A DNA stretch of 64,000 nt from Haloterrigena salifodinae (GTDB taxonomy: Archaea; Halobacteriota; Halobacteria; Halobacteriales; Natrialbaceae). A model generated the notes under the pieces. The model was not told where the DNA came from. It did not search any database and saw only the letters and a list, made by a program, of their open reading frames with translations. A program made the translations under genes and the position numbers. Where the stretch lies: positions 248,001-312,000 of the forward strand of contig NZ_RQWN01000004.1 in NCBI RefSeq assembly GCF_003977755.1. Reading direction: 5' to 3'. Below, in pieces: positions 1 through 64,000 of the stretch (position 1 is the first letter of the stretch; each line of letters begins with the position of its first letter).

Positions 1-1006
1 TGATCTCTGTTTCGAAACCGCTAGTGTAGGGCTGGGTGAACCAGCCGTTGAACGAGCCAGCCCACCGGTTGCGCTTGAGGGCGTCGATCCGGTATTTGGC
101 TCCTCGGTCGAGTACCTCGAAGTCAGCGTCGGCCTCGAGGGCGACCCGTTCAGCGGTGCGGGCCTCGCGATTCATCCAGTCGTTCATGTGGAACGCGGTC
201 GCATCCTCGAGGGTGGCTAGAACGAGCCGCGAGTCTCGACCCCCTGAAAGCAAGACGCCGTACTCGCGGTCGTCGCGGGTCCACTCGTCGACGACTGTAC
301 GGAACCGACGCACGAACTCGTCGACGAACCACTCAAAGGACTCATCGCGCGGGCAATATTCGGGCCGCCAGTACTGGTCGCTCTGAGTCGTACCGTCAAC
401 TAGCGAAATAGTCGTGATCGTACCCGGCTGGAGTTTCTCGACGCCTTCGAGAGGAGTTGTCACCCCGAATGTGCGCCGAAAGGCAAGATATTCGTGGAGG
501 TACGCCGAATTGAAGGCGGTATCAACGTCCGGGTGGTACGGAAGAAATTGGATATTCGTCGAGAAGACGATTGTCTCCTCGTCCGGCCGTATCCAATAGA
601 GTGGCACCGTCCCGAACCGGTCGGTACAAAGAGTGAGCCGATCGTGCTCACGATCATAGATCAGGAGTGTGAACGTGCCGTTGAGGCCGTTGACAAAGCG
701 CAGTCCGTCGCGCTGGTACAGCGACACACAGTACTGTGCAGGGTCAACATTGGCAGACCGTGTCCTGTATCCGCCGGGTTCGCCAATGGCACTCGCGTCA
801 TAGCCATATATGTCGCCAATCACCCAGCAACGGAGCGGCTCATCGCCGTCGCAGGACTGGCTTGCGGTGTGACACCGACCTGGATCAGCCGTGAGTGCCA
901 CGTTGTCGGTCACATGCTGAATACCGTCGTCAGATAAATCCCATTCCCCTAGTGTATCCTCTAATTCCGTTCCGTGAATATCAATAATACCGTATGTTCC
1001 ATTCAT
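1..1006 (-). CDS. Asparagine synthetase (AsnB)-like protein, partial
   Basis: The reading frame is open from an ATG at 1006 and runs off the left edge, so only the first ~335 residues are visible. It starts MNGTYGIIDIHG, continues through an Ntn-hydrolase-type glutaminase-like domain (NGTFTLLIYD, LCTDRFGTVPLYW), and enters the synthetase domain with the PP-loop-like GVLLSGGRDSRLVL near residue 250. Classical AsnB has a catalytic Cys at position 2; here it is Asn, so glutamine-dependent ammonia release is probably lost. Homologues of this type often sit in surface-polysaccharide or secondary-metabolite clusters, and no housekeeping partner is adjacent here. The family call is solid; the substrate is unknown. 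Confidence 0.8.
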   Translation of the reverse strand, partial: MNGTYGIIDIHGTELEDTLGEWDLSDDGIQHVTDNVALTADPGRCHTASQSCDGDEPLRCWVIGDIYGYDASAIGEPGGYRTRSANVDPAQYCVSLYQRDGLRFVNGLNGTFTLLIYDREHDRLTLCTDRFGTVPLYWIRPDEETIVFSTNIQFLPYHPDVDTAFNSAYLHEYLAFRRTFGVTTPLEGVEKLQPGTITTISLVDGTTQSDQYWRPEYCPRDESFEWFVDEFVRRFRTVVDEWTRDDREYGVLLSGGRDSRLVLATLEDATAFHMNDWMNREARTAERVALEADADFEVLDRGAKYRIDALKRNRWAGSFNGWFTQPYTSGFETEI

Positions 1007-1247
1007 TGTTTAATTTATTGCTATTGCAAATATATTTTAAAAATGGTTCTTGGAATTAGTTCTTCACAATCCCCTCGTATAAGTAGTTCGGTTGTCATCT
1101 TTTAAGAGATCATCAACTAATTCGGTCTAAGTTACTAATTCTGTTCTGATGGAGTTGTTATTGGCAGCATAACTATACTATCCAAGCGAGAATTTGTAAA
1201 TTGATTGTTTATAGGCACACAATGATTGTGAACACATACATTATCTA
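1007..1247. other. AT-rich non-coding stretch
   Basis: Much more AT-rich than the rest of the window and without a convincing ORF. It separates the asparagine-synthetase-like gene from the recombinase remnant. The stretch holds that gene's promoter and perhaps decayed mobile DNA. Confidence 0.5.
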
Positions 1248-1655
1248 TATGAGGAACCTCTGGGTTGGGGAGCCACTAATCAGGCACTGGCCTGGATCCT
1301 CGTCGTGTGAGGCCTTGAGGACGAGCTGAGATGCCTGCAGCGACGCAACCTCGTTACGACGGAGACCCAACCGCACAGCGCGAGTACCAGTAATTCTTCA
1401 CCGGGAGACTCGACAGCGTTGTAGATTCGGCGGACTTGCCGGCTCGAAAGGGCAGAGTTGTCTTTCTTTTCTCGGGTCCAGTTGTATTCCGCATCGGTGT
1501 CTGAAGCTGAGTTGAAAGCGGCTTTCGCCCGCTGTTCGAGGTGATCGTAGAACTGGTCTTCGGGAATTGCCTCGAGATCGGCTTCGGACTCGACTGTCCA
1601 CGGACTCTGTTCGACGAGTTCGTCGATCGAGCCGAAGGTTCTTGCTCTTATCGAC
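1248..1655 (-). pseudogene. Tyrosine recombinase (integrase) remnant, frameshifted
   Basis: Reading leftwards from about 1650, one frame encodes EADLEAIPEDQFYDHLEQR and SSRQVRRIYNAVESPGEELL, then LVLALCGW. The homology continues in another frame near 1372 as GLRRNEVASLQASQLVLK, which looks like the box around the first catalytic Arg of haloarchaeal phage-type integrases. The frame change, a TAG just upstream of the readable part with no start codon, and a stop near 1248 before the C-terminal His and Tyr boxes show a broken gene truncated at both ends. It probably marks an old integration event at the edge of an accessory region. Confidence 0.65.
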
Positions 1656-1852
1656 TAATAAACAAGAGTTTGAGTGAATATAGCGGTGTCTGTATTATCC
1701 CTCCTCTCCCTGTTCGAGCGGGTGGGAGGAACAAGCCCCAAGGTTGTTTATCAGTCATAGTTCCGACGATAGTACCGGTTCAACCGATACGACCACCCGG
1801 AAACCTGACCTTCCTCTACGGTCTGTGTACCACTTCACAGAACATTCAGGCC

Positions 1853-2260
1853 TTACTGGGAGGGACTAGTATCGAGGCCAGCTGTCAACTGGTGCTGTGT
1901 CTGGATCCCTGTGTGGAACCGCTGGACGATCTCGGACAGGTGCTCCGGACACGCCAGCGGAATAACGGCCCCATCCTGAACTTGGACCAGAGGATGCGGC
2001 GAGTTATACGGGGAGAGGCGGCAACTGGGACACGACACTCCGCCAGCCGGTCGATGATGCAGAAGATCGGCCGTGTCTTCGGACGTCAATCCACAGACCG
2101 AAGAGAACTGTTCCAAGTGCTCGTCACAGCTGAGGACAGGGATCGTGAGTTGATCCAGGAGGAGAAACGATACCTCTTGCCATCCGCCAGACTGGACAGC
2201 AGACTGGCACGCATCACATCCGATAGCCGACAGCGACTGCTGGACATCAGGTGATGCCAT
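1853..2260 (-). CDS. Small zinc-finger-like hypothetical protein
   Basis: A 135-residue protein starting MASPDVQQSLSAIGCDAC. It has four regularly placed Cys/His pairs (GCDAC, SCDEH, SCPSC, ACPEH), suggesting two treble-clef or zinc-ribbon-like sites. The ATG at 2260 is preferred over an upstream in-frame ATG at 2281 because the conserved-looking part begins there. It lies next to the integrase remnant, a typical place for small haloarchaeal accessory proteins. DNA or protein binding is possible, but no function is assigned. Confidence 0.55.
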   Translation of the reverse strand: MASPDVQQSLSAIGCDACQSAVQSGGWQEVSFLLLDQLTIPVLSCDEHLEQFSSVCGLTSEDTADLLHHRPAGGVSCPSCRLSPYNSPHPLVQVQDGAVIPLACPEHLSEIVQRFHTGIQTQHQLTAGLDTSPSQ

Positions 2261-2263
2261 TGT

Positions 2264-2511
2264 ATATCCTCGGGCCGCCACACAGGTAAGTCCTCGTCTA
2301 CGATGAGTTCAGCTTCTACCCTATACTCCGGTCTCGACACTATCCCGCAGTACTGCGAAATCAAGTCTCTGAGAATGTGTAACTCCGCAGTCGGGACACT
2401 CTTCCTACCAGAATCCTTCCGCGTGACTTCAGTGCTCACACTGCCTCGGATCTGCCTCCAACGACAGTAGCTCCCACCCCGGATCTGGCTCTGAGTACAG
2501 GGACGCTCCAC
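2264..2511 (-). other. Possible degraded small coding region
   Basis: One frame reads TAELHILRDLISQYCGIVS and then YRVEAELIVDEDLPVWRPED before running into the start region of the zinc-finger-like protein. The acidic second half looks haloarchaeal, but the first half is Arg/Ser/Gly-rich and not protein-like. I cannot say whether it is a real short gene or a decayed one. Confidence 0.25.
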
Positions 2512-2525
2512 TTCCGGATCTCAAA

Positions 2526-2714
2526 TTACCCGAGAGAAAAAGCAAAGACGTACTCGTTACTCTCAAGATTCTCATTCGGATACTGGTACGTCGGACGGAT
2601 GTCTTCGAGGAGTTCCTCGACACTGTCCCAGAGAATCGAGGAAGGAGTTTCGTGTTCGAATGAGATTCCCCAGCGGTCCTCCCCCTCAGCGACTTCGTAC
2701 TGAATCGTCCGCAA
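2526..2714 (-). CDS. Small acidic hypothetical protein
   Basis: A 62-residue acidic product starting from a TTG codon (RTIQYEVAEGEDRWGISFEH) and ending EYVFAFSLG. Composition is typical of haloarchaeal proteins. An ATG just upstream (2739) opens a different frame, MKFGATDPFADDS, that stops quickly. That ATG overlaps the TGA of a preceding frame (ELTTCIADQFMEATA), so this may once have been one longer gene, now frameshifted, in a translationally coupled pair. No family is recognised. Confidence 0.4.
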   Translation of the reverse strand: MRTIQYEVAEGEDRWGISFEHETPSSILWDSVEELLEDIRPTYQYPNENLESNEYVFAFSLG

Positions 2715-2736
2715 ACGGGTCAGTTGCTCCGAATTT

Positions 2737-3380
2737 CATGCTGTTGCCTCCATGAACTGGTCAGCGATACACGTCGTCAGCTCGTCGAACGTCTCGAGTG
2801 TCGGTTCCTCGTAGTCAAGGAGATTGCGGCCGAACTCGATAGGTTGTAATAGTCAGGTACTCCTCGAGCGCAGAGTAGTCGAATCTCAACAGTTCGTCGT
2901 CGATCGGGACGTTCGTGCTCAACCGACCTGCCACTCCTCGTAGTCGTCTTCGTTTCTGCCGTCGAGGACGACGAGATCCGCCGTATCGTCCACACCGATG
3001 AGTCGAGCGACTGCCGCCGGATCGAAATAGTACTGCTTACAAAATTCAGTGTATGGACAACCACGCTCACACTCGATCCGCTACGGGGCTACGTGCGATG
3101 TCCAGTGCTGGGAATAGTACGCTCCCTCGTAGCGAATATCCACTCCCATAGCTTGCGTCGCCGCCGGATTCGCCTCGTTCCGCTTTGATTCGAGTTTCGC
3201 GAGTGTCGTTTCCCGTTCCTCGAATCGCTCTCTTCGTCCGAGGCCGAAATCGGACCGCAGGGAGCGGTCTGCTGTGATGCTAGTCCGCGAACGCCGCAGA
3301 CGCGTTCGACTGCTTTCTCAGCGCCGGTTCGTTCCCAGAAAGTGTCTCCTAACGGTGACGCCCTGGAACAGGTAGGTGTC
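2737..3380 (-). pseudogene. Decayed coding region with a Cys-rich segment
   Basis: Three frames of the minus strand give protein-like stretches interrupted by stops: an acidic/Lys segment (ETTLAKLESKRNEANPAATQ), then MGVDIRYEGAYYSQHW followed by a TAG, then CERGCPYTEFCKQYYFD and LIGVDDTADLVVLDGRNED, another break, and finally NLLDYEEPTLETFDELTTC. The CxxxC...C pattern suggests a former metal-binding protein. I read this as one or two inactivated genes belonging to the accessory region; the original product is not recognised. Confidence 0.4.
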
Positions 3381-3459
3381 ATATTACTAAATATTGTTTG
3401 ACTATATTTTTGTGTGGAATGCTAGCGCAAAATAGCGGCCGACAGTGTGGGTGCGAACA

Positions 3460-4803
3460 ATGACCGGGTCGACCCGACGCGAGACGTTGAAGTCGCTCGG
3501 TGCCGTTTCGGGGCTGGTACTCGGCGGCACCGGCGCCGACGTTCTGACCGGTGATTCGCCGACGGATACCGAGAGACCACCGGGACGCTCCGGCACCGAG
3601 TTCGTGGGAACGTGGACGGCGAGCCCGATGGCGCCGAACGACGAGGGCCTCTCTCAGGAGGGCTTCGAGGACGAGACGCTTCGACTGATGGTTCGGACGA
3701 GCGTCGGTGGAAACGGCGTCCGTATCCGCCTGTCCAACACGTTCGGTGACGAACCGGTCACGTTCGAACGGGCGTCCGTCGGGATACGGGCCGAGTCCGG
3801 TAGCGCCACGATCGAACCCGGGACGCTCCGGCAACTGACGTTCGGCGGTGACGACGACGTGACGATCACGGCCGGTGGTCGCGTCTTGAGCGACCCGGTG
3901 GATCTGCACGTCGAACCGGAGCAGGATCTGGCGGTCAACCTCTACGCGGCGGCGCCAACGGGCCCGACGACCTTGCACCACCTCGAGACCAAGACGTCTT
4001 TCGTCGCGGAGAGCGGCGACCATACGGACGAAACCGGCGCAGACGCGTTCACGACGGAAATCTCCCAGTGGTTCTACCTCGACGGGGTCGAGGTAGTCTC
4101 ACCGGAAACGAACGGCGCTATCGTCTGTCTGGGCGACTCGATCACCGATGGCTTCGAATCGACGTACGACGCCAACGCGACCTATCCCGACTTCCTCGCC
4201 GAGCGAATCAACGAGAGCGGGAGTCTACAGAAATCGGTGTTGAACGCCGGTATTGCCGCCAATCGCGTACTCAGCAAAGGCGCCGGCGAAAACGCTCTCG
4301 CCCGGTTCGACCGAGACGTCATCGCCCAGACGGGCGTGACCGACGTGCTCCTGTTGGAGGGGATCAACGATATCGGAGCCGGGACGGGTGCGGGCTCCGA
4401 AACTCTGACCGCCGAGGACCTAATCGACGGCTATCAGCAACTCATCCGCAGGGCTCACGCGAAGGGCCTGCGGATCATCGGCGGAACGCTGACGCCGATG
4501 AAAGATAATCCACACTACACGCCCGAGGGCGAGGAGATCCGCCAGACGGTCAACGAGTTTATCCGGACGAGCGACGCCTTCGACGGTGTCGTCGACTTCG
4601 ACGAGGCCATCCGGGACCCCGACAATCCCGAGCGGATGCTTCCGAAGTACGATAGCGGCGACAACCTCCATCCGGGGGACGTGGGCTACGAGGCGATGGC
4701 CGAGGCGGTCGATCTCTCGCTGTTCCGGGGTCGCGGCCGAAATGGTGGAAAGGGGCACGGCAAGAACGAGGGTCGGGGAGGCAGTCCGGGCAAAGCGGAC
4801 TGA
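3460..4803 (+). CDS. Secreted SGNH/GDSL-family esterase
   Basis: A 447-residue protein with a Tat-like N-terminus (MTGSTRRETLKSLGAVSG) followed by a Gly/Val-rich hydrophobic stretch, so export in folded form is likely. The C-terminal half has the SGNH blocks: GDSITDG (nucleophile Ser), the Gly block NAGIAANRV, the Asn block GINDIG, and DNLHPGD with the catalytic Asp/His. The N-terminal ~200 residues form a beta-rich region of the kind that precedes GDSL domains in bacterial glycan esterases. The C-terminus is Gly/Lys/Asn-rich. The ATG at 3460 is preferred over a GTG at 3445 because the twin-Arg motif then sits at residues 6-7. Substrate unknown; a carbohydrate ester is a fair guess. Confidence 0.85.
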   Translation: MTGSTRRETLKSLGAVSGLVLGGTGADVLTGDSPTDTERPPGRSGTEFVGTWTASPMAPNDEGLSQEGFEDETLRLMVRTSVGGNGVRIRLSNTFGDEPVTFERASVGIRAESGSATIEPGTLRQLTFGGDDDVTITAGGRVLSDPVDLHVEPEQDLAVNLYAAAPTGPTTLHHLETKTSFVAESGDHTDETGADAFTTEISQWFYLDGVEVVSPETNGAIVCLGDSITDGFESTYDANATYPDFLAERINESGSLQKSVLNAGIAANRVLSKGAGENALARFDRDVIAQTGVTDVLLLEGINDIGAGTGAGSETLTAEDLIDGYQQLIRRAHAKGLRIIGGTLTPMKDNPHYTPEGEEIRQTVNEFIRTSDAFDGVVDFDEAIRDPDNPERMLPKYDSGDNLHPGDVGYEAMAEAVDLSLFRGRGRNGGKGHGKNEGRGGSPGKAD

Positions 4804-6147
4804 GGCCACCGCGAATCGGCCCGGTGGTGATCCCGTCGGTATCGCTGACGCGGTCTCCGCTCTTACCGGCTCTCTGAACGTCGACTGCTTGTGGGTCACG
4901 GTGCGGTGTCTCGAGTCGGCAGTCACACGGCGAGCGACGGAACGCGGTGGGAGTCGCCGGCAGAAGCTGTCTGCTCGCTTCGCGGAACGAACCGAGTGGG
5001 CCGGTTATGTCGACGGAAGCGATAGTGGACGGATCGTCCGGTGAGATCACGAGAGGCGAAGCGATCGTACTGGCTTACTTGTCAGCCTCCACCCTTAACG
5101 GAGATCGGTTAAATGGTTCATCTGGCGGGACAGGAGTACTGTCGTTGCCGGCAGCTCTCGTCCGATCCGAGACATCTAGACCCGCCACTAATCGGGAGTA
5201 TCCAACGTCAGAGGCCAATTCGGTTCACCCCTTCCCACCAATTGACACACCACCATCGACAGGGGGGATCCAACGCCGGGCCCAACCGGCGTTTCTCGCA
5301 GGACGCAGTAGTCGAAAGTCGCGAGCCGCGGGTAACGACAACGTCCCGAGACGGTCGTGATCGCCGCGACGACACTCTCTGTACGGCGCGCTGACGAGGG
5401 TCGCGGTCACTCCGAAACGGTCGACCGGCTTCGCAGAGCGAGTCTGGCAACAGGTCACCGCCCGATTCTCGAGCGGAATGTCGGCTCGAGAGGCGTTGAA
5501 AAACTGCTCGAGAGCGGACGACTGTTCCGAATTCGGCTGAAAGCAAAAGTCCCAGCGGGCCGGGGCAGGCCCACGGTGGCTGACGACAAGGTCGGGTGTG
5601 GAGATGGGATCGCTTTGTCGCGTGGGAGAGGTACGCGACAGTGGATGTGTTCGGCGCAAGGGTTATCAACCCAGCCACGATTCCAACAGACTCGGAATCG
5701 GCTCTTCACGCCCTGGCACTCGTGGCCTCGACGCGGCTACCGCTCCGTTGGAATCGGTGGCGAGCGATTTCTCCGAACGGGGCTGTTCGCCGAACGACGC
5801 TCGATCACGAGAGCGGCTCGGATAGGTCTCCATCTGGCACTCGTTGCGGTCAGTTATCTTTCGATACTTCGCTCTGCTCGGCTTTCGGACGGAATTCTCT
5901 CGCTAGTTCAGGATAGATCCGTGCAGTAGCACGCCACCTCTCTTGATCCTTCAAGCAATGACTCTACGAAGAATACTTATGATTCTATAGGTGAACGAAA
6001 CGAATGGTTTTAAACTGACAATTTCTTCTACGATCTCGGTGGCCATCCGTCTCGACCGTATAACACTACCTCCGCGCTACTTTCTGTGAACCAGACCCTT
6101 CCAACCAAACCCAAATTTATTTGCCTTCCAACATCTAGTGGTCTCAT
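4804..6147. other. 1.3-kb stretch without a convincing gene
   Basis: Several ORFs of 60-190 codons exist here, but they are Arg/Ser-rich, overlap each other in opposite frames and lack the acidic composition of real haloarchaeal proteins. I see no RNA gene. The last ~40 bp hold the promoter of the following UspA gene (AT-rich box about 6111-6120). It may be decayed sequence. Confidence 0.5.
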
Positions 6148-6576
6148 ATGACGATTGTTGCTTCAGTTGACGATGAGGAGAGATCGAACGCAGTAGTGAG
6201 GGAAGCAGCGACGCTAGCCGATCGCTTTGACGAACCGCTTCACGTCCTCTCCGTGTACGAAGAGTCGGAGCACGATCATCTCCTCAACGAGAAAATCGAC
6301 ATCGATCAAAAGCCGACGGATGAGGACAGAAAAGAAATCGCTCGAACGGTCGCTGAACGGGCTTCCGAGGGAATTTCGCGGGAGCACGAAGTAATCGGAC
6401 GAACGGGAAATCCCGCCGAAGAAATCCTGGAGTATGCAACCGAAGTAGATTCCCGATATCTCGTTCTGGGCGGACGGAAACGATCGCCAGTTGGCAAGGC
6501 GCTATTCGGAAGCGTCACCCAATCGGTCCTTCTGGACGCGGACCGACCGGTGGTCGCGGTAATGGACAGCAATTGA
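6148..6576 (+). CDS. UspA-family universal stress protein
   Basis: A 142-residue single-domain UspA protein (MTIVASVDDEERSNAVVREA). The ATP-binding-type loop appears near the C-terminus as GRKRSPVGKALFGS, followed by VTQSVLLDADRPVVAV. An AT-rich TATA-like element (AAATTTATTTG) lies about 30 bp before the ATG, fitting a leaderless mRNA. It belongs to the same subgroup (RSPxGKAxFGS loop) as the copies at 26211 and 54366. The role is inferred to be stress response or nucleotide sensing in the cytoplasm. Confidence 0.88.
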   Translation: MTIVASVDDEERSNAVVREAATLADRFDEPLHVLSVYEESEHDHLLNEKIDIDQKPTDEDRKEIARTVAERASEGISREHEVIGRTGNPAEEILEYATEVDSRYLVLGGRKRSPVGKALFGSVTQSVLLDADRPVVAVMDSN

Positions 6577-6761
6577 TCCGCTCTGCTGTTTGATCTCCGC
6601 AGATTGTCTGTTGCTCACCGGGAGGCGTTCGACGACTCGCAACCCCACTGAAATGCGAGTGTCGGTGTCGCCAGACCGGTGAACGTGTCGGCATCGTTTT
6701 CGGATCATCCGCCGTTCGGAGGCGGAACGTCCCACGTGACTGACAGACCGGAGCGCGTGCG

Positions 6762-6923
6762 ATGAGTGGCAAGATTCCCCCGACGAGGACCGCCAGCAGC
6801 AGCGCGGTTCTCAAGCAGGTCGTCACGAAATCAGTTTCTGACGAACAGTTGTATTTGGAGTACCCCGAATGGGGAGAGCCAGTACTTCGAGTCCGAACGG
6901 CACTCGAGGAGGTGAGTCGGTGA
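6762..6923 (+). CDS. Possible 53-residue small protein
   Basis: An ATG at 6762 opens a frame ending at 6923. The second half (KSVSDEQLYLEYPEWGEP, then VRTALEEVSR) has the acidic, mixed composition of a real haloarchaeal protein, whereas other frames here do not. The start region is Ser/Thr/Arg-rich. No family recognised; it stops 20 bp before the convergent helicase gene. It could be a real small protein or the end of a decayed one. Confidence 0.35.
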   Translation: MSGKIPPTRTASSSAVLKQVVTKSVSDEQLYLEYPEWGEPVLRVRTALEEVSR

Positions 6924-6942
6924 TCGAGGTCGAACAGTATCG

Positions 6943-9198
6943 TCACTCGGGAATCGGGATGAACTCCGGTTCGACCCGTCGCAACCGACCGGTGCTCTCG
7001 AGAAATGAGTGGAGGTCGTCGTAAAGGTCGGTGCCGTCCCCGGCACCGCCCTGCGAGTCTCGCAACGTGTACCAGTCGCCGACCAGCGCGCAGAACCGTT
7101 CGGCGCGGGTCACCGCCACGTTCAATCGCCGCGGACCGTCGAGCGGACGGTCGAGGAAGCCGACGTCGCCGTCGGCGTTGCTTCGGACCAGCGAAATCAC
7201 GATCGCGACCTTCTCGCTGCCCTGGAAGGAGTCGATCGTGTCCACGGTCACCTCGCGGCCGCGCTCGAGTTGGGCGGCCAGCTTCGTCCGAACCGCATCG
7301 ACTTGCGCCGTGTACGGCGTGATGACGCCGATCTCGGAGGCCTCGAGCCCGGCCTCGGTTCGGAGTTCGTCGACGACGTGCGCGACGAGTCGGGCCTCTG
7401 CGTCATTGCGCTTCGAGTGATCGATCGTCTCCTCGCTGCCGCCGACGTCGTAGCCGACGAGCGCCGGCCGGTCCGCGAGCGACGCGACGTCGCGGCCCTG
7501 CCGCAGCGCCCGGTCGTAGAAGCGCCGGTTCGAGAACCAGGCGATGTCGCGGTGCATGCGGTACTGCGTCCGCAGTTGAACGCCGACGCCCTCGTAGACA
7601 CCGCCGTCGGCGTAGAGATGCTCGAACAGCGACATCCCGGCCGCCGATTCCGGCGGGTCTTCGGTCGCGCTGAACGGCGGCAGCTGCTTGTGGTCCCCCG
7701 CGAGGACGACCTTGTTCGCCCTCGATAGCGGGATACAGGAGGCGGTACACGTCGCCTGAGTCGCCTCGTCGAGGACGAGCACGTCGAACTCGCGATCGAG
7801 GGTGGCGGCACTGCTGTTCGTCGCGGCGACGACGTCGGCCCGACCGTCACAGGTCGCGTACCGCTCGCTGACCACGTCGTTCGACGAATTGCCGGCATTG
7901 ACCCGCCGGAGGACAAACTCGTCGGCGCCGTGCTGTGCGTAGGCGTGGAGCGACCGTTCGTCGGCCGTTGCCGCCGTGCTCGAGCCGGCGACAAGGTTGT
8001 CGACCGCCTGGTTCGAGTCGGCGCAGACGAGGACGTCGTCGCCCGCCTGCACAGATCGCCTGACGACCTCGACGAGCGTTCGCGTCTTCCCGGTGCCCGG
8101 CGGTCCGTGGATGCAAAACAGGTGATCGGCGAGGAGGGCACACGAAACCGCGAGCTCCTGTTCCTGATTCAGTTCGACGTCCTGCTGGCTGCTCTTGACT
8201 CCGGCGGTGTCACCGAAGGTGACCGCCGTCTCCCCCGTCAGGAGCGCGCGGTGATCGTCGCGCTCGCGAACGCGTGCGATCGCCTCGAGTTCGCGGTCGT
8301 AGGGAACGGGGTTCAACAGCAGGGTCACCGCGTACCCGCGTCGCTTCTGTCGGAGGTAGCCGCCGACGGTCGACCGGTCCTCGATGGCGTGCCAGTCGAC
8401 GGCCAGTCTCACGGTCCGCCCCTCGATCGAATCGACCGTCGCCGCGATCGGGAACGCGTCCGGCGCGCGCTCCGCGCTCGGCGGGACGAGCTGGACCTCG
8501 TTCCCCTCGAAGATGCCGAACTCGCGTTGGACGTACCGATACCGGTCCTGCGCCCGGTCGTCGCCGTCGTCATCGATTCTGAACCGATAGGTCCCGTCTT
8601 CGGGCTGGCCCAGCGACGAGAGCGAAGGGATGGCACCGAATCCCTGCTCGCGGAGTGCTTCGGGCGTCGACCTGGCCGCTTTCTCCCTGTTCGCGTCGCG
8701 CTGGGCGTCCATCTCCGCCCGGACGAACGACTCGAGTTCGTCGAAGAACGACGCCGCGTCGTCACCGGAGAGCGGGTGGCGCGGAGGCTCACGCTCGGCG
8801 ATCGGCGAGTCGAAGTACGATGGGGGATCGTCGGGCGCGTAATCGGAGTGCCAGAAGCGCACCCGTTCGGCCAGCGTCGACTCGACGAATGCGTCCCGGT
8901 CGATCGACTCGTAGTCGTCGCCGTCGTCGTAGACGAAGATTTCGCCGTGGAGCGCGTGATCGGTGAAGGCGATATACTCGCCCGTCAGCGCAGCGCTGTC
9001 GGATTCGTGAAGCGGAACCGCGATCCAGTCGTCCTTCTCGTGATGATCGAGTCGGTCGTGGTAGCTCGCGTATTCGACGATGCCATCGATCGGGACGGGC
9101 TCGTCACGCGTCGCCTCGAGGTCGCCGTCCGTCGGCGAATAGAGCGTCGCAGTCGAGAGCTCGAAATCTCCGATCGCGTTCTCGAAGAGGAGGGACAT
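6943..9198 (-). CDS. SF1 DNA2/NAM7-type helicase
   Basis: A 751-residue protein. The ATG at 9198 (MSLLFENAIGDF) is preferred over upstream starts, which would add a Pro/Arg-rich non-conserved extension, and a TATA-like GATTTAGG lies about 28 bp upstream. The first ~400 residues are an uncharacterised N-terminal region. The helicase core follows in order: Walker A GPPGTGKTRTLVEV, Walker B/DEAx VLVLDEATQAT, motif III LAGDHKQLPPF, motif IV region QYRMHRDIAWFSNRRFY, motif V TIDSFQGSEKV and motif VI LNVAVTRAERF. These are the signatures of Upf1/Dna2/IGHMBP2-like superfamily 1B helicases. It is probably a 5'-3' nucleic-acid helicase in DNA repair or RNA metabolism. Single gene, convergent with the small ORF to its left. 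Confidence 0.88.
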   Translation of the reverse strand: MSLLFENAIGDFELSTATLYSPTDGDLEATRDEPVPIDGIVEYASYHDRLDHHEKDDWIAVPLHESDSAALTGEYIAFTDHALHGEIFVYDDGDDYESIDRDAFVESTLAERVRFWHSDYAPDDPPSYFDSPIAEREPPRHPLSGDDAASFFDELESFVRAEMDAQRDANREKAARSTPEALREQGFGAIPSLSSLGQPEDGTYRFRIDDDGDDRAQDRYRYVQREFGIFEGNEVQLVPPSAERAPDAFPIAATVDSIEGRTVRLAVDWHAIEDRSTVGGYLRQKRRGYAVTLLLNPVPYDRELEAIARVRERDDHRALLTGETAVTFGDTAGVKSSQQDVELNQEQELAVSCALLADHLFCIHGPPGTGKTRTLVEVVRRSVQAGDDVLVCADSNQAVDNLVAGSSTAATADERSLHAYAQHGADEFVLRRVNAGNSSNDVVSERYATCDGRADVVAATNSSAATLDREFDVLVLDEATQATCTASCIPLSRANKVVLAGDHKQLPPFSATEDPPESAAGMSLFEHLYADGGVYEGVGVQLRTQYRMHRDIAWFSNRRFYDRALRQGRDVASLADRPALVGYDVGGSEETIDHSKRNDAEARLVAHVVDELRTEAGLEASEIGVITPYTAQVDAVRTKLAAQLERGREVTVDTIDSFQGSEKVAIVISLVRSNADGDVGFLDRPLDGPRRLNVAVTRAERFCALVGDWYTLRDSQGGAGDGTDLYDDLHSFLESTGRLRRVEPEFIPIPE

Positions 9199-9391
9199 AT
9201 CGATCCGGTCGCAGCACTCGCTCCTAAATCTTCTCGTCGAATTGGTATGTGGGTCGAATTGAAACGGCCGTCGGCGATGCAGCGGTTGATATAGATCCCG
9301 GTAATACCGTCCACTGAGTGATAGATCGACTGATGAAGCCCATGCAATAGACGGGCGCGTGGCTATCGGTTCAGAGTTCAAAGCTGAGACG

Positions 9392-9994
9392 ATGACACGA
9401 GATGAACGGTTCTCACGCCGCCGGATGCTCGAGTTGACCGGTGTCGCGGCATCGACAGCGTTCCTCGCAGGATGTGGCGGCGGTGGCGGTGGTAACGGCG
9501 GCAACGGCGGCGGTAACGGCGGTGGTAGTAGCGGTTTCGAAATCGATCCCGGAGCGACGATCGAGTTTAGCGGTCAGACGACCGAGTGGGAGGGCCTCGC
9601 CCCGTCGGCGATCGAGGGCGAATCGAATCCGACGCTGATCTTGCAGGGGGGCGAAGACTACACGATCGGTTGGACCGAGGGCGACGGTTCGGATCACAAC
9701 ATCGAGATTCGGAACGAAAATGACGAAGTCGTCGACGATCTTTCGACCGAAATCGTCAGCGAACCCGACGAGTCGCAGATGCTGGATATCACGGCAAGCA
9801 GTGAGATGGCCCAGTACGTTTGCCAGCCTCACTCGTCCCAGATGGTCGGCGATCTCCAGATCGAAGGTGGCGGTGGAAACGGCGGTAACGAAACCGGGGG
9901 CAACGAGACTGGTGGCAACGAAACCGGCGGTAACGAAACCGAGGGTAACGAGAGCGGCGGCAACGAGAGCGGCGGTAACGAAAGCAGCGAGTAA
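9392..9994 (+). CDS. Cupredoxin (halocyanin-like) Tat lipoprotein
   Basis: A 200-residue protein starting MTRDERFSRRRMLELTG. Twin Arg residues and a lipobox (AFLAGC) indicate Tat export and lipid anchoring on the outer face of the membrane. A Gly/Asn linker follows. The cupredoxin domain (about residues 45-160) carries candidate type-1 copper ligands: His in SDHNIEI, and the Cys, His and Met of YVCQPHSSQMVGD. The C-terminus is a low-complexity tail of repeated GGNETGGNE units. Halocyanin-type proteins carry electrons at the membrane, so a redox role is inferred. The ATG at 9392 places the twin-Arg correctly; a GTG at 9359 would only add a non-signal extension. Confidence 0.85.
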   Translation: MTRDERFSRRRMLELTGVAASTAFLAGCGGGGGGNGGNGGGNGGGSSGFEIDPGATIEFSGQTTEWEGLAPSAIEGESNPTLILQGGEDYTIGWTEGDGSDHNIEIRNENDEVVDDLSTEIVSEPDESQMLDITASSEMAQYVCQPHSSQMVGDLQIEGGGGNGGNETGGNETGGNETGGNETEGNESGGNESGGNESSE

Positions 9995-10424
9995 TCAGTC
10001 GCTCTCGATCCGGAGCCGATTTATCGGCGGTACGACTATCGCGAGTCACAACCGTGTATAGCGGCCGTGTGACGAGGTTACAGTCTGAGAACGAACCCCT
10101 CGACCGCTGTGATAGGAAGTGCCGGGGTAAGTTATGATGGCACGAGCGGCGGCGGCTGTCTCGTGGAACCCCGGCAGAATTCGTAGCCCTCTATTTCCAA
10201 TAGTGGTACCGCTTGCAATGGCACCCCGTTTCAACGACCGATTCGCGTATTCTGTGGGTGGCGCGGAGCTGGTCCGCTACGCGCGACACTCCGACCATCG
10301 TGCTATTTTGGTTCGGTTCGATTCCGGAAGCAGCGCGACAATCGACGTACCGATCGCGCTGCGTTCGAAGCGTCACGTCACCGATTTTGGTGGGTGACGC
10401 GAGCGCGTCCTCGAGTCGTCGGTC
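9995..10424. other. Intergenic stretch, no gene seen
   Basis: It separates the cupredoxin gene from the 3' end of the convergent MATE exporter gene. ORFs here are Arg/Ser-rich and look random. Nothing else was recognised. Confidence 0.5.
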
Positions 10425-11924
10425 TCAGTCGTCGGACGACGCGGTATCCGTCCCGGGGGCGTCGGCGCCGATGTTCATCCCCGTGAGGTCCGTCGTCCGC
10501 CACGTCCCGCGCTTGAACCAGAGGTACGCGACGACCGCACCGATCGCGTTCGAGATCGGGAACGCGATCCAGAGTCCGACGGAGCCGATCGCCGACGACC
10601 CGAGCCAAGCGATGGGCAACCGGACGAGGCCGAGCGTCACGACCGAGACGACGGCGGCGATCATTGTTTTCCCGGCGCCGCGGAAGCCGCCGGTGTAGGC
10701 CCGCATGACGCCCATGAATCCGAACGTTAGGGCGGCGTACCGGAGGAACGTCGCGCTCTCGGCAACGACCGCTGGGTCGTTCGTGAAGACGGCCGCGATC
10801 GGCCGCGCGGCCACTAGCGTGACGAGTCCGACGCCGGACAGGATGACGAGCATGGCGCGCGCACCGAAGTGATTCGTCGCGGCGGCCCGATCCTGTTTCC
10901 CCGCGCCGATGTTCTGACCGGTCATCGTCTCGATTCCCTGTGAGACGGCCAGCGCCGGGAGGAACACGACCGAGAAGATCCGGGTTCCGATCCCGTAGGC
11001 GGCGCTGATCTCCGCCGGAAAGGCGGCCAGCACGAACAGCAGCAGGTTGATCGACAGCGAGCGGGCGGTCCCCTCGATCGACGCCGGGAGTCCGATATCG
11101 ACGATCTTCCGGCCGAACGTGAGATCGGGCGCCATCTGCGTCAGCCGGATCTTCACGCCCCGGTCGCCGACGAACATGATCGCGAGGCCGACGGCGAACG
11201 CCAGCGCCCGCGAGAAGACAGTCGCGATCGCGGCGCCTTCGATCCCCGATCCGGCGTACCCCGTCAGTTCGAACAGTGATGCCTCGAGGCCGCCGGCTCC
11301 GAAGAGGCCGAACAGGGGATTGTTCTCGAAGCCGAAGATGAGGATCGGGTCGAGGACGACGTTGAGGGCGACCGAGCCGGCCATCACGTACATCGGGGTA
11401 ATCGTATCCCCGTACCCGCGCATGAGCGCCATGAACACGGCGAAGCCGAACACGCCCGCGAGGCCGATCGAGTAGACCCGCATGTAGTCGGCGACCAGCG
11501 GCGAGATCTCGGGACCGGTCCCGAGGAGCACGAGGAACTCGTCGACGAAGGCGTAACCGACGACGCCGAGGACGAGCGACGCGACGACGGCGTAGGCCAT
11601 CGTCTGCGAGGCGGCGTACTCGGCTTTGCGCTCGTTGCCGGCGCCGACGTGTTGGGCGACCAGCACGCTGCCGGCGACGGAGAGGCCGAGCGCCAGCGAG
11701 ATCATCAGGAAGACCATCGGGAACGCGAAACTGATCGCCGACAGCGACGCCGTGCTGTGGCGGCCGAGCCAGAAGGTGTCCGCGAGGTTGTACGTGACCT
11801 GAAACAGGTTCTGGATGATGATCGGCAGGGAGAGGTAGAACAGCGGCTTGCCGATCCCGCCCGACGTGAGATCGAACTCGTCGGAGTCCTTGAACAGCGA
11901 GTCGACGAACCGGCGCACCCCCAT
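10425..11924 (-). CDS. MATE-family multidrug efflux transporter
   Basis: A 499-residue membrane protein with about twelve hydrophobic segments in two similar halves, starting MGVRRFVDSLFKDSDEFDLT and reaching the first helix at PLFYLSLPIIIQNLFQ. VTYNLADTFWLGR and LVAQHVGAG in the N-terminal half are characteristic of MATE (NorM/DinF) exporters, and TGQNIGAG is the equivalent in the second half. It is expected to export drugs or metabolites in exchange for H+ or Na+. A perfect 7-bp inverted repeat lies just before the start codon, and a decayed tetR is divergent, so repression by a TetR protein is plausible. Confidence 0.9.
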   Translation of the reverse strand: MGVRRFVDSLFKDSDEFDLTSGGIGKPLFYLSLPIIIQNLFQVTYNLADTFWLGRHSTASLSAISFAFPMVFLMISLALGLSVAGSVLVAQHVGAGNERKAEYAASQTMAYAVVASLVLGVVGYAFVDEFLVLLGTGPEISPLVADYMRVYSIGLAGVFGFAVFMALMRGYGDTITPMYVMAGSVALNVVLDPILIFGFENNPLFGLFGAGGLEASLFELTGYAGSGIEGAAIATVFSRALAFAVGLAIMFVGDRGVKIRLTQMAPDLTFGRKIVDIGLPASIEGTARSLSINLLLFVLAAFPAEISAAYGIGTRIFSVVFLPALAVSQGIETMTGQNIGAGKQDRAAATNHFGARAMLVILSGVGLVTLVAARPIAAVFTNDPAVVAESATFLRYAALTFGFMGVMRAYTGGFRGAGKTMIAAVVSVVTLGLVRLPIAWLGSSAIGSVGLWIAFPISNAIGAVVAYLWFKRGTWRTTDLTGMNIGADAPGTDTASSDD

Positions 11925-11929
11925 CAGTT

Positions 11930-11946
11930 AGTCACCACAGGTGACT
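11930..11946. promoter_or_regulatory. Perfect palindrome at the MATE gene start
   Basis: The sequence AGTCACC-ACA-GGTGACT is a perfect 7-bp inverted repeat with a 3-bp spacer, 5 bp upstream of the MATE start codon. The position suits a repressor operator acting on a leaderless transcript. The binding protein is unknown. Confidence 0.45.
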
Positions 11947-12062
11947 TGACGGCGCTTTCTCGGCGACGGAAATCGGCGGTGTCGCGTCCGCGGGGAGGGC
12001 GACATCTCACCGGAACCAATCCGATTATTGCAGTAGCGTTCATATCGTTCAGTACAGAGGTT

Positions 12063-12076
12063 ACTGACTGGTCAGT
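12063..12076. promoter_or_regulatory. TetR-type operator (ACTGAC-TG-GTCAGT)
   Basis: A perfect 6-bp inverted repeat in the region between the MATE gene and the decayed tetR. It resembles the elements at 13481, 15060 and 15153, which also lie in promoters. I infer that it is a binding site for the TetR family encoded nearby. Confidence 0.55.
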
Positions 12077-12223
12077 CAAAAACGTTCGGGAACGGGATCG
12101 ATTTGGGTCGTTCGCTCAGACGCTGCCATTCCCCGTGGAGGAATCTTGTAGCCGCGCCATCGAACAGCGATCGACTAACGTCGGGTCAAAATCGACATCC
12201 GTGGACTCCTCGAGAGCGGGGTA

Positions 12224-12790
12224 ATGGCCGATTCGACGACTAAAACGGTCCCCGATCCGGACGCGACGATCTCCCGCGCGCTTTGCGAACCAGGGACGCT
12301 GGTCTCACGATGTAACGGATTGCCGATGAGTACAGGAATCGATCGCCGGATCCACTCCCACTACGACACCGAGGAAGACCTGCTCGCGGCGTTCTTGGAC
12401 TACGTCCTCGATCGATTCACGGATCTGGTCCACGAAATCGAAATGACGGCTTCCGAACAGCGCCTCGAGTCGCTGCTCGACAAACTGTTTGTCGAGCGCC
12501 ATGACCAGCAGGAGTTGCTCGTCACGGTCCTGGAGGGCGGAGTCAGGCGCCGTACAAGAAGCGATTTAGCGACCGGTTCCGACAGAACGACGAGTACGTT
12601 CGGTACCTGCTTCGCACGGTGATCGATAAGGGCATCGAGGAGGGCGTGTTCGCCGACGTCGACTCCGATCACGTCTCGCGGGCGCTCATGACGTTCGTCG
12701 ACGGCGCCCGGACTCGAGCGGTCGCTCACGACGGCGAGAGGAACTGCCGACGAGTACGTACAGGCGGTACTGCTGTCTTCTCCCTCGGAC
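12224..12790 (+). pseudogene. Decayed TetR/AcrR-family regulator
   Basis: Homology to haloarchaeal TetR proteins is spread over three frames. TISRALCEPG begins the DNA-binding domain; the recognition part (RIADEYRNRS) is in another frame and preceded by an in-frame TAA at 12313-12315; HSHYDTEEDLLAAFLDYVLD returns to the first frame. Near 12535 the frame shifts again to RSQAPYKKRFSDRF and DKGIEEGVFADVDSDHV, and near 12735 once more to TADEYVQAVL. With at least four disruptions the gene is inactive, unless several sequencing errors coincide. The intact homologue at 14331-14942 aligns well with the fragments. It lies divergent from the MATE exporter and probably once controlled it. Confidence 0.75.
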
Positions 12791-12890
12791 CGAGCGGTTC
12801 GCTAAGTGTACTCGCGCGCTTATCACCTGAAAGAGCGTTACGGAAGATATGTGCTCTAAACCGGATTAGTAACCACGTCTAACCTAAGTC

Positions 12891-12910
12891 TCTTAGATGT
12901 TTTTCTAAGA
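12891..12910. promoter_or_regulatory. TCTTAG-N8-CTAAGA inverted repeat
   Basis: A perfect 6-bp inverted repeat with an 8-bp T-rich spacer, in an AT-rich intergenic stretch between the decayed tetR and the convergent zinc-ribbon gene. It could be a terminator-like hairpin or a protein site. The same arms with the same spacing recur at 54844-54863. Confidence 0.35.
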
Positions 12911-13009
12911 TATTTATCGTAGATATAGGGTCGAGCATGTAGGCTCGAAGGGAAACGTCTCGTTTAACAGAACTGAAAATATCGAGGCACAACGGCGAGC
13001 GCCTCCTCC

Positions 13010-13474
13010 CTATCGATCGGCCGACTCCTCGAGTTCGTCGCCGTCGACGTCGACCGTTTTCGTACACCAGTGACAGAACTCGAGTTCCGGATCGAGTTCG
13101 TTGCCGCAGTGGGGGCAGTCGATCGCGCCTTCGTCGGCCGTCGCTGCGCTGACTGCGTCCGCGTCCGCGTCGTCCGTCGTCGCCAGGCGAGCAGCCGCGT
13201 TCTGGACGTGGGCAAGCAGATACGCGTCGACGACGCTGAGCCCCGCGACGAAGATCATTGGCGCCATCGCCAGTATCGTCTCAGCGTTCATAGTCCCGGC
13301 CATCAGTTTCTCGACTGCCGCGGGATCGACGAACAGAGCGGACACGAGGAACGACGCAGCGAGCCACCCGAGCGCGCGGCGCCACCGGCGAAGGTACAGG
13401 TGGCCGAACCCGGTGAGAATCGCCGCGAGCAGCGCTGCGAGCCACGGGCGTTTCCGCGATATCGATCGAACCAT
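13010..13474 (-). CDS. Zinc-ribbon membrane protein
   Basis: A 154-residue protein. Residues 1-95 contain hydrophobic segments (PWLAALLAAILTGFGHLYL, LGWLAASFLVSALF and AMAPMIFVAGLSVVDAYLL). A spacer rich in Ala/Asp is followed by a C-terminal zinc ribbon (CPHCGNEL...FCHWCTK). This architecture is common in uncharacterised haloarchaeal membrane proteins. A T-rich TATA element near 13496-13504 places transcription start at the ATG, and a TetR-type palindrome (13481-13494) lies between the two, so repression by a TetR protein is likely. Confidence 0.75.
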   Translation of the reverse strand: MVRSISRKRPWLAALLAAILTGFGHLYLRRWRRALGWLAASFLVSALFVDPAAVEKLMAGTMNAETILAMAPMIFVAGLSVVDAYLLAHVQNAAARLATTDDADADAVSAATADEGAIDCPHCGNELDPELEFCHWCTKTVDVDGDELEESADR

Positions 13475-13480
13475 GTGTTG

Positions 13481-13494
13481 ACTAACCGTTCAGT
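13481..13494. promoter_or_regulatory. TetR-type operator (ACTAACCGTTCAGT)
   Basis: An imperfect copy of the ACTGAC-N2-GTCAGT palindrome, lying between the TATA-like element and the start codon of the zinc-ribbon gene, where a bound repressor would block the transcription start. Confidence 0.5.
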
Positions 13495-13672
13495 AAGTAA
13501 AAAGTCTTCGTGACCGCTCCTCCTTGTCGTGGAGTCGACGCACGACGGGCGCGGGACGTTGCTCTCGAGCACTCCGTCCCGACGAATCGCGGAGCGTACG
13601 GCTCGGTACCGGCCGAACGAACACTCCAACGCGATATACACGCAAACCGAACGCTTACCCGACCGGACGCCG

Positions 13673-14227
13673 ATGTTCCGACTGTCGTTCATGCTTGAAA
13701 CCGTGATCGCCGCTGTCGGCGGCGGACTCGAGGCCGTCGTCGAGACGGCGACGGGCTGGCCCGGAATGGCCGTTATCTTCGCGTACTCGTTTCTGATCGC
13801 GTTCGTCCTCCCTGGCCCGAGTGAGATCGTGCTGATCGCGCCGCTCGATCTCGGGCTGCCCTCGTGGGCGCAACTCTCGAGCGTCATGCTCGTGAGCGCG
13901 ATCGGCAAAGCCGTCGGCAGCGTGTTGGCGTTTCATATCGGCCAAGAGGTCAAACAGGCCGGTCCGGTAACCCGCTGGCTGCGCCAGTCGCGATGGGACG
14001 TGCTGCAGTGGTCCGAAAAGCGCTCGGTCCAGCTCGCACAGCAATACGGGTACGGCGGCATGGCGATCGCCCTGTCCGTCCCGTTCTTTCCCGACACGAT
14101 CTCGATCTACGCGTTCGCCGTCCTCGAAACGGACTACGTGCGGTTCGCCGCCGCGACGTTTCTCGGGAGTCTCGGGCGGCTTCTCGTCACGGCCGGCGTC
14201 TTCGGCGGACTCGTGACGGTGTTTTGA
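13673..14227 (+). CDS. VTT-domain (DedA/YqaA-like) membrane protein
   Basis: A 184-residue membrane protein starting MFRLSFMLETVIAAVGGG. It has hydrophobic segments and motifs of the SNARE-associated/VTT family: FLIAFVLPGPSEIVLIAPL, a Gly/Lys motif SAIGKAVGSVLAF, then ALSVPFFPDTISIYAFAVL and FLGSLGRLLVTAG. Such proteins are linked to phospholipid scrambling and membrane homeostasis. The ATG at 13673 is used; the longer in-frame extension to 13529 is Arg/Ser/Thr-rich and unlikely. A TATA-like CGATATACAC lies about 37 bp upstream. Confidence 0.8.
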   Translation: MFRLSFMLETVIAAVGGGLEAVVETATGWPGMAVIFAYSFLIAFVLPGPSEIVLIAPLDLGLPSWAQLSSVMLVSAIGKAVGSVLAFHIGQEVKQAGPVTRWLRQSRWDVLQWSEKRSVQLAQQYGYGGMAIALSVPFFPDTISIYAFAVLETDYVRFAAATFLGSLGRLLVTAGVFGGLVTVF

Positions 14228-14330
14228 ACCCGATCGAATCTGCCGAACTCGCGTAATCGCGACCGGCGCGTTGTCGTTCGGACACACCGAGACGATTCGA
14301 CCCGTGCGGTGGCCGGTTAGCGCCGCCGGC

Positions 14331-14942
14331 TCACGCTTCGACGAGGAGATACTCCCGAACGTAGCGCTCGAAGGCGGCGCGGCTGTCCTCGAGGACCTCC
14401 TCGTCGTTGTTGGTGACGCGAAGCACCATCGTTCCGAGGAAGACGTTCTGGAAGAGCGCCGCCGTTTGCTGGGGGTCGACCTCCTGGAACACGCCCTGTT
14501 CGATTCCCGACCGGATCGTATGTGCGATGTGTTTTCGAATGAAGCGATCGCTTCGGGAGAAATACTCCCGGTAATCGTCGTCGTGGGCCGCCTGCGATCG
14601 AAGTTCGACGACCGCCTGCGTGAACTCGGTCGACGTCGCGGCGTCGCCGAAGCCGAACGTTTGGTCAACGATTTCCTCGATGTGATCGTCCACGCCCCCG
14701 TCCTGGTACGCGGGGATCTGGCCCTCGATCTCGTCCAGCATGAACTCGAGGAAATCGAGGAGGAGTTCGTCCTTGCTGTCGTAGTGGTGGTACAGTAGCG
14801 ACTTGCTCTTCGAGAACTCGTCGCCGATCCGCTGGATCGTGAGATCACTGTATCCGTGTTTACAGAGTGCGGCGTACGTCGCGCTCATGATAGCGCCGCG
14901 AGTACCACCCGGATTCTCGAGGAATTGCGGAAGCTCCGTCAT
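14331..14942 (-). CDS. TetR/AcrR-family transcriptional regulator
   Basis: A 203-residue regulator. The helix-turn-helix is at residues 20-60 (ATYAALCKHGYSDLTIQRIG, then SKSLLYHHYDSKDELL), and the C-terminal ligand-binding domain is mostly alpha-helical and acidic. It is divergent from the MMPL exporter at 15301; the intergenic region contains two palindromes of the ACTGAC-N2-GTCAGT type. It probably represses itself and the exporter, and perhaps the zinc-ribbon and MATE genes that carry similar sites. The ATG at 14942 overlaps by ATGA with a short upstream ORF (15022-14939) that begins at the predicted transcription start. Confidence 0.9.
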   Translation of the reverse strand: MTELPQFLENPGGTRGAIMSATYAALCKHGYSDLTIQRIGDEFSKSKSLLYHHYDSKDELLLDFLEFMLDEIEGQIPAYQDGGVDDHIEEIVDQTFGFGDAATSTEFTQAVVELRSQAAHDDDYREYFSRSDRFIRKHIAHTIRSGIEQGVFQEVDPQQTAALFQNVFLGTMVLRVTNNDEEVLEDSRAAFERYVREYLLVEA

Positions 14943-15022
14943 CGTCCTCGCGTCCCGTCCTTCCCGTGCGTTTCGACGGCGGTCCGACGTCGGTTCCAGG
15001 TCGATTCCGTAGTTCCCACCAT
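14939..15022 (-). CDS. 27-codon leader ORF before tetR
   Basis: An ATG about 30 bp after a TATA box (15048-15057) opens a 27-residue frame (MVGTTESTWNRRR...) whose TGA overlaps the tetR ATG as ATGA. If the mRNA is leaderless, ribosomes start here and reach tetR by termination-reinitiation. It may be a leader peptide; the peptide itself resembles nothing known to me. Confidence 0.4.
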   Translation of the reverse strand: MVGTTESTWNRRRTAVETHGKDGTRGR

Positions 15023-15047
15023 GCTGACTGCCGGATACGACTACCAG

Positions 15048-15057
15048 CTATAAAAAT
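15048..15057 (-). promoter_or_regulatory. TATA box of the tetR promoter
   Basis: GATTTTTATA read on the minus strand, about 30 bp before the ATG at 15022 rather than before the tetR ATG at 14942. Confidence 0.5.
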
Positions 15058-15059
15058 CG

Positions 15060-15073
15060 ATTGAACGGTCAGT
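15060..15073. promoter_or_regulatory. TetR-type operator (ATTGAACGGTCAGT)
   Basis: It differs at two positions from the ACTGACCGGTCAGT consensus. It abuts the tetR TATA box on its upstream side, where it could block TBP/TFB binding. Confidence 0.5.
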
Positions 15074-15138
15074 CCAGACGGATCGGAACGGATTTCTCTC
15101 AGGCCCTCCTACCGGGACGAAACAGCCGAAGAGAAAAA

Positions 15139-15147
15139 GCATATAAG
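15139..15147 (+). promoter_or_regulatory. TATA box of the MMPL promoter
   Basis: GCATATAAG centred about 29 bp before the ATG at 15173, implying a leaderless transcript starting at the short ORF rather than at the exporter gene itself. Confidence 0.55.
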
Positions 15148-15149
15148 CG

Positions 15150-15169
15150 TTGATTGAATATTCAGTCAA
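15150..15169. promoter_or_regulatory. TetR operator in the MMPL promoter
   Basis: A 20-bp near-perfect palindrome, TTGATTGAATATTCAGTCAA (one mismatched pair). It fills the gap between the TATA box and the predicted transcription start, a classical repressor position. Its core 15153-15166 matches the other ACTGAC-type sites. Confidence 0.65.
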
Positions 15170-15172
15170 CAC

Positions 15173-15304
15173 ATGACAGCGAAACCGAAACGAATGGCCG
15201 GGATCACGACCGCTACCGGTCGGATTCGGGGTCGCTCCTCGCTCAGTAGCGAGTCGAGCGCACCGAACGAGGACGGGATACGAGGAGGTCTATCCGCCAC
15301 ATGA
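15173..15304 (+). CDS. 43-residue small ORF coupled to the MMPL gene
   Basis: It starts at the predicted leaderless transcription start (TATA box at 15139-15147) with MTAKPKRMAGITTATGRIRG, and its TGA overlaps the exporter ATG as ATGA. The peptide is basic and Ser/Gly-rich, unlike ordinary haloarchaeal proteins, so its translation may matter more than its product. The arrangement mirrors that in front of the divergent tetR. Confidence 0.45.
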   Translation: MTAKPKRMAGITTATGRIRGRSSLSSESSAPNEDGIRGGLSAT

Positions 15305-17991
15305 GTTGGATCGATGCGATCTCCGACGTGGTCGCGGACTACAGTCGGCCCGTGATCGCCGTCATGCTCGTGCTCACGCTCGTCGTGGGTGCGGGCGCCG
15401 GAATGGTCGAGCAGTCCTCCGACCTCGATGCGTTCCAGAGCGACAGCGAGGAAGCGCAGAAGATGGAGTACATCGAGGAGAACTTCTCGGCGGGCCAGGA
15501 GAACACGTCGGCCGCGCAAGTGATCGTCAGGGGTGAGAACGTCCTCACGCAGGAGGCGATGGTCGAGAATCTCCAGTTACAACAGTCGTTCCGCGAGAAC
15601 GAGACGATCAACCGGACGCTCGCCGACGAACGGCCGACGGTCGGCGTGGCGAACCTCGTCGCACTCGCGTCGTTGTCCGAGGGTCAGCAGGCGACACAAG
15701 CGGACGAGTCCGGTCAGCAACGGGTCGCACAGGAGGACAACGCCAGCCAGCAACAGGGTGCACAGGCGAGTGCCGCGTCGCCGACGCTGCAACAGCAGAT
15801 CGACGCCCTCGAGTCGATGAACGAGGCGGAGTACGAACGGGCGCTCGGCGCCGTACTGAGCGAAGAGTCGTCGGGCGAGATGAGCGGACTGGCGTTCATG
15901 CCGACGAGCTACGAGCCCGGCTCCTCGAGCGCGAACGCGACGATGCTGATGGTCACCCATCAGACCGACGGCGGTGGTGGCCAAGAAGGGACGGCATCCG
16001 ATGCGGTCACTGACGCGCAACTGGCCATGCAGTCCATCGCGAACGAGGACGTCGAGGACGGCAGTTCCGAGGTTATCGTCTTCGGCAGCGGGATCATGGG
16101 AGAGGAGATCGAGAACTCGATGGGCGACAGCATCGCGATCGTCGGTCCCCTCGCGCTGCTGTTCGTCGTCGTCGCCTTGCTGGTCGCGTACCGCGATCTG
16201 CTCGATATCTTCCTCGGTCTGGTCGGTATCGGCGCCGTCCTCCTCTGGACGTTCGGGTTCATGGGTTGGGCGGGGATCGACTTCAACCAGATGTTCATTG
16301 CGGTGCCCGTCTTACTGATCGGGCTCTCGATCGACTACGCGATCCACATCTTCATGCGTCACCGCGAGCAGCGTCAGGCTGGCGGTGCGTACGGCGCGGA
16401 CGACACCCGCGGCTCGATGCGGGTGACCCTGGCCGGCGTCGGCGTGGCGCTCGTGTTAGTGACCGCGACGACGGCTATCGGCTTCCTCTCGAACCTGACG
16501 AGTCCGGTGCCACCGATAAAGGACTTCGGTATCGTGAGTGCGGTCGGGATTACGGTCGCCCTGCTCGTCTTCGGCATTCTGGTTCCGGCGCTCAAAATCG
16601 AACTCGACGAGTTCCTCGAGTCGCACGGCGTGGATCGGAAAAAGCGCGCGTTCGGGACGGGCGGCGGCCGATTCAGCCAGCTCCTGTCCGTCGGATCGAC
16701 GGCGGCGCGACGGATGCCGCTCGTCATCATCCTCGTTGCAGTTCTCGTGAGCGCCGGCGGCGCGTACGGCGCGGCGCAGGTCGACACCAGCTTCAACCAG
16801 GAGGACTTCATCGCGGAGGATCCGCCGGAGTGGACGGACAACCTTCCCGGTCCGATGGAGCCGGGCGACTACTCGATGAAGGAGAACCTTGAGTTCGTCA
16901 ATCAGAACTTCGCCCGGGAGGACTCCCAGGCGCAAGTCCTCGTCGAGGGGAACGTAACCGATCCAGAGACGTTACAGCGGCTCGAGGCAGCTGAGAGCGA
17001 GGCCGCCGAGAGCGACGTCGCAATCACGCTCTCGAGCGGCGAGGCCGATGTCCAGAGTCCCCTCGGAACGATGCAACAGGTCGCCGCCGAGAACGAATCG
17101 TTCAACGCGACGTTCGCCGCGGCCGACACCGACGGCGACGGCGTGCCCGATCAGAACGTCGAGCAGGTGTACGATGAACTGTTCGCCACCGCGCCCGACG
17201 AGGCGGGTAGCGTCATCCATCGGACCGACGAAGGGGACTACGAGGCCGTTCGGATGGTCGTCTCGACGAGCGGCGCCGCGTCCATGAGCGACGTCACGGA
17301 CGAGATGCGAGCGATCGCGGACGACCTCGACGGGAACGGACTCGAGGCCACCGCGACCGGACAGACGATCACGTTCGACATTGTCCAAGACCAGCTGATG
17401 GACACGGTCATCGAGAGCCTGCTGATCACGCTCGTGGCCGTCTTCGCCTTCCTGATGGTCGCCTACCGGATCACGAAGGGCAGCGCGACCCTCGGGGCGG
17501 TGACGCTCCTCCCGGTTGTGTTCAGCGTTTCGTGGATTCTCGGGACGATGTACTTGCTCGAGATTCCGTTCAACGTCATGACGGGGATGATCACGAGCCT
17601 CACCGTCGGCCTCGGGGTCGCCTACAGCATCCACGTCAGCGAGCGCTACAGTCTGGAACTGGAGCGCACCGGCTCGGTCTGGGAGGCGATGTCCCGGACG
17701 GTCACCGGCACGGGCGGCGCGCTGTTGGGCAGCGCGGCGACGACCGTCGGCGGGTTCGGCGTCCTCGCCTTCGCCATCCTCCCGCCGCTCCAGCAGTTCG
17801 GAATTATCACCGGACTGACGATCACGTACGCGTTCCTCGCCAGCGTGATCGTCCTCCCGTCGCTGCTGGTGCTGTGGACGCGGTATCTCGGCCCCGATGT
17901 TTCCTTCGGCTCGCCGAGTAGTTCGCCCGCGCCCACGGCTAGCGACGGCGGGCGACCGGCCGACCAGTCGGAGGGAAGAACCGACGACTAA
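15301..17991 (+). CDS. RND/MMPL-family membrane exporter
   Basis: An 896-residue protein with two similar halves, each a membrane helix, a large extracytoplasmic domain and then a five-helix bundle. N-terminal helix VIAVMLVLTLVVGAGAG; first bundle from about residue 275 (IAIVGPLALLFVVVALLVAY) with GLSIDYAIHIFMRHRE; second bundle from about residue 700 (IESLLITLVAVFAFLMVAY) with GLGVAYSIHVSERY. The Asp in the first-half GLSIDYAIH motif is typical of MMPL/hopanoid-type RND pumps; the second half lacks it. The extracytoplasmic loops are Gln/Ser/Asp-rich. It is expected to export hydrophobic compounds or lipids using proton or sodium flow, and to be repressed by the divergent TetR. Confidence 0.9.
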   Translation: MSWIDAISDVVADYSRPVIAVMLVLTLVVGAGAGMVEQSSDLDAFQSDSEEAQKMEYIEENFSAGQENTSAAQVIVRGENVLTQEAMVENLQLQQSFRENETINRTLADERPTVGVANLVALASLSEGQQATQADESGQQRVAQEDNASQQQGAQASAASPTLQQQIDALESMNEAEYERALGAVLSEESSGEMSGLAFMPTSYEPGSSSANATMLMVTHQTDGGGGQEGTASDAVTDAQLAMQSIANEDVEDGSSEVIVFGSGIMGEEIENSMGDSIAIVGPLALLFVVVALLVAYRDLLDIFLGLVGIGAVLLWTFGFMGWAGIDFNQMFIAVPVLLIGLSIDYAIHIFMRHREQRQAGGAYGADDTRGSMRVTLAGVGVALVLVTATTAIGFLSNLTSPVPPIKDFGIVSAVGITVALLVFGILVPALKIELDEFLESHGVDRKKRAFGTGGGRFSQLLSVGSTAARRMPLVIILVAVLVSAGGAYGAAQVDTSFNQEDFIAEDPPEWTDNLPGPMEPGDYSMKENLEFVNQNFAREDSQAQVLVEGNVTDPETLQRLEAAESEAAESDVAITLSSGEADVQSPLGTMQQVAAENESFNATFAAADTDGDGVPDQNVEQVYDELFATAPDEAGSVIHRTDEGDYEAVRMVVSTSGAASMSDVTDEMRAIADDLDGNGLEATATGQTITFDIVQDQLMDTVIESLLITLVAVFAFLMVAYRITKGSATLGAVTLLPVVFSVSWILGTMYLLEIPFNVMTGMITSLTVGLGVAYSIHVSERYSLELERTGSVWEAMSRTVTGTGGALLGSAATTVGGFGVLAFAILPPLQQFGIITGLTITYAFLASVIVLPSLLVLWTRYLGPDVSFGSPSSSPAPTASDGGRPADQSEGRTDD

Positions 17992-18108
17992 TCCGGCGGG
18001 TTCCCCTCCCTCTCCCCGTCGCGGTAGCAGGGACGGTATCCGCGGGAGAACTTCGCGCGTGCGACGCGTATCGACATCTTTGAACCGCTCGAGTACCTGG
18101 ATCCGACT

Positions 18109-19170
18109 ATGAGCACCGGTATCGCTGTTCTCAACTTCGGCGAACCGTCGGAACCGGACCGAGACGCCGCTGTCGACTACCTCGAGCGGATCTTCCTCGC
18201 GAACATGGAAATCGAGGGCGAGACGACGCCCGAGGCAGCGCGCGAACGAGCGCGCTCGCTGGCGGAGCGTCGCGTCCCCGCGTTGATCGAGGAGTACGAA
18301 GCGATCGGCGGGTCGCCGCTGAACGCGCACGCCGAGACGCAGGCAGAGCGACTCGAGTCCGAACTCGTCGCTCGCGGCCACGACGTGACGACCTACAATG
18401 GGTTCCAGTTCACCGAGCCGTTCGTCGAGGACGCGGCGACCGCCGCGGCCGAAGACGAGGTGTCGAACCTCATTGGATTGCCTCTCTACCCGCTCTGCGG
18501 GCCGTCGACGACGGTACAGGCCCTCGAGGACCTCTCGGCCGCCGTCGACGATCTCGACTGGTCGCCGGAGTACCACGAGATCACCGGCTGGCACACGCAC
18601 TCGGCGTATCTGCGGCTGCGTGCCGACGCGATTCGTGACACGCTCGAGCAAAACGGCCTCGAGTTGGGGACGGACACGCGACTCGTCTTCTCGGCCCACG
18701 GCACGCCGCAGTACTACCTCGAGGAGGGGAGCCGATACGCGCAGTACGTCGACGAGTACGCGGAGATCGTCAACCGAATGCTCGGCGACCCCGGCTACGA
18801 ACTCGGCTACCAGAACCACGAGAATCGCGATGTCGAGTGGACGGAGCCCGACGTCGAGTCCGTCGTCGAAACCCTCGACGCCGAGCGCGTCGTCGTCGAC
18901 CCAGTCAGCTTCATGCACGAGCAAAGCGAGACGCTCTCCGAACTCGACCTCGAACTCCGCGAGGAAGCCGAGGTACAGGGGCTCGGGTTCTTCCGCGTCC
19001 CGGTTCCCTACGACGACGACCGCTTCATCGAGCTCCTGGCCGACCTCGTCGAGCCGTTCGTCGCCGACTTCGATCCGGGGTACTACGGCTTCCAGTCGTG
19101 TACGTGCCGGGATAGCCCGAACGCGATGTGTCTCAACGCCCGCCGGAACGAACCGGCGCAAAACGAGTGA
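18109..19170 (+). CDS. hemH: Ferrochelatase
   Basis: A 353-residue HemH protein (MSTGIAVLNFGEPSEPDRD) that inserts Fe2+ into a porphyrin. Key features are GGSPLNAH, PLYPLCGPST, the catalytic His in VFSAHGTPQYY and the conserved Glu in SFMHEQSETL. The C-terminus has FQSCTCRDSPNAMC, three Cys that could contribute to an iron-sulphur site as in several ferrochelatases. It may act on coproporphyrin III or protoporphyrin IX; the sequence alone does not decide. The next gene, an FAD-dependent porphyrinogen oxidase, begins 8 bp downstream, indicating an operon. Confidence 0.9.
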   Translation: MSTGIAVLNFGEPSEPDRDAAVDYLERIFLANMEIEGETTPEAARERARSLAERRVPALIEEYEAIGGSPLNAHAETQAERLESELVARGHDVTTYNGFQFTEPFVEDAATAAAEDEVSNLIGLPLYPLCGPSTTVQALEDLSAAVDDLDWSPEYHEITGWHTHSAYLRLRADAIRDTLEQNGLELGTDTRLVFSAHGTPQYYLEEGSRYAQYVDEYAEIVNRMLGDPGYELGYQNHENRDVEWTEPDVESVVETLDAERVVVDPVSFMHEQSETLSELDLELREEAEVQGLGFFRVPVPYDDDRFIELLADLVEPFVADFDPGYYGFQSCTCRDSPNAMCLNARRNEPAQNE

Positions 19171-19178
19171 GATCCGGG

Positions 19179-20450
19179 ATGCGTATCGGAATCGTCGGAG
19201 CGGGGATGACCGGGCTCGCGCTCACGCACACGCTCGCCGAGCGCGGCGTCGACAGCGTCACCTACGAAGCCACCGGCGAACCCGGCGGCGTCATCGACTC
19301 CCGCGTCGTCGACGGACGCGTCATCGAGGTCGGCCCACAGCGCTTGCGACTCAGCGACCCGGTCGCGGAGTTAGTCGATTCGGTCGGCTTACGACGGGAA
19401 CTCGTCGCAGCCAACGACTCGCTCCCGTTGTACGTCTACAGCCGCGGGGCGCTTCGGCGCGTTCCGCGGTCGGCGACCGCGTTCGTCAAGACTGACCTCC
19501 TCTCGCCGACGGCGAAGCTTCGCGTACTCGCAGAGCCGTTGACCGGGGATGCGAAGCCTGACGAGTCCATCGCCGAGGTATTCACGCGTAAGTTCGGACG
19601 GGAGGCCTACGAAAACCTCGCCGGGCCGATCGTCGGCGGCACGTTCGGCTCCGACCCGGCCGAGATGCCTGCGCGACACGCGCTCGAGTCGCTGTTCAAA
19701 CTCGAGCAGCGACACGGAAACCTGCTCGTGCCCGCCGCCAAACGGCTCCTCGGCTCAAGCGAGTCGCCCCCGCCGGTCTCGTTCGAGCGCGGATTGCAAC
19801 GGCTCCCACGGGCGCTCGCGGACGCACACGACGACCGGGTCCGGTTCGAAACGCCGATCCGATCGATCCGTGAGTCGGGAGACGAGGTCGTCGTCACGGG
19901 AGTCGATGGCGACGTCGAGCGATTCGATCACGTCGTCGTGACGACGCCGGCGAGCGAAACGGCCGACCTACTTCGGGAGAGCGTCCCGAAGGCGGCGGCT
20001 CTCGAGGAACTCACCTATAACCCGCTCGCGCTCGTGCATCTCGTCTCCGACGCCAACGCGACCGGATTCGGCTACCAGGTTCGACGCGGCGAATCGCTTC
20101 GGACCCTCGGCGTCTCCTGGAACGCGAGCCTGTTCGACCGTGACGGCGTCTACACGGCCTTCCTCGGCGGGATGAACGACGCCGAGCTCTGTGATCGGGC
20201 GGACGAAGAGATCGGCCGGATCGCGACGCGAGAGTTCGAGCGCGTCCTCGGCGCCGAGGCCGACGCGTTGCACGTCGAGACGCTTCCCGCGGCGTTTCCG
20301 GCCTACGATTCGTCGTGGAGCGCGCTCGAGCGTGTCGATCTCCCCGAGCGGATCCACCTCGCGACGAACTACACGTCACGAATGGGGATCCCCTCGCGCG
20401 TCCGGGAGGCGAACGGTCTCGCGGAGACGTTCGCGGACGAAGCCAGCTAG
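19179..20450 (+). CDS. FAD-dependent porphyrinogen oxidase (HemY/HemG-like)
   Basis: A 423-residue flavoprotein. The N-terminal dinucleotide-binding motif is RIGIVGAGMTGLALTHTLA, followed by a Gly-rich second FAD motif (GEPGGVIDSRVVDGRVIEVG) and, near the C-terminus, IHLATNYTSRMGIPS, which resembles the FAD-contacting end of protoporphyrinogen oxidases. It oxidises copro- or protoporphyrinogen before iron insertion by HemH, encoded just upstream. The ATG at 19179 is chosen because the GxGxxG motif then begins at residue 7; the longer frame overlaps hemH. Confidence 0.87.
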   Translation: MRIGIVGAGMTGLALTHTLAERGVDSVTYEATGEPGGVIDSRVVDGRVIEVGPQRLRLSDPVAELVDSVGLRRELVAANDSLPLYVYSRGALRRVPRSATAFVKTDLLSPTAKLRVLAEPLTGDAKPDESIAEVFTRKFGREAYENLAGPIVGGTFGSDPAEMPARHALESLFKLEQRHGNLLVPAAKRLLGSSESPPPVSFERGLQRLPRALADAHDDRVRFETPIRSIRESGDEVVVTGVDGDVERFDHVVVTTPASETADLLRESVPKAAALEELTYNPLALVHLVSDANATGFGYQVRRGESLRTLGVSWNASLFDRDGVYTAFLGGMNDAELCDRADEEIGRIATREFERVLGAEADALHVETLPAAFPAYDSSWSALERVDLPERIHLATNYTSRMGIPSRVREANGLAETFADEAS

Positions 20451-20501
20451 GGCTGCCCAAACTCGGGTGGTCTCACCGTTTCCGATCGGGAACGGACCGA
20501 G

Positions 20502-21515
20502 CTACTCCCACTCCCAGTTTTTCGCGGTTTCGACGAACGCCGCAACCGACTCGATCGGCGTCTCCTTGCCGACGCCGTGCCCGAGGTTGCAGATGTACCC
20601 GCGGGGACCGGCGGCCTCGATCATCTGCACGGTTCGGTCCCGAACCGTTTCGGGATCGGCAAACAGCAGTGTCGGATCGAGGTTACCCTGCACCGGCGTC
20701 GCCCCGAGTTCCTCGCGCGCACGCTCCAGGTCGACGGTCCAGTCCAGCGAGACGGCGTCGGCGCCGCCGGTTCGCAACTGCTCGAGCCGGCCGCCCATCC
20801 CGCGAACGAACAGGATCGTCGGCGCGTCGACCGCCGACAGAATCCGCCGGTGCAGCGGACGCACGTACTCCTCGTAGTCCGCCGGCGGGAGGACGCTCGC
20901 GTAGGTGTCGAACAGCTGGACAACGTCCGCGCCGTGGTCGACCTGCAGTCGGAGGTACTCTGCGACGACGTCCGCGAACCGCTCGAGCAGGTCCTCGAAC
21001 GCGGCCGGCTGTTCGGCGCGGAACCGACGGATCGCTCCGTTCTGACGGTCGGCGCCGCCGGCGACGGCGTACGACGCGAGCGTGAACGGCCCGCCGGCAA
21101 AGCCGATGACGGCGTCCGTCTCGGCGACCGACGCGGACAGCCGATCGAGCAGGTCGTAGACGAAGTCGAGTTCGGTCTCGACGTCGCGGTGGTCCTTCGG
21201 AACGTCGGCGGGTCCCTCGACCGGGTTCGGGACGACCGGACCGACGCCGGATTCGATGCGGTAGTCGAACCCGAGGGGCTCGAGACACGTGAGGATATCC
21301 GAGAACATCACGACGCCGTCGACGTCATACCGCTCGTAGGGCTGGAGCGTGATCGTTTCCGCAATCTCCGGCGTTTCGATGGCCTCGCGAAACGAGTGCT
21401 CGTTTCGGAGCTCCCGGTACTCCGGGAGGTGGCGTCCGGCCTGGCGCATCATCCAAACCGGCGGCCGTTCGGTGCGTTCGCCCCGCGCCGCTCGAACGAG
21501 AAGTGGTGTGGTCAT
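20502..21515 (-). CDS. hemE: Uroporphyrinogen decarboxylase
   Basis: A 337-residue TIM-barrel enzyme starting MTTPLLVRAARGERTERPP. It contains the N-terminal substrate-binding signature WMMRQAGRHLPEYRE, the Asp of DILTCLEPLGFDY, GFAGGPFTLASY, QLFDTYASVL and the C-terminal NLGHGVGKETP. It removes four carboxylates from uroporphyrinogen III to give coproporphyrinogen III. It faces the hemH-oxidase pair tail to tail with 51 bp between, so the three genes form a haem locus with two transcripts. The ATG at 21515 gives the usual family length; the upstream extension is not conserved in type. Confidence 0.92.
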   Translation of the reverse strand: MTTPLLVRAARGERTERPPVWMMRQAGRHLPEYRELRNEHSFREAIETPEIAETITLQPYERYDVDGVVMFSDILTCLEPLGFDYRIESGVGPVVPNPVEGPADVPKDHRDVETELDFVYDLLDRLSASVAETDAVIGFAGGPFTLASYAVAGGADRQNGAIRRFRAEQPAAFEDLLERFADVVAEYLRLQVDHGADVVQLFDTYASVLPPADYEEYVRPLHRRILSAVDAPTILFVRGMGGRLEQLRTGGADAVSLDWTVDLERAREELGATPVQGNLDPTLLFADPETVRDRTVQMIEAAGPRGYICNLGHGVGKETPIESVAAFVETAKNWEWE

Positions 21516-22759
21516 ACTCGGACCTTGCTCACCGGGTAAAGAGTAGTTTCGGTTGCCGTCCGCTCGAATCGACTCGGATACTCGCCGCCGTGGTGCTCGC
21601 GGCGTGTTCGCCGGCCGCTGCTGCAGTCGCTGCACTCGTGGGTCGACTGTTGGAATACTGGTTCTCATTCCGGGATCGGTCGAACATACCGTTCGTGGGA
21701 ATGCCAATCGACCACATCCGCTGGACGGCGGTCGGCTCCTCGAAGAGTCCCGCCAATTTCTCTACACCGTACCGTAGCGGTTAGAACAGTATCTACCACA
21801 ATCCATATATATTCTTCTGTCTTGATCGCTAACCCTTGACACCCATTATATGTCGGTGGTATTCTCGAATTATTACATACATACAACCGTAAAATTCTCC
21901 GGGAAAACGTCCCGTTTCGGTGGTGGCAGTGATTCTACCTGTGTGGGAAATTATACGGGTAGAATAACACCCGCTGCGAGACCGATAAGCAATCAGACGA
22001 CGGTCGGTCTTTCCACCGGACGGGCAACCGGTCCGGGGTCTCGGAATTGACGCGAACAATCCGGTCGTCCCCAGGAATTTCGAGCTATTGACACGAAGAT
22101 GGAGAGGGAGAGAGATCATCCATCATCCCGTTCGAGGGATCAGAACTCACAGAGGTCGCCCGACCCTCGAGTCGATTTCTACGATTCGAGAGGGTAGCAA
22201 GCAGCAATAACTCCCGTCGTGTTACGACGGCGTGTCGTTCAGTCGATTGGGTCCCTCGTACGCCTCAGTTTCCGGGTTGCTCGAGCGGGTAACGGTTCGT
22301 TTCGGTGCTGGAACATCGCGGTCGCAATTTCGGAACACTCCTCTCTCCGTCGCCGTCTATTCGACACTAATCGACGGAACAGTCGTCGGAAATCAGCACT
22401 AACGTTAGCTTATCCTGTCGTAAGCCGCGGACGAAACCGACGCCGAGACTACGGACTGCAAATGCGAGCCACGCGATATGTAAGGGACGGCTATCAGCCG
22501 CTAACCGTTCTCGTTCCATCGATGGCGTACCGCCGACCACGATCGCCTCGTCGCGACCGCACCGAGGCGACCGCCCGTCGAAATCGTTTGGGCCTCCGCG
22601 GGGCGGCGAGCACGCCCGCGATCAGGTCACAGCGATGGTATCGGCCCATCCCGGCGCGGCCGTCGTACTCGATCACGTTCCTCGTTCTCGAGCGCGGGTG
22701 AGTGGCGGCGGTGGATCTCGAAAACTCGAATCGAGGGTCGTGGCCTCCCGGGAGGGCGA
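21516..22759. other. 1.2-kb stretch without a convincing gene
   Basis: It contains the hemE promoter, an AT-rich block around 21790-21960 with TATA-like elements, and only Arg/Ser-rich random-looking ORFs. No RNA gene or mobile element was recognised. Confidence 0.5.
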
Positions 22760-23182
22760 TCATCGAACGACCGTCACCGGCATCGAGGCTCGCCGGACGA
22801 CCTGCTCCGCGACGCTGCCCAGCAGCACGCGCGAAACGCCCGAGCGACCGTGGCTGCCGATGACGATCTGATCGACGTCGTTTTCCTCCGCGAACTCGAC
22901 GATGTCGCGAATCGGTTCTCCGACGACGGTTTCGGTCGTCAGCGAGGCCTCGCGGCCGTGCTCGTCGGCGATCTCTCGGGCCGTCTCGAACAACGTTTCG
23001 GCTCGCTCTTCCTCAAGTTCGACGAGTCGTTCGAAGTGGAGGTGGGTGTCTGTCCGATAGGTCGACATCGAGGGGTTGACGACGTGTAACGCCGTGATAT
23101 CCGCGTCCGGAAACGTCGTCACGGCGTGTTCGATCGCCGCTCGCGCCGGTTCGGAACCGTCGATCGGGACGAGGACGTGCAT
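22760..23182 (-). CDS. UspA-family universal stress protein
   Basis: A 140-residue protein beginning MHVLVPIDGSEPARAAIEHA. The C-terminal ATP-binding-type signature is GSHGRSGVSRVLLGSVAEQV, ending MPVTVVR, which is the classical ATP-binding type (GxxGxxxxxxxxGS). The start at 23182 fits the beta-1 strand; a longer frame upstream is non-protein-like. It is one of four Usp genes within 4 kb. Confidence 0.9.
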   Translation of the reverse strand: MHVLVPIDGSEPARAAIEHAVTTFPDADITALHVVNPSMSTYRTDTHLHFERLVELEEERAETLFETAREIADEHGREASLTTETVVGEPIRDIVEFAEENDVDQIVIGSHGRSGVSRVLLGSVAEQVVRRASMPVTVVR

Positions 23183-23535
23183 GGGAGACCTTCGACGACC
23201 AGCGACATATACGCCGGGTGAATTCTCGTTATACGGGACTGCGGGCGAGGGTCTCGGATCCGAGCGGAGCGCTCGAGCGACGACTCGGTCGATGGCCGGA
23301 CACTGCGCTGCCGGTTGACGAACGCGCCGACGCGACCCCGTCAACCACCTTCTTCGAGATTGAACGGAATCGTACGACTGCGTCTCATCGGGCCGCTGCT
23401 CTATCGCTTCCCGACGGCACACCGCGCCGCGTCGCGTGACTGTCCGTCCGGTCCTTCCCAGTGGACTCTCGCGCTCGAATCGTCGCTTGCCATCCCGCGG
23501 AGTAATAACGGAGGCGGTTGGACGTCCACCCACGG

Positions 23536-23985
23536 ATGTACTCCGACGTCCTTCTCGCGACCGACGGCAGCGAGTGCGCCCGGGCGGCGACGTCGCACGC
23601 GGTCGACCTCGCGGCGACCTACGGTGCGACACTACACGCGCTCTACGTGATCGAAACCCGGATCGGCTATGACAGCGGCGTCATCGATCCGGCGACCATC
23701 GAGGACGACCTCCGCGCCGAGGGCGAGTCCGTCCTCAAGGCGGTCGGCGATGAGAGTCGGGCGCGGGACGTGACGCTCGTTGATCGGATTCGGAAGGGTG
23801 TCCCCGAACGGGAGATCGCCGACTACGTCGAGAGGGAGGGGATCGATATCGTCGTCGTCGGGACGCGAGGGAAGTCCGCGTTCAAGACGATCCTGCTCGG
23901 GAGCACGAGCGAAGCGCTCGTCCGTGACGTATCGGTTCCCGTCGTACTGGTGTCCGCGGACGGCGAGACGGACTCCGATACCTGA
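23536..23985 (+). CDS. UspA-family universal stress protein
   Basis: A 149-residue single-domain protein starting MYSDVLLATDGSECARAATS. The nucleotide-binding loop is GTRGKSAFKTILLGSTSEAL, near residues 113-132. Divergent from the UspA gene at 22760-23182, so the two share the region 23183-23535, in which no other gene is seen. Confidence 0.9.
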   Translation: MYSDVLLATDGSECARAATSHAVDLAATYGATLHALYVIETRIGYDSGVIDPATIEDDLRAEGESVLKAVGDESRARDVTLVDRIRKGVPEREIADYVEREGIDIVVVGTRGKSAFKTILLGSTSEALVRDVSVPVVLVSADGETDSDT

Positions 23986-24110
23986 GGGGTTCTGACGAGT
24001 CGGCACGGCGGGGCGGTCGAGCCGTTTGCCGTCTGCCCCTACCGGGCGTCTAGCGCCGTACGTGCAGCGTTACCGCTATATATCCCGAGCAGTCAGTACG
24101 ACCTAGGCGC

Positions 24111-24668
24111 ATGTCCATACCGGCCGAGCCGAGCGGGGAACGCGGAACCCGGTACGCGCTACTCACCGTGTTTCTCGTCGGACTCCGGCGACGAGATCCG
24201 GGCGCAGTCATGAACGCCGTCGCCGCGGCGGTCGGCACGTACCTTCCCGATTTCGTCGAACGCGCGTACGATGTCGAGCTTCAGCCGTGGCAGCGGGCGT
24301 ACGTGAACACCGCGCTACTCAATCACGCCGTCGGGATGCTCGGTCCGTACGACGACGTCTGGTGGTGGGACCACCTCACGCACGCTCACTCCTCGTCGAT
24401 TCTGGGCGGGGTGATTTACGCCGCCAGCCGTCGGCGGGGACACGATCCAGGTCCGCGGGTCGTCGCCGCCGTCGTTTGTCTCGGCCTCGTCTGGGAGTTC
24501 GTCGAGTACGCCGTTCACACCGCGGCGAACCGTCTCGGGCTCGAGCCGGTACTCGTCACGTACGGCCCGAAGGACACCGCCCTCGACATCGTCTTCGACC
24601 TGGTCGGCGCGTTGCTCGTGCTCGCGTTCGGAGACCGCATCCTCGACGCGTTCGAGGACGTCGAGTAA
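24111..24668 (+). CDS. YjdF/DUF2238-like membrane protein
   Basis: A 185-residue protein with Trp- and His-rich loops: PYDDVWWWDHLTHAHSSS, LVWEFVEYAVHTAAN and the C-terminal LDIVFDLVGALLVLAFGD. This pattern of acidic and His residues around membrane segments matches the YjdF (DUF2238) family of unknown function. A TATA element CTATATATCC lies about 33 bp before the ATG. It sits among stress-protein genes. Confidence 0.7.
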   Translation: MSIPAEPSGERGTRYALLTVFLVGLRRRDPGAVMNAVAAAVGTYLPDFVERAYDVELQPWQRAYVNTALLNHAVGMLGPYDDVWWWDHLTHAHSSSILGGVIYAASRRRGHDPGPRVVAAVVCLGLVWEFVEYAVHTAANRLGLEPVLVTYGPKDTALDIVFDLVGALLVLAFGDRILDAFEDVE

Positions 24669-24793
24669 GTCTTTCCCCCGCTCCGCTCTCCTCCCCTCCT
24701 TCTCGACCTCTCCCTCGAGGCAATCGATCCTTCGATGGGCCGACGACATCCAACGAACCCCGCGTTAGACCGCGAGACGCCTCGGCGAGCCGA

Positions 24794-25678
24794 TCACGAC
24801 GAACGCACCACGAACAGTACGGGGATGTCGACTATCCGCAGGAGTGTCGAGGTGATGCTTCCGAGGATTCGGCGACCGAGGCTCGACCGACTGCGGGCGC
24901 CCATCACGAGCAGGTCGATATCGGCCTCGACGACGTACTCGCGAACGCCGGCCGGGACGCCGTCGAAGGACATCGTCCGGACGACCGCGGTCGTGACGGC
25001 CGGCGCCGCGTCCTCGATCTCCGCCGCCGCGTCCTCGACGATCTCCTCGCCGTCCACCTCGAGTCGTTCGACGAACTCCTCTCGTAGCCCGCCCGCGGCG
25101 AACGCGCCGCCCGCAGCCTGCAGGTCGACCACGTTCAGCACGTGGACCGTCGATCCGTACCGCTGTGCGACCGCGGCGCCGTGCCGGCCGGCGACGATCG
25201 CGCGTTCGCTTCCGTCCGTCGGAACCAGCAGGTCGGAGTAGTCGGTCACCGCGTCCGACGCCCCCTTCGGGACGACGAAGACGGGGACGTCGCTTCGATG
25301 GAGGAGCCGTTCCGTGACGCCGCCGAGGAGTCGCTTTCCGAGCCTCGTGAGCCCCTGCCTGCCGACAACGATCAGGTCCGCATCCCGGTCGGAAGCGAAC
25401 GCAACGATTTGATCCGCGGGCTTTCCCTCGGCCAGTTCCGTCGTTACGGACCGGTCGAAATCGGACGCGAGCGCCTCGATCTCCTCGAGCGCCGCTTCAC
25501 CCTGTTCTCGCAGACGAGCCGTTTCGCCGCCGGGGCTCGCGACCCGCAGCGCTTTCGACTCGACGACGTAGACGACGTCGACGGCCGCATCGAAGACGCG
25601 CGCGAACTCGAGTCCGCACTCCGCCGCTCGTGCGGCCTCGTCGCTCCCGTCGACCGCGATGAGGATTCGGTCGTACAT
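24794..25678 (-). CDS. Tandem-domain UspA universal stress protein
   Basis: A 294-residue protein with two Usp domains. The first (residues 1-140) starts MYDRILIAVDGSDEAARAAE and ends with the loop GRQGLTRLGKRLLGGVTERL. The second starts about residue 148 (YSDLLVPTDGSERAIVAG) and has the loop GARSRSSLGRRILGSITSTL. Both loops keep the GxxGxxxxxxxxG-type ATP-binding pattern in part. Two domains in one chain act like the dimer formed by single-domain Usp proteins. It is the only tandem form in the window. Confidence 0.9.
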   Translation of the reverse strand: MYDRILIAVDGSDEAARAAECGLEFARVFDAAVDVVYVVESKALRVASPGGETARLREQGEAALEEIEALASDFDRSVTTELAEGKPADQIVAFASDRDADLIVVGRQGLTRLGKRLLGGVTERLLHRSDVPVFVVPKGASDAVTDYSDLLVPTDGSERAIVAGRHGAAVAQRYGSTVHVLNVVDLQAAGGAFAAGGLREEFVERLEVDGEEIVEDAAAEIEDAAPAVTTAVVRTMSFDGVPAGVREYVVEADIDLLVMGARSRSSLGRRILGSITSTLLRIVDIPVLFVVRSS

Positions 25679-25735
25679 GGCCCGACGTTCGACGCCGACG
25701 GTCTTCGTTCTTTGCGGCTGGTCGAACCGACTACA

Positions 25736-26008
25736 CTACGGCCGGACGGGGAGCTCGGCACGTCCGTTCGTCCGCATTACCGCTCGATTTCGCTCCGGCC
25801 ACGCCAGGAGCCGCTCCCGAAGCGGCTCGCCGGTTTCGGTCTCCGGATCGTAACCGACGAGCGTTGCAGTCACCGCCAGGACGATCCACCCGCCGTAGCC
25901 GAGAAAGACCGTTACCGGCGCGAGGACGACGATCGAAACGGCGACCCGCACGAGTCGCTCCCTGAACGAGGGATCGGCGGTGGTATGGCTGTCTGGTGCC
26001 GAGACCAT
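25736..26008 (-). CDS. Small membrane protein of unknown function
   Basis: About 90 residues from an ATG at 26008 (MVSAPDSHTTADPSFRERL; an in-frame ATG at 26038 would add ten residues). Two hydrophobic segments (VAVSIVVLAPVTVFLGYGGW, IVLAVTATLVGY) are followed by an acidic/basic tail. No family recognised. It lies head to tail with the tandem Usp gene (57 bp), so co-transcription is possible. Confidence 0.55.
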   Translation of the reverse strand: MVSAPDSHTTADPSFRERLVRVAVSIVVLAPVTVFLGYGGWIVLAVTATLVGYDPETETGEPLRERLLAWPERNRAVMRTNGRAELPVRP

Positions 26009-26210
26009 ACTCGAACGTCCGGCCTGGAAGATATTCAAACCAAAGGTGACCGAACCTCAACATGAACCGACACGGTCCGTTCGGAGTCGAGTAGCGACGC
26101 GACCCCTCGTCTCCCGATCGAGTATCCCTTCTGGACGGAGACGTATACTCGTTCCCACCCCTGTTTCCACGAGGAGTAGGTTTAAGTCCTGTCTGCTGTA
26201 TCAATGATAC

Positions 26211-26654
26211 ATGGGACTAGAAACGGTCGTTCTCGTCTGTAAGCCCGGCGACGAAGGATTGGGGTCGAAACTCGCGGAGACGGTCGTCGATATCGCAACG
26301 CCGGCGAACGCCCGCGTGGAAGTCGCACAGGTGTTCACGGACGACGAGTACGAGAATACCACGACGAGTCTCGGTCTCGACGACGAACCCGAGATCGCCC
26401 CCGAACGGATCGCAACCCAACACGGAACGTTTCGGACCATCGTCGATCGGTTCGACTCTGAGGGGCTCGAGTACGACGTGAGCACCTCCATTGGGTCGCA
26501 CGCGGACACCATCGTCGACCTCGCCGCCGACGCGGATCTCCTCGTCATCGCCGGCGACAAGCGGTCGCCGGCCGGAAAGGCGATCTTCGGGTCGACGACC
26601 CAGGAGGTACTGCTCTCGTCCCCCTGCCCGGTGGTATTCGTCCGACGGGAGTGA
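26211..26654 (+). CDS. UspA-family universal stress protein
   Basis: A 147-residue protein starting MGLETVVLVCKPGDEGLGSK. The C-terminal loop GDKRSPAGKAIFGSTTQEVL is of the same subgroup as those at 6148 and 54366. A TATA-like GGTTTAAGTC lies about 28 bp before the ATG, indicating a leaderless mRNA. Confidence 0.88.
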   Translation: MGLETVVLVCKPGDEGLGSKLAETVVDIATPANARVEVAQVFTDDEYENTTTSLGLDDEPEIAPERIATQHGTFRTIVDRFDSEGLEYDVSTSIGSHADTIVDLAADADLLVIAGDKRSPAGKAIFGSTTQEVLLSSPCPVVFVRRE

Positions 26655-27388
26655 GCTCGAAGCGACGGACCGGAATCCCCCGCCTCGAGTGTGAAGGGTA
26701 TCCACGAACTGTCGCAAGCTGATCGAGAATAGCGAAAATATGGCTCTGTTATCATACCACCTATCTCCTGGTTCTATTTTTCAGATACTGTTATGGACAC
26801 TGATAATACATCTATTGGAGTACGAAACTGTACTCTAGTGAGTCGTCGATCGATGTTCGATACTCGTCCCGATTATCGTCCCCCTCGATTAGTCTAGAAG
26901 GCGGAATACCGTTCACTACAGTCAGTTCGCGCAGTCAAATCACTGCGAAGAATGCTCGTACTGTCTGAGTAAGTCACTACTCGTTCATGCTTTGGATATC
27001 TCCCGAGAACTATGTCAGCACGACCATTTTAATTTCGTATACTCGACTACACTAGATACGGTGGTCGGCGGTTATCCGGTCGTAGATCCGTCCTGAGAAG
27101 ATACATGTTCGGACTATATTTGAACTATATTTAGACGGATAGATCGGTATACCTCTCGGATACGAATCTGTTCTAGAATCCGAAGATACCAACGGCGACT
27201 ACTCAGTCCAAGTCAGTCGAGAGTACACGAACGAAACAGTTCTGAAGGCGACAGAACACGGGACGGATACTGTTCTCGAGACGATAACCGCCCTTCTGCG
27301 AACGCCACCGTTCGATCTGGAGACAAGATCTGATATTATCGGTTACTGTCGCTCGTCTTCCGTCTGAAAGCGATAACGAGGACACCCC
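26655..27388. other. AT-rich 0.7-kb intergenic stretch
   Basis: Clearly lower in GC than the flanking genes and free of convincing ORFs. It lies between the UspA gene and the 3' end of the convergent amidohydrolase gene. It could be decayed foreign DNA, but I see no terminal repeats that define an element. Confidence 0.5.
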
Positions 27389-28717
27389 TCACGGCTGCGC
27401 TTCGGCGGCGCTCTCGCGGTACTCTTCGAGCGAGAGATCGATCTCACTCGCCTGCTCGCGGATTGCGTCGGCGTCGACTGACGTGACCTCGCCGTCGTCG
27501 ACCAGCACGTTCCCGTCGACCATGGTAAAGACCACGTCGTCGCCGTGAGCACCGAAAACGAGGTGCGAGAGCGGATCGTGCAGCGGCGTGGCGCGGGTCA
27601 GGTCCGTATCGAGGCCGACGACGTCCGCGCGCCACCCCTCGTGGAGCGCGCCGAGTCGGTCGAACCCCGCGACCTTCGCGCCGTTGATCGTCGCCATCTC
27701 GAAGAGCGTCGCTGCCGGTGCGGCGACCGGGTCGAGAGTGTCAACCTTTTGCAGGAGGCTCCCCTGTCGCATCTCGGTGAACGGATCGAGCGTGTTGTTA
27801 CACGGCGGACCGTCGTTGCCCAGCGCGACGTTGATCCCGCGCTCTATGTAGTCGACGACCGGCGCGACGCCGCTGGCGAGTTTCATGTTCGAGGACGGGC
27901 AGTGCGTGACGTGGGTCCCCGTCTCGGCGAGCAGTTCGCGTTCGCTCTCGTCGGTCCAGACGCAGTGGGCGAGGACGACGTCCTCGCCGGTGAGCCCGAC
28001 CTCGTCTAACCAGTAGATGTTCCGCATGCCGGTGTCCTCCTCGACGGTCTCGATCTCGCCGCGGTTCTCGCTGGCGTGGGTGTGAATCCGGACGCCGTCG
28101 TACTCGTCGGCGAGTTCGCGCGCCCCGCGCAAGCACGCCTCGCTACAGGAGACGGCGAAGCGCGGCGTCACCGCGTACCGGATGCGGTCGTCGAACGCGC
28201 CGTGGTACTCCTCGATCAGTTCCCTGCTCTCGGCGAGAGCCTCGTCGGTGTCCTCGAGCAGGGCGTCGGGCGAGCGCTGATCCATCAACACCTTCCCGAG
28301 CACGCCGCGAATGCCGATCTCGCCGGCCGCTTCGAACGCGCGCTCGGCGTGGTTCACCGAGAGGTGGTCGACGCAGGTCGTCGTCCCGCTCTCGATCATC
28401 TCGAGGTAACCCAACTTCGCCGCGATCTCCATCTCCTCGGGCGAGAGCGACGCCTCCATCGGGAGGACGTACTCGAAGAGCCACTCGAGTAACTCGGAGT
28501 CGTCGGCGATCCCGCGGCCGAGGCTCTGGACGGAGTGGAGGTGTCCACCGACCAGTCCCGGCAGGAGGATGTCGTAGCGCCGTTCCTCGCGGTCCGGATA
28601 CCGGTCGCGGAGGTCGTCGCGTCGACCGACGGCGTCGATGCGCGACCCGTCGACGACGACGGCTCCGTTCTCGATGACGGTTTCGGAGTCGGCGATGACC
28701 GTTCCCGAGAGTATCAT
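27389..28717 (-). CDS. Amidohydrolase (MTA/SAH deaminase-like)
   Basis: A 442-residue metal-dependent deaminase or hydrolase of the ATZ/TRZ subfamily, starting MILSGTVIADSETVIENGAV. The metal-binding motif is GHLHSVQSLGRG (normally HxH), then THASENRGEIE, HCVWTDESE, HCPSSNMKLASG and LGNDGPPCNNTLD with the conserved Asp. Related enzymes deaminate 5'-methylthioadenosine, S-adenosylhomocysteine, guanine or cytosine. The first motif reads HLH, as expected. Single gene; the start at 28717 is chosen because the beta-strand typical of the N-terminus begins there. Confidence 0.82.
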   Translation of the reverse strand: MILSGTVIADSETVIENGAVVVDGSRIDAVGRRDDLRDRYPDREERRYDILLPGLVGGHLHSVQSLGRGIADDSELLEWLFEYVLPMEASLSPEEMEIAAKLGYLEMIESGTTTCVDHLSVNHAERAFEAAGEIGIRGVLGKVLMDQRSPDALLEDTDEALAESRELIEEYHGAFDDRIRYAVTPRFAVSCSEACLRGARELADEYDGVRIHTHASENRGEIETVEEDTGMRNIYWLDEVGLTGEDVVLAHCVWTDESERELLAETGTHVTHCPSSNMKLASGVAPVVDYIERGINVALGNDGPPCNNTLDPFTEMRQGSLLQKVDTLDPVAAPAATLFEMATINGAKVAGFDRLGALHEGWRADVVGLDTDLTRATPLHDPLSHLVFGAHGDDVVFTMVDGNVLVDDGEVTSVDADAIREQASEIDLSLEEYRESAAEAQP

Positions 28718-28901
28718 ACCACGCGAGAATCCAGCCGCACGCACAAAACGATTCGCATTCTGTCGGTGCTCTAGCGGAATCCGATCCCGGCATCCGTGAG
28801 ACGAGCGAACGTTTAGCTATACTGATAGGACACGCGCACCCCCAGAACCCCGTCCACAATTACAAAATTACTAGTATCTTCCCTCTTGTATCGGGATCGC
28901 G

Positions 28902-30038
28902 TCAGGTATCGTGTTCGGTGAACGCCTCACCGGCATCTTCCGCCATCTCTTTGGCTTCGATGTGCGAGTACGATTTGCGGACGACCTCCTCGCTGTTATC
29001 CAGCAGTCGAGCGGCGGCGGTGAACCCGCGCTGGCGAACCATCACTTCGCCGGCGCCGCGGCGTCCGCCGTGCGGGGCGAGGTAATCGTGTTTCCCCTCG
29101 AGTTCGAGATCGGCCTCCTCGCAGAGCCGACGCATGATCCGGCGAGCGCCGTCGGTGTTGATAGAGGGCGGCGACAGGTCGCGTTCGCGCAGCGCGTCGA
29201 ACACGTCGGTCTGTCCGGTGAGTTCATCGACGACGGTTTCGATTTCGTCGGTCGACCAGCTGTATTCGTCTCGTAACCCAGTACGAAGCGTCTCGTACAG
29301 CGAGGGGAGGTGAAACGTCGGAAACACCGGCCACTCGTCGCTCGCCGGATCGAGCAATCTTTTGTATCGCCGCATAGGATTTACGGCCTGTTTCGTCAGT
29401 GATCGATCGGACCAGTCCTGCTTCTTGGCGAGGACGGTCATTTTCTGGTCGTCGAGCGAGACATCGCCCCACCGAAGGCCGTTCCGGCGATCGTCTTTCG
29501 GATCCGCGAAGATCTCCCCGCCGCGGACGCCGGAGTAACAAAGAACGTAGACGAGCGCCCGGTCGCGGAACTCCCGAATTGCGCCGAATCCCTTCTCGTC
29601 GGCGGCGTCGTGCGCTCGTTCGTCGACGTGTCGCGTGATCAGGAGTCGGTGTTCGTCGGTCCAGGCCTGCTGATCGCCCGACCGACGGCCGTCGTTCTCC
29701 GGAAGCGGCTCCTTCGCGACGTTTCGCTGGGCGTAGTTCGCCTCGAGGAGCCCCTCCCGGACACACCAGCCGACGTATGCACTCACCTGCGCGTAGTAGG
29801 TCCGGATCGTTCCCGGCGCGAGGTCGCGAGCGGTGAGATTCCGGGCGTACCGGCGAAACGTCCGTTCGTCGAGTTCATCGAACGTCGTGCCAGATTGGGC
29901 GTCCGCCTCGAGCCACTCGAGGAAGTCCTCGACGCATCGCTCGAGGTTCCGACGGTAGTTGCCGCTCCCTTCGCCGCCCTTCGACTTCGATCGAAGGAAC
30001 GCCTCGAGCGGGTCACCGACCGGCGTCGCCGCGTTCAC
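28902..30038 (-). CDS. Tyrosine recombinase/phage-type integrase
   Basis: A 378-residue protein with a GTG start (MNAATPVGDPLEAFLRSK). The N-terminal SAM-like DNA-binding domain covers about residues 1-110. The catalytic domain shows Arg I in LCYSGVRGGEIF, an HxxR box as APHGGRRGAGEVM and the nucleophile Tyr in VVRKSYSHIEA. The second His box is atypical (LLDNSEE instead of LGHSS). Such genes mark integrated elements or serve as stand-alone XerC/D-like enzymes in haloarchaea. No tRNA gene or other phage gene is nearby, so it is either an orphan or a remnant of an island. Confidence 0.85.
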   Translation of the reverse strand: MNAATPVGDPLEAFLRSKSKGGEGSGNYRRNLERCVEDFLEWLEADAQSGTTFDELDERTFRRYARNLTARDLAPGTIRTYYAQVSAYVGWCVREGLLEANYAQRNVAKEPLPENDGRRSGDQQAWTDEHRLLITRHVDERAHDAADEKGFGAIREFRDRALVYVLCYSGVRGGEIFADPKDDRRNGLRWGDVSLDDQKMTVLAKKQDWSDRSLTKQAVNPMRRYKRLLDPASDEWPVFPTFHLPSLYETLRTGLRDEYSWSTDEIETVVDELTGQTDVFDALRERDLSPPSINTDGARRIMRRLCEEADLELEGKHDYLAPHGGRRGAGEVMVRQRGFTAAARLLDNSEEVVRKSYSHIEAKEMAEDAGEAFTEHDT

Positions 30039-30395
30039 GCGTGATCACCGCCTCGTGTCCTGTTACAGCCCATCGTTCGTGATCCAGAGATGGATCGAAT
30101 CCTTATAAAACTATACTAATCAAGTGTGTTTGGGGGGAGCGACGGCTCCACTGCGGCCAAACTTCGAGTACAGCACACGGATGCGTTCTGGAATAAATTG
30201 GATACCGATTCATCCAACGTCACTGCTACGCGATCTCGCTATCGTCGATCACGTTACGTTCGTCGGCGAGCTGGTTCGACTGAACACATCGCACAAACGG
30301 TGAAACCGAGACCACGCCGATCGTCCGTTGATGTCTATCTGCTGGTGAGCGCGCTGCCACCCATCGGCTCGTCACGGCCCGTCTGCCGCGCTTCC
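30039..30395. other. Intergenic stretch between integrase and ppc
   Basis: No gene recognised. It contains the integrase promoter (AT-rich near 30105-30125) and the 3' flank of the PEP carboxylase gene. A search for a tRNA or an attachment repeat by eye found none. Confidence 0.45.
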
Positions 30396-33137
30396 TTATC
30401 CCGTATTTTTCATCCCGGCAGCGATCCCTTTGACCGTCAGCCGGAGCGTTCGCTCCTCGATATCCGTGCGGTGGTTCCGGTCGAGCAGATGCACCTGTAG
30501 CATGTTGAGCGGGTCGACGTAGGGATTCCGTTGCTCGAGATTCTCGCCGAGCCAGTCGCGGGTGTGGAGGCGATCGCGTCGCCCGATTTCCGTGATCAGT
30601 TCGGTCGCCCGCTCGTACTCGCCGGTCACGCGCGGGAAGAACCGTTTGCGAAGCGTCGCATCGGCCATCCCCGCGTACTGTTCGGCGATCTCGAGTTCGG
30701 TTCGCGAGAGCGAGAGTGCGGCGTTGTCGAGCGTGGTACGGAAGAACGGCCACTCGTCGTACATCTCCTGTAGCGTCTCCATCGAGCCACCATTGTCTCG
30801 CGGCTCGTCGCCGCTCGACTCGTCCGAGGAGCGTGGCTCCTCGCTCTCCAGGTACGCTTCGATACCGGTCGCGAGGGCGTACCAGCCCGGGAGGATACAC
30901 CGCGACTGCGTCCAGGAGAACACCCACGGGATCGCCCGCAGGTCCTCGACGGTCCGCTCGCCGCTGCGGGAGGCCGGACGCGAGCCCAGGTTCAGGTCCT
31001 CGATGACCGTGATCGGCGTCGCCTGCTCGAAGTATTGGACGAAGCCGTCGCTCTCGAGGAGATTGCGGTACTCCTGCCGGGCGGCGTCGGCCATCGTCTC
31101 CATCGCGTTGATCCACTCCGCGGGGATCTCCTCTGCTGGCCGGTCGATCGCCTGCTTGCGCGCCCGGAGTTGGGCGTTGAGCATCTGCTCGATGTTACGC
31201 TCAGCGATGCGGGGATTGCCATACTTTTCGGCGATCGCTTCCCCTTGCTCGGTGAACTTGACCTGGCCGGTGATCGTGTTGTTCGGCAGGGCCAGCAACG
31301 CCTCGTTCATCGGGCCGCCGCCGCGGGAAATCGAGCCGCCGCGGCCGTGGAACAGCCGCATCGTCACGTCGTGGTCGTCGCAGATCTCGCCCAGACGGCG
31401 CTGGTTTTTGTACAGCGACCAGTTCGCGGCCAGGAAGCCGTTCTCCTTGTTCGAGTCCGAGTAGCCCAGCATGATCTCTTGGGTTCGCCCGCGGGCCTCG
31501 AGGGCCTGCGCGTAGGCTTCGTTCTCGAACAGCGTGCCCATGATTCGGCGGGCCCCAGAGAGGGCGTACTCGGTCTCGAGCAGCGGGACGATGTCGATCC
31601 CCGCGTGCTCGGGTAGCGAGACGACGCCGGCCTGATCCGCGAGGAATAGCACCTCGAGAACGTGGCTGGGCTCGTCGGTCATCGAGATGGCGTAGGTGTC
31701 GATGGCGTCGACGCCGTACTCGGTCTGCCAGTCCCCGAGGCTGTCGAAGAGTTCGAGGACGCGGGCCGAGTCGTCGGTCAGCCCGTCGGTCTCACCGAGG
31801 TCGAGCACGGGTTCGTCCTGCAGGACGGCGTCGGTCAGGAACTCGACGCGCTCGTCCTCCGAGAGGCCGTGGTAGTCGATCCCCTCCCGCTCGAGGGCTT
31901 CGGCGATGGCGTCGGTGTGTTTCTGCTGGTGGTCGCGCAGGTCGAGGCTCGCGAGCGAGAAGCCGAACGTGTCGACCCGTCGGCGGATGGGATCGACGTG
32001 GGCTTCGACGACGGTCTCGCCGCCGTTGGTTTGCAAACTCGTCGCGATGACGGCTAAGTCCTCGAGGAGGGCGTCGGCGTCTTCGTAGCCGCCCGGTCGA
32101 ACGTCGCCGACACGGCGGAGCCGCTCGCGCATGAGCTTGAGCTTCTGGCGGTAGGGCTCGCCGGGGTACCGCTCCTCGGCCGTGCGGGTGACGCCGGGCA
32201 GCCGTTCGCGATCCGTCTCGAGCGAAGCCTGAAACGCCGACCCCACGTCGATCCGGCTACCGTCCTGACTCAACACGCCCGACAGGCGCTTGAGTTGCTC
32301 CTGGTAGCGCTCGAGGACGACCTCGCGCTGGCGCTCCAAGATGTTCGCCGTGACCTCGGGGGTCACGTAGGGATTGCCGTCACGGTCGCTGCCCGCCCAC
32401 GAGCGGAACTCGAACAGCTTCGGGATGTCGACGTCGCTCGAGAGTTCCGAATCAATCGCGTCGTCGAGTTCGTCGTAGATTTCGCCGACGACGTCGAACA
32501 GGGTGTTCTCGAGGTACCACTGCACGTTTCGTGCCTCGTCTTCGGGCTCGGGTTGCCGATTTCGCACCTGCGGCGTCTGCCAGAGGCTCGTCACCTCGGC
32601 GTCGATGTCCCGCCAGACCTGTTGCTCCTCCGTCTCGGTCAGCAGCCGCTCGTCCAGCGTCTCGAGGGACGTTGAAATATCCCGCAGTTTGGATTTCACG
32701 GTCTTCCGACGGGCTTCGGTCGGGTGCGCCGTGAAGGTCGGCTCGATGAGGATATCGTCCAGAATCTGCTGGACGGTTTCGTCGTCGGCCTCGCCGAGCT
32801 CCGCCGCCGCGTTCTCGAGGCCGTCGTCGAGAGTCCGCTCGTGAGAGCCCGTTCGGATCGTTCGGATCCGCTCTCGTTCCTCCGCGAGGTTGATCAGCTC
32901 GAAATAGGTCGTAAATGCCCGCGCGACGGTCCGCTGATTGTGGGTCGACAGTCCCTCGAGCTCCGTAATTAGCGGATCGCGGGTGTCGAGATCGCCCGTG
33001 CGGTAGTCGATCGCGGCCCGTCGGCACGATTCGACCGTCTCAAAGGCCTCGCGGGACGTCTGCTCCTCGAGGATGGTCCCCAAGAGCGCGCCGAGTTCGC
33101 GAATATCTTGACTGATAGATCTGTCGTGGAGCTCCAT
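30396..33137 (-). CDS. ppc: Phosphoenolpyruvate carboxylase
   Basis: A 913-residue bacterial-type PEP carboxylase: PEP + bicarbonate to oxaloacetate, replenishing the TCA cycle. Conserved stretches include TFTAHPTEARRKTVKSK (catalytic His), WAGSDRDGNPYVT, LGYSDSNKENGFLA, RLFHGRGGSISRGGGP and the C-terminal ending GIAAGMKNTG. Length matches the family. A TTTTTAACG TATA-like element lies about 27 bp upstream of the ATG, consistent with a leaderless transcript. Together with ppsA at the right edge it suggests active PEP metabolism on both sides of the catabolic region. Confidence 0.96.
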   Translation of the reverse strand: MELHDRSISQDIRELGALLGTILEEQTSREAFETVESCRRAAIDYRTGDLDTRDPLITELEGLSTHNQRTVARAFTTYFELINLAEERERIRTIRTGSHERTLDDGLENAAAELGEADDETVQQILDDILIEPTFTAHPTEARRKTVKSKLRDISTSLETLDERLLTETEEQQVWRDIDAEVTSLWQTPQVRNRQPEPEDEARNVQWYLENTLFDVVGEIYDELDDAIDSELSSDVDIPKLFEFRSWAGSDRDGNPYVTPEVTANILERQREVVLERYQEQLKRLSGVLSQDGSRIDVGSAFQASLETDRERLPGVTRTAEERYPGEPYRQKLKLMRERLRRVGDVRPGGYEDADALLEDLAVIATSLQTNGGETVVEAHVDPIRRRVDTFGFSLASLDLRDHQQKHTDAIAEALEREGIDYHGLSEDERVEFLTDAVLQDEPVLDLGETDGLTDDSARVLELFDSLGDWQTEYGVDAIDTYAISMTDEPSHVLEVLFLADQAGVVSLPEHAGIDIVPLLETEYALSGARRIMGTLFENEAYAQALEARGRTQEIMLGYSDSNKENGFLAANWSLYKNQRRLGEICDDHDVTMRLFHGRGGSISRGGGPMNEALLALPNNTITGQVKFTEQGEAIAEKYGNPRIAERNIEQMLNAQLRARKQAIDRPAEEIPAEWINAMETMADAARQEYRNLLESDGFVQYFEQATPITVIEDLNLGSRPASRSGERTVEDLRAIPWVFSWTQSRCILPGWYALATGIEAYLESEEPRSSDESSGDEPRDNGGSMETLQEMYDEWPFFRTTLDNAALSLSRTELEIAEQYAGMADATLRKRFFPRVTGEYERATELITEIGRRDRLHTRDWLGENLEQRNPYVDPLNMLQVHLLDRNHRTDIEERTLRLTVKGIAAGMKNTG

Positions 33138-33337
33138 ATACCCTGAATATCGCTTTGGCGTTAAAAATCTCTCGCCGAGACAGAAGGGGACATCGGTCCG
33201 TTCGCCGAGCGTGCACTATTGGAGACACCACGTCCCGAAACCCCGAGCGGTGCCGTCAGTTTCGAACGGCCGGTTTCCCGGCCGGTCGACGGACCGAAAG
33301 CGAATGCTTCTTGCGGTCGGCAGGGGTGGACAGCGAT

Positions 33338-34210
33338 GTGAACATCGGAATCGCGTTCGCCGGCCTGGCCGCGTTGCTCTATGGAACGTCCCTGTTCGTG
33401 ATGAAGCGGTGGTTCGCCGACTACTCCTCGCCGACCTTCCTCTCGATTACGTACGCGATCTCAATGGTCCTCTACCTCCCGGTGGTCGTCGCCGCCGACG
33501 GCCCCTTCCTTCCTGCGTCGAATCGAGTCAGCGTTCTCGGAGCTATTTTCGCGGTCACGGCGTTGACGGCGCTCGCCATGGTATTCCTGTTCCGGGCGCT
33601 CCGAATCGGCGAGGTCTCGTACGTCTCGCCGATCAGCAAGATCATCCCGGTGTTCGTCCTTCCGCTGGAAGTGGGGCTACTGCGACAACAACTCTCCGCA
33701 CTTCAGGTCGGAGGCGTGGTCGTCGCAACGATCGCGATCTACGTCGCCAACTGGGAGGGAACGACGCTCCTCGCCCCGATAAAGCGGGCCAGTCGGTCCA
33801 GACCAGCCCAACTGGCGCTGCTGTCGGCCGCGACGTTCGCGGTCGTCGACGTGGGCAAACGCGTGCTAATGCAGGAGCTGGCCATCGCACCGACGACGTA
33901 CGTTCCGTTGATGTTTTTCGGCATCGCCGGGTTGATGGGGCCGCTGGCGATCCGCGCCCGCTGGCCGGACGACTGGTGGCGCGACCTGCCCTTTTTCGTC
34001 GTCACGGCACTGGTCATCGCGGCCGGGAACCACGTCGTCTTGCTCTCCTTTCAGCGATTGCCGGCGAGCATCGTTTCCCCGGTCGTCAACGGACAGGCGA
34101 TCGTCGCTGTGATCCTCGGTGCGATCTTCCTCGAGGAGTCCCACCTTCGGACGCGTCTCGCTGCGACCGGCTTGGCCATCCTCGGTATCACGATGATCTC
34201 TCTTGGGTGA
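33338..34210 (+). CDS. EamA-family (DMT) transporter
   Basis: A 290-residue protein with about ten membrane helices in two repeats, starting from a GTG (VNIGIAFAGLAALLYGTSLF). Typical EamA features are IGEVSYVSPISKIIPVFVLP at the end of the first repeat and LPASIVSPVVNGQAIVAVIL, then LGAIFLEESHLRTRL, in the second. The longer frame starting 33155 is not hydrophobic and is rejected. Substrate unknown: members move amino acids, nucleosides, sugars or other metabolites. It is encoded at the left flank of the catabolic region. Confidence 0.8.
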   Translation: MNIGIAFAGLAALLYGTSLFVMKRWFADYSSPTFLSITYAISMVLYLPVVVAADGPFLPASNRVSVLGAIFAVTALTALAMVFLFRALRIGEVSYVSPISKIIPVFVLPLEVGLLRQQLSALQVGGVVVATIAIYVANWEGTTLLAPIKRASRSRPAQLALLSAATFAVVDVGKRVLMQELAIAPTTYVPLMFFGIAGLMGPLAIRARWPDDWWRDLPFFVVTALVIAAGNHVVLLSFQRLPASIVSPVVNGQAIVAVILGAIFLEESHLRTRLAATGLAILGITMISLG

Positions 34211-34320
34211 GCACGAATAGTCGTCTGGGAGTGCTCGCTTTTGCGAGGGCGATTTCTGGCGACGGACGGAGGCGACTGGTACATCCCGTCGAATCGAATG
34301 TATACAGGCTGAACCCCGGT

Positions 34321-34337
34321 GTTTGTGCCTCTCAAAC
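34321..34337. promoter_or_regulatory. Putative IclR operator 1
   Basis: GTTTGT-GCCTC-TCAAAC; 17 bp, arms GTTTG/CAAAC perfect. Confidence 0.5.
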
Positions 34338-34501
34338 GCGTGGACGAGGCCGGATGCGATAGTTACGCGGATACGACCGAACACCAACAGAGAATTACGC
34401 CAGTACGGGTGTAAACAAACGAGCGGCTACTGCTCCGTTTCGATCAGCAGTGAACGGGAGATCAACCGACTGAGAATCAGCGTTATTCGCCTCATTCGGC
34501 C

Positions 34502-34518
34502 GTTTGTAACGATCAAAC
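34502..34518. promoter_or_regulatory. Putative IclR operator 2
   Basis: GTTTGT-AACGA-TCAAAC; same 17-bp architecture with perfect GTTTG/CAAAC arms. Confidence 0.5.
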
Positions 34519-34631
34519 GCGGTGAGAAACCGGATCGAACCGAGAAATTGGAGCGAGAGCGATATCGCTTCTCACTCGCGTACCGAAGGCAGAAATTCGT
34601 TCACGGGAATCGAGAGGAGAACGCGAATACC

Positions 34632-34648
34632 GTTTTGTTCTCTCAAAC
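34632..34648. promoter_or_regulatory. Putative IclR operator 3 (imperfect)
   Basis: GTTTTG-TTCTC-TCAAAC; one mismatch in the left arm. Confidence 0.35.
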
Positions 34649-34820
34649 GCCATCTTCTTACCCTCTCACATCGGGACTGCGTGAAGACGTGTCAGCAGGG
34701 AGGGTACGCTGATACCAAGCGCCGAAATTCGGCGCTGGTTGTTCCGGACGGAGTCTGCGATGGACCATCCCGTTATCCGAGACGGGAAGGTATAAGGGTC
34801 GTTCGAGCCACAGTGTAGAT

Positions 34821-35630
34821 ATGTTCGAGGAAGACGCATACAGGCTCGGATTCGGGACGTACAGTCTCACCGATGAGGACGGGATCGACGCCCTCGTGAC
34901 GGCGATCGAGTCGGGATACCGGCACCTCGATACGGCCCGCCTGTACGGCAACGAGGAAGAGGTCGGCGAGGCCATCGCCCGAGCCGACGTCGATCGCGAC
35001 GACCTGTTCGTCGCCACGAAGATCGCCCACTTCGAGGAACCGGAGAAGACGCCGGAGTACGTTCGAAACGGCGTCGAAGAGAGCCTCTCTCGGCTCGGAA
35101 TCGAGACGATAGATCTGCTCTACCACCACTGGCCCCGCGGCCGGGACGACATCGAGACTGTGCTCCCAGTCTTCAACGACCTCGTCGATGCGGGACAGGT
35201 CGAGCGCGTCGGCGTGAGCAACTACACACCCGCCGATCTGGAACTCGCCGACGAACTCCTCGAACAGTCGCTGTACGCGGTGCAGGCCGAGATGCATCCG
35301 TTCCTGCCCCAGGACGAACTCCGCGCAGCCGTTCGGGACCGCGACGCGTACTTCGTCGCCTACTCGCCGATCGCGCAGGGCGAAGTGTTCGATACCCCCG
35401 AGATCTCGGCGGTCGCCGACAAACACGACGTGAACGAGGCCGTCGTCAGCTTAGCCTGGCTCCTCTCGAAGAACGGCGTCGTTCCGATCCCCCGGTCCCA
35501 GACCACGGAACACATTCGGAGCAACCGCGAGGCGCTCGAGGTCGACCTGGACGAGGAGGATATCGAACGCATCGACGGTATCGATCGCCGGCTCCGCTGT
35601 GAGGACCCCGACTGGATGGAGTGGGAGTAA
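34821..35630 (+). CDS. Aldo/keto reductase
   Basis: A 269-residue NAD(P)H-dependent carbonyl reductase of the AKR superfamily, starting MFEEDAYRLGFGTYSLTDED. The catalytic tetrad is visible: Asp and Tyr in HLDTARLYGNEEEVG, Lys in LFVATKIAHF and His in DLLYHHWPRG. The C-terminal cofactor part PIPRSQTTEHIRSN binds the adenosine phosphate. It is the first gene of the catabolic region, and three putative IclR sites lie in its long upstream region. It may reduce a sugar- or cyclitol-derived ketone or aldehyde. Confidence 0.9.
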   Translation: MFEEDAYRLGFGTYSLTDEDGIDALVTAIESGYRHLDTARLYGNEEEVGEAIARADVDRDDLFVATKIAHFEEPEKTPEYVRNGVEESLSRLGIETIDLLYHHWPRGRDDIETVLPVFNDLVDAGQVERVGVSNYTPADLELADELLEQSLYAVQAEMHPFLPQDELRAAVRDRDAYFVAYSPIAQGEVFDTPEISAVADKHDVNEAVVSLAWLLSKNGVVPIPRSQTTEHIRSNREALEVDLDEEDIERIDGIDRRLRCEDPDWMEWE

Positions 35631-35862
35631 GCGAGCCCACAACGGCACCGCTTGAAGACGACGCGTTCTTTCGGTCGACCTCTCTGCGCTCGGCGAATCG
35701 ATCAGCGGCGTCTACCCGGCTCTTGTGGCCGCAGTCAGTGATAGCGGGGGAAGTACTGTCTCGAAAAGAACGGACGGAGCGCGACGAGACCACCATCGCG
35801 CGTCGTTGTCACGACGATTTCGCGGGTGCGCCTCGGTTCGACCGTGACGGAACGGCTTGCGA

Positions 35863-36951
35863 CTATCGGCTGACGCTGCTCGCCTCGCCTTCCTCGTCGT
35901 ACGTTCGGATGAGGTCGGCGATGAGTTCGACGTCGCGCTTCGATTCCTCCGGCGGCGTCCGCGGCTCGGCCTCCCCCTCGATACACTCGAGGAAGTGTCT
36001 CAGTTCGCGTTTGAACGGCTCGTCCGACGACGGGGTGTAGCGGGACTCCGTCGTCTCTTCCGTCCCGAGTTTGGTGCGGACGTCCGACGGCGTGTTCTTG
36101 ATGAACGCGTTCGAGAACTCGATCGACGCCGATCCCTCGGGAGCGTCGACGCGGATGCGCTCGTCGTACCACTTCCGATCGGTCGCGCCGGACTCGAGGA
36201 TACACCGGCGGTCTCCTTCGTATCGGAGCTGAGCGGTGACGTACTTCCAGCCCTTGAACACGTCGACGTGGTCGATCCGTTCGACCGATCCGAACGCGGA
36301 CCGGAGCGCGTTGACGTCGTGGCAGATGCTCTCGAGGTGGTACTCGTAGGCTTGCGTGAGCGTCTCATCGTCGGTTCCGACGGCGGCCTCGACCTGTTGT
36401 TGGCGCTTCGAATTGCTCTCTTCGATGAACGCGTCGTCGAGGTCGGCGTAGACGATGTCGTAGTTCTCCTCGATGACCGCGCCGACGTCCGGCGGAATGA
36501 CGGTGCTCGTGACGAGATCGATATCAGACAGCTCGTCCACTTCGGCCTGGAACTTCTGGAAACCGGGATCGAAGCGCTTCATGTAGCCGACCATGCAGAC
36601 CGCGTCCGTCTCCGCGGCCGCATCGATCACCTGCTGGGCGTCGTCGGGCGTCACGGCGACCGGTTTCTCGACGAACGTGTGCAGATCCGCCTCGAGGGCG
36701 GCAACGGCTACCTCCGCGTGGGTGTGCATCGGCGTGGTAATGACTACGCCGTCGAGCGTGTCGGCCTGATCTTCGATCAGCGCCGTACTTTCTGTGTACC
36801 GATGGGAGACGTTATACCGATCGCCGAACGTCTCGACCACGTTCTCGCCGGGGTCCGCGATTGCGTGGATGTCCGCCTTCGGCAGTTCCGCGAGGTACGG
36901 AACGTGCATGATCTGTGCGATAGCGCCGACACCGATGACTCCGAGCTTCAT
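35863..36951 (-). CDS. Gfo/Idh/MocA oxidoreductase (IolG-like), copy 1
   Basis: A 362-residue NAD(P)-dependent dehydrogenase. Rossmann motif: KLGVIGVGAIAQIMHVPYLA; the catalytic Lys is in FVEKPVAVTPDDAQ, and a candidate His/Asp pair appears in ICHDVNALRSAFG. Family members include myo-inositol 2-dehydrogenase (IolG), scyllo-inositol and glucose-fructose oxidoreductases. The start fits a TATA-like GCTATTTGTGG about 33 bp upstream. Divergent from an IolM-like dehydrogenase, which acts on the product of IolG in the Thermotoga pathway, so inositol 2-dehydrogenase is the leading hypothesis. The C-terminus is acidic. A paralogue is at 60869-61936. Confidence 0.85.
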   Translation of the reverse strand: MKLGVIGVGAIAQIMHVPYLAELPKADIHAIADPGENVVETFGDRYNVSHRYTESTALIEDQADTLDGVVITTPMHTHAEVAVAALEADLHTFVEKPVAVTPDDAQQVIDAAAETDAVCMVGYMKRFDPGFQKFQAEVDELSDIDLVTSTVIPPDVGAVIEENYDIVYADLDDAFIEESNSKRQQQVEAAVGTDDETLTQAYEYHLESICHDVNALRSAFGSVERIDHVDVFKGWKYVTAQLRYEGDRRCILESGATDRKWYDERIRVDAPEGSASIEFSNAFIKNTPSDVRTKLGTEETTESRYTPSSDEPFKRELRHFLECIEGEAEPRTPPEESKRDVELIADLIRTYDEEGEASSVSR

Positions 36952-37183
36952 CTCAGCAGTGGGTTAGTCAGCATCCCACAAATAGCTTACCAACCCATAT
37001 GACATGGTAGCTATCGAGGGAGAGAACCGGACGAAAGACCCGCACGTCCAGGCAAAAACCATCGACCACTTTCGGACGATCACTGACCGCTGAGACGACA
37101 GCTATCGCCCGTCGAGTCGAGTCCACGGGGGCTTTTCCCATACTTTTATAACCGCCTCTGCCGATGTCTGGGATAGACAGACA

Positions 37184-38338
37184 ATGAAAGCGTTACTGCT
37201 TGATGCGGAGTGGAATCCGCGCTCCGAGTACGACCTTACGGATAGCGAGCGGGAAACACAGAAAGCACACAATAGCGCCCAGGTCTGGCAACATCCCGAG
37301 ATGAACGTCGAAGACAGACCCCGACCGGAACCTGAAGACGACGAGGTGCTTATCGAGGTCGCCTATGCGGGTGTCTGTGGCAGTGACTGCTCTATGATTC
37401 AGACCGACGAAGAAGGGTACATGCACTATTCGGCGTACACACAGTTCCCAAACGTAACCGGTCACGAATTCTCGGGGCGGATCGCCGAGACCGGTGATGA
37501 CGCAAACCTCTTCGAACCGGGCGAGCGAGTGACCTCGGAGGTCGTCGACTACTGTGGCCGATGTCAGCAGTGTCGGCGTGGCTTCCACGGCCACTGTGAG
37601 AACTTCGAACAGGTCGGCTTCACGATCCCCGGCGCGTTCGCGGAGTACGTCACCGTCCCAGAGAAAATCGTCTGGAGCGTCGAGTCACTCGCGAACGCCT
37701 ACGAGGACGAAGATGAACTGTTGCGAGCAGCAGCCACTATTGAGCCCAGCACCATTACCTACCACGGTATTTTCGTCCGCTCTGAGGGTGTCTTACCCGG
37801 CGATCACCACGTCTACCATGGAACGGGGCCGATCGGTCTCACTGGAATGAATCTCTCACGAGCGGCGGGTGCAGGCAAGGTTATCGGGTTCGATCCGTCA
37901 CCTGAACGACGGTCGATCGCGGCCGACCTCGGGTTCGACCACGTATATGACCCAACGGAGCAAGATCCCGTCGAGGTCATCGACAAAGTCACCGATGGTC
38001 GTGGTGCTGATGTCCACCTCGAAACTGCAGGTGCTGTTACTGAAACCTATCCAGTCATCCAGGAGACGCTGGCCGAGGAGGCTAACGTCGTCCACGTCAG
38101 CAATGCCAGCAGTGCGCCCAATCTCGCGACCAGGAAGTATCAGGGCAGCAGTGCACAACTATACGGCACGGAGGGACACACCGGACAACAGATTTACCCG
38201 CGAGTCATCCGTCTGATGAGCGCCGGACGACTCGATAATACGTCAATTATCACGTCGACGTATTCGCTATCGAATGCTGACAAGGCCATCGAACAGGCAG
38301 CAAAACGGGTCGACGGGAAGGTACTCATAGAGATATAA
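37184..38338 (+). CDS. Zn-dependent dehydrogenase, IolM-like, copy 1
   Basis: A 384-residue medium-chain dehydrogenase with the catalytic zinc motif AYAGVCGSD, NVTGHEFSG and the structural-zinc Cys cluster YCGRCQQCRRGFHGHCENF. The N-terminal extension (LDAEWNPRSEYDLTDSERE and then VWQHPEMNVEDRPRP) and the loop QTDEEGYMHY resemble Thermotoga scyllo-inosose 3-dehydrogenase IolM as I remember it. The reaction would oxidise a keto-inositol to a diketone with NAD+. A TATA box CTTTTATAACC lies about 34 bp before the ATG. Third codon positions contain visibly more A/T than in the paralogue at 40762, hinting at separate acquisition. Confidence 0.85.
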   Translation: MKALLLDAEWNPRSEYDLTDSERETQKAHNSAQVWQHPEMNVEDRPRPEPEDDEVLIEVAYAGVCGSDCSMIQTDEEGYMHYSAYTQFPNVTGHEFSGRIAETGDDANLFEPGERVTSEVVDYCGRCQQCRRGFHGHCENFEQVGFTIPGAFAEYVTVPEKIVWSVESLANAYEDEDELLRAAATIEPSTITYHGIFVRSEGVLPGDHHVYHGTGPIGLTGMNLSRAAGAGKVIGFDPSPERRSIAADLGFDHVYDPTEQDPVEVIDKVTDGRGADVHLETAGAVTETYPVIQETLAEEANVVHVSNASSAPNLATRKYQGSSAQLYGTEGHTGQQIYPRVIRLMSAGRLDNTSIITSTYSLSNADKAIEQAAKRVDGKVLIEI

Positions 38339-38436
38339 TACGAACAGGTCCTCGAGAAGAGTCTCTACTGTACCGATTCGATTGGAACCGTCTTTGTTCT
38401 AGCTGAAGGTCGCTCCGCTCGACGATCGGCTTGTCC

Positions 38437-39240
38437 TTACGCGCCGGTCGCGTCGTTCCAGTGGTCGATGTTCCGCTTCGCGTGGACGAGCCTGTCGTCG
38501 CGTTCGTTCTCGATCTCGATCGTGATCTGCCCGTCGTAGCCGATTTCGTCGAGCGCCTCGTCGACGGCCTCGAAGTCGATGACGCCCGCGCCGAGGTCGA
38601 CGAACGACGTCAGGAACACGAAGAGGCTATCGTACTGGACGTTCCCCGCCGAGAGGGTGTCGACGTGGTCCTGGAAGTCGACGGTCGGGTCGATGTCCTT
38701 GAGGTGGACGTACGCGATGTCGTCCGCGAACCGGTGGATGCCGTCGATGACGTCGCCGTAGGGCTGGTAGTGAGCCGTGTCGTACAGCAGTTCGAGGTTG
38801 TCGGGCGCGCGCTCGAGCCACTCCTCGATCTCTTCGGGGCTCTCGATCTTCGAGGCGCCGTGGTGGTGGATAACGGGCGTGACGCCGGCCTCGTCGGCGG
38901 CCGTACAGATCCGATCGAGCCACTCGTCGAACGTCGCGTCGTTGGTCTGGCCCCGCGGCGGCGGCAGAATGCCGAGGAAGCGCGCGTCGAGTTCGGCCGC
39001 GATGCCGGCGCCGTCGACCGCCGCTTCGACGTCCTCCTCGTCGTTGAGCCAGCCGGCCATGACGCAGTAGATGTCGAGGCCGTGTTCCTCGAGGGACTCC
39101 TGAAGTGAGTCGACGCCGATGTATTCCACTTTCCCGAGCCCGAGTTCGACGCCGTCGTACCGGCACGCGGCGAAGTCACCGAGACCCTCGGACAGTACCT
39201 CTGCTGGGTCGTACATGATGGTCGTGTATCCTACGCCCAT
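38437..39240 (-). CDS. IolE-like TIM-barrel protein, copy 1
   Basis: A 267-residue sugar-phosphate isomerase/epimerase-type (xylose isomerase-like) barrel starting MGVGYTTIMYDPAEVLSEGL. Metal or substrate residues are in VTPVIHHHGASKIES, LELLYDTAHYQPYGD, AYVHLKDIDP and ITIEIENERDD. These line up well with remembered Bacillus IolE (LVYHHHLGTG, LLYDTGHAY, VHFKD), an enzyme that dehydrates 2-keto-myo-inositol. A TATA box (ATTTATTATC) lies 28 bp upstream. Other possibilities are an epimerase such as 5-keto-L-gluconate epimerase (IolO). A paralogue is at 52513-53328. Confidence 0.78.
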   Translation of the reverse strand: MGVGYTTIMYDPAEVLSEGLGDFAACRYDGVELGLGKVEYIGVDSLQESLEEHGLDIYCVMAGWLNDEEDVEAAVDGAGIAAELDARFLGILPPPRGQTNDATFDEWLDRICTAADEAGVTPVIHHHGASKIESPEEIEEWLERAPDNLELLYDTAHYQPYGDVIDGIHRFADDIAYVHLKDIDPTVDFQDHVDTLSAGNVQYDSLFVFLTSFVDLGAGVIDFEAVDEALDEIGYDGQITIEIENERDDRLVHAKRNIDHWNDATGA

Positions 39241-39452
39241 ACAGAGTGGAGGACCGTCCGAGATAATAAATCATGGGGATAGCTGTCGCGGCGGATGGAC
39301 TCGAGCGCGACGGTCGACCGACCGTCGATAACGCGTTTCGTGAGTGCGGTCGATCCGACCCAGCGAAGTATGCGCCTTCACGGGGTGTGTGAACAGCAAC
39401 AGATGATGACCCTTTCAGTAGCTTTGTATTACAGCGGCTCGGACTAGCTGGT

Positions 39453-40622
39453 ATGACTGAGAACGTCGTCGTCCTCGGCGCCGGGTACGCCGGGGCCGGT
39501 GCTATCGCAACGCTCCAATCGAGACTCGAGACCGACGCTCGGCTGACGTGGATCGCCGACGTCGACTACCACCTCGTGCTCCACGAGGCCCACCGCGTCG
39601 TTCGGGATCCGGACGTCCGCTCGGACGTCACCTTCTCGGTCGACCTGATCGCCAATCCGTCGACCCAATTCATTAGAGACGAGGTAACCGGTCTCGACAC
39701 CGACGAGCGGGTCGTCGAACTCGCCGATAGCCAGGGCGTCGAGTACGATTACGTCATCGTCGGTCTGGGCAGCCAGACCGCCTACTACGGTATCCCCGGT
39801 CTCGAGGAGCACTCGCTGACGCTGAAGAGTCTCGACGACGCCCTCGAGATCCACGACACGGTCGAAGACGCCAGTCTGGAGGCAACCCGCGAGGAGCCCG
39901 CACAGATCGTCATCGGCGGGGCCGGCCTCTCGGGCATCCAGACCGCCGGCGAAATCGCGGAGTTTCGCGACAACCACCGCGCGCCGATCGACATTCATCT
40001 CGTCGAGGCCTTGGAAGAGATCTTCCCAGGCAACGATCCCGAAATACAGCAGGCCCTGCGCGACCTACTCGAGGAGGCCGGCGTCCAGATCCACACGGAC
40101 GACCCGATCACGGAAGCCACCGAGGATCACATCGAGTTCGACGAAGGCGAACCACTCGACCACGACATCCTCGTCTGGACCGGCGGCATCACCGGCCGCG
40201 ACGCCTTCGACGACGCCGACCTCGAGGACGAGCACAATCGGATGACGACGGGGGCGAACTTCCGGACCACCGACGAGCGCGTCTTCGCGATCGGCGACTC
40301 GGCGCTCGTCGACCAGGGCGATCAGCCCGCACCGCCGACCGCACAGGCCGCCTGGCAGGCTGCGGAAGTGGTCGGCGAGAACGTCGCTCGCGCCATCGAG
40401 AACCGGCCGCTGAAGACCTGGGAGTACGAGGACAAGGGAACGGTCGTCTCCGTCGGCGAGGAGGCCGTCGCTCACGAGGTCACGCCGGCGTTCGGCGTCT
40501 CCCTCCCGGTCGACACGTTCGGCGGCGTTCCCGCGCAGACCCTCAAAAAGCTGATCGCGGCCCGCTGGATCGCGGACATCACCTCCTGGAACGAGGCCCG
40601 CAAGTCCTGGTCGTCGCTGTAA
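39453..40622 (+). CDS. FAD-dependent oxidoreductase (NDH-2-like)
   Basis: A 389-residue pyridine-nucleotide-disulphide-type flavoprotein: FAD motif NVVVLGAGYAGAGAIATL, DYVIVGLGSQTAYYGIPG, NAD motif IVIGGAGLSGIQTAGEIAEF and the C-terminal FAD site RVFAIGDSALV. The order and length match type-II NADH dehydrogenases and related NAD(P)H-quinone oxidoreductases. No membrane helix is obvious; NDH-2 proteins attach peripherally. It may return NADH from the many dehydrogenases around it to the respiratory chain. TATA-like CTTTGTATTAC about 28 bp upstream. Confidence 0.85.
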   Translation: MTENVVVLGAGYAGAGAIATLQSRLETDARLTWIADVDYHLVLHEAHRVVRDPDVRSDVTFSVDLIANPSTQFIRDEVTGLDTDERVVELADSQGVEYDYVIVGLGSQTAYYGIPGLEEHSLTLKSLDDALEIHDTVEDASLEATREEPAQIVIGGAGLSGIQTAGEIAEFRDNHRAPIDIHLVEALEEIFPGNDPEIQQALRDLLEEAGVQIHTDDPITEATEDHIEFDEGEPLDHDILVWTGGITGRDAFDDADLEDEHNRMTTGANFRTTDERVFAIGDSALVDQGDQPAPPTAQAAWQAAEVVGENVARAIENRPLKTWEYEDKGTVVSVGEEAVAHEVTPAFGVSLPVDTFGGVPAQTLKKLIAARWIADITSWNEARKSWSSL

Positions 40623-40761
40623 GCGGTTTCAGAATCGCTGTTTTCGATCGGTTGGCTGAGAGTTATCGGCGGGACGCCCGACTGTCCGTCGCGATGTGCT
40701 CCGGAGTTCGCGTCGAGCCTCGAGAAGCGCGTCGATAGTACGTCGCTCGCTCGCTGCGGGA

Positions 40762-41916
40762 CTATATTTCGATCAGGACCTTCCCGTCGACGCGTTCGGC
40801 TGCCGTTCGAATCGCCTCGTCGGCGTTCGAGAGATCGAACGTCGACGTGATCAGCGGTCGGTTGTCGAGCTGGCCGGCGGCCATCAGCCTGATCACGCGC
40901 GGGTAGACCTGCTGTCCGGTGTGGCCCTCGGATCCGTAGAGCTGAGCGTTGTTGCCCTGGTACTTCCGGAGCGCGATGTCAGGATCGCTCGCGGCGTTGC
41001 TGATGTGGACGACGTTCGCGCCCTCCGCCAGCGAGTCCTCGATCGCGGGGTAGGTCTGGGAGACCGCGCCGGCGGTCTCGACGTGGACGTCGGCGCCCTC
41101 GCCGTCCGTGACCGACGCGATCGTCTCGACCGGATCGTCCTCGATCGGGTTGTAGACGTGTTCAAACCCAAGCGTGCGGGCGACCTCGCGGCGTTCGTCG
41201 GACGGTTCGAACGCGATCACCTTTCCGGCGCCCGCGGCCCGGGAGACGTTCATCCCGGTCAGGCCGATCGGGCCCGCGCCGTGGTAGACGTGGTAGTCGC
41301 CGGGGAGGACCCCGTCGGCTCGAGCGAACAGCCCGTGGTACGTGATGGTGCTGGGCTCGATCGTCGCGGCGGCCCGAAGCGCCTCGTCGTCCGTCTCGTA
41401 GGCGTCCCGGAGCGCCGAGACATCCCAGCAGAGCTTTTCCGGAACGGCGGCGTACTCCGCGAACGCGCCGGGGATCGTGAAGCCGAGCTGCTCGAAGTTC
41501 TCGCAGTGGCCCATAAATCCCTGCCGACACATGTTACAGCGGCCGCAGTAGCCGGTAACCTCCGCGGTGACGAGGTCGCCTTCCTCGAACAGTTGCGCGT
41601 CGTCGCCCGTCTCAACGACCTCGCCGACGAACTCGTGGCCGGTCACGTTCGGCAACCGGAGGTACGCCGAGTAGTGGACGTAGCCGTCCTCGTCCGTCTC
41701 GAGCATCGAGACGTCGCTCCCGCAGATGCCCGCGTAGCGAACGCGGACGAGCACTTCGTCGCCGTCCGGCGTCGGGCGCTCGCGTTCGGTGACGCGAAGG
41801 TCGGGATTTCGCCACACCTGCGAGGCGTTCATCGCCTTCTTTGATTCGCGTTCGGCGTTCGAAACGTCGTACTCCGCTCTGGGGTCCCACTCAGCATCCA
41901 CCACAAGGGATTCCAT
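40762..41916 (-). CDS. Zn-dependent dehydrogenase, IolM-like, copy 2
   Basis: A 384-residue paralogue of 37184-38338 that aligns without gaps over its whole length. It retains RYAGICGSD, the GHEFVG zinc ligand, the four-Cys cluster YCGRCNMCRQGFMGHC and the Rossmann region GAGPIGLTGMNVSRAAGAG. The C-terminus ends RVDGKVLIEI in both copies. A TATA box (CCTTATACC, 41940-41948) lies 28 bp before the ATG. It is more GC-rich than copy 1. The two may differ in substrate (e.g. scyllo- versus myo-derived ketones) or one may be a recent arrival. Confidence 0.85.
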   Translation of the reverse strand: MESLVVDAEWDPRAEYDVSNAERESKKAMNASQVWRNPDLRVTERERPTPDGDEVLVRVRYAGICGSDVSMLETDEDGYVHYSAYLRLPNVTGHEFVGEVVETGDDAQLFEEGDLVTAEVTGYCGRCNMCRQGFMGHCENFEQLGFTIPGAFAEYAAVPEKLCWDVSALRDAYETDDEALRAAATIEPSTITYHGLFARADGVLPGDYHVYHGAGPIGLTGMNVSRAAGAGKVIAFEPSDERREVARTLGFEHVYNPIEDDPVETIASVTDGEGADVHVETAGAVSQTYPAIEDSLAEGANVVHISNAASDPDIALRKYQGNNAQLYGSEGHTGQQVYPRVIRLMAAGQLDNRPLITSTFDLSNADEAIRTAAERVDGKVLIEI

Positions 41917-42024
41917 ACCACACCATTTGCCAGCATCCGGTATAAGGATTCGGAGCCGCTGCGGCCGTCGGCCATGAAGAAGAGAGCTCGGCCGGCGGGA
42001 ACTCGACGGACGGGGGCGGCGCCG

Positions 42025-43761
42025 TCAGTCGTCCCGTTCGAGGTCGGCGAGGTCCCACTTGCCGGTGACGATCGCACCGGAGTCTTCGTTGTCCGGTTCG
42101 ACGATGGCTTCGACGAGCGCGGGGCCGTCGTGGGCCAGGGCCTCCTCGAGCGTCTCGGTCAAGTTCTCGGGTTTGATGACGCGTTCGGTGAACTCGACGC
42201 CGAACGATTCCGCCATCTGAACGAAGTCGACGCCCTCTTCGAACGGCGTGTTGAGGACGCGGTCCCAGCCGTACTTGTCGACCTGCAGGTTCCGGATCGA
42301 CTTCCAGCCGTCGTTGTTCACGACGAGCCAGGTGACGTCGACGTCGTGTTCGACCGCGCAGTTGACTTCCTGGTTACACATCATGAAGCTGCCGTCGCCC
42401 TCCACGTCGACGACCTGCCTGTCGGGCCGGGCGAGCTTCGCGCCGATGGCGGCGGAGACGCCGAAGCCCATCGTCGAGAAGCCGCCACAGGAGATGTTCG
42501 TCCGGGGCTCGTACACCGGGAACTGCGGATTCGTGACCTCCTGTGGCTGGCCAGCGCTTGAGACGACGATCCCGTCTCGTTCGAGCGCCTCGCGCAGGCT
42601 CGCCAGGGCGCGCGAGATTGACATCGGCACGTCGTCCGTCTGTCGCTCTTCGACGAGTTCCTGCCACTCGGCCCACAGCCGCTGGATCTCGTCGTAGTAC
42701 TCGTTGTCTTCGGTACCGACGGGATCGACGCGGTCGGCGACTTCCTCGTGGAGCTGTCGCGTGACGACCTTCGAGTCGCCGAGGATGCCGACCTCGACGG
42801 GGTAGTTCTTGCCGATCTCCTCGTTGTCGATGTCGACGTGGATGAGCTTGCTCGGCGGGATCTCGAAGCTCACGCCCTGTTCGAACGAGGACGTGTGCAT
42901 GTCCGTGAACCGACAGCCGATCGCGAGCACGACGTCCGCGTTGCTCGCGAGTTCGTTGCCGGCCGTCGAGCCGATCCAGCCCGCGTAGCCGACGAACAGC
43001 TCGTGGTCCTCGGGGATGATCCCCTTCGCCTGGAAGGTCGGAATGACGGGCGCCTTGAGGTGTTCCGCGAGGTCCTGGACCTCGTCCCAGGCCTCGCCGA
43101 GCATACAGCCGCCGCCGGGGACGATAACCGGCCGGTCGGCCTCCGCGAGCAGGTCGGCGGCCTCGGAGACGGACTCCGGATCGCCGCCGGGACGGCTGTG
43201 GGTTCGCGTCTCCGCCGGCTCCGGAATCTCGACGTCGGCGGCGCCGCCCTGGACGTCCATCGGCACGTCGACGTGAACCGGGCCCGGCCGGCCCGTCGTC
43301 GCGACCTGGAACGCCCGTCTGAGGACTCGAGGCAGGCGTTCGACGTCGTTCACGACGAAGCTCTTCTTCGTGACCGGCTCCATTACGCTCGGGAAGTCGC
43401 CGGGTTTCTGTCGTTCGATCTCCTGGAGGATCCCCTGGCCGTACTCGTGGGTCTGAGGCGCGCCCGTGAAGACGACCATCGGAATCGAGTCGACGTAGGC
43501 CGTCGCGACGCCGGTGACCGTGTTCGTCGCGCCGGGACCGATCGACGTGAACACGGCGAGCGGATCGCCGCTGGCACGCGCGTAGCCGTCCGCGAGGTGG
43601 GTCGCGCCCTCCTCGTGTCGCGGTTGGATGACCTCGACCTCGGAGTCGTTGAACGCGTCGAGGAGGTTCGTGCTCCCGTGTCCGGGAATGCCGACCAGGT
43701 ACTCTACACCCTCTTTCTCCAGATACTCGGCGATAATCTCGCCTCCGGTAAGCGTGGGCAT
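42025..43761 (-). CDS. ThDP-dependent enzyme, IolD-like
   Basis: A 578-residue thiamine-diphosphate enzyme of the acetolactate-synthase superfamily. MPTLTGGEIIAEYLEKEGVE begins the PYR domain with the activating Glu in RHEEGATHLADGYAR; the central domain carries VLAIGCRFTDMHTSS; the PP domain has the ThDP motif VDVEGDGSFMMCNQE ... NNDGWKS. GIPGHGSTN near the N-terminus and RFTDMHTSSF resemble IolD (FGHGN, RYTDFATSS), the inositol-pathway hydrolase that opens the ring of the trihydroxy-dione. A TATA box ATATTTATGG (43784-43793) is 27 bp upstream of the ATG at 43761, which decides the start. Acetolactate synthase or another carboligase remains possible, but the pathway context favours IolD. Confidence 0.8.
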   Translation of the reverse strand: MPTLTGGEIIAEYLEKEGVEYLVGIPGHGSTNLLDAFNDSEVEVIQPRHEEGATHLADGYARASGDPLAVFTSIGPGATNTVTGVATAYVDSIPMVVFTGAPQTHEYGQGILQEIERQKPGDFPSVMEPVTKKSFVVNDVERLPRVLRRAFQVATTGRPGPVHVDVPMDVQGGAADVEIPEPAETRTHSRPGGDPESVSEAADLLAEADRPVIVPGGGCMLGEAWDEVQDLAEHLKAPVIPTFQAKGIIPEDHELFVGYAGWIGSTAGNELASNADVVLAIGCRFTDMHTSSFEQGVSFEIPPSKLIHVDIDNEEIGKNYPVEVGILGDSKVVTRQLHEEVADRVDPVGTEDNEYYDEIQRLWAEWQELVEERQTDDVPMSISRALASLREALERDGIVVSSAGQPQEVTNPQFPVYEPRTNISCGGFSTMGFGVSAAIGAKLARPDRQVVDVEGDGSFMMCNQEVNCAVEHDVDVTWLVVNNDGWKSIRNLQVDKYGWDRVLNTPFEEGVDFVQMAESFGVEFTERVIKPENLTETLEEALAHDGPALVEAIVEPDNEDSGAIVTGKWDLADLERDD

Positions 43762-43962
43762 ATGTAATGAATTACCCCGATGTGCCATAAATATTCGCCC
43801 TCACGTGTCGGTGGGCGAAGCCGGGCGACTGGAGGTGAGCGGTAGCCGTCTAGGCGCAGTCGTCGCCGCTCGCGTCTCGAGCCGGAATCCGCCGAAGCTG
43901 TGGCACCTGCCCACCACGCCGGCGGTCGAGTACGACCGGCTCGCGACCACGGACGCGCTCAG

Positions 43963-44235
43963 CTATTCGGTCCGGCGTTCGACGCTCACGGACTCCGAAC
44001 CGTCGACCGTAATCAGATAGCCCTCATACTCGAACCGAAGCGCCAGTGACGACGGGCCCGCTGTGGCGGAATTCACTAGGGCGTCGAGTGCCCCCGGATC
44101 GATGGTGTCGTATAATGGCGGTAACTGACTGGCTTCCCGGTCCGAAGCCGTCGCGACGCGTTTGACGACTTTCATCGAGACGGATTCCGCCGGGTGTCCC
44201 GCTCCAAAGGGGTCGGTTTTGTTTCTGTGTCCCAT
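43963..44235 (-). CDS. HalOD1 output-domain protein
   Basis: About 90 residues from an ATG at 44235 (an alternative lies at 44268). The segment LPPLYDTIDPGALDALVNSA followed by SLALRFEYEGYLITVDG and SVSVE matches the HalOD1 domain found at the C-terminus of haloarchaeal regulators and as stand-alone proteins. The function of HalOD1 is not known; it is thought to act as a signal output or interaction module. It lies convergent to no obvious partner, between the IolD-like and IolN-like genes. Confidence 0.7.
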   Translation of the reverse strand: MGHRNKTDPFGAGHPAESVSMKVVKRVATASDREASQLPPLYDTIDPGALDALVNSATAGPSSLALRFEYEGYLITVDGSESVSVERRTE

Positions 44236-44530
44236 CCCGTTGCTCACGATGACGTCGTGCGGGCACAAGAAGATTTTTCAGCGCAGAATGGCACTTCGAC
44301 CAGCGGATATTTCGCGTTCGCCGGAACGCCGCACCGCTTCAGCGGTGGCAGTCTGTGTGCCTGCAATGTCCCCCGAGAAGCTCGGTAATCAGTGTCCTTC
44401 TCCGCCTTCCGCCGATAGCGGCCCGTCGACGCCCGCAGGGATTTCGCGCGGTGGTTCGAACCGGACGTCGTCCCGAACTCGGTCGCACGAATCGGTACGC
44501 TCTTGCCCGATTCCGCGCTCACGTGTACGT

Positions 44531-45367
44531 ATGGGAATTCACAGCGACTGGAGCGATTGGCTTCCGCAGGCGATCGAGTCGGCCGAACCGGACGGCGTCG
44601 CCGTCTGGTACCTCGGCTGCAACGGGTTCGTCCTCAAGGGTCGCGAGGGAACGACGATCTTCGTCGATCCGTATCTGGGCCTCGGCGATCCGCCGCGGAT
44701 CATCCGGATGATTCCGGTCCCGTTCGAGCCGAACGACGTTCGCAGCGCGGACGCGATCCTCGCGACCCACGAGCACGTCGATCACGTCCACGGGCCGTCG
44801 CAGGCGCCCATCCTCGAGAAGACGGGCGCGTCCTTCTACGGACCGGACGAGTCGGTCGCCGTCGCTCGAGACGACGAGGAGTGGGCAAACGACTACGACG
44901 TGACCGACGAGCAGCTGATCGAGGTCACAGAGGGTGACTCGTTCGGCGTCGGCGAGTTCGAGATCCACGTCGAGCCGGCCCACGACCCCGACGCGAGCCA
45001 CCCGGTCTCGTACGTCGTCGAACACGAGGCAGGCACGTTCTTCCACGGCGGCGACTCGAAACCGGCCGCGGAATTCGACGCGATCGGATCGCGCTACGAC
45101 ATCGACCTCGGCGCATTGGCGTTCGGGACGGTCGGCGTGATGCCCCATCGCGAGACTGGGGCGCCGACCGTGACGAAGTGGTACAACGACGACAATCAGC
45201 TGCTCGAGGCCGCGAGCGATCTCCGGCTCGATCGGCTCCTGCCGAGCCACTGGGACATGTGGAAGCGGCTCACCGCGGATCCGACCGCACTACACCATCA
45301 CGCGCGAAGCTTCGAGCACCCGCAGCGCCTCGAGATCGCCGAAATCGGCGACCGCCTCGACCTCTGA
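44531..45367 (+). CDS. Metallo-beta-lactamase-fold hydrolase (UlaG/IolN-like)
   Basis: A 278-residue protein starting MGIHSDWSDWLPQAIESAE. The metal-binding motif is ILATHEHVDHVHGP (HxHxDH), followed by EPAHDPDASH, FHGGDSKPA and the C-terminal His in LLPSHWDMWK. The fold matches UlaG-type lactonases and the Thermotoga inositol-pathway hydrolase IolN, which cleaves the diketo-inositol made by IolM. Since two IolM-like dehydrogenases are close by, this role is attractive, though unproven. The frame upstream of 44531 is Arg/Ser-rich and rejected. Confidence 0.8.
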   Translation: MGIHSDWSDWLPQAIESAEPDGVAVWYLGCNGFVLKGREGTTIFVDPYLGLGDPPRIIRMIPVPFEPNDVRSADAILATHEHVDHVHGPSQAPILEKTGASFYGPDESVAVARDDEEWANDYDVTDEQLIEVTEGDSFGVGEFEIHVEPAHDPDASHPVSYVVEHEAGTFFHGGDSKPAAEFDAIGSRYDIDLGALAFGTVGVMPHRETGAPTVTKWYNDDNQLLEAASDLRLDRLLPSHWDMWKRLTADPTALHHHARSFEHPQRLEIAEIGDRLDL

Positions 45368-45452
45368 GCGGCGAGCGGCGTCGATCCGGTTCGAACGGCG
45401 ACGCCGATTCGAGTTCGACTAACCAGCCCACGGCAGTCGGTGGAAACGGGAG

Positions 45453-46472
45453 CTACAGCGACGGGATGACCTCGTCGTTCATGACCTCGAACAGCTGCTC
45501 GGGTTCGGGGCTAGTGTTCCCGACCGCGATCCGATCGAAGCCCATCTCGGCGTACGCTTCGAGCTGGGCCGCGATCTCCGCGGGGTCGTCGGCGATCAGG
45601 AACTTCTCCTCGATCTCCTCGCGGGTCGCCTTCTCGCCCTCGGCCTCGATCTCGCGCGGGTCCGCCAGCGCCCGGTCGAAGACGTTCTGGGTCGTCGCGT
45701 GCCACGGTCGCGTCGCCTCAAGCGCCCGCTCGTAGTCGGGGTGATAGGATGCCGTCACGAGCAGCGTCGTCTCGATCGCGTCCGGGTCGTTGCCCTCCTC
45801 TTCGGCGTAGCGACGGATCGCGGGGTAGAGCCGGTCGGTGTACTCCTCGCCCTTCTTGACCGTGACGAACCCGTCGGCGTATCGCGCCGCGAGCCGGGCG
45901 GTGCTCGGTCCGTTGGCCGCGATATGGATCTCCGGCGACCGCTCGGCCATCGTATACAGTTTCGCCTCGTCGAGCTCGAACCGCTCCCCGTCGTAGGTGA
46001 CGAATCCGTCCTCGTCGATGCGCTCGCGGACGTCGTCGCTGACCCACTCGTCGTCGCCCCAGAGGGCGCGGATGATCTCGAGGGCCTCCTCGAGTCGGTC
46101 CCGGCGTTCGGGGTACTCGGGCCAGTCGAACCCGAGCGGCGTCTCGTTCATCGCCTCGCCAGTGGAGAGCCCGAGCAGCACCCGGTCGTCGTGGAGTTGC
46201 TGGAGCGTCGTGAACGCCTGCGCGATCATGCCGGGGTGGTAGTGGCCCGTCGCGGGCGTTACGCACGTGCCGATCGGTCCGTCCAGTCGTTCCGTTGCGG
46301 CGCCGAGCCAGGACCACGCGAACGCCGACTCCGCGTCCGTGTGGAACCACGGGTGGAAGTGATCCGACGTCCAGACGGTCTCGTAGTCGCCGGCCGTGGC
46401 CTGTTCCCCGTAGTCCAGCAGCGCGGACGGATCGTACTGCTCCTGATGAGCCATGTAATCGATTTCGACCAT
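45453..46472 (-). CDS. F420-dependent-type LLM-class oxidoreductase
   Basis: A 339-residue luciferase-like TIM barrel of the F420-dependent glucose-6-phosphate dehydrogenase (TIGR03557-like) group. Signature pieces: VWTSDHFHPWFHTDAESAF, TCVTPATGHYHPGMIAQAF, LLGLSTGEAMNETPLGFDW and HIAANGPSTARLAARYADGF. The conserved Trp/His near residue 30-35 matches the active site of these enzymes. The ATG at 46472 (MVEIDYMAHQEQYDPS) is preferred over 46502. It probably oxidises a hydroxyl group of a sugar-like substrate with coenzyme F420, which haloarchaea make. Convergent with the IolN-like gene. Confidence 0.8.
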   Translation of the reverse strand: MVEIDYMAHQEQYDPSALLDYGEQATAGDYETVWTSDHFHPWFHTDAESAFAWSWLGAATERLDGPIGTCVTPATGHYHPGMIAQAFTTLQQLHDDRVLLGLSTGEAMNETPLGFDWPEYPERRDRLEEALEIIRALWGDDEWVSDDVRERIDEDGFVTYDGERFELDEAKLYTMAERSPEIHIAANGPSTARLAARYADGFVTVKKGEEYTDRLYPAIRRYAEEEGNDPDAIETTLLVTASYHPDYERALEATRPWHATTQNVFDRALADPREIEAEGEKATREEIEEKFLIADDPAEIAAQLEAYAEMGFDRIAVGNTSPEPEQLFEVMNDEVIPSL

Positions 46473-46679
46473 CGTCGACTGACAGTACGGAGAAGAGCGC
46501 ATTAGGCTTTGTGCTCGGCGACCGCGCGATCGCCGTCGGCGATCCGTTACCGACGGCTCGAGGGCGCGTGCAGTCAGTAGGGACGGGCGGCAAAACAGAG
46601 GGACAGTGACGGAAGCCCCGTCGGCGGATCGGCGCGTCGAGCCGACCGCTCCGCGAGGGACTACGAAGGCGGTGGTGCG

Positions 46680-47918
46680 TTAGGTACGCGGTTTCCGGTG
46701 TTCCTCGACGACGTCCCAGTCGAGTTTGATACCGAGTCCCGGTTCGTCGGGGACCTCGAGGCGCCCGTTCTGGATGAGCGGCTCGTCGCGCGCGACGAGG
46801 TCGTCCCACCACGAAACCTCTCGAGCGTGGTACTCGACGGCGACGAAGTTCGGCACCGTCGCACCGACGTGGGCGGTCGCGACCGTCGCGATCGGGCTGC
46901 CGATGTTGTGGGGGATGAGTGCCTGGTAGTAGGCCTCGGCCATGTCCGCGATCTTCTTCGTCTCGGCGATCCCGCCGGTTTTGGGCACGTCGGGGGCGAG
47001 GAAGTCGACGGCCTGCTCCTCAATCAGGTCGCGGAAACCGTGGCGACCGTAGCGGTTCTCGCCGGTCAGCAGCGTCGTCTCGACGCTGCGTTGCAGTTCT
47101 CGCATCGCGTCGGTGTTCTCCGGCGGCAGGGGATCCTCGACCCAGGCGAGGTCGTACGGCTCGATCGCCCGACAGAGCTTCTTGGCCGTCTCGGGGCTGA
47201 AGTTCCAGTGGAGGTCGACCGCGACCTCGGCCTCGTGGCCGATCTCGTCGGTGACGGCCTCGACGACCGAGCGCTTGTGCTCGACCTCCGGCGGGTCGAA
47301 GTGCCGCGAGAGGGTGTCGATGTCGCGGCCGGACGGAACGTCGAGGTCGAACTTGATCATATCGAACCCGTCGTCGACGGCCATGCGCGCGGCCTGGGCG
47401 TACGCTTCGGGTTCGTACGTCGTCTCCTCCTGGCCCTCCTCGGCCGAGGAGACCATCGCCTCGCCGGCGTGACAGTCGGCGTAGACGCGGACCTCCTCGC
47501 GAGTCTTCCCCCCGAGCAGCTGATAGATTGGCTGGTTGAGCAGCTTCCCAGCCGCGTCCCAGAGCGCGATCTCGACGCCGCTGATGGCGATCGTCCCGAC
47601 GCCCCACTGGGAGCCCCGCCCCGAGAGGCTCTCGCGCATGAGGTTGTAGAGCCGCTCGACGTCGAGCGGGTTCTCCCCGACGAGCACCGGTTTGAGGTAG
47701 TCCGTGACGATCTCGTGGACGCCCGGCGAGGGGTAGGCCTCGCCGATCCCGGTCACGCCGCGATCGGTCTCGACGGTGACGATCGTCCACGGGAAGTTGC
47801 CGTCGATGACGAACGAGTCGATGTCGGTGATCTCGGCCGTCGGGCCGTCCCGTTCGGGCTGGTCGTCGAAGTCGGTCCACATCGTCGCCGCGAGCGTGGA
47901 TGCAAAGTCCTCGTACAT
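46680..47918 (-). CDS. Enolase-superfamily (mandelate racemase-like) dehydratase
   Basis: A 412-residue protein with the N-terminal lid domain (FVIDGNFPWTIVTVETDRGV, GIGEAYPSPGVHEIVTDYLK) and the barrel. Metal ligands: Asp in VAVDLHWNFSPETA, Glu in DLAWVEDPLPPENTD and Glu in LTGENRYGRHGFRD. The acid/base His is in ALIPHNIGSPIA. It belongs to the MR subgroup that dehydrates sugar acids (galactonate, gluconate, mannonate types). It could dehydrate a hexonate formed after ring opening. The start at 47918 is the first ATG of the frame; a second at 47882 would drop 12 residues. Confidence 0.85.
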   Translation of the reverse strand: MYEDFASTLAATMWTDFDDQPERDGPTAEITDIDSFVIDGNFPWTIVTVETDRGVTGIGEAYPSPGVHEIVTDYLKPVLVGENPLDVERLYNLMRESLSGRGSQWGVGTIAISGVEIALWDAAGKLLNQPIYQLLGGKTREEVRVYADCHAGEAMVSSAEEGQEETTYEPEAYAQAARMAVDDGFDMIKFDLDVPSGRDIDTLSRHFDPPEVEHKRSVVEAVTDEIGHEAEVAVDLHWNFSPETAKKLCRAIEPYDLAWVEDPLPPENTDAMRELQRSVETTLLTGENRYGRHGFRDLIEEQAVDFLAPDVPKTGGIAETKKIADMAEAYYQALIPHNIGSPIATVATAHVGATVPNFVAVEYHAREVSWWDDLVARDEPLIQNGRLEVPDEPGLGIKLDWDVVEEHRKPRT

Positions 47919-48361
47919 GGTCTGTGTCGTGTCGAATGTCAGCGTGTGCGTTTCGCAGTCGGTTCCGTCCGTCGTTCGGACGGTGCGATTCCGTCGCGGA
48001 CGCGCTCCGCGACGAACCGGCCGTCTGACCGGACCGACGCGGTCTCGCGCGGCGCGTCGGTCTCGCTCCGCCCGGCCGACTCGGAGCGGCGCGACTCGCT
48101 TCGACCGTCGCCGGTCCCGCGACCCCGCGTCGGACCGCTCGAGTCCCAGGGGGTGATAGCGAGTCGCATTATCAAGTCGATTGCGGAGACGCCTGTTATA
48201 GTTTCCGGTGATCGGAGGCGAGTAACCGCGAGCGCCGCTTTACACGGCGACACCGCTGAGGGCTACGCGACGATCAGTTGCCGAGGCAGTACTGGCGAAA
48301 GAAACGCTCGCTCGAGCGCGTATCGCCGGTCACGGTGCTTCGCGGCTCGATGACGCCGGTA
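47919..48361. other. Intergenic stretch, no gene seen
   Basis: It separates the MR-type enzyme gene from the 3' end of the MmsA-like gene; it should hold the promoter of the former. ORFs are Arg/Ser/Thr-rich and look random. Confidence 0.5.
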
Positions 48362-49855
48362 TCAGCTGTACCAGCGTTCGATCTGGATGGTCTTCTCGGT
48401 GTAGAAGTTGACCGCGTCCTCGCCCTGGGCGTGGAGGTCGCCGAAGAACGACGCCTTCCGGCCGCCGAAGTGGAAGAAACCCATCGGGGCGCAGACGCCG
48501 ACGTTGATCCCGATGTTGCCCGCGTCGACCTCGTACTTGTACTGGCGAGCCTCGCTGCCGGACTCGGTGTAGAGCGAGGAGGCGTTGCCGTACTTCGTCG
48601 AGTTGACCATCTCGATGGCCTCATCTAGGTCCTCGGCCTCGGCGAGACAGAGCACCGGCCCGAAGATCTCTTCCTGTGCGATCTCCATGTCGGTCGTGAC
48701 GCCCTTGAGGAGCGTCGGACCGAGGAAGTTGCCGTCCAGTTCGGGGTGTTCGAAGTCCCGGCCGTCGAGGACGAGTTCGGCGCCTTCCTCGAGCGCGTTC
48801 TCGATCAGGCCGAGCACGCGCTCGCGCGAGTCGTCGGTAATCAGGGGGCCGACTTCGGTCTCCTCGTCGACGCCGGCGCCGACAGTGAGGTTCTCCGCGG
48901 CGTCGATCAACTGCTCGCGGAGGTTGTCGTAGACGTCGCCGACGCCGACGACGACGTCGTTGGCGAGACAGCGCTGCCCGGCGTTGCCGTAGACGGAGCC
49001 GATGATGTTCGGCACCGCGTCGTCGACTTCCGCGTTTTCGGTGACGACGGCGTAGTTCTTCGCTCCGCCCTGGGCCTGGACACGCTTGCCGTGCTGGGCG
49101 GCGGTTTCGTAGACGTGCTTGGCGACGGGCGAGCTTCCGACGAAGGAAACGCCGGCGATATCGTCGTGCTCGAGCAGCGTGTTGACGGTCTCGGCGCCGC
49201 CGTTGACGAGGTTGACGACGCCGTCGGGGAAGTCGACCGCGTCGACGGCCTCGAAGATGAGCTGGGAGCTCAGCGGGACCTTCTCGCTGGGCTTGAGGAT
49301 GAACGTGTTCCCGGACGCGACCGCGTACGGCAGGAACCACAGCGGGATCATCGCCGGGAAGTTAAACGGCGTGATGGCGGTGAACACGCCCAGGGGTTGG
49401 CGGACGGCGTGCTCGTCCATGCCGGATGCGACGTCCTCGACGTTGCCGCTGCCCTCGCGCATCATGTTGGGCATTCCGCAGGCGACTTCGACGTTCTCGA
49501 TACCGCGCTTGATCTCCCCGCGCGCCTCCGCGATGGTCTTCCCGTGCTCGCGGGAGAGGGCCGTCGCGATTTCGTCGAGCCGATTCTCGAGTTCGGTCTT
49601 CAGGTCGAAGAGGTACTGGACGCGCTCGACGACGGGCGTCTGTCGCCACTCCTCGAACGCTTCGTTTGCGGTCTGTACTGCGTCGTCGACGGTCTCGACG
49701 GTCGAGTGCTCGACCGTCGCGAGTTCGTCTCCCGTCGCGGGATCGACGACGGGCTGGGACGTCTCGCTCGCGGGCGTGGTCCACTCGCCGCCGACGTAGT
49801 TGTCGACGTGGTCACGAACGGCTGGTGAAACGGCTCGCTCTCTTTGCTCGGACAT
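48362..49855 (-). CDS. CoA-acylating methylmalonate/malonate semialdehyde dehydrogenase (MmsA/IolA-type)
   Basis: A 497-residue aldehyde dehydrogenase. The CoA-dependent subgroup is shown by VQAQGGAKNYAVV (Asn where most family members have the general-base Glu) and the catalytic Cys in GNAGQRCLAND. Other motifs: TPFNFPAMIPLWFLPYA, ILKPSEKVPLSSQ, EIFGPVLCL. It converts malonate or methylmalonate semialdehyde plus CoA and NAD+ to acetyl- or propionyl-CoA. In Bacillus, IolA of this family is the last step of inositol breakdown. Divergent from iclR with two putative operators between. The ATG at 49855 fits the family start; valine breakdown is the alternative role. Confidence 0.9.
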   Translation of the reverse strand: MSEQRERAVSPAVRDHVDNYVGGEWTTPASETSQPVVDPATGDELATVEHSTVETVDDAVQTANEAFEEWRQTPVVERVQYLFDLKTELENRLDEIATALSREHGKTIAEARGEIKRGIENVEVACGMPNMMREGSGNVEDVASGMDEHAVRQPLGVFTAITPFNFPAMIPLWFLPYAVASGNTFILKPSEKVPLSSQLIFEAVDAVDFPDGVVNLVNGGAETVNTLLEHDDIAGVSFVGSSPVAKHVYETAAQHGKRVQAQGGAKNYAVVTENAEVDDAVPNIIGSVYGNAGQRCLANDVVVGVGDVYDNLREQLIDAAENLTVGAGVDEETEVGPLITDDSRERVLGLIENALEEGAELVLDGRDFEHPELDGNFLGPTLLKGVTTDMEIAQEEIFGPVLCLAEAEDLDEAIEMVNSTKYGNASSLYTESGSEARQYKYEVDAGNIGINVGVCAPMGFFHFGGRKASFFGDLHAQGEDAVNFYTEKTIQIERWYS

Positions 49856-49988
49856 GCGAGTGAGTGGTTGTGGTACGCACACAAATACGTTACGCTCGAA
49901 CCGATGTTATCGCGCGAGACACCCCCGACCGCTCCCGTCGAACGGGGCTCGGGACGAGTCAGATTCTCGATGACGCTCGAGAGCGCAC

Positions 49989-50005
49989 GTTTGAATCGAT
50001 CAAAC
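49989..50005. promoter_or_regulatory. Putative IclR operator 4
   Basis: GTTTGA-ATCGA-TCAAAC, perfect 6-bp arms, in the divergent promoter between iclR and the MmsA/IolA-like gene. Confidence 0.65.
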
Positions 50006-50014
50006 AGTATTCTC

Positions 50015-50031
50015 GTTTGTCACACACAAAC
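50015..50031. promoter_or_regulatory. Putative IclR operator 5
   Basis: GTTTGT-CACAC-ACAAAC, perfect 6-bp arms, 26 bp centre-to-centre from operator 4. It abuts the iclR TATA-like box (about 50031-50039) on the upstream side, suggesting direct autoregulation. Confidence 0.65.
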
Positions 50032-50062
50032 AATTTAGTGGCAGTGAGTGTTTGTCTGGCGC

Positions 50063-50830
50063 ATGGCAAAGACGACGAAACCGAGAACGATTCAGGCGGT
50101 GGGGATTACGCTCGAGATTATCGACTACCTGCACGAGCACGATAGCGCCCGGATCACCGAGATCGCGAACGAACTCGGACGAGCGAAAGGCACCATCCAT
50201 TGTCACCTGGCCACCCTGCTCGAGAAGGAACACGTCATCAAGAATGGGAACGAGTACCAGCTCAGTCTCCGCTACCTCGAACTCGGCGAGGGAGTGAAGG
50301 ATCGGCTGGGGTTCTACGACGTCGTCACCGACGAACTGGACGAACTGGCCGAAGAGTCCGGCGAGTTGGTGCAGTTCGCGACGGAAGAACACGGCCGCGC
50401 GGTGTACCTGTACAAGACGGGCGGCGAGCGGGCCGTCCAGACCGCCTCGTCGGTCGGGAAACGGGAGTACCTCCACTGCCTCGCGCTCGGCAAGGCCATC
50501 CTCGCGTACACCCCGCGCGAGCGCGTCGAAGAGATCATCGATCAACACGGGTTGAAGCGGTACACGCCCCAGACCATCACCGACCGCGAGGAACTCTTCG
50601 ACGAACTCGAGACGATCCGCGAGCGCGGGTACGCACTCGACAAGGAGGAGAAGATCGAGGGACTACACTGCGTCGCAGCGCCGGTCATGGCCGACGAGGA
50701 CGACGTCCTCGGCGCCGTCAGTCTCTCCCGACCCTTGAGTCGGATGACGGGCGATCAGTTCCAGGAAGAAATTCCGAATATGGTCACCCGCTCCGCAAAC
50801 GTTATCGAGATCAACGCGAAGTACTCCTGA
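50063..50830 (+). CDS. IclR-family transcriptional regulator
   Basis: A 255-residue regulator. The winged helix-turn-helix is at residues 9-65 (IQAVGITLEIIDYLHEHDSA, ELGRAKGTIHCHLATLLEKE), and the C-terminal effector domain contains LHCLALGKAILAYTPRERVE and GLHCVAAPVMADEDDV. A TATA-like CAATTTAGTGG lies 28 bp before the ATG at 50063, which supports that start over a GTG at 50048. Haloarchaeal IclR proteins control sugar catabolism. Location within the gene set and the surrounding palindromes make it the likely regulator of the region. Confidence 0.9.
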   Translation: MAKTTKPRTIQAVGITLEIIDYLHEHDSARITEIANELGRAKGTIHCHLATLLEKEHVIKNGNEYQLSLRYLELGEGVKDRLGFYDVVTDELDELAEESGELVQFATEEHGRAVYLYKTGGERAVQTASSVGKREYLHCLALGKAILAYTPRERVEEIIDQHGLKRYTPQTITDREELFDELETIRERGYALDKEEKIEGLHCVAAPVMADEDDVLGAVSLSRPLSRMTGDQFQEEIPNMVTRSANVIEINAKYS

Positions 50831-50839
50831 ACACTCCCT

Positions 50840-50856
50840 ATTTGAAGCTGTCAAAC
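50840..50856. promoter_or_regulatory. Putative IclR operator 6
   Basis: ATTTGA-AGCTG-TCAAAC; one mismatch to the GTTTGA...TCAAAC consensus. Just downstream of the iclR stop codon. Confidence 0.45.
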
Positions 50857-51127
50857 GGTGCTTTACGATAGTGGAGTGTGAACAAGTCCCGCGGTTGTTC
50901 GAAACCGACCGGTCAGTAGCGGGCGTCTGAAGGCTAATTTCGGCCCTTTCAGGGAGTATTGTCCGTGACTGCTCGATCGGCTGATGGAGCACCGCTCCCC
51001 CTAGGAACTACCGAGATAGTGGGTCAGCGATCGTTGATCGATTCTATTTACAACTGTATGGGTGTAATATATAGGAGAGTAACTGGACTCGCGTTCGGAA
51101 CAGACAGCGCGACCCGTGATCAGGGGA

Positions 51128-51144
51128 ATTTGAACCTCTCAAAC
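51128..51144. promoter_or_regulatory. Putative IclR operator 7
   Basis: ATTTGA-ACCTC-TCAAAC; one mismatch, about 160 bp upstream of the gdh-like start. Confidence 0.45.
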
Positions 51145-51301
51145 GACGGTTGTCGCTCCGTTGCAAACGGGATTCGAACGTCTATGTAACTCGAGTAGCC
51201 GATCAGCACGACGACGAGGCTAGCGAACGAGCACGGAGCGGCCTCATCGCAAAACCGTCGGGGAGACTATATGCAATCGCCGAAAAGAAGCGCACGTACC
51301 C

Positions 51302-52402
51302 ATGCGCGCTGTCGCACTGTTTCCGGACGGCCCAGAACTGCGTGTCATCGAAAAACCGAGACCGACCCCCGAGAAGGGCGAGGCGCTGATCCGAACCGTC
51401 GCCGTCGGAATTGATGGCTCGGACAGGCGCATCGCGGCCGGCGAAATCGGCGGCGACGTTCCCGACGGCGAGGACCACCTCGTCATCGGCCACGAGGCGG
51501 TCGGCGTCGTCGAAGAGCCGAACGGAACCGACCTGACGAAAGGCGACGTCGTCGCCCCTCTCGTGCGACGACCCGTCGACGATGAGTCGAGATTCGCGGC
51601 CAACGGCGAACTCGACATGGCTCCACCCGAGAGCCTTCACGAGTGCGGAATCACGGGGGCACACGGGTACATGGCAGAGTTTTTCACCGCTCGTTCCGAG
51701 TATCTCGTTTCGGTCCCCGAATCGCGTGCGGCGTACGGGTTCTTCGTCGAACCGACGAGTCTCGTCGAGAAGGCGCTCAATCAGGCGGCCGCGGCGCGGT
51801 CCGGGTTCGAGTGGCGGCCGTCGAGCGCGTTCGTTCTCGGGAACGGCAACCTCGGACTGCTCGCACTGACGCGACTCGAGACCGGCGACGAGTTCGAGCG
51901 AACCTACTGCCTCGGCCGCCGGGACCGACCGGATCCGACGATCGACATCATCGAAGGCGTCGGCGGTACCTACGTCGACTCGAGGGAACTCTCGCTCGAC
52001 GAGTTTCCCGCGGTTCACGAACCGGTCGATTTCGCCTTCGAAACGACGGGACACCCCGCCCACGCCGTCGAAGCGGTGGACGCGCTCGCTCCGAACGGCG
52101 TCGTGACGCTCCAGGGGATTCCGGGCTCGTCGTCGACGTTCGACATCGACGGGGGCGCATTCCACACGGAACTCGTCGTCACCAACAAGGCTATCCTCGG
52201 CGTCGTCAACTCACGACGGTCTCACTTCCGTGCCGCCGCCGAGTGGCTCCGCGACACGCCGGAGTCGGCGCTCGACGCACTCGTGACCGGCGTCTACGGA
52301 CCGGACGAGATAGACGAGGCACTCGCTGACTCCGAGGAGACGATAAAGACGGTCGTCTCGTTCGATCGCCTAGATCGAACGAGTCGGTTCCGTCTCGAGT
52401 GA
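51302..52402 (+). CDS. Glucose-dehydrogenase-like Zn-dependent MDR protein
   Basis: A 366-residue protein of the haloarchaeal glucose 1-dehydrogenase family (MRAVALFPDGPELRVIEKPR). Zinc-site pieces: GIDGSDRRIAAG, where Asp takes the place of the usual Cys as in halophilic Gdh, and IGHEAVGVVEEPNG. GAHGYMAEFFT and FVEPTSLVEKAL are family signatures; the nucleotide site is LGNGNLGLLAL followed by YCLGRRDRPDPTIDIIE. It would oxidise an aldose or cyclitol with NAD(P)+. Putative IclR sites upstream suggest it belongs to the regulon. Not necessarily a glucose enzyme: other haloarchaeal copies serve other sugars. Confidence 0.87.
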   Translation: MRAVALFPDGPELRVIEKPRPTPEKGEALIRTVAVGIDGSDRRIAAGEIGGDVPDGEDHLVIGHEAVGVVEEPNGTDLTKGDVVAPLVRRPVDDESRFAANGELDMAPPESLHECGITGAHGYMAEFFTARSEYLVSVPESRAAYGFFVEPTSLVEKALNQAAAARSGFEWRPSSAFVLGNGNLGLLALTRLETGDEFERTYCLGRRDRPDPTIDIIEGVGGTYVDSRELSLDEFPAVHEPVDFAFETTGHPAHAVEAVDALAPNGVVTLQGIPGSSSTFDIDGGAFHTELVVTNKAILGVVNSRRSHFRAAAEWLRDTPESALDALVTGVYGPDEIDEALADSEETIKTVVSFDRLDRTSRFRLE

Positions 52403-52512
52403 CCCGATTCGCCACTGGCAGACACACTGTCGACGCGTTTCCGGCCGAGCGCCGCACAAACGACCCATGAACCGTCGGAAGCTATTTTTCCATGGAAGAC
52501 ATTCGCTATCGC

Positions 52513-53328
52513 ATGGGAACCGGGTACACAACGATCATGTACGGCCCCGAGTCGATCGAGGACGCGCTCGGCGATATCGCCGCCTGCCGGTACGACGGCG
52601 TCGAAATCAGCCTCGAGAAGATCCGTGCGAACGACCCCGAGACCGTCGGTCGGTGGCTCGAGGAGTACGATCTGGAGTTCTACCTCGCGATGAGCGAGTG
52701 GATCGAAACCGAGGACGCGGTCCGGCGAGTGATCGACGACGTGCCGGTCGCGGCCGACCTCGGAGCCGAGTTCGTCGGGATACTCCCGCCCCAGCGGGCT
52801 CGCCACGACGGCGACACCGTCGAGGACTGGCTCTCTCGGATCAGTGACGCGGCCCTCGAGGCTGGACTGCGGCCGCTCGTCCACCACCACGGGGCCACGA
52901 CAGTCGAGCAACCGGACGAAATACGGCACTATCTCGACGCCGTCGACGGGCTCGAGCTCCTGTTCGACACCGCTCACTACTACCCTTACGGCGACAACTT
53001 CCCCGACGGCAACGTGACCGACGGCATCGAGCGGTTCGCCGACGACATCGGCTACGTCCACCTCAAGGACGTGGACCCGGTCAAGGACTTCGCGGCGAAC
53101 CGAGACGCGCTCACTGACGCCGACTTCCACCTCGACAACGTCATCAACTATTTCCGGTCGTTCACCGATCTCGGCGAGGGGATCCTCGACTTCGAGGCGA
53201 TCTTCGAGACGCTCTCGGACGCGGGGTACGAGGGCAACTACACGATCGAGATCGAGAACCGGACCGAACGACCGCTCGTCCACGCCAAGCGGAACTACGA
53301 TTACTGGGCCGCCGTCCGGGACGCCTGA
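52513..53328 (+). CDS. IolE-like TIM-barrel protein, copy 2
   Basis: A 271-residue paralogue of 38437-39240. MGTGYTTIMYGPESIEDALG matches the other copy's MGVGYTTIMY, and a TATA-like CTATTTTTCC (52480-52490) is about 28 bp upstream, so the ATG at 52513 is preferred over that at 52492. Conserved pieces: LRPLVHHHGATTVEQ, LELLFDTAHYYPYGD, GYVHLKDVDPVKDF and YTIEIENRTERP. The substrate may differ from that of copy 1; keto-inositol dehydratase or a sugar-acid epimerase are the main options. Close to the gdh-like gene and in the same direction (110 bp). Confidence 0.78.
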   Translation: MGTGYTTIMYGPESIEDALGDIAACRYDGVEISLEKIRANDPETVGRWLEEYDLEFYLAMSEWIETEDAVRRVIDDVPVAADLGAEFVGILPPQRARHDGDTVEDWLSRISDAALEAGLRPLVHHHGATTVEQPDEIRHYLDAVDGLELLFDTAHYYPYGDNFPDGNVTDGIERFADDIGYVHLKDVDPVKDFAANRDALTDADFHLDNVINYFRSFTDLGEGILDFEAIFETLSDAGYEGNYTIEIENRTERPLVHAKRNYDYWAAVRDA

Positions 53329-53363
53329 CCGGGAGGCGGTCGTCTTCCGACGCAATCGACGGA

Positions 53364-54293
53364 CTACCCCAGTTGCATCAGCGTCGCACCGGCGATGATG
53401 ACGGTGATGCCGCCGAGGAGCCGCGGCGATCGCGGCACCTGTCGGACCATCGCATAGGAGATGCCGACGATGACGAGGGGGTAGACGTTCGAGAGCGGAA
53501 CGACGGTGATGACCGTTCCGCTCTGGAGCGCCGAGAACCAGGCGAGCCAGTTCGCCGCGACGAAGACGCCCGCAAGCGTAAACGCGCCGAGCGCGGTTCG
53601 GTCGCGAATTCGGACGCGCGAGCGGACGTCCGGCGAGACGCCGAAGAGCGCGACGAATGCGATGAGCGCGGCCGTTTGGCCGACCGCCGTCCCGACCAGC
53701 GGATCGGAGTACCCGTTCAGCCCGATCGCGACGAGCACGAACGACGCGCCCAGCATGACCATCGCGGCGACCGGAACGACCAGGTCCCGCGCCTCGAGTC
53801 GTGCGAACTCCGCGACGAGAAGGTCGTCACCCCAGTCACTCGTCGATCGCGAGATTTGCAACACGACACCGCCGGCGACGATGCACAACAATCCCACTCC
53901 GGAGGCGACGGTAAACGACTCCCCGAGGACCGGAACAGCGAGGAGCGCTGCGATGGCGGGGTTCGCGCCGACGACGGCGGCCGCGACTCGAGCGCCGACG
54001 CGGTCGATACCGCGGAAGTAGAGCAACCGAAACGCGGCCGGGTTGCCGAGACCCGCGAGCGCGAACGGCGCCAGCTGTCCGACGGTCACGCCGTCGAACG
54101 ACACGCCGCGAACGAAGAGCAATCCCCAGAAAACGGCGACGCTGACGACGATGGTGACGACCGTCGCGGCGAGGGCCGGCGACGTGTGCTCGGTATCGGT
54201 GCCGTTTTTCAGTCCGTATTCGACCGAGACGGCCTGTAGTCCCGAGAACACCGACGCGAGCAGTGCGAGGACGGCACTCAGTTCCAGCAGCAT
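53364..54293 (-). CDS. EamA-family (DMT) transporter
   Basis: A 309-residue membrane protein with about ten helices, starting MLLELSAVLALLASVFSGLQ. It ends IIAGATLMQLG, with EamA-like repeats (ALLAVPVLGESFTVASGVGL in the first, TVVPLSNVYPLVIVGISYAM in the second). Convergent with the IolE-like gene, 35 bp apart. It may move an intermediate or product of the pathway, but the family is too broad for a substrate call. Confidence 0.8.
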   Translation of the reverse strand: MLLELSAVLALLASVFSGLQAVSVEYGLKNGTDTEHTSPALAATVVTIVVSVAVFWGLLFVRGVSFDGVTVGQLAPFALAGLGNPAAFRLLYFRGIDRVGARVAAAVVGANPAIAALLAVPVLGESFTVASGVGLLCIVAGGVVLQISRSTSDWGDDLLVAEFARLEARDLVVPVAAMVMLGASFVLVAIGLNGYSDPLVGTAVGQTAALIAFVALFGVSPDVRSRVRIRDRTALGAFTLAGVFVAANWLAWFSALQSGTVITVVPLSNVYPLVIVGISYAMVRQVPRSPRLLGGITVIIAGATLMQLG

Positions 54294-54365
54294 CGTCGAT
54301 TCAGATGGCTCCCGGTCGCGGATTCCATCGAGCCTCCCTCTCCGTCCGATCGGTACGACTCCGCC

Positions 54366-54800
54366 TCATTCCTGAACGAACGTGACGGGACAGGTGGCGT
54401 TCAGCAGGACGGTCTGGGCGGTACTGCCGAAGAGCGCCTTACCGGTCGGGCTGCGCGAGCGGCCTTGGATGAATACCAGATCGGCGTCGGCCGCGTCGGC
54501 CAGCGAAACGAATTCGGAACCGACCTCGCCGACCGCGCCGCGGACCTCGTGGGGGACGTCTACTGCCTCGAGTGCGGTCACGAGTTCGCGCACGGACTCG
54601 CTGCGCCGAGCGACGTCGTCCGGCACCGGTTGCGCGTCGAAATCGAGTTCCGCGAGCGTGTCTTCGAATTCCGATTTGGTGTAGACCCTCGCGAGAACGA
54701 CGGTCGCCCCGGTCGGAACGGCGATGTCGCGGATGGCGTCGATCAGCGGCGTTCTGTCGTCGGATTCCGTCACGGCGACGGAAATCGTATCTACGGACAT
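54366..54800 (-). CDS. UspA-family universal stress protein
   Basis: A 144-residue protein starting MSVDTISVAVTESDDRTPLI. The loop GRSRSPTGKALFGSTAQTVL is of the same subgroup as the copies at 6148 and 26211. A TATA box (TACTTATATGTG on the minus strand, 54829-54840) is about 30 bp before the ATG, and a perfect inverted repeat lies directly upstream of it. Confidence 0.88.
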   Translation of the reverse strand: MSVDTISVAVTESDDRTPLIDAIRDIAVPTGATVVLARVYTKSEFEDTLAELDFDAQPVPDDVARRSESVRELVTALEAVDVPHEVRGAVGEVGSEFVSLADAADADLVFIQGRSRSPTGKALFGSTAQTVLLNATCPVTFVQE

Positions 54801-54842
54801 GATTCGAATGAGGGATACGTTATTGAATCACATATAAGTATT

Positions 54843-54864
54843 GTCTTAGTAGTGCGGCTAAGAC
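54843..54864. promoter_or_regulatory. GTCTTAG-N8-CTAAGAC palindrome before a UspA gene
   Basis: A perfect 7-bp inverted repeat with 8-bp spacer immediately upstream of the TATA box of the UspA gene, at the BRE/activator position. The inner arms and the spacing are identical to the repeat at 12891-12910. Confidence 0.45.
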
Positions 54865-54975
54865 GGCCGGCGACAAATGACGGCCGCGACGACCGTTCGA
54901 ACGGGACGTGATGCGTCGCGTGCAAGCGGTGCGATGGCCGATCAGACTGCGGTGACGGAAACGGGTGCCCTCGAG

Positions 54976-56133
54976 TCAGTCCGACGTGGATTCGGCGTGC
55001 CGTTCCGTCGCCTTCGTTCGCGCGACGTTCCCGTCCGCGAGTCGCTCTCCGGTCCGGCTATCGAATCCGTGGACAAGCGGGTCGTCCACTGTGAGCCAGA
55101 TCGCTTCGTTGCGCATGGCTTCGACGGTACTCGGCGCTTTTATGGTGAGTTCGACGTGGTCGTCGTCCTCGTCGCCGATGAGAACGTCGATGATCTGGTC
55201 GTCGCCTTGCGGCTCCGTCACTTTCACCTGGCCGCGGATCGCGTTGTCTACCGGCTCCGTGTGGGCGGTGAAGTACTGCGGTCGGATGCCCAGGGTCAGC
55301 TCCTCGTGGTCCACGTAGCGGTCGGCGACGTTCGGCTCCAGCCGGTATTCGAATCCCTCCGCGGCGTTCATCGGACGGACCGTTCCCGAGTCGTCGATCG
55401 TGACGTCGATGAAGTTCATCGACGGCGAGCCGATGAAGCCGGCGACGAACCTGTTCTTCGGTTCGTGGTACACCTCGTCGGGAGTGCCGATCTGTTGGAT
55501 GTGCCCGTCGTTCATCACGATGAGCTTGTCGCCGAGCGACATCGCCTCCTCCTGATCGTGGGTTACATACAGCGTCGTGATGCCGAGCTCGCGCTGGAGC
55601 ACCTTGATCCGACTGCGCATGCTCAGCTTCAGCTTCGCGTCCAGGTTCGCCAGGGGCTCGTCCATCAGGAAGACCGAGGGCCGGCGGATGATCGCCCGCC
55701 CGAGCGCAACGCGCTGTTGCTGGCCGCCACTGAGATTGTCGATATCCCGATCGAGTAGCTCCGGAATCTCGAGCATCTCCGCGACCTCCTGAACGCGCTC
55801 CGTGCGGATGTCGCCGTCGACCCCCTCAACTTTGAGCGGGTAGCCGATGTTCTCCCGGACGGTCATGTGCGGGTAGAGCGCGAAGTTCTGGAACACCATC
55901 GCGGCGTTCCGGTTCTTCGGGTGGACGTCGGTGACGTCGTAGTCGCCGAGTTTGATCGTCCCGCTGGTCGGTTCCGTGAGGCCGGCGAGACAGCGAAGCG
56001 TCGTCGTCTTGCCGCAGCCACTGGGACCCAGGAGGATGGCAAACTCGCCGTCCTCAACGGTGAGATTGATGTCCTCGACCGCGATCGTGTTTCCGTATCG
56101 CTTCTCGACCGAATCGTACGTGACGTTAACCAT
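54976..56133 (-). CDS. Sugar ABC transporter ATP-binding protein (MalK/UgpC-type)
   Basis: A 385-residue ATPase. Walker A GPSGCGKTTTLRCLAG, signature DNLSGGQQQRVALGRA, Walker B SVFLMDEPLANLDAKL and H-loop TLYVTHDQEEAMSLG are intact. The C-terminal ~130 residues are the TOBE/regulatory domain found in carbohydrate importers. It energises the two permeases encoded upstream in the same operon. An extension after the TOBE domain is Arg/Glu-rich. Confidence 0.93.
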   Translation of the reverse strand: MVNVTYDSVEKRYGNTIAVEDINLTVEDGEFAILLGPSGCGKTTTLRCLAGLTEPTSGTIKLGDYDVTDVHPKNRNAAMVFQNFALYPHMTVRENIGYPLKVEGVDGDIRTERVQEVAEMLEIPELLDRDIDNLSGGQQQRVALGRAIIRRPSVFLMDEPLANLDAKLKLSMRSRIKVLQRELGITTLYVTHDQEEAMSLGDKLIVMNDGHIQQIGTPDEVYHEPKNRFVAGFIGSPSMNFIDVTIDDSGTVRPMNAAEGFEYRLEPNVADRYVDHEELTLGIRPQYFTAHTEPVDNAIRGQVKVTEPQGDDQIIDVLIGDEDDDHVELTIKAPSTVEAMRNEAIWLTVDDPLVHGFDSRTGERLADGNVARTKATERHAESTSD

Positions 56134-56190
56134 TGCTGTATACCTCCGTGAATCGCTGCGTGCGAGCCGCGTTGGTTCGAGTGCTGTGCG

Positions 56191-57099
56191 TCATTTGCCG
56201 ACTGCCCCCATGCTGAATCCGCGAACGAGCTCCTGGCGCGCGATGAACGCGAACAGGAGCACCGGAACGAGCGCGATCGTTCCGGCGACGCTGACGTTGA
56301 TCCACTGGACCGAGTACTTCGTGACGAACGACGAGAGGCCGACCGGCAGCGTCATCGCCGCGACGTCCTGGGTCAGGATGATCGCGAACAGGAGCTCGTT
56401 CCAGGTGATGATCGTCGTGAAGATCGCCGACGCGAGCAGGCCGGGCTTGACCAACGGGAGGACGATCTTGAAGAACGCCCCGATGTGGGTGTGACCGTCC
56501 AACATCGCGGATTCCACAAGGCTGGCCGGAACCTCCTCGAAGAATCCCTTCATCATCCAGACGGCGAAGGGGATGTTGAACATCACGTACACGCAGATCA
56601 GCCCGTACAGCGTGTTCACCAGCTGGAGATTCCGGAAGATGACGAACAGCGGGATGATCGTCACGATCGGCGGCATGAACCGCGTCGAGAGGATGTAAAA
56701 CGGCAGGTGGAAGTCCAGGTTGTACGGGAAGTCGAAGGTGACGAACCCGTACGCCGCCGCCGCCCCGATGGTCGTCGCGATGATGGTCGTCACGACCGTG
56801 ACGACGATGCTGTTGAAGACGTACTGGTAGAACTCCGGGCGCTGGGCGAACAGCTGGACGAAGTTGCTCACCTGGAACTCCGTCGGGATCCAGGCCGGCG
56901 GAAACGACAGCAGCGTCTGTCGCGATTTCAGTGCGCCCGAGACGAGCCAGTAGACCGGGAACAGCGTCCAGAGCAAGAAGAACCCCAGCACGCCGTAGAT
57001 GACCGCTTTGCTGATGCCGTTCTCTGCGAGGGTCTCCTGTAGTCGTTCGATTCGCGACGGTTCCCTGAACGGAACGTCCGGTTGTTGTTCTGTTGCCAT
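56191..57099 (-). CDS. Sugar ABC transporter permease (MalG-type)
   Basis: A 302-residue permease with six membrane helices starting at VIYGVLGFFLLWTLFPVYWL. The EAA-type cytoplasmic loop contacting the ATPase is ASLVESAMLDGHTHIGAFF followed by KIVLPLVKPGL. It pairs with the MalF-type permease whose stop lies 2 bp upstream of this start; the ATPase gene follows after 57 bp. Confidence 0.92.
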   Translation of the reverse strand: MATEQQPDVPFREPSRIERLQETLAENGISKAVIYGVLGFFLLWTLFPVYWLVSGALKSRQTLLSFPPAWIPTEFQVSNFVQLFAQRPEFYQYVFNSIVVTVVTTIIATTIGAAAAYGFVTFDFPYNLDFHLPFYILSTRFMPPIVTIIPLFVIFRNLQLVNTLYGLICVYVMFNIPFAVWMMKGFFEEVPASLVESAMLDGHTHIGAFFKIVLPLVKPGLLASAIFTTIITWNELLFAIILTQDVAAMTLPVGLSSFVTKYSVQWINVSVAGTIALVPVLLFAFIARQELVRGFSMGAVGK

Positions 57100-57101
57100 G
57101 G

Positions 57102-58046
57102 TTAGAACTCGATGTCCGCGATTTTGACGAAGCTCATCGCCAAGATCAACACGACGACGAGCAGCGAAATCGCCATCGCCGAGGCTTGGCCGAAGTTGCT
57201 AAACCGGAACGCGGTCCGGTACATTTCCATGCTGATCACGTTCGTCGCGTTCGACGGCCCGCCGCGGGTCAGGATGTACACCTTCGCGAAGACGCGCAGC
57301 GCGTCGACGACGCGGATGATCAGCACGAGCACGATCAGCGACTTCAGGTACGGGAACACGATGTCGACGAACCGTCGCCACCGCGGCGCCCCGTCCATGA
57401 TCGCCGCCTCCTGAATGTCGTCGGGCACCGACTGCAGCCCCGCAAAGATCACCAACACGACCAGCGGGGTCCACTGCCAGACGTCGGTCGCGACGACGGC
57501 GTACAGCGCGACGTCGGGATCGCTGATCCAGCCGACGTTGCGCCCGATAAACGGCGCGGCCATGAAGTCAAGCAGCCCGTCGGGCGTGTACATGAGCCGC
57601 CAGATCAGGCCGATCACGGTCGGCGAGAGGATCATCGGAACGAGGATGAGCGTCTGCCACAGCCCGCGCATCTTGATCTTCTTGTTCAACACGAGCGCGA
57701 TCCCGAAGCCGAGCACGAACTCGAGTCCCACCGCCAGTCCGATGAACTTGCCGGTCACCACGAGCGACTCGAGGAACGCGCCGTTGTTTAACAGATTGAC
57801 GTAGTTCTCGATGCCGACGTAGGTCGTCCGCCCGCCGGGCAGGTACTGCTGGGTCGACATCCGGATCGCACGCAGGAGCGGGTAAAACGTCAGCGCGAAC
57901 AGAAGGAACACGGCCGGAAGGGTCATCAGCCACTTCAGCCGCTCGTCGACCCACAGGAGCACGCGCTCCCGGGTCGATTGCTCCGCGCCCAGTTGCTCGT
58001 CGAGATCGGCCGTCGAACGGACGTCCGTTCCTGTTTCAGTTGCCAT
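57102..58046 (-). CDS. Sugar ABC transporter permease (MalF-type)
   Basis: A 314-residue permease with about six helices (LMTLPAVFLLFALTFYPLLR is the first). The EAA loop reads DIQEAAIMDGAPRWRRF followed by VDIVFPYLKSL. It follows the solute-binding protein gene by 22 bp, so the four genes form one operon for import of a carbohydrate, possibly inositol or a related polyol. Confidence 0.92.
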   Translation of the reverse strand: MATETGTDVRSTADLDEQLGAEQSTRERVLLWVDERLKWLMTLPAVFLLFALTFYPLLRAIRMSTQQYLPGGRTTYVGIENYVNLLNNGAFLESLVVTGKFIGLAVGLEFVLGFGIALVLNKKIKMRGLWQTLILVPMILSPTVIGLIWRLMYTPDGLLDFMAAPFIGRNVGWISDPDVALYAVVATDVWQWTPLVVLVIFAGLQSVPDDIQEAAIMDGAPRWRRFVDIVFPYLKSLIVLVLIIRVVDALRVFAKVYILTRGGPSNATNVISMEMYRTAFRFSNFGQASAMAISLLVVVLILAMSFVKIADIEF

Positions 58047-58068
58047 TGTTTGATCCCGTTGGCGTCAT

Positions 58069-59436
58069 CTAGTAGTATCCCGCGTTCTCGAGGATCGACT
58101 CGGCCTCGTTCTTGGTTTGGCTCACGACATCGGACGGGCTCATGTCGCCGGTCAGCGCGCTGTTGAGGTACTCCCCTTGGGTCACGTCGATTTCGTTCCA
58201 GAGGGGCGTCCGCGGCCGCGGTTTGGCGTTTTGCAGGCTCTCGTACAGCGCTTCGTACCACGGCTCGGCGTCCATGTTGTCCTGGAAGGTGTCGTGGCGG
58301 AAGGGGACGCCGCCGAGGTCCACGTAGCGGTCCTGTGCCTCCTTGGAGATGATGGACTGGATGACCGTGCCGGCGTCTTCCTTCCGACTGTCGGAAACGT
58401 TCGAATTGATGCCGAGCAGCCAGTTGCCCTGCATCGGCGCCTGTTGCACCTCGCCTTCGGGGATCGGAATGAACTCCAGGTTATCGGCTTCCGCGGTGTC
58501 GTCGTCGAGCAGCGTCGACGCCGCGGCCGGCCACGCCATCCCCTGGGCGGCCGACCCCTCGCCGATCCGATTCAGCACCTGATCGCTGTTGAACGATCCG
58601 ACGCCGTCCGGCGAAATCGATTTGAGATCATCGACGAAGAAACTGACTACGTCTTCGCCCTCGCTGGAGTCCCACTGGTACTTCCAGTCTTCGTCGAACA
58701 TGTCTCCGAGGTTCGACCACCCGATGCTCATGAAGTTCGTGTTCGCCGGGTTGCCGCGCTGCCCGCGAATCACGTACCCGTTCGTATCGCTGATCCCCTC
58801 GTCGATGCTCTTTCCGGCGCGCAACACGTCGTCCCACGTTTCCGGTTCCTCTTCGCCGACCTCCTCGTAGTAGGCCGTGTTGTAGACGAACATCTGCGTG
58901 TTCCCCACGACGACTTGCCCGCGGATTTCCTCGTCCATCCCCTCAGCGGACGGAACCGTCGGGGCCCCGGGCGTCGGCCACGTGGTGATGTCGACCGTCG
59001 TGTCGATGAGTTGGTCAGTGGGCAGCCCGTCGGGAAGCCACTGCTCGAGCGGATCGAGGTACGTTGCGAACTGCGGGAACCACGTGTCGTCCATGAGGAT
59101 GGCGTCGTACCCCGTCCCGCTGGTCGTGAGGACGCTGCTGACGCGCTCGTAGAGGTTCGCGTACGGGAACAGCGTAACGTCGATCGAGAGATCCGTCTCG
59201 TCCCTGACGTAGTCGTCGATCAGATTCTCCACGAGTCGCCCCTCGCCCTCGACGGCGATGATGCTGACGTCGCTGTCGTTACCGCTACCACCGAGACACC
59301 CGGCGAGGCCGGTTACGGCCGCCGCACCACCGACGCCGGCCAGAAACCGACGGCGTGACCTGCGCTTCGTGGTCGCTGCGGAACCGCTATTCTCGGACCT
59401 ATCATTCCGATTCGTTGCCCTGCCACTGGTTGGCAT
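58069..59436 (-). CDS. Sugar ABC transporter solute-binding lipoprotein
   Basis: A 455-residue family-1 extracellular solute-binding protein. KRRSRRRFLAGVGGAAAVTG is a Tat signal and LAGC the lipobox, so the mature protein is anchored outside the membrane. The binding domains include YDAILMDDTWFPQFATYLD and QGMAWPAAASTLLDDD, typical of carbohydrate binders of the MalE/UgpB type. The ATG at 59436 is chosen because a TATA box (TGATTTATACTT, minus strand, 59459-59470) lies about 30 bp upstream. First gene of the ABC operon. Confidence 0.92.
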   Translation of the reverse strand: MPTSGRATNRNDRSENSGSAATTKRRSRRRFLAGVGGAAAVTGLAGCLGGSGNDSDVSIIAVEGEGRLVENLIDDYVRDETDLSIDVTLFPYANLYERVSSVLTTSGTGYDAILMDDTWFPQFATYLDPLEQWLPDGLPTDQLIDTTVDITTWPTPGAPTVPSAEGMDEEIRGQVVVGNTQMFVYNTAYYEEVGEEEPETWDDVLRAGKSIDEGISDTNGYVIRGQRGNPANTNFMSIGWSNLGDMFDEDWKYQWDSSEGEDVVSFFVDDLKSISPDGVGSFNSDQVLNRIGEGSAAQGMAWPAAASTLLDDDTAEADNLEFIPIPEGEVQQAPMQGNWLLGINSNVSDSRKEDAGTVIQSIISKEAQDRYVDLGGVPFRHDTFQDNMDAEPWYEALYESLQNAKPRPRTPLWNEIDVTQGEYLNSALTGDMSPSDVVSQTKNEAESILENAGYY

Positions 59437-59458
59437 ATGGACAGTGTTATTCGCACCC

Positions 59459-59470
59459 AAGTATAAATCA
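59459..59470 (-). promoter_or_regulatory. TATA box of the sugar ABC operon
   Basis: TGATTTATACTT on the minus strand, about 30 bp before the ATG at 59436, implying leaderless transcription of the operon. Confidence 0.6.
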
Positions 59471-60037
59471 TGCGGTTAATGGGATCTCGGGAATATGTGG
59501 AATGAATATACTGTCACTCCGACCGGCGGTCGAGCGGGTACCGGCGTCATTCGACGAAATTCACCGGCGGCGGAACAGTTGCTGAGAGGTAACTCGAACG
59601 AAACCGCTTGACCACGCCCGGCCTCGATCGAATTCGTCAGCTTACAATCGCGTGCACACCGGGGGCGACGACAGCAGTAGCGACCGCGACATCCTCTGCG
59701 CTTACGTCGAGTCGCTCGTTGCACGGTCCGTCTCGAGGGAGCCCAAACGATGTCTCGACGACCACGACGGCAACGGCGACGCTGGCTCGAGCCGGAATAT
59801 CCGTCGATGTGCGGACAGACGCGCAACCGGAGCGGCACAATCGGCGGTGAGTGCGACAACTGCCGAAGTAAGTATCTGAATTACCCGCACTCGGCCGGAC
59901 AGTTCGTTACGGGGTTAAGTATTTATGTATGATTCACTAAGACTGGAGCACGCTGGTCAAGCACACGCTCTCGGGCTCCGTCAACGGATCCGAGTACCGA
60001 TTGACCGTTCCGGAGAGCGAGCCGTCATGAACACACT
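59471..60037. other. Intergenic stretch with a possible gene remnant
   Basis: No intact gene. Between about 59949 and 60028 one plus-strand frame reads DWSTLVKHTLSGSVNGSEYR and then LTVPESEPS before a stop, which looks like the C-terminal end of a protein without its front part. A TATA-like AGTATTTATG at 59916-59925 precedes it. Confidence 0.35.
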
Positions 60038-60835
60038 ATGAAGGACCTCAAGCAAAAATTCCACACGGAAACGGATATCGCCGGTGCATGGCTCTCGATC
60101 GGCCACCCCACCGTCGCAGAAGTAACGGCAACCGAAGGATTCGACTTCGTCCTCATCGACACCGAACACACGCCATTAACGCTGGAAACGGTCGAAAACA
60201 TGTCGCGTGCCGTCGACGGCGCCGACGGAGAGACGGAGACGCTCGTTCGGGTCCCGTCGAACGATCCCGTCCGGATCAAGCGCGTCCTCGACATCGGCGT
60301 CGCCGGAATAATGGTCCCGATGATCGAAACGGCCGACGAAGCCCGCGATGTCGTGGACGCGGTCACCTATCCGCCAAACGGTATTCGCGGGGTTGCGTCG
60401 GGCCGTGCGTCGGCATATGGCGACGACTTCCAGGAGTACGTCGAGACAGCCAACGAGTCGATCGCGACTGTCGTCCAGATCGAGACCCAGACCGGTCTCG
60501 ATAACGCTCGAGAAATCGCCGCGGTCGACGGCATCGACGCCGTGTTCGTCGGCCCGGCGGATCTGTCCGCGAACCTCGGCATCTTCGGCGAGTGGGAGAA
60601 CGATCGGTTCGACGATGCAATCGAGCGCGTCGTCAGCGCCAGCGACGCCGCCGACGTCCCGGTCGGAACGTTCGTCGTCGATCCCGACGACATCGAAATG
60701 CGCGTCGAACAGGACTTCGACTTCCTCATCGTCGGGAAGGACACCAACCACCTGTCGTCCGGCAACGAACAGATCCGCCGGCGCTACACTGAAACGGTTT
60801 CACAGCAGGCGGCGCCGTCTATGAGCGAAGACTGA
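60038..60835 (+). CDS. HpcH/HpaI-family aldolase
   Basis: A 265-residue class II-type aldolase starting MKDLKQKFHTETDIAGAWLS. The fold signatures are FDFVLIDTEHTPL (general base His and Asp), VPMIETADEARDVVDAV, the metal-binding Glu in VVQIETQTGLDNA and the Asp of VFVGPADLSANLG. Relatives cleave 2-keto-3-deoxy-glucarate, 4-hydroxy-2-oxoheptanedioate or similar keto acids to pyruvate (or tartronate semialdehyde) and an aldehyde. In this region it could perform the carbon-carbon cleavage that IolJ does in Bacillus, but without phosphorylation. This is inference from context. Confidence 0.88.
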   Translation: MKDLKQKFHTETDIAGAWLSIGHPTVAEVTATEGFDFVLIDTEHTPLTLETVENMSRAVDGADGETETLVRVPSNDPVRIKRVLDIGVAGIMVPMIETADEARDVVDAVTYPPNGIRGVASGRASAYGDDFQEYVETANESIATVVQIETQTGLDNAREIAAVDGIDAVFVGPADLSANLGIFGEWENDRFDDAIERVVSASDAADVPVGTFVVDPDDIEMRVEQDFDFLIVGKDTNHLSSGNEQIRRRYTETVSQQAAPSMSED

Positions 60836-60868
60836 CGCGCCGATTCTCCGCTCTTTTGCGAGACGACG

Positions 60869-61936
60869 TTACTCGAGCGACTGCGTGAACAGCGACGCGA
60901 TAAGCTCGACGTCGTCGCGCGCCTCGCTCACGGGCGTGGGGACGTTTCGCTCGCCGCGAACGCACGCCATGAACCGCTCGAGTTCTCGCTTGAAGCTCTC
61001 TTCGCGCGTCGGGCTGTACTGGCAGTCGACCGTCTCCTCGGCGCCCTGTCGGACGGAGAGCGTCGCCGAGTTGTACTTGACGAAGGGGTGATCGAACTCG
61101 AGACGGAGGGTGCGATCCGGCGCGTCGATCCGGACGAACTGCTCGTGCCAGTGGCGTTCGGAATCCCCCGTCTGGAGGAGACACCGTTCACCGCTCTCAA
61201 ACACGAGGTGTGCGATGCCGAAGTAGCCGTCCCGAACGAAGTCGACGTGATCGACGGCGGCGACGTCGCCGAATAATCCGCGGAGCGCGTTGATGTCGTG
61301 ACAGACGTGCTCGAGCTGGAAGTCGTACGCCGCCGCAAGCTCGTCGTCGTCGGTCCCGATGGCCTGCTTGCACTGCTCGCGGCGGCGGTCGGTACTTCGC
61401 TCGATGAATGCCGCGTCGAGCTCCGGCTCGACCAGATCGTAGATTTCTGGGAGCGACTTCGAGAAATCCGCGTCGACGGCGTAGGCCGTGACGCTGTCGA
61501 TGTGCCCGACGTCGGCGAGTTCGTCGGCCAGTCGCTCGTAAGCCAGTTCGAACCGGCGATTGTACGCGACCATGGCCGTCGCGTCGCTTTGCGCTGCGAC
61601 GTCGGCCAGTCGGTCGGCGTCGGCCGGCGTGACCGCCAGCGGCTTCTCGACGAGGGTGTGCAACCCGGCCGTGAGCGTCCGTTCGACGACGTCGGCGTGC
61701 GTCTGCATCGGCGTCGTGACGATGACCGCGTCGAGGTCGGCCGCGGCTTCGTCGATCAGTCGCTCCGGATCGCTGTACCGTCGTTCGGAAGCCACGTTGT
61801 AGCGTTTCCCCAGCTCATCGGTGACGTTCTCGGCGGGATCGCACAGCGCCGCAAGTTCCGCGTCCGGCACCTCGAGGACATTCGGGATGTGCATGATCTG
61901 TGCGATCGTTCCGCAGCCGATAATTGCGAACTCCAT
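60869..61936 (-). CDS. Gfo/Idh/MocA oxidoreductase (IolG-like), copy 2
   Basis: A 355-residue paralogue of 35863-36951. Rossmann motif EFAIIGCGTIAQIMHIPNVL, catalytic Lys in LVEKPLAVTPADAD, and HVCHDINALRGLFGD with the His/Asp pair. The ATG at 61936 is supported by a TATA-like CCTTTTAGTC about 27 bp upstream; a longer frame to 62227 overlaps the ppsA promoter and is Arg/Ser-rich. A putative IclR site lies about 105 bp upstream. It may oxidise a second inositol isomer or a sugar. Confidence 0.85.
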   Translation of the reverse strand: MEFAIIGCGTIAQIMHIPNVLEVPDAELAALCDPAENVTDELGKRYNVASERRYSDPERLIDEAAADLDAVIVTTPMQTHADVVERTLTAGLHTLVEKPLAVTPADADRLADVAAQSDATAMVAYNRRFELAYERLADELADVGHIDSVTAYAVDADFSKSLPEIYDLVEPELDAAFIERSTDRRREQCKQAIGTDDDELAAAYDFQLEHVCHDINALRGLFGDVAAVDHVDFVRDGYFGIAHLVFESGERCLLQTGDSERHWHEQFVRIDAPDRTLRLEFDHPFVKYNSATLSVRQGAEETVDCQYSPTREESFKRELERFMACVRGERNVPTPVSEARDDVELIASLFTQSLE

Positions 61937-62040
61937 GAGATCGAGTACCGTGGGGCGGCGACTAAAAGGTTTCTTTCGATCGGGTTGGTTTCGCTCGCCC
62001 ATCGCGAGGGGTAGCGACCCGTGTCGGCCCAGTCCGTTCC

Positions 62041-62057
62041 GTTTGGAACAGTCAAAC
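62041..62057. promoter_or_regulatory. Putative IclR operator 8
   Basis: GTTTGG-AACAG-TCAAAC with perfect GTTTG/CAAAC arms, in the divergent region between the second IolG-like gene and ppsA. Confidence 0.5.
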
Positions 62058-62250
62058 GGTTCGCGAAACAGGACGGCTCGGGCAGAACCGGGCTCGACCG
62101 CGGCTTCGCTTTCGCTACGTCGAGCGGAACGCTCAGCAAACTCGAGAGACTTGCTCTCGGAATTCCCAGCCCATTCACCCGGTCGGCTCGATCCGATAAT
62201 CCGACGGACGGTCTCTCTCGAGTCCAAAAATCCGAAAAATGCTTGATAGT

Positions 62251-62265
62251 GGAGGAAGTGCCTCC
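62251..62265 (+). promoter_or_regulatory. GGAGG/CCTCC hairpin before ppsA
   Basis: GGAGG-AAGTG-CCTCC is a perfect 5-bp inverted repeat ending 7 bp before the ppsA ATG. The left arm resembles a Shine-Dalgarno sequence but is too far (17 bp) for an ordinary one, and would be sequestered if the hairpin forms. Confidence 0.35.
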
Positions 62266-62272
62266 GGTACGG

Positions 62273-64000
62273 ATGACCGTACTCTGGTTAGACGAAATTA
62301 GCAGCGGCGACCTGGAGCGGGTCGGCGGCAAAGGAGCGTCACTGGGCGAACTTACGGGCGCCGGGCTGCCCGTGCCCCCGGGATTCGTCGTCACCGCCGG
62401 GGCCTACCGATCGTTCATCGAAGAAGCCGAAATCGACGAGGAGCTGTTCGCGGCCGTCGACATCGACGTCGACGACTCGTCGGCGCTGGCCGAGGCGGCC
62501 GACCGCGCTCAGGAACTCATCCTCGAGACGCCGTTCCCCGACGAACTGCGCGAGGAGATCCTCGAGTCCTACCGGCAGGTCGGCACGGACGGGGCGAGCC
62601 CGTCCGATCGCGGGACGTCGTCCCGCGCAGGCGAAGCGTTCGTCGCGGTGCGGTCGTCGGCGACGGCCGAGGACCTGCCGGACGCCTCCTTCGCGGGCCA
62701 ACAGGAGACGTTCCTCAACGTCACCGCCGAGGACCTGTTAGACCGCGTTCGGGAGTGTTGGGCCTCGCTCTTTACGCAGCGAGCGATCTACTACCGCCAG
62801 GAGCAGGGCTTTGACCACTCGGCGGTCAACATCGCGGTCGTCGTCCAGCAGATGGTCGACGCAGAGAAGTCCGGCGTGATGTTCACGAGCCACCCCTCGA
62901 CGGGCGATCCGACGATGATCATCGAGGCCGCCTGGGGACTAGGCGAAGCGGTCGTCTCGGGTGCGGTCTCCCCGGATAACTACGTCATCGAGCGCGAGGA
63001 TCGGTCGATCGGCGTCACCGTCGCCGAGAAGAAGGTGATGCACGAAAAGGACGAGGAGACCGGCGAGACCGTCGAGCGTGAGGTCCCCCAAGACAAGCGG
63101 AACGAACGGGTCCTCTCCGACGACGAGATCAGCGCGCTGATAGACCTCGGCGAGCGCGTCGAGGACCACTACGATGAGCCCCAAGACGTCGAGTGGGCCA
63201 TCGTCGACAGCGATGAGCAGAGCTCATCTGGCAGCCGGACGCAGTCCGGCGATGGCGAGGTCTACATGCTCCAGTCCCGGCCGATCACCACCATCGACGA
63301 GGCGGCCGAAACCGGCGATGTCGACGCCTCGAAGGGGCTGACCGACGGCAGCGGCGGCGTTCAGGCCGCCAGCAGCGGCGCCGGCACCAGCGGCGCGGAC
63401 TCGAGTGGGTCTGGCGAGGTAATCGTCGACGGACTGGGCTCGAGTCCGGGGACGGTCAGCGGGCCGGCCCGGATCGTCACGAAGCTCGACGACCTCGCGA
63501 AGGTCGGCGAGGGAGATATCATCGTCACGGAGATGACGATGCCCGACATGGTGCCCGCGATGAAGCGGGCGTCGGGGATCATTACCGATGAGGGCGGCAT
63601 GACTAGCCACGCCGCCATCATCTCCCGCGAACTCGGAGTCCCGGCTATCGTCGGTACTACCAACGCTACCTCCGTCCTCGAGGACGGCCAGGTCGTCACG
63701 CTCGACGGCAACAAGGGCGCGGTCCTCGAGGGGACGGAAGTCGAGCCCGACGAAGAGACCGAACCAGTCGAGGAGGTCCGCCCGCAGTCGCCAGTCAAGC
63801 CAATGACCGCGACGGAGGTCAAGGTCAACGTCTCCATTCCGGAGGCCGCCGAGCGCGCGGCCGCAACCGGCGCCGACGGCGTCGGCCTCCTCCGGACCGA
63901 GCACATGATCCTCTCGCTGAATCAGACGCCCGAGAAGTTCATCGAAGAAAACGGCACGGACACCTACACGCAGGAACTGATCGACGGCATCCGCGGCGTC
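62273..64000 (+). CDS. ppsA: Phosphoenolpyruvate synthase, partial
   Basis: A partial reading frame of 576 codons running off the right edge, starting MTVLWLDEISSGDLERVGGK. The N-terminal ATP-grasp domain shows GGKGASLGELTGAGLPVPPG, VRSSATAEDLPDASFAGQQE and GEAVVSGAVSPDNYV. The swivelling phosphohistidine domain carries the catalytic His in GGMTSHAAIISRELGVPAIV, and the PEP-binding domain is just beginning at the edge (GVGLLRTEHMI). It makes PEP from pyruvate and ATP, used in gluconeogenesis. A Ser/Gly-rich insertion near residue 365 before the His domain is unremarkable. An IclR-type palindrome lies about 215 bp upstream. Confidence 0.93.
   Translation, partial: MTVLWLDEISSGDLERVGGKGASLGELTGAGLPVPPGFVVTAGAYRSFIEEAEIDEELFAAVDIDVDDSSALAEAADRAQELILETPFPDELREEILESYRQVGTDGASPSDRGTSSRAGEAFVAVRSSATAEDLPDASFAGQQETFLNVTAEDLLDRVRECWASLFTQRAIYYRQEQGFDHSAVNIAVVVQQMVDAEKSGVMFTSHPSTGDPTMIIEAAWGLGEAVVSGAVSPDNYVIEREDRSIGVTVAEKKVMHEKDEETGETVEREVPQDKRNERVLSDDEISALIDLGERVEDHYDEPQDVEWAIVDSDEQSSSGSRTQSGDGEVYMLQSRPITTIDEAAETGDVDASKGLTDGSGGVQAASSGAGTSGADSSGSGEVIVDGLGSSPGTVSGPARIVTKLDDLAKVGEGDIIVTEMTMPDMVPAMKRASGIITDEGGMTSHAAIISRELGVPAIVGTTNATSVLEDGQVVTLDGNKGAVLEGTEVEPDEETEPVEEVRPQSPVKPMTATEVKVNVSIPEAAERAAATGADGVGLLRTEHMILSLNQTPEKFIEENGTDTYTQELIDGIRGV

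Follow-up and report, generated by a model that had tools for sequence, protein, structure and literature searches.

Described Routes of Inositol and Acid-Sugar Degradation

The Bacillus-type pathway of inositol breakdown comprises IolG, IolE, IolD, IolB, IolC, IolJ and IolA, and that of Thermotoga maritima comprises IolG, IolM, IolN and IolO. In non-phosphorylative acid-sugar pathways, a dehydratase is followed by an aldolase of the HpcH/HpaI or KDG type. As to archaea, a survey of inositol clusters covering 1,511 archaeal genomes reports homologs of inositol enzymes in a few of them, including two Halobacteriales, without experimental evidence, and concludes that degradation through a cluster of the known type is, to date, confined to bacteria (PMC9430895).

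The window analyzed here is a stretch of 64,000 nt from Haloterrigena salifodinae (assembly GCF_003977755.1, contig NZ_RQWN01000004.1, forward strand, positions 248,001-312,000; genome size 4.96 Mb). The initial annotation placed a candidate inositol (cyclitol) catabolic region at 34821-61936, and all the genes it named are open frames there. Linkage and likely co-regulation speak for a dedicated catabolic cluster with inositol-type enzymes, but the homology is looser than the “Iol” names implied: the curated cut-offs for IolG, IolE and IolD were missed. We consider it a serious possibility, if somewhat short of an even chance, that the cluster is a regulon for the breakdown of inositol or a close cyclitol without phosphorylated intermediates. 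A large part of the gene set turns up again across 28 haloarchaeal loci (counting the window; 22 of them found via IolM), so the grouping goes beyond chance. The main features of the locus are as follows:

30396-33137 (-), PEP carboxylase, left flank (844 bits, above the cut-off of 815)
34821-35630 (+), aldo/keto reductase AKR34 (PF00248, 2.3e-52), in 19 of the 28 loci
35863-36951 (-), Gfo/Idh/MocA dehydrogenase GFO35, proposed inositol dehydrogenase; IolG is the best NCBIfam family
37184-38338 (+), IolM-family Zn dehydrogenase, copy 1 (NF041097, 537.3 bits, cut-off 450)
38437-39240 (-), IolE-like TIM-barrel protein APE38, proposed inosose dehydratase
39453-40622 (+), pyridine nucleotide-disulphide oxidoreductase PyrR39 (PF07992), accessory, in only 3 of the 28 loci
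40762-41916 (-), IolM-family Zn dehydrogenase, copy 2 (NF041097, 551.2 bits, cut-off 450)
42025-43788 (-), TPP enzyme TPP42 with TPP domains, in a clade of its own, proposed cyclitol-dione hydrolase
44531-45367 (+), UlaG-like metallo-hydrolase MBL44, possible lactonase, in 3 of the 28 loci; the open frame begins at 44162, the start being set by comparison with the H. turkmenica gene
45453-46502 (-), LLM oxidoreductase LLM45, F420/FMN type, proposed 5-deoxyglucuronate dehydrogenase; likely start at frame residue 11
46680-47918 (-), enolase-superfamily acid-sugar dehydratase ENO46
48362-49882 (-), CoA-acylating (methyl)malonate-semialdehyde dehydrogenase ALDH48
50048-50830 (+), IclR-family regulator IclR50, in 20 of the 28 loci
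51302-52402 (+), alcohol-dehydrogenase-type protein ADH51, in 8 of the 28 loci; its H. turkmenica counterpart is annotated as glucose 1-dehydrogenase
52492-53328 (+), IolE-like TIM-barrel protein APE52, proposed inosose dehydratase
53364-54293 (-), EamA-type transporter (PF00892)
54976-59460 (-), four-gene sugar ABC importer (ATPase, two permeases, binding protein); binding-protein orthologue in 13 of the 28 loci
60038-60835 (+), HpcH/HpaI aldolase HpcH60, proposed 4-hydroxy-2-oxoadipate aldolase
60869-61936 (-), second Gfo/Idh/MocA dehydrogenase GFO60, also with IolG as the best NCBIfam family; the open frame extends to 62227, the start being set by comparison with relatives
62021-64000 (+), PEP synthase open frame continuing beyond the window end (full frame L157:1022-3694+; start unsettled)

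The importer, the IclR regulator and the HpcH/HpaI aldolase of the initial annotation were all confirmed by family matches. The two IolM dehydrogenases, the LLM oxidoreductase, the enolase-superfamily dehydratase, the UlaG-like metallo-hydrolase, the aldo/keto reductase and a set of palindromes had been overlooked.

Distribution among Haloarchaea

Orthologues of TPP42 and LLM45 occur in an identical set of 24 of 391 haloarchaeal genomes. Those of ENO46 (at least 77% identity) are present in all 24 and in two more genomes (G160 and G120), and those of ALDH48 (at least 74%) in 20 of the 24 and in 3 of the 367 others; the TPP genomes G098, G134, G200 and G381 show no ALDH48 match at 74% genome-wide. 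Per 28 loci, the TPP and LLM genes are each found in 28, ENO in 26, the IolE-like gene and IolM in 25 each, HpcH in 24, Gfo in 20 and MmsA in 19. MmsA was not seen in nine loci; in one of these, G308, part of the gene falls beyond the sequence that was examined. Among the genes scored, two loci (G041 and G114, outside the 12 genomes with IolM over the cut-off) hold exactly Gfo, IolE-like, TPP, LLM, ENO, HpcH, MmsA and IclR.

Dehydrogenases and IolE-Like Proteins of the First Steps

The label “IolG-like” holds for both Gfo/Idh/MocA proteins as far as the best family is concerned, but their scores on the IolG model (TIGR04380), 112.7 bits for GFO35 and 95.6 for GFO60, fall far below the curated cut-off of 355. 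The best match both for the Gfo profile and for the fold of GFO35 is 3ezy (TM_0414), which we take to be the characterized IolG of T. maritima. Either a Gfo or an IolM gene is present in all 28 loci. IolM would be superfluous to the route proposed below where Gfo is present, yet 17 of the 28 loci carry both.

Likewise, IolE is the best family for both IolE-like proteins, which score 73.8 (APE38) and 77.6 bits (APE52) against the cut-off of 290 of TIGR04379. Among solved structures, too, the IolE-like profile matches IolE best (1.2e-13 and 1.5e-7, the next being 7.4e-6; for APE38, the IolE structure is 3cny). A comparison with unrelated isomerases, named at the outset as a check on these proteins, gave a divided answer: by sequence they go best with IolE, but in the fold search with the AlphaFold model of APE52, IolE and the ketose 3-epimerases are tied (Z of 25.7 against 25.2), Art22 standing above both (27.1).

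The TPP Enzyme

The reading of the TPP gene as IolD was sustained neither by score nor by phylogeny. TPP42 reaches 279.8 bits on the IolD model (TIGR04377, cut-off 715), the best of the seven IolD matches in the genome, and shares 27-31% identity with IolD. Its best NCBIfam scores come from acetolactate synthase models (447 bits, under their cut-offs). In the tree, it forms a clade with rhizobial relatives, separate from IolD and acetolactate synthase and apart from the genome’s own acetolactate-synthase-like protein L140; the phylogenetic check proposed for the IolD-like protein sets it apart from acetolactate synthases, but does not bring it to IolD either. TPP42 also missed the cut-off of the acetolactate synthase model TIGR00118 (445.8 bits against 538.35).

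The nearest sister group consists of rhizobial-type TPP enzymes (Shinella, Sinorhizobium, Paracoccus; 45-46% identity). Unlike the window, the two annotated regions of this type contain no annotated LLM or enolase-superfamily product, but hisD, GMC oxidoreductase and Gfo or TIM-barrel genes; the region from Sinorhizobium is unannotated.

The LLM Oxidoreductase and Coenzyme F420

LLM45 belongs to the F420/FMN-type LLM branch, yet it scores below the TIGR03885, TIGR03557 and FGD cut-offs: its top NCBIfam model, TIGR03885 (described as FMN-dependent), gives 217.1 bits (cut-off 398.7), and the F420 model TIGR03557 gives 200.2 (cut-off 210.4). Three relatives adjoining TPP genes, from Salinigranum, Halalkalicoccus and Haladaptatus pallidirubidus, carry the TIGR03557 annotation; that of the H. 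turkmenica orthologue says no more than flavin-dependent. The three best solved matches of LLM45 (E of 8.3e-52 or better) are all named F420 enzymes, the best being an alcohol dehydrogenase, not FGD. In Halalkalicoccus, the next annotated gene after iolM is npdG, encoding an F420 reductase (curated model, 219.6 bits, cut-off 149.8). The cofactor predicted for LLM45 is F420.

All 28 distinct rows of LLM45 orthologues have basic residues beside two FGD phosphate sites, and the Lys aligned with one FGD phosphate site is kept in 20 of the 28; the conserved basic residues fit an anionic substrate. The substrate proposed for LLM45 is a uronate and not a sugar phosphate.

Dehydratase, Aldolase and Semialdehyde Dehydrogenase

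The relatives nearest to ENO46 are mono-acid dehydratases (galactonate, gluconate, mannonate), galactarate and glucarate dehydratases ranking lower; on the galactonate dehydratase model PRK14017 it gives 222.8 bits, under the cut-off of 311. The route proposed below calls for a di-acid at this step. HpcH60 missed the cut-offs of both HpaI (210.6 bits against 368.8) and GarL (195.9 against 406.75). The MmsA/IolA-like gene of the initial annotation passes its subfamily cut-off (TIGR01722, 532 bits against 448.5); the best solved match of ALDH48 is B. subtilis MmsA/IolA (1t90, 9.1e-129), and the RGIENVE motif and the Arg preceding the catalytic Cys are retained.

Of the absences reported initially, those of IolB and of an IolC over the cut-off hold for the entire genome. 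The IolB model TIGR04378, which matches in 3 of 14 control genomes, finds nothing in this one, and the best kinase scores 188.9 bits against the IolC cut-off of 300 (TIGR04382) and lies outside the window. No IolJ aldolase was found among the window proteins scanned. The aldolase had been suggested to stand in for IolC and IolJ. It is indeed clustered with a dehydrogenase of the malonate-semialdehyde type, but it is no simple substitute, since HpcH/HpaI aldolases cleave 4-hydroxy-2-oxo acids and not 2-deoxy-5-ketogluconate. An oxidative branch is required: oxidation and dehydration have to precede the aldolase, and the LLM and enolase core genes fit these steps.

Palindromes and Regulation

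The palindrome GTTTG-N6-TCAAAC has seven sites in the genome, six of which fall within 34 kb starting at the cluster: four in or bordering the 34821-61936 region and two shortly beyond the right end of the window. The operator-like palindromes of the window are as follows:

34321-34337, GTTTG-N7-CAAAC, 500 bp upstream of AKR34
34502-34518, 319 bp upstream of AKR34
49989-50005, between ALDH48 and IclR50
50015-50031, second between ALDH48 and IclR50
50840-50856, upstream of ADH51
51128-51144, upstream of ADH51
62041-62057, between GFO60 and PEP synthase

A related palindrome is located near the 5' end of the PEP carboxylase orthologue in H. turkmenica. Of 22 loci from relatives, 9 showed the palindrome and 13 did not. 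By this shared motif, the cluster genes look like part of one regulon, which is probably controlled by the IclR protein, the putative binder of the motif.

Proposed Route and Its Alternatives

What is established is which genes are present, how they are linked across genomes, the operator-like motif they share and the family level of each enzyme. From these we infer the substrate, every reaction, their order, the step 4 cofactor and the motif-binding regulator. The cyclitol would first be oxidized to inosose by a Gfo/Idh/MocA or IolM-type dehydrogenase (step 1); the IolE-like protein would remove water to give trihydroxycyclohexane-1,2-dione (step 2), and the TPP enzyme would open the ring hydrolytically to 5-deoxyglucuronate (step 3). 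The LLM enzyme, probably with F420, would convert the hemiacetal into the lactone of 5-deoxyglucarate, to be hydrolyzed spontaneously or by the UlaG-like hydrolase (step 4). Dehydration by the enolase-superfamily enzyme would yield 4-hydroxy-2-oxoadipate (step 5), cleaved by the HpcH/HpaI aldolase into pyruvate and malonate semialdehyde (step 6), the latter passing to acetyl-CoA and CO2 via the MmsA/IolA-type enzyme (step 7). The seven enzymes kept by the smallest clusters close this phosphate-free route chemically. Since the route makes no triose phosphate, gluconeogenesis would be supplied by the PEP synthase, whose gene and GFO60 diverge on either side of a palindrome.

The first three reaction types and the last enzyme, MmsA/IolA, would be shared with the Bacillus-type pathway; the window differs in missing the IolG, IolE and IolD cut-offs, in lacking IolB and an IolC over the cut-off, and in a proposed middle part that is oxidative (LLM plus acid-sugar dehydratase), with no phosphorylation. 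The logic of oxidation, enolase-superfamily dehydration and retro-aldol cleavage to pyruvate is that of non-phosphorylative acid-sugar pathways, except that here a TPP enzyme would supply the substrate from a carbocycle, with malonate semialdehyde as the predicted aldehyde product. The modified, possibly phosphate-free lower pathway of the initial annotation agrees with the missing IolB, the lack of an IolC-level kinase and the presence of HpcH/HpaI, but it would run via the oxidative branch, its reactions being predicted ones. Taken as a whole, with ring opening by a TPP enzyme of its own clade, F420-dependent oxidation of 5-deoxyglucuronate, and the enolase-type dehydratase and HpcH/HpaI aldolase leading to pyruvate and malonate semialdehyde, the pathway is put forward tentatively.

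It is unlikely, though far from negligible, that the cluster degrades a different sugar or a glycoside, the TPP enzyme then perhaps acting as a carboligase. Pairs of Gfo and TIM-barrel proteins also operate in 3-keto-glycoside chemistry; DgpA1 ranks second among the profile matches of the Gfo proteins, YcjR (a 3-keto-glucoside epimerase) is the first Foldseek match of the TIM-barrel model, and rhizobial-type relatives of TPP42 adjoin hisD, GMC oxidoreductase and a family 3 glycosidase. However, the best sequence matches are IolE and TM_0414, IolM is over its cut-off, and no glycosidase was found among the window proteins scanned.

Among the inositol readings, the main rival is a Thermotoga-type IolG–IolM route, which we regard as distinctly unlikely. 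Gfo would form 2-keto-inositol, IolM a diketone, TPP42 or the metallo-hydrolase 5-keto-gluconate; after IolO-like epimerization by the TIM-barrel protein and reduction to altronate, ENO46 would give 2-keto-3-deoxygluconate, and HpcH60 would release pyruvate and glyceraldehyde. IolM is the sole inositol-specific equivalog whose cut-off is passed in the window, and this twice; only T. maritima exceeded it among 14 control genomes. Its occurrence in 25 of the 28 loci (22 of the 28 having been found via IolM), the proximity of ENO46 to mono-acid dehydratases and the fold of the TIM-barrel model, level with ketose epimerases, point the same way. On the other hand, the best IolN score in the genome is 60.6 bits (NF041098, cut-off 245), IolO gives 24.4 bits on APE38 and no match at 1e-6 on APE52 (NF041099, cut-off 300), and IolM is missing from 3 of the 28 loci. 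Compared with the T. maritima pathway, the window has TPP, LLM and MmsA genes in addition; this route would leave ALDH48, which tracks TPP42, without a task and LLM45 without an obvious one.

A hexuronate route (IolM forming a vicinal diketone, TPP42 a hexuronate and LLM45 a hexarate, followed by ENO46 dehydration and GarL-like cleavage by HpcH60 into pyruvate and tartronate semialdehyde) employs the same TPP–LLM–ENO–HpcH core and accords with the nearly equal GarL and HpaI scores of HpcH60, but is very improbable, given the three loci lacking IolM, no role for MmsA despite its linkage to TPP42, and no tartronate semialdehyde reductase seen among the window proteins scanned.

Implications for Haloarchaeal Metabolism

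According to a review of haloarchaeal annotation, no more than a single F420-dependent reaction had been reported in halophilic archaea, where the importance of the coenzyme is called “enigmatic” (PMC8305020). If the phosphate-free cyclitol scheme is true, one cluster would bear both on inositol degradation in archaea and on the role of F420 in haloarchaea. It would represent an archaeal inositol pathway built mainly of enzymes that do not belong to the curated Iol families of bacteria and would give F420 a defined catabolic job in haloarchaea. Families annotated just as TPP-binding protein, LLM oxidoreductase or sugar isomerase would thereby acquire functions.

Genomic Location and Gene Content

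The region at window positions 34821–61936, with an aldo/keto reductase gene at one end and the start of a Gfo/Idh/MocA gene at the other, belongs to a 4.96 Mb genome assembled in 11 contigs, the window being bases 248001–312000 of contig C4. The segment 40762–45367 of the window shares 98.7% identity with an H. salifodinae plasmid and 91.9% with pHTUR01 of H. turkmenica, and a tyrosine-recombinase-like protein with a weak XerC match is encoded left of the cluster (28902–30038). The recombinase-like protein and the plasmid location in relatives are hints that the region is possibly mobile. A repeat search of the region returned at least 60 families, the 20 listed being of low identity.

Family scans of 20 candidate frames in the region (two of them later swapped for opposite-strand frames) and of seven further window frames bore out the genes listed in the initial annotation and revealed additional ones. 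Two NCBIfam enzyme cut-offs are passed inside the region: that of IolM, by a pair of genes scoring 537.3 and 551.2 bits (vs. 450), and that of the CoA-acylating methylmalonate-semialdehyde dehydrogenase (ALDH48, 532 bits vs. 448.5). The names IolG-like and IolE-like, given in the initial annotation, are indeed the best family names for the respective proteins, but the scores stay below cut-off. The genes discussed most are as follows:

42025–43788, minus strand: TPP enzyme (TPP42)
45453–46502, minus strand: LLM oxidoreductase (LLM45)
46680–47918, minus strand: enolase-superfamily dehydratase (ENO46)
48362–49882, minus strand: MmsA/IolA-like dehydrogenase (ALDH48)
50048–50830, plus strand: IclR regulator (IclR50)
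60038–60835, plus strand: HpcH/HpaI aldolase (HpcH60)

In H. turkmenica, near the position of the first IolM copy of the window, a different Gfo/Idh/MocA protein is encoded (L059:16404–17513), its nearest family being levoglucosan dehydrogenase (303 bits vs. a cut-off of 650).

Conservation of the Cluster in Haloarchaea

The cluster was compared across 28 haloarchaeal loci, the window among them, with genes called by tblastn at set identity limits. The TPP and LLM genes occur in all 28, ENO in 26, the IolE-like gene in 25, HpcH in 24, Gfo and IclR in 20 each, MmsA and the aldo/keto reductase (AKR) in 19 each; less frequent are the ABC binding protein (13), the alcohol-dehydrogenase-type ADH51 (8), EamA (6) and the pyridine nucleotide-disulphide oxidoreductase PyrR39 (3), and since each locus spans just 19 to 64 kb, genes not seen may sit outside the fetched stretch. 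The UlaG-like metallo-hydrolase MBL44 was rejected as IolN: IolN has five matches in this genome, MBL44 is none of them, and it is present in just 3/28 loci. The IolM count (25/28) is biased, because 22 loci were originally located via IolM; among the other six, located via TPP42, it is present in three. Gfo is missing from eight of the 28 loci and IolM from three, no locus lacking both. Class-wide, IolM exceeds its cut-off in 12/292 genomes, all of which also carry TPP42.

Whole-genome searches in 391 members of the class are free of this locus-choice bias. Orthologues of TPP42 (E 1e-160 or better) and LLM45 (E 1e-130 or better) were found in an identical set of 24 genomes. An ENO46 orthologue at ≥77% identity is present in all 24, plus G160 and G120, and an ALDH48 orthologue at ≥74% identity in 20 of them vs. 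3 of the 367 others, two of these three matches containing an in-frame stop. With genomes taken as independent, which in fact they are not, the probability of chance overlap is 8e-39 for TPP/LLM and 1e-26 for TPP/ALDH; at the genus level (12/86 genera), it is 6.5e-15.

Two minimal loci of 20 kb each (G041 and G114), without IolM, hold Gfo, IolE-like, TPP, LLM, ENO, HpcH, MmsA and IclR genes, and Salinigranum marinum has the same set, except that no MmsA was seen at its locus. In genome G202, an in-frame stop was reported for LLM, but it sits upstream of the conserved start, so this gene looks intact. In Halalkalicoccus, the next annotated gene past iolM is npdG (219.6 bits vs. a cut-off of 149.8), which fits F420 recycling.

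Second TPP42-like copies (68–69% identity) occur in genomes G336 (L126) and G298 (L138), with no LLM or ENO orthologue within the fetched 20 kb. A second group of ENO46 relatives (70–77% identity; L131–L136) was found in genomes G120, G143, G307, G017, G256 and G310, which have no TPP42 orthologue; their gene neighbourhoods differ, two featuring an MmsA-like gene at 57%, and the group may represent a sister pathway.

A Shared Palindrome and Putative Regulation

A palindrome was first spotted by eye in intergenic stretches, pattern counts being made afterwards. In the window, TTTG-N6-TCAAAC gives seven matches at six places vs. 0.03 expected, and GTTTG-N7-CAAAC with one mismatch allowed gives eight vs. 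0.66, counts that depend on the motif choice because the motif was first found in the same region. Its rarity elsewhere in the genome and its position in relatives are better tests. GTTTG-N6-TCAAAC occurs at seven places genome-wide, six of them in C4:282321–316075 (from window position 34321 to past the right end, two falling beyond it), and the reversed control pattern has no match in the whole genome. Palindromes are found in the gap separating ALDH48 from IclR, upstream of the aldo/keto reductase gene AKR34 and of ADH51, and between GFO60 (a Gfo/Idh/MocA dehydrogenase) and the PEP synthase gene; in H. turkmenica, they are at matching positions. Among 22 loci of relatives, nine carry the palindrome (33 sites, where base composition alone predicts 0.26) and the other 13 lack it; in seven of the nine, ALDH48, IclR or both have it within roughly 160 bp on their upstream side. 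IclR50 is the putative protein binding this palindrome, and the cluster is, with high confidence, a single co-regulated catabolic unit.

Past the right end of the window, palindromes occur at L157:5858 and 7060, along with an MFS sugar porter (L157:4064–5542), so the regulon may exceed the region. The porter might carry inositol, but GlcP, a glucose carrier, is closest to it among solved proteins, and it meets only the general sugar-porter cut-off. A second catabolic block adjoins (L157:11733–19883), comprising a TRAP transporter, an HpcH/HpaI paralogue (51.6% to HpcH60), a UlaG-like hydrolase, a RuBisCO-like protein nearest OiaX (509 bits vs. a cut-off of 700) and a kinase nearest OiaK (448.6 vs. 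700); by its sequences, this block suggests the use of isoapionate-type sugar acids.

Characteristics of the Encoded Enzymes

TPP42 had been considered IolD-like, an identity rejected on family scores and phylogeny: IolD is absent from its best 25 family models, and identity amounts to 27–31% with three IolD proteins and 33–35% with acetolactate synthases. A tree of 27 TPP enzymes, whose deep branches are weak, sets it apart from both, so the acetolactate synthase affiliation that would have spoken against the initial annotation was not found, and neither was one with IolD. TPP42 instead falls among its haloarchaeal orthologues, next to proteins from Shinella, Sinorhizobium and Paracoccus (45–46% identity). 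Uncharacterised rhizobial-type clusters on Shinella and Paracoccus plasmids (L061, L062) carry a TPP42 relative together with a histidinol-dehydrogenase-like protein, a GMC oxidoreductase, a ugp-type importer and Gfo or TIM-barrel genes.

The closest solved match of ALDH48 is B. subtilis MmsA/IolA (9.1e-129); RGIENVE and the Arg preceding the catalytic Cys are kept, Arg residues presumably important for the carboxylate. ENO46 conserves D-x-H, two metal-site Glu and a His-Asp pair. Its best family is galactonate dehydratase (222.8 bits vs. a cut-off of 311), followed by gluconate/galactonate (188.4), mannonate (183.3), talarate/galactarate (129) and glucarate (51.6). HpcH60 scores 210.6 bits with HpaI and 195.9 with GarL, both under cut-off.

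The top NCBIfam model for LLM45, TIGR03885, is described as FMN-dependent (217.1 bits vs. 398.7); the F420 model TIGR03557 (200.2 vs. 210.4) and FGD (189.7 vs. 420) rank lower. Among solved proteins it best matches Adf (8.6e-62) and FGD1 (3.5e-52), both F420 enzymes. The phosphate-binding residues of FGD served as a probe for an unphosphorylated substrate, and basic residues persist at two of the three places: among 28 distinct rows out of 39, position 300 is Lys in 28/28, 277 Arg or Lys in 28/28, and 217 Lys in 20/28.

The profile of the IolE-like proteins, searched against all solved sequences, places two IolE proteins first (1.2e-13 and 1.5e-7; next 7.4e-6). The AlphaFold model (pLDDT 82.8) gives Z 25.7 to IolE, 25.2 to ketose epimerases and 27.1 to Art22; in the Foldseek ranking IolE comes second, behind the 3-keto-glucoside epimerase YcjR. 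The Gfo proteins (model pLDDT 87.0) keep Glu-Lys-Pro and a Cys-His-Asp stretch; 3ezy (TM_0414) is their closest solved structure, by sequence (3.9e-27) and by fold, with several other sugar dehydrogenases next. An inositol-type cyclitol is the probable substrate, whatever the route; a non-inositol sugar is less likely but conceivable, as pairs of Gfo and TIM-barrel enzymes also take part in other keto-sugar reactions.

Relation to Published Work

A survey of 1,511 archaeal genomes found homologues in a few of them, including two from Halobacteriales, and regards the known inositol pathway as confined to bacteria so far (PMC9430895). Elsewhere, haloarchaea are noted to have paired genes for an inosose isomerase and an inositol dehydrogenase (PMC7760734), and F420 in haloarchaea is termed enigmatic (PMC8305020); the portions examined of PMC3102087 do not discuss inositol catabolism. 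Among the matches listed for a haloarchaeal inositol pathway, for F420 and for the intermediates proposed here, drawn from mostly open-access literature and judged largely by titles and the openings of abstracts, no description of such a pathway appeared; earlier publication elsewhere is possible.

Proposed Route and Alternatives

In Bacillus, IolB, IolC and IolJ come after 5-deoxyglucuronate. The initial annotation had seen neither IolB nor IolC, which agrees with the genome-wide result: IolB has no match in this genome, and every kinase falls short of the cut-off for IolC. The scheme tentatively preferred is a phosphate-free breakdown of inositol via 5-deoxyglucuronate. A route of the Thermotoga type, like the inositol pathway reported for T. 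maritima, would account better for IolM as a second oxidation, but MmsA would then have nothing to do and no IolN match in the genome reaches its cut-off; this route is considered unlikely. A hexuronate route with HpcH60 acting in a GarL-like manner would leave MmsA idle and is quite improbable.

In the phosphate-free route, a dehydrogenase, an inosose dehydratase and a dione hydrolase would successively yield 5-deoxyglucuronate, to be oxidised at C1 to 5-deoxyglucarate. Dehydration across C2–C3 would give 4-hydroxy-2-oxoadipate, and its retro-aldol cleavage would release pyruvate and malonate semialdehyde, the latter a substrate for an IolA-type enzyme. As deduced from family chemistry, such a route would be closed and need no kinase, and each of the seven enzymes in the minimal loci has a job in it. 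Ending in pyruvate and acetyl-CoA, it would also give a reason for the PEP synthase gene beside the common palindrome.

Follow-up and report, generated by a model that had tools for sequence, protein, structure and literature searches.

A conserved haloarchaeal gene cluster with two IolM-family dehydrogenases, a candidate for phosphate-free inositol catabolism

The 64,000-nucleotide stretch of Haloterrigena salifodinae DNA analysed here (the window) contains a gene cluster spanning roughly 34.8-61.9 kb (Table 1), well past the interval 37184-45367 covered by a preliminary description. The genes found in every related cluster point to a single route with a Bacillus-like front and a non-phosphorylating oxidative tail, to which IolM would be accessory. 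We tentatively read the cluster as serving the haloarchaeal catabolism of an inositol or close cyclitol without phosphate, a reading that comes close to an even chance without reaching it, and we infer its substrate, reactions and their order. The earlier view of an inositol-type (cyclitol) cluster, hybrid in nature and with two IolM homologues, holds up from the gene content. The picture of two known inositol routes lying side by side does not; the Thermotoga set consists of IolM alone, without IolN or IolO, and a search for IolB, which gave matches in control genomes, gave none in this one.

Table 1. Genes of the cluster, with positions in the window and the number of haloarchaeal clusters (of 28) that hold a gene of the kind.
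Feature	Position	Strand	Clusters (of 28)	Remarks
Aldo/keto reductase (AKR)	34821..35630	+	21	accessory
Gfo/Idh/MocA dehydrogenase GFO1, IolG-like	35863..36951	-	28 (any Gfo/Idh)	proposed inositol dehydrogenase, step 1
IolM-family Zn dehydrogenase a	37184..38338	+	25 (any IolM)	NF041097 537 bits, cut-off 450
IolE-like xylose-isomerase-type TIM barrel a	38437..39240	-	28 (any IolE-like)	proposed inosose dehydratase
FAD/NAD(P) oxidoreductase	39453..40622	+	4	not core
IolM-family Zn dehydrogenase b	40762..41916	-	25 (any IolM)	NF041097 551 bits, cut-off 450
ThDP-dependent enzyme	42025..43788	-	28	proposed cyclic 1,2-dione hydrolase for the IolD step; true start perhaps 43758
UlaG-like metallo-beta-lactamase-fold hydrolase	44531..45367	+	3	possible lactonase, not IolN
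F420-type LLM dehydrogenase	45453..46502	-	28	true start perhaps 46469
Enolase-superfamily acid-sugar dehydratase	46680..47918	-	28	PF13378/PF02746
CoA-acylating (methyl)malonate-semialdehyde dehydrogenase (MMSDH), IolA-like	48362..49882	-	23	TIGR01722 532 bits, cut-off 448.5
IclR-family regulator	50048..50830	+	28
Glucose-dehydrogenase-like MDR enzyme	51302..52402	+	10	PF16912
IolE-like TIM barrel b (TIMb)	52492..53328	+	26 (TIMb type)	true start perhaps 52513
Sugar ABC transporter: ATPase, two permeases, binding protein	54976..59460	-
HpaI-type pyruvate aldolase	60038..60835	+	27	PF03328
Gfo/Idh/MocA dehydrogenase GFO2, second IolG-like	60869..61933	-	28 (any Gfo/Idh)	ORF extends upstream to 62227

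Among the 392 Halobacteriales genomes surveyed, the ThDP enzyme and the LLM dehydrogenase occur in an identical set of 28 (Fisher p 2e-43, a value not corrected for the relatedness of the genomes). Genes counted within 20-60 kb around these two include, in every cluster, an IclR regulator and enzymes of three kinds (Gfo/Idh dehydrogenase, IolE-like TIM barrel, acid-sugar dehydratase); five clusters lack MMSDH. This company is conserved across 13 genera. Three genomes carry minimal clusters (L151-L153), in which one enzyme of each of seven kinds lies contiguously, together with an IclR regulator and ABC genes, and the sole Gfo-type dehydrogenase is a homologue of GFO2. A further 20 genomes, all lacking the ThDP gene, also contain the acid-sugar dehydratase, for the most part as relatives of 70-77%.

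In the route that we propose, the ABC transporter would import the inositol or cyclitol, with the IclR regulator in control. A Gfo/Idh dehydrogenase (IolM for other isomers) would oxidise the ring to an inosose, which the IolE-like barrel would dehydrate to a cyclic 1,2-dione. Hydrolytic ring opening by the ThDP enzyme would give 5-deoxy-glucuronate, and the LLM enzyme, or an accessory dehydrogenase, would oxidise this product, as aldehyde or hemiacetal, to 5-deoxy-glucarate or to the corresponding lactone; the lactone may be opened by the UlaG-like protein where this is present. The enolase-superfamily enzyme would then dehydrate 5-deoxy-glucarate to 4-hydroxy-2-oxoadipate, the HpaI-type aldolase would split this into pyruvate and malonate semialdehyde, and the IolA-like enzyme would turn malonate semialdehyde into acetyl-CoA and CO2. 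Atom balance holds for all seven proposed reactions. The whole route would need no kinase, and none was noticed among the cluster's ORFs. The proteins resembling IolG, IolE, HpaI and LLM enzymes score below the respective NCBIfam cut-offs, and their substrates could therefore differ from those named here. Upstream of the cluster genes we found no shared palindrome that might be a common operator; palindrome scores barely exceed those of three mononucleotide-shuffled sets, and several genes have weak sites or none.

The TIM-barrel proteins had been called IolE, a name that stands as a likeness and not as family membership. On the IolE model TIGR04379 they score 74 (38437-) and 78 bits (52492+), far under the cut-off of 290, but IolE ranks first in their sequence profile (3cny, E 2e-13; 9zmu, 3e-7) and shares their HHHxG and VHxKD motifs. 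With IolE nearest by profile and these motifs in common, the barrels may well work as IolE does. In comparisons of the TIMb fold, Foldseek puts IolE at the top and VIA ranks it third (Z 28.1), with epimerases, including T. maritima 2zvr, close (Z about 26), so that fold comparison does not tell IolE from epimerases. GFO1 has IolG as its top NCBIfam match, at 113 bits and below the 355 cut-off. It also matches DgpA1, and the TIM model likewise matches YcjR (3-keto-glucoside 4-epimerase) and 2-hydroxy-3-keto-glucal hydratase, as would be expected if the substrate were a 3-keto sugar or glycoside, not a cyclitol. The Gfo/Idh enzymes would then make 3-keto sugars and the barrels would be epimerases, lyases or hydratases; pairs of Gfo and TIM-barrel enzymes process 3-keto sugars in other systems. 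We nevertheless consider this unlikely, as it leaves unexplained the IolM membership, the rank of IolE in the profile, the MMSDH and the ring-dione type of the ThDP enzyme.

This last protein had been taken for IolD, from which it is set apart: it scores 280 bits on the IolD model TIGR04377 (cut-off 715), shares about 27% identity with IolD and, in a tree built from tblastn-anchored ORFs, is placed outside the IolD clade. It forms a separate clade, by identity nearer acetolactate synthase (ALS) than IolD; the tree leaves the placement of this clade relative to IolD unsettled. What survives of the IolD assignment is a shared His in the active-site region. The His of GxxGHG is conserved in 37/37 members of the clade, the same residue is found in IolD (FGHGNV) and in cyclohexane-1,2-dione hydrolase (CDH; GFIGHTSH, CDH sequence checked), and ALS, Gcl, Xsc and the other archaeal paralogues compared do not have it there. 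His28 of CDH is presumably catalytic. A His after GxxG near the cofactor suggests that the cluster enzyme may work as a ThDP-dependent cyclic 1,2-dione hydrolase. CDH (2pgn) shares the ThDP fold and this His, although the identity is low, the substrate is another one and CDH is not known from an inositol cluster. The closest relatives found outside Halobacteria, in rhizobia, Priestia and Arthrobacter (about 46% identity), also have the GHG motif and often sugar ABC transporters nearby, but next to them lie a HisD-like gene and genes for GMC oxidoreductases.

Downstream of ring opening, the LLM dehydrogenase scores 200.2 bits on TIGR03557 (F420-dependent LLM G6P-dehydrogenase family), under the 210.4 cut-off, and its motifs SDHFHPWFH and GEAMNE, which F420-dependent dehydrogenases of alcohols and of G6P also have, are kept in 28/28 clusters. 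Its closest match is an F420-dependent alcohol dehydrogenase (1rhc), and it may therefore not oxidise an aldehyde or hemiacetal. The MMSDH is the only protein in the genome above the TIGR01722 cut-off. The HpaI-type aldolase reaches 211 bits on TIGR02311, under the equivalog cut-off of 369; HpaI is known to act on the homologue of 4-hydroxy-2-oxoadipate that is one carbon longer. On the GarL model it scores nearly alike (196 bits), which would suit a different fate of an inositol-type substrate: the ThDP enzyme would cleave the inosose directly (retro-benzoin) to a dialdose, which LLM and other dehydrogenases could oxidise to an aldarate, and the dehydratase and a HpaI/GarL-like aldolase would yield pyruvate and tartronate semialdehyde. 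This seems to us rather improbable, since neither the IolE-like barrel, present in every cluster, nor the MMSDH would have a role.

The two IolM-like dehydrogenases are what they had been claimed to be. Both proteins (384 aa each) pass the curated NCBIfam equivalog cut-off for IolM, and no other protein in the genome does. They are about 40% identical to the Thermotoga-type IolM structure 3ip1, and the alignment with it contains both features that the preliminary description had named for Thermotoga IolM, namely the N-terminal extension (AEWNPRSEYD...VWQHPE here, AKWDPRPEFK...VWRYPE in 3ip1) and the TDEEGY/TDEDGY loop. IolM a has a GC3 of 0.65, against 0.79-0.91 in the 12 other genes measured, and sits where relatives, including H. 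turkmenica, carry GFO3. Replacement of Gfo by IolM as a general rule, hinted at by 20-kb windows, was rejected, as wider regions show a Gfo gene in all clusters; the swap remains locally, at the GFO3 position in the H. salifodinae window. We see in IolM a frequent accessory dehydrogenase that probably serves other isomers. Despite its frequency, it has no firm step in the proposed route.

The protein at 44531+ had been described as a UlaG/IolN-like hydrolase. Its fold is UlaG-like (90 bits against the UlaG / L-ascorbate-6-phosphate lactonase model PRK11709, below the 306 cut-off), but a search of its own genome gave it no match to the IolN model NF041098, and proteins that pass this model belong to the creatininase family PF02633. 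We therefore rejected it as IolN, and the idea that IolN is UlaG-like stands corrected. Genuine IolN lies next to IolM at the majority of bacterial loci with IolM and at none of the haloarchaeal ones; creatininase-type IolN was found in none of the 28 clusters, and IolO neither in these nor in the genome. Two genuine IolM members near a UlaG-like hydrolase, and the frequency of IolM, might still suggest a working IolM branch parallel to the IolE/ThDP branch, in which inosose would become 3-dehydro-scyllo-inosose (a 1,3-diketone) and be opened by the UlaG-like or another hydrolase. We regard such a branch as very improbable: IolN and IolO are absent, the UlaG-like protein is rare, three clusters have no IolM, and a 1,3-diketone is unsuited to the ThDP enzyme, whose mechanism requires a 1,2-dione or acyloin. 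Hardly any credence can be given to the ThDP enzyme being an ALS-like carboligase amid catabolic genes that are loosely assembled and form no single pathway, for although haloarchaeal megaplasmids accumulate catabolic genes and its best NCBIfam scores are to ALS models (all below cut-off), the genome's separate IlvB groups with ALS apart from it in the tree, and its ring-dione His, the genome distribution it shares with LLM and its conserved company argue otherwise.

The route that we favour, through a cyclic 1,2-dione, resembles known pathways in part. With the Bacillus-type iolABCDEG pathway it shares an IolG-like dehydrogenase, an IolE-like TIM barrel, a ThDP ring-opening candidate and an IolA-type semialdehyde dehydrogenase, but it has no IolB, no IolC-type kinase was seen in the cluster, and the ThDP clade lies apart from IolD. 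Where Bacillus uses an isomerase, a kinase and IolJ, we propose oxidation, dehydration and HpaI aldol cleavage. Haloarchaeal non-phosphorylating oxidative pathways for pentoses and similar sugars also proceed, with no kinase involved, by oxidation, dehydration and a subsequent cleavage or oxidation, under IclR regulators; the route here differs in beginning at a carbocyclic ring that needs prior opening. The Thermotoga pathway, IolG-IolM-IolN-IolO in the available text of PMC5931981 and PMC12632266 (citing Rodionova 2013), has in common with the cluster the IolM family, a Gfo dehydrogenase and a sugar ABC transporter, but here ThDP and F420-type enzymes are conserved in place of IolN and IolO, and IolM is accessory. 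The H. turkmenica record already annotates haloarchaeal IolM as scyllo-inosose 3-dehydrogenase, an automatic label that may name a step not occurring there.

In its available text, a 2022 genome survey places inositol degradation by known gene clusters so far in bacteria only (PMC9430895), and no described haloarchaeal inositol pathway was found in the literature searched, whose coverage of subscription journals is thin. Somewhat short of an even chance, in our judgement, haloarchaea degrade inositols without phosphorylation, by non-IolD ThDP ring opening, F420-type oxidation, and a dehydratase and HpaI-type aldolase yielding pyruvate and malonate semialdehyde. The cluster would predict a third design of inositol catabolism and, if this is true, an archaeal pathway of a new, phosphorylation-free design. 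As a conserved candidate in culturable haloarchaea, it makes archaeal inositol catabolism directly testable.

The cluster spans approximately 34.8-61.9 kb of the window, beyond the interval of the preliminary description, and is carried by a haloarchaeon with an assembly of 4.96 Mb. By ThDP protein, its nearest named relatives are H. turkmenica (99% identity) and Haloterrigena salifodinae (100%). The gene content of the cluster and the family relations of its products are plain from the comparisons below, while the functions we propose for them draw on homology, motifs and gene company. A 2022 survey reported no inositol cluster in archaea that it judged functional (PMC9430895); the literature covered was open-access. 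A tyrosine-recombinase-like gene was also observed close to the cluster edge, and the contig resembles haloarchaeal megaplasmids.

Genes in and near the cluster (window coordinates)
Feature	Position	Strand	Family
Recombinase	28902-30038		Tyrosine-recombinase-like
IolMa	37184-38338	+	IolM dehydrogenase, 384 aa
TIM barrel	38437-39240	-	IolE-like
IolMb	40762-41916	-	IolM dehydrogenase, 384 aa
ThDP enzyme	42025-43788	-	ThDP enzyme
UlaG-like	44531-45367	+	Metallo-beta-lactamase fold
LLM	45453-46502	-	F420-type dehydrogenase
Dehydratase	46680-47918	-	Enolase-superfamily acid-sugar dehydratase
MMSDH	48362-49882	-	IolA-like
IclR	50048-50830	+	Regulator
TIM barrel	52492-53328	+	
HpaI	60038-60835	+	Pyruvate aldolase

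The ThDP enzyme had been named IolD, but this identity does not hold; the protein scores 280 bits on the IolD model against a cut-off of 715, and is only about 27% identical to IolD. In our tree, it belongs to a clade separate from both IolD and the genome's own IlvB, which includes ~46%-identical enzymes from rhizobia, Priestia and Arthrobacter. All 37 sequences of this clade contain a histidine in the motif GxxGHG. A histidine is found at the same position in IolD (FGHGNV) and cyclohexane-1,2-dione hydrolase (GFIGHTSH), and sequence comparison showed it to be missing from this position in acetolactate synthase, glyoxylate carboligase and sulfoacetaldehyde acetyltransferase. In cyclohexane-1,2-dione hydrolase, this residue takes part in ring cleavage.

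At six loci, from rhizobia, Thalassospira, Priestia and Arthrobacter, a HisD-like gene lies in the vicinity of the ~46%-identical enzyme. Genes for sugar ABC transporters and GMC oxidoreductases are frequent companions, and we read these neighbourhoods as a catabolic pathway. Separately, two genomes have a second ThDP paralogue (~69% identity) next to ribose-type ABC transporter genes, in one case (locus L154) also close to HpaI and a gene resembling the Gfo-type dehydrogenase gene GFO3.

Most of the core enzymes did not reach equivalog cut-offs. IolE is the first match of the TIM-barrel profile among solved structures, although structure comparison of the predicted fold (pLDDT 93) cannot by itself tell IolE from epimerases. 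Motifs conserved in F420-dependent alcohol and glucose-6-phosphate dehydrogenases are present in LLM. MMSDH is the only member in the genome above its family cut-off, which points to malonate semialdehyde as an intermediate. IolB had no match in the window's genome.

Based on the TIM-barrel, ThDP histidine, LLM and MMSDH evidence, we infer a substrate, a set of reactions and their order. In this seven-step route, inositol would be converted to inosose (step 1), then to trihydroxycyclohexane-1,2-dione (step 2), 5-deoxy-glucuronate (step 3), 5-deoxy-glucarate (step 4) and 4-hydroxy-2-oxoadipate (step 5), which would yield pyruvate and malonate semialdehyde (step 6), the latter ending as acetyl-CoA and CO2 (step 7). 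The route balances atom by atom.

Among 392 Halobacteriales genomes searched, an identical set of 28, covering 13 genera, encodes the ThDP enzyme (E <= 1e-200) and LLM (E <= 1e-100) (p 2e-43, calculated, like all our co-occurrence p-values, without regard to kinship). MMSDH (E <= 1e-200) is present in 22 of these and two others; all 28, and another 20 genomes, carry the acid-sugar dehydratase. Within 20-60 kb around the genes, every cluster includes an IolE-like TIM barrel, a Gfo-type dehydrogenase, the dehydratase and IclR (28/28 each), with HpaI in 27 and MMSDH in 23. In three genomes that lack IolM, single genes for Gfo, TIM barrel, ThDP, LLM, dehydratase, HpaI and MMSDH lie contiguously, together with IclR and ABC transporter genes; we take this set as the putative minimal pathway. 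The cluster of one genome (G086, locus L111, 10916-13080) retains IolM and Gfo, with HpaI and the dehydratase only as shortened fragments, and looks decayed.

The preliminary description also recognised enzymes of the Thermotoga route, and for the dehydrogenases it was correct. IolMa and IolMb score 537 and 551 bits (curated cut-off 450), are the sole proteins above it in the genome, and share with structure 3ip1 the N-terminal extension and TDEEGY loop; NCBI annotation names the H. turkmenica copy iolM. The UlaG-like protein proposed as IolN, however, has a metallo-beta-lactamase fold and is not among its genome's matches to the IolN model, while the proteins passing this model at two compared loci (L068 and L069) are creatininases (PF02633). 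The UlaG-like gene occurs in 3/28 clusters, and neither IolN nor IolO in any (0/28) within 20-60 kb; IolO had no match anywhere in the window's genome. In most bacterial IolM loci recovered, IolM is adjoined by creatininase-type IolN, IolG and IolO homologues and no relative of the ThDP enzyme was detected. Haloarchaeal loci show the reverse, with the ThDP relative present and the IolN/IolO partners missing, in a comparison that includes several short contigs ending before partners would be visible. One Bathyarchaeota MAG contig combines IolM with an IolN homologue of the creatininase type and an IolO homologue, so other archaea may have an inositol route like that of Thermotoga.

IolM is present in 25 of the 28 ThDP-carrying genomes and three others. 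Three complete clusters do without it and a Gfo gene is found in all, so that IolM probably plays an accessory part, for example as a dehydrogenase for other inositol isomers. IolMa has a GC3 of 0.65 (0.79-0.91 in 12 other genes measured), its nearest IolM relatives are from Halomarina (79%) and Natronococcus (77%), and it occupies the place of GFO3 in H. turkmenica and several other relatives. The low GC3 and this location suggest that IolMa is a recent import, and that accessory dehydrogenases are exchanged.
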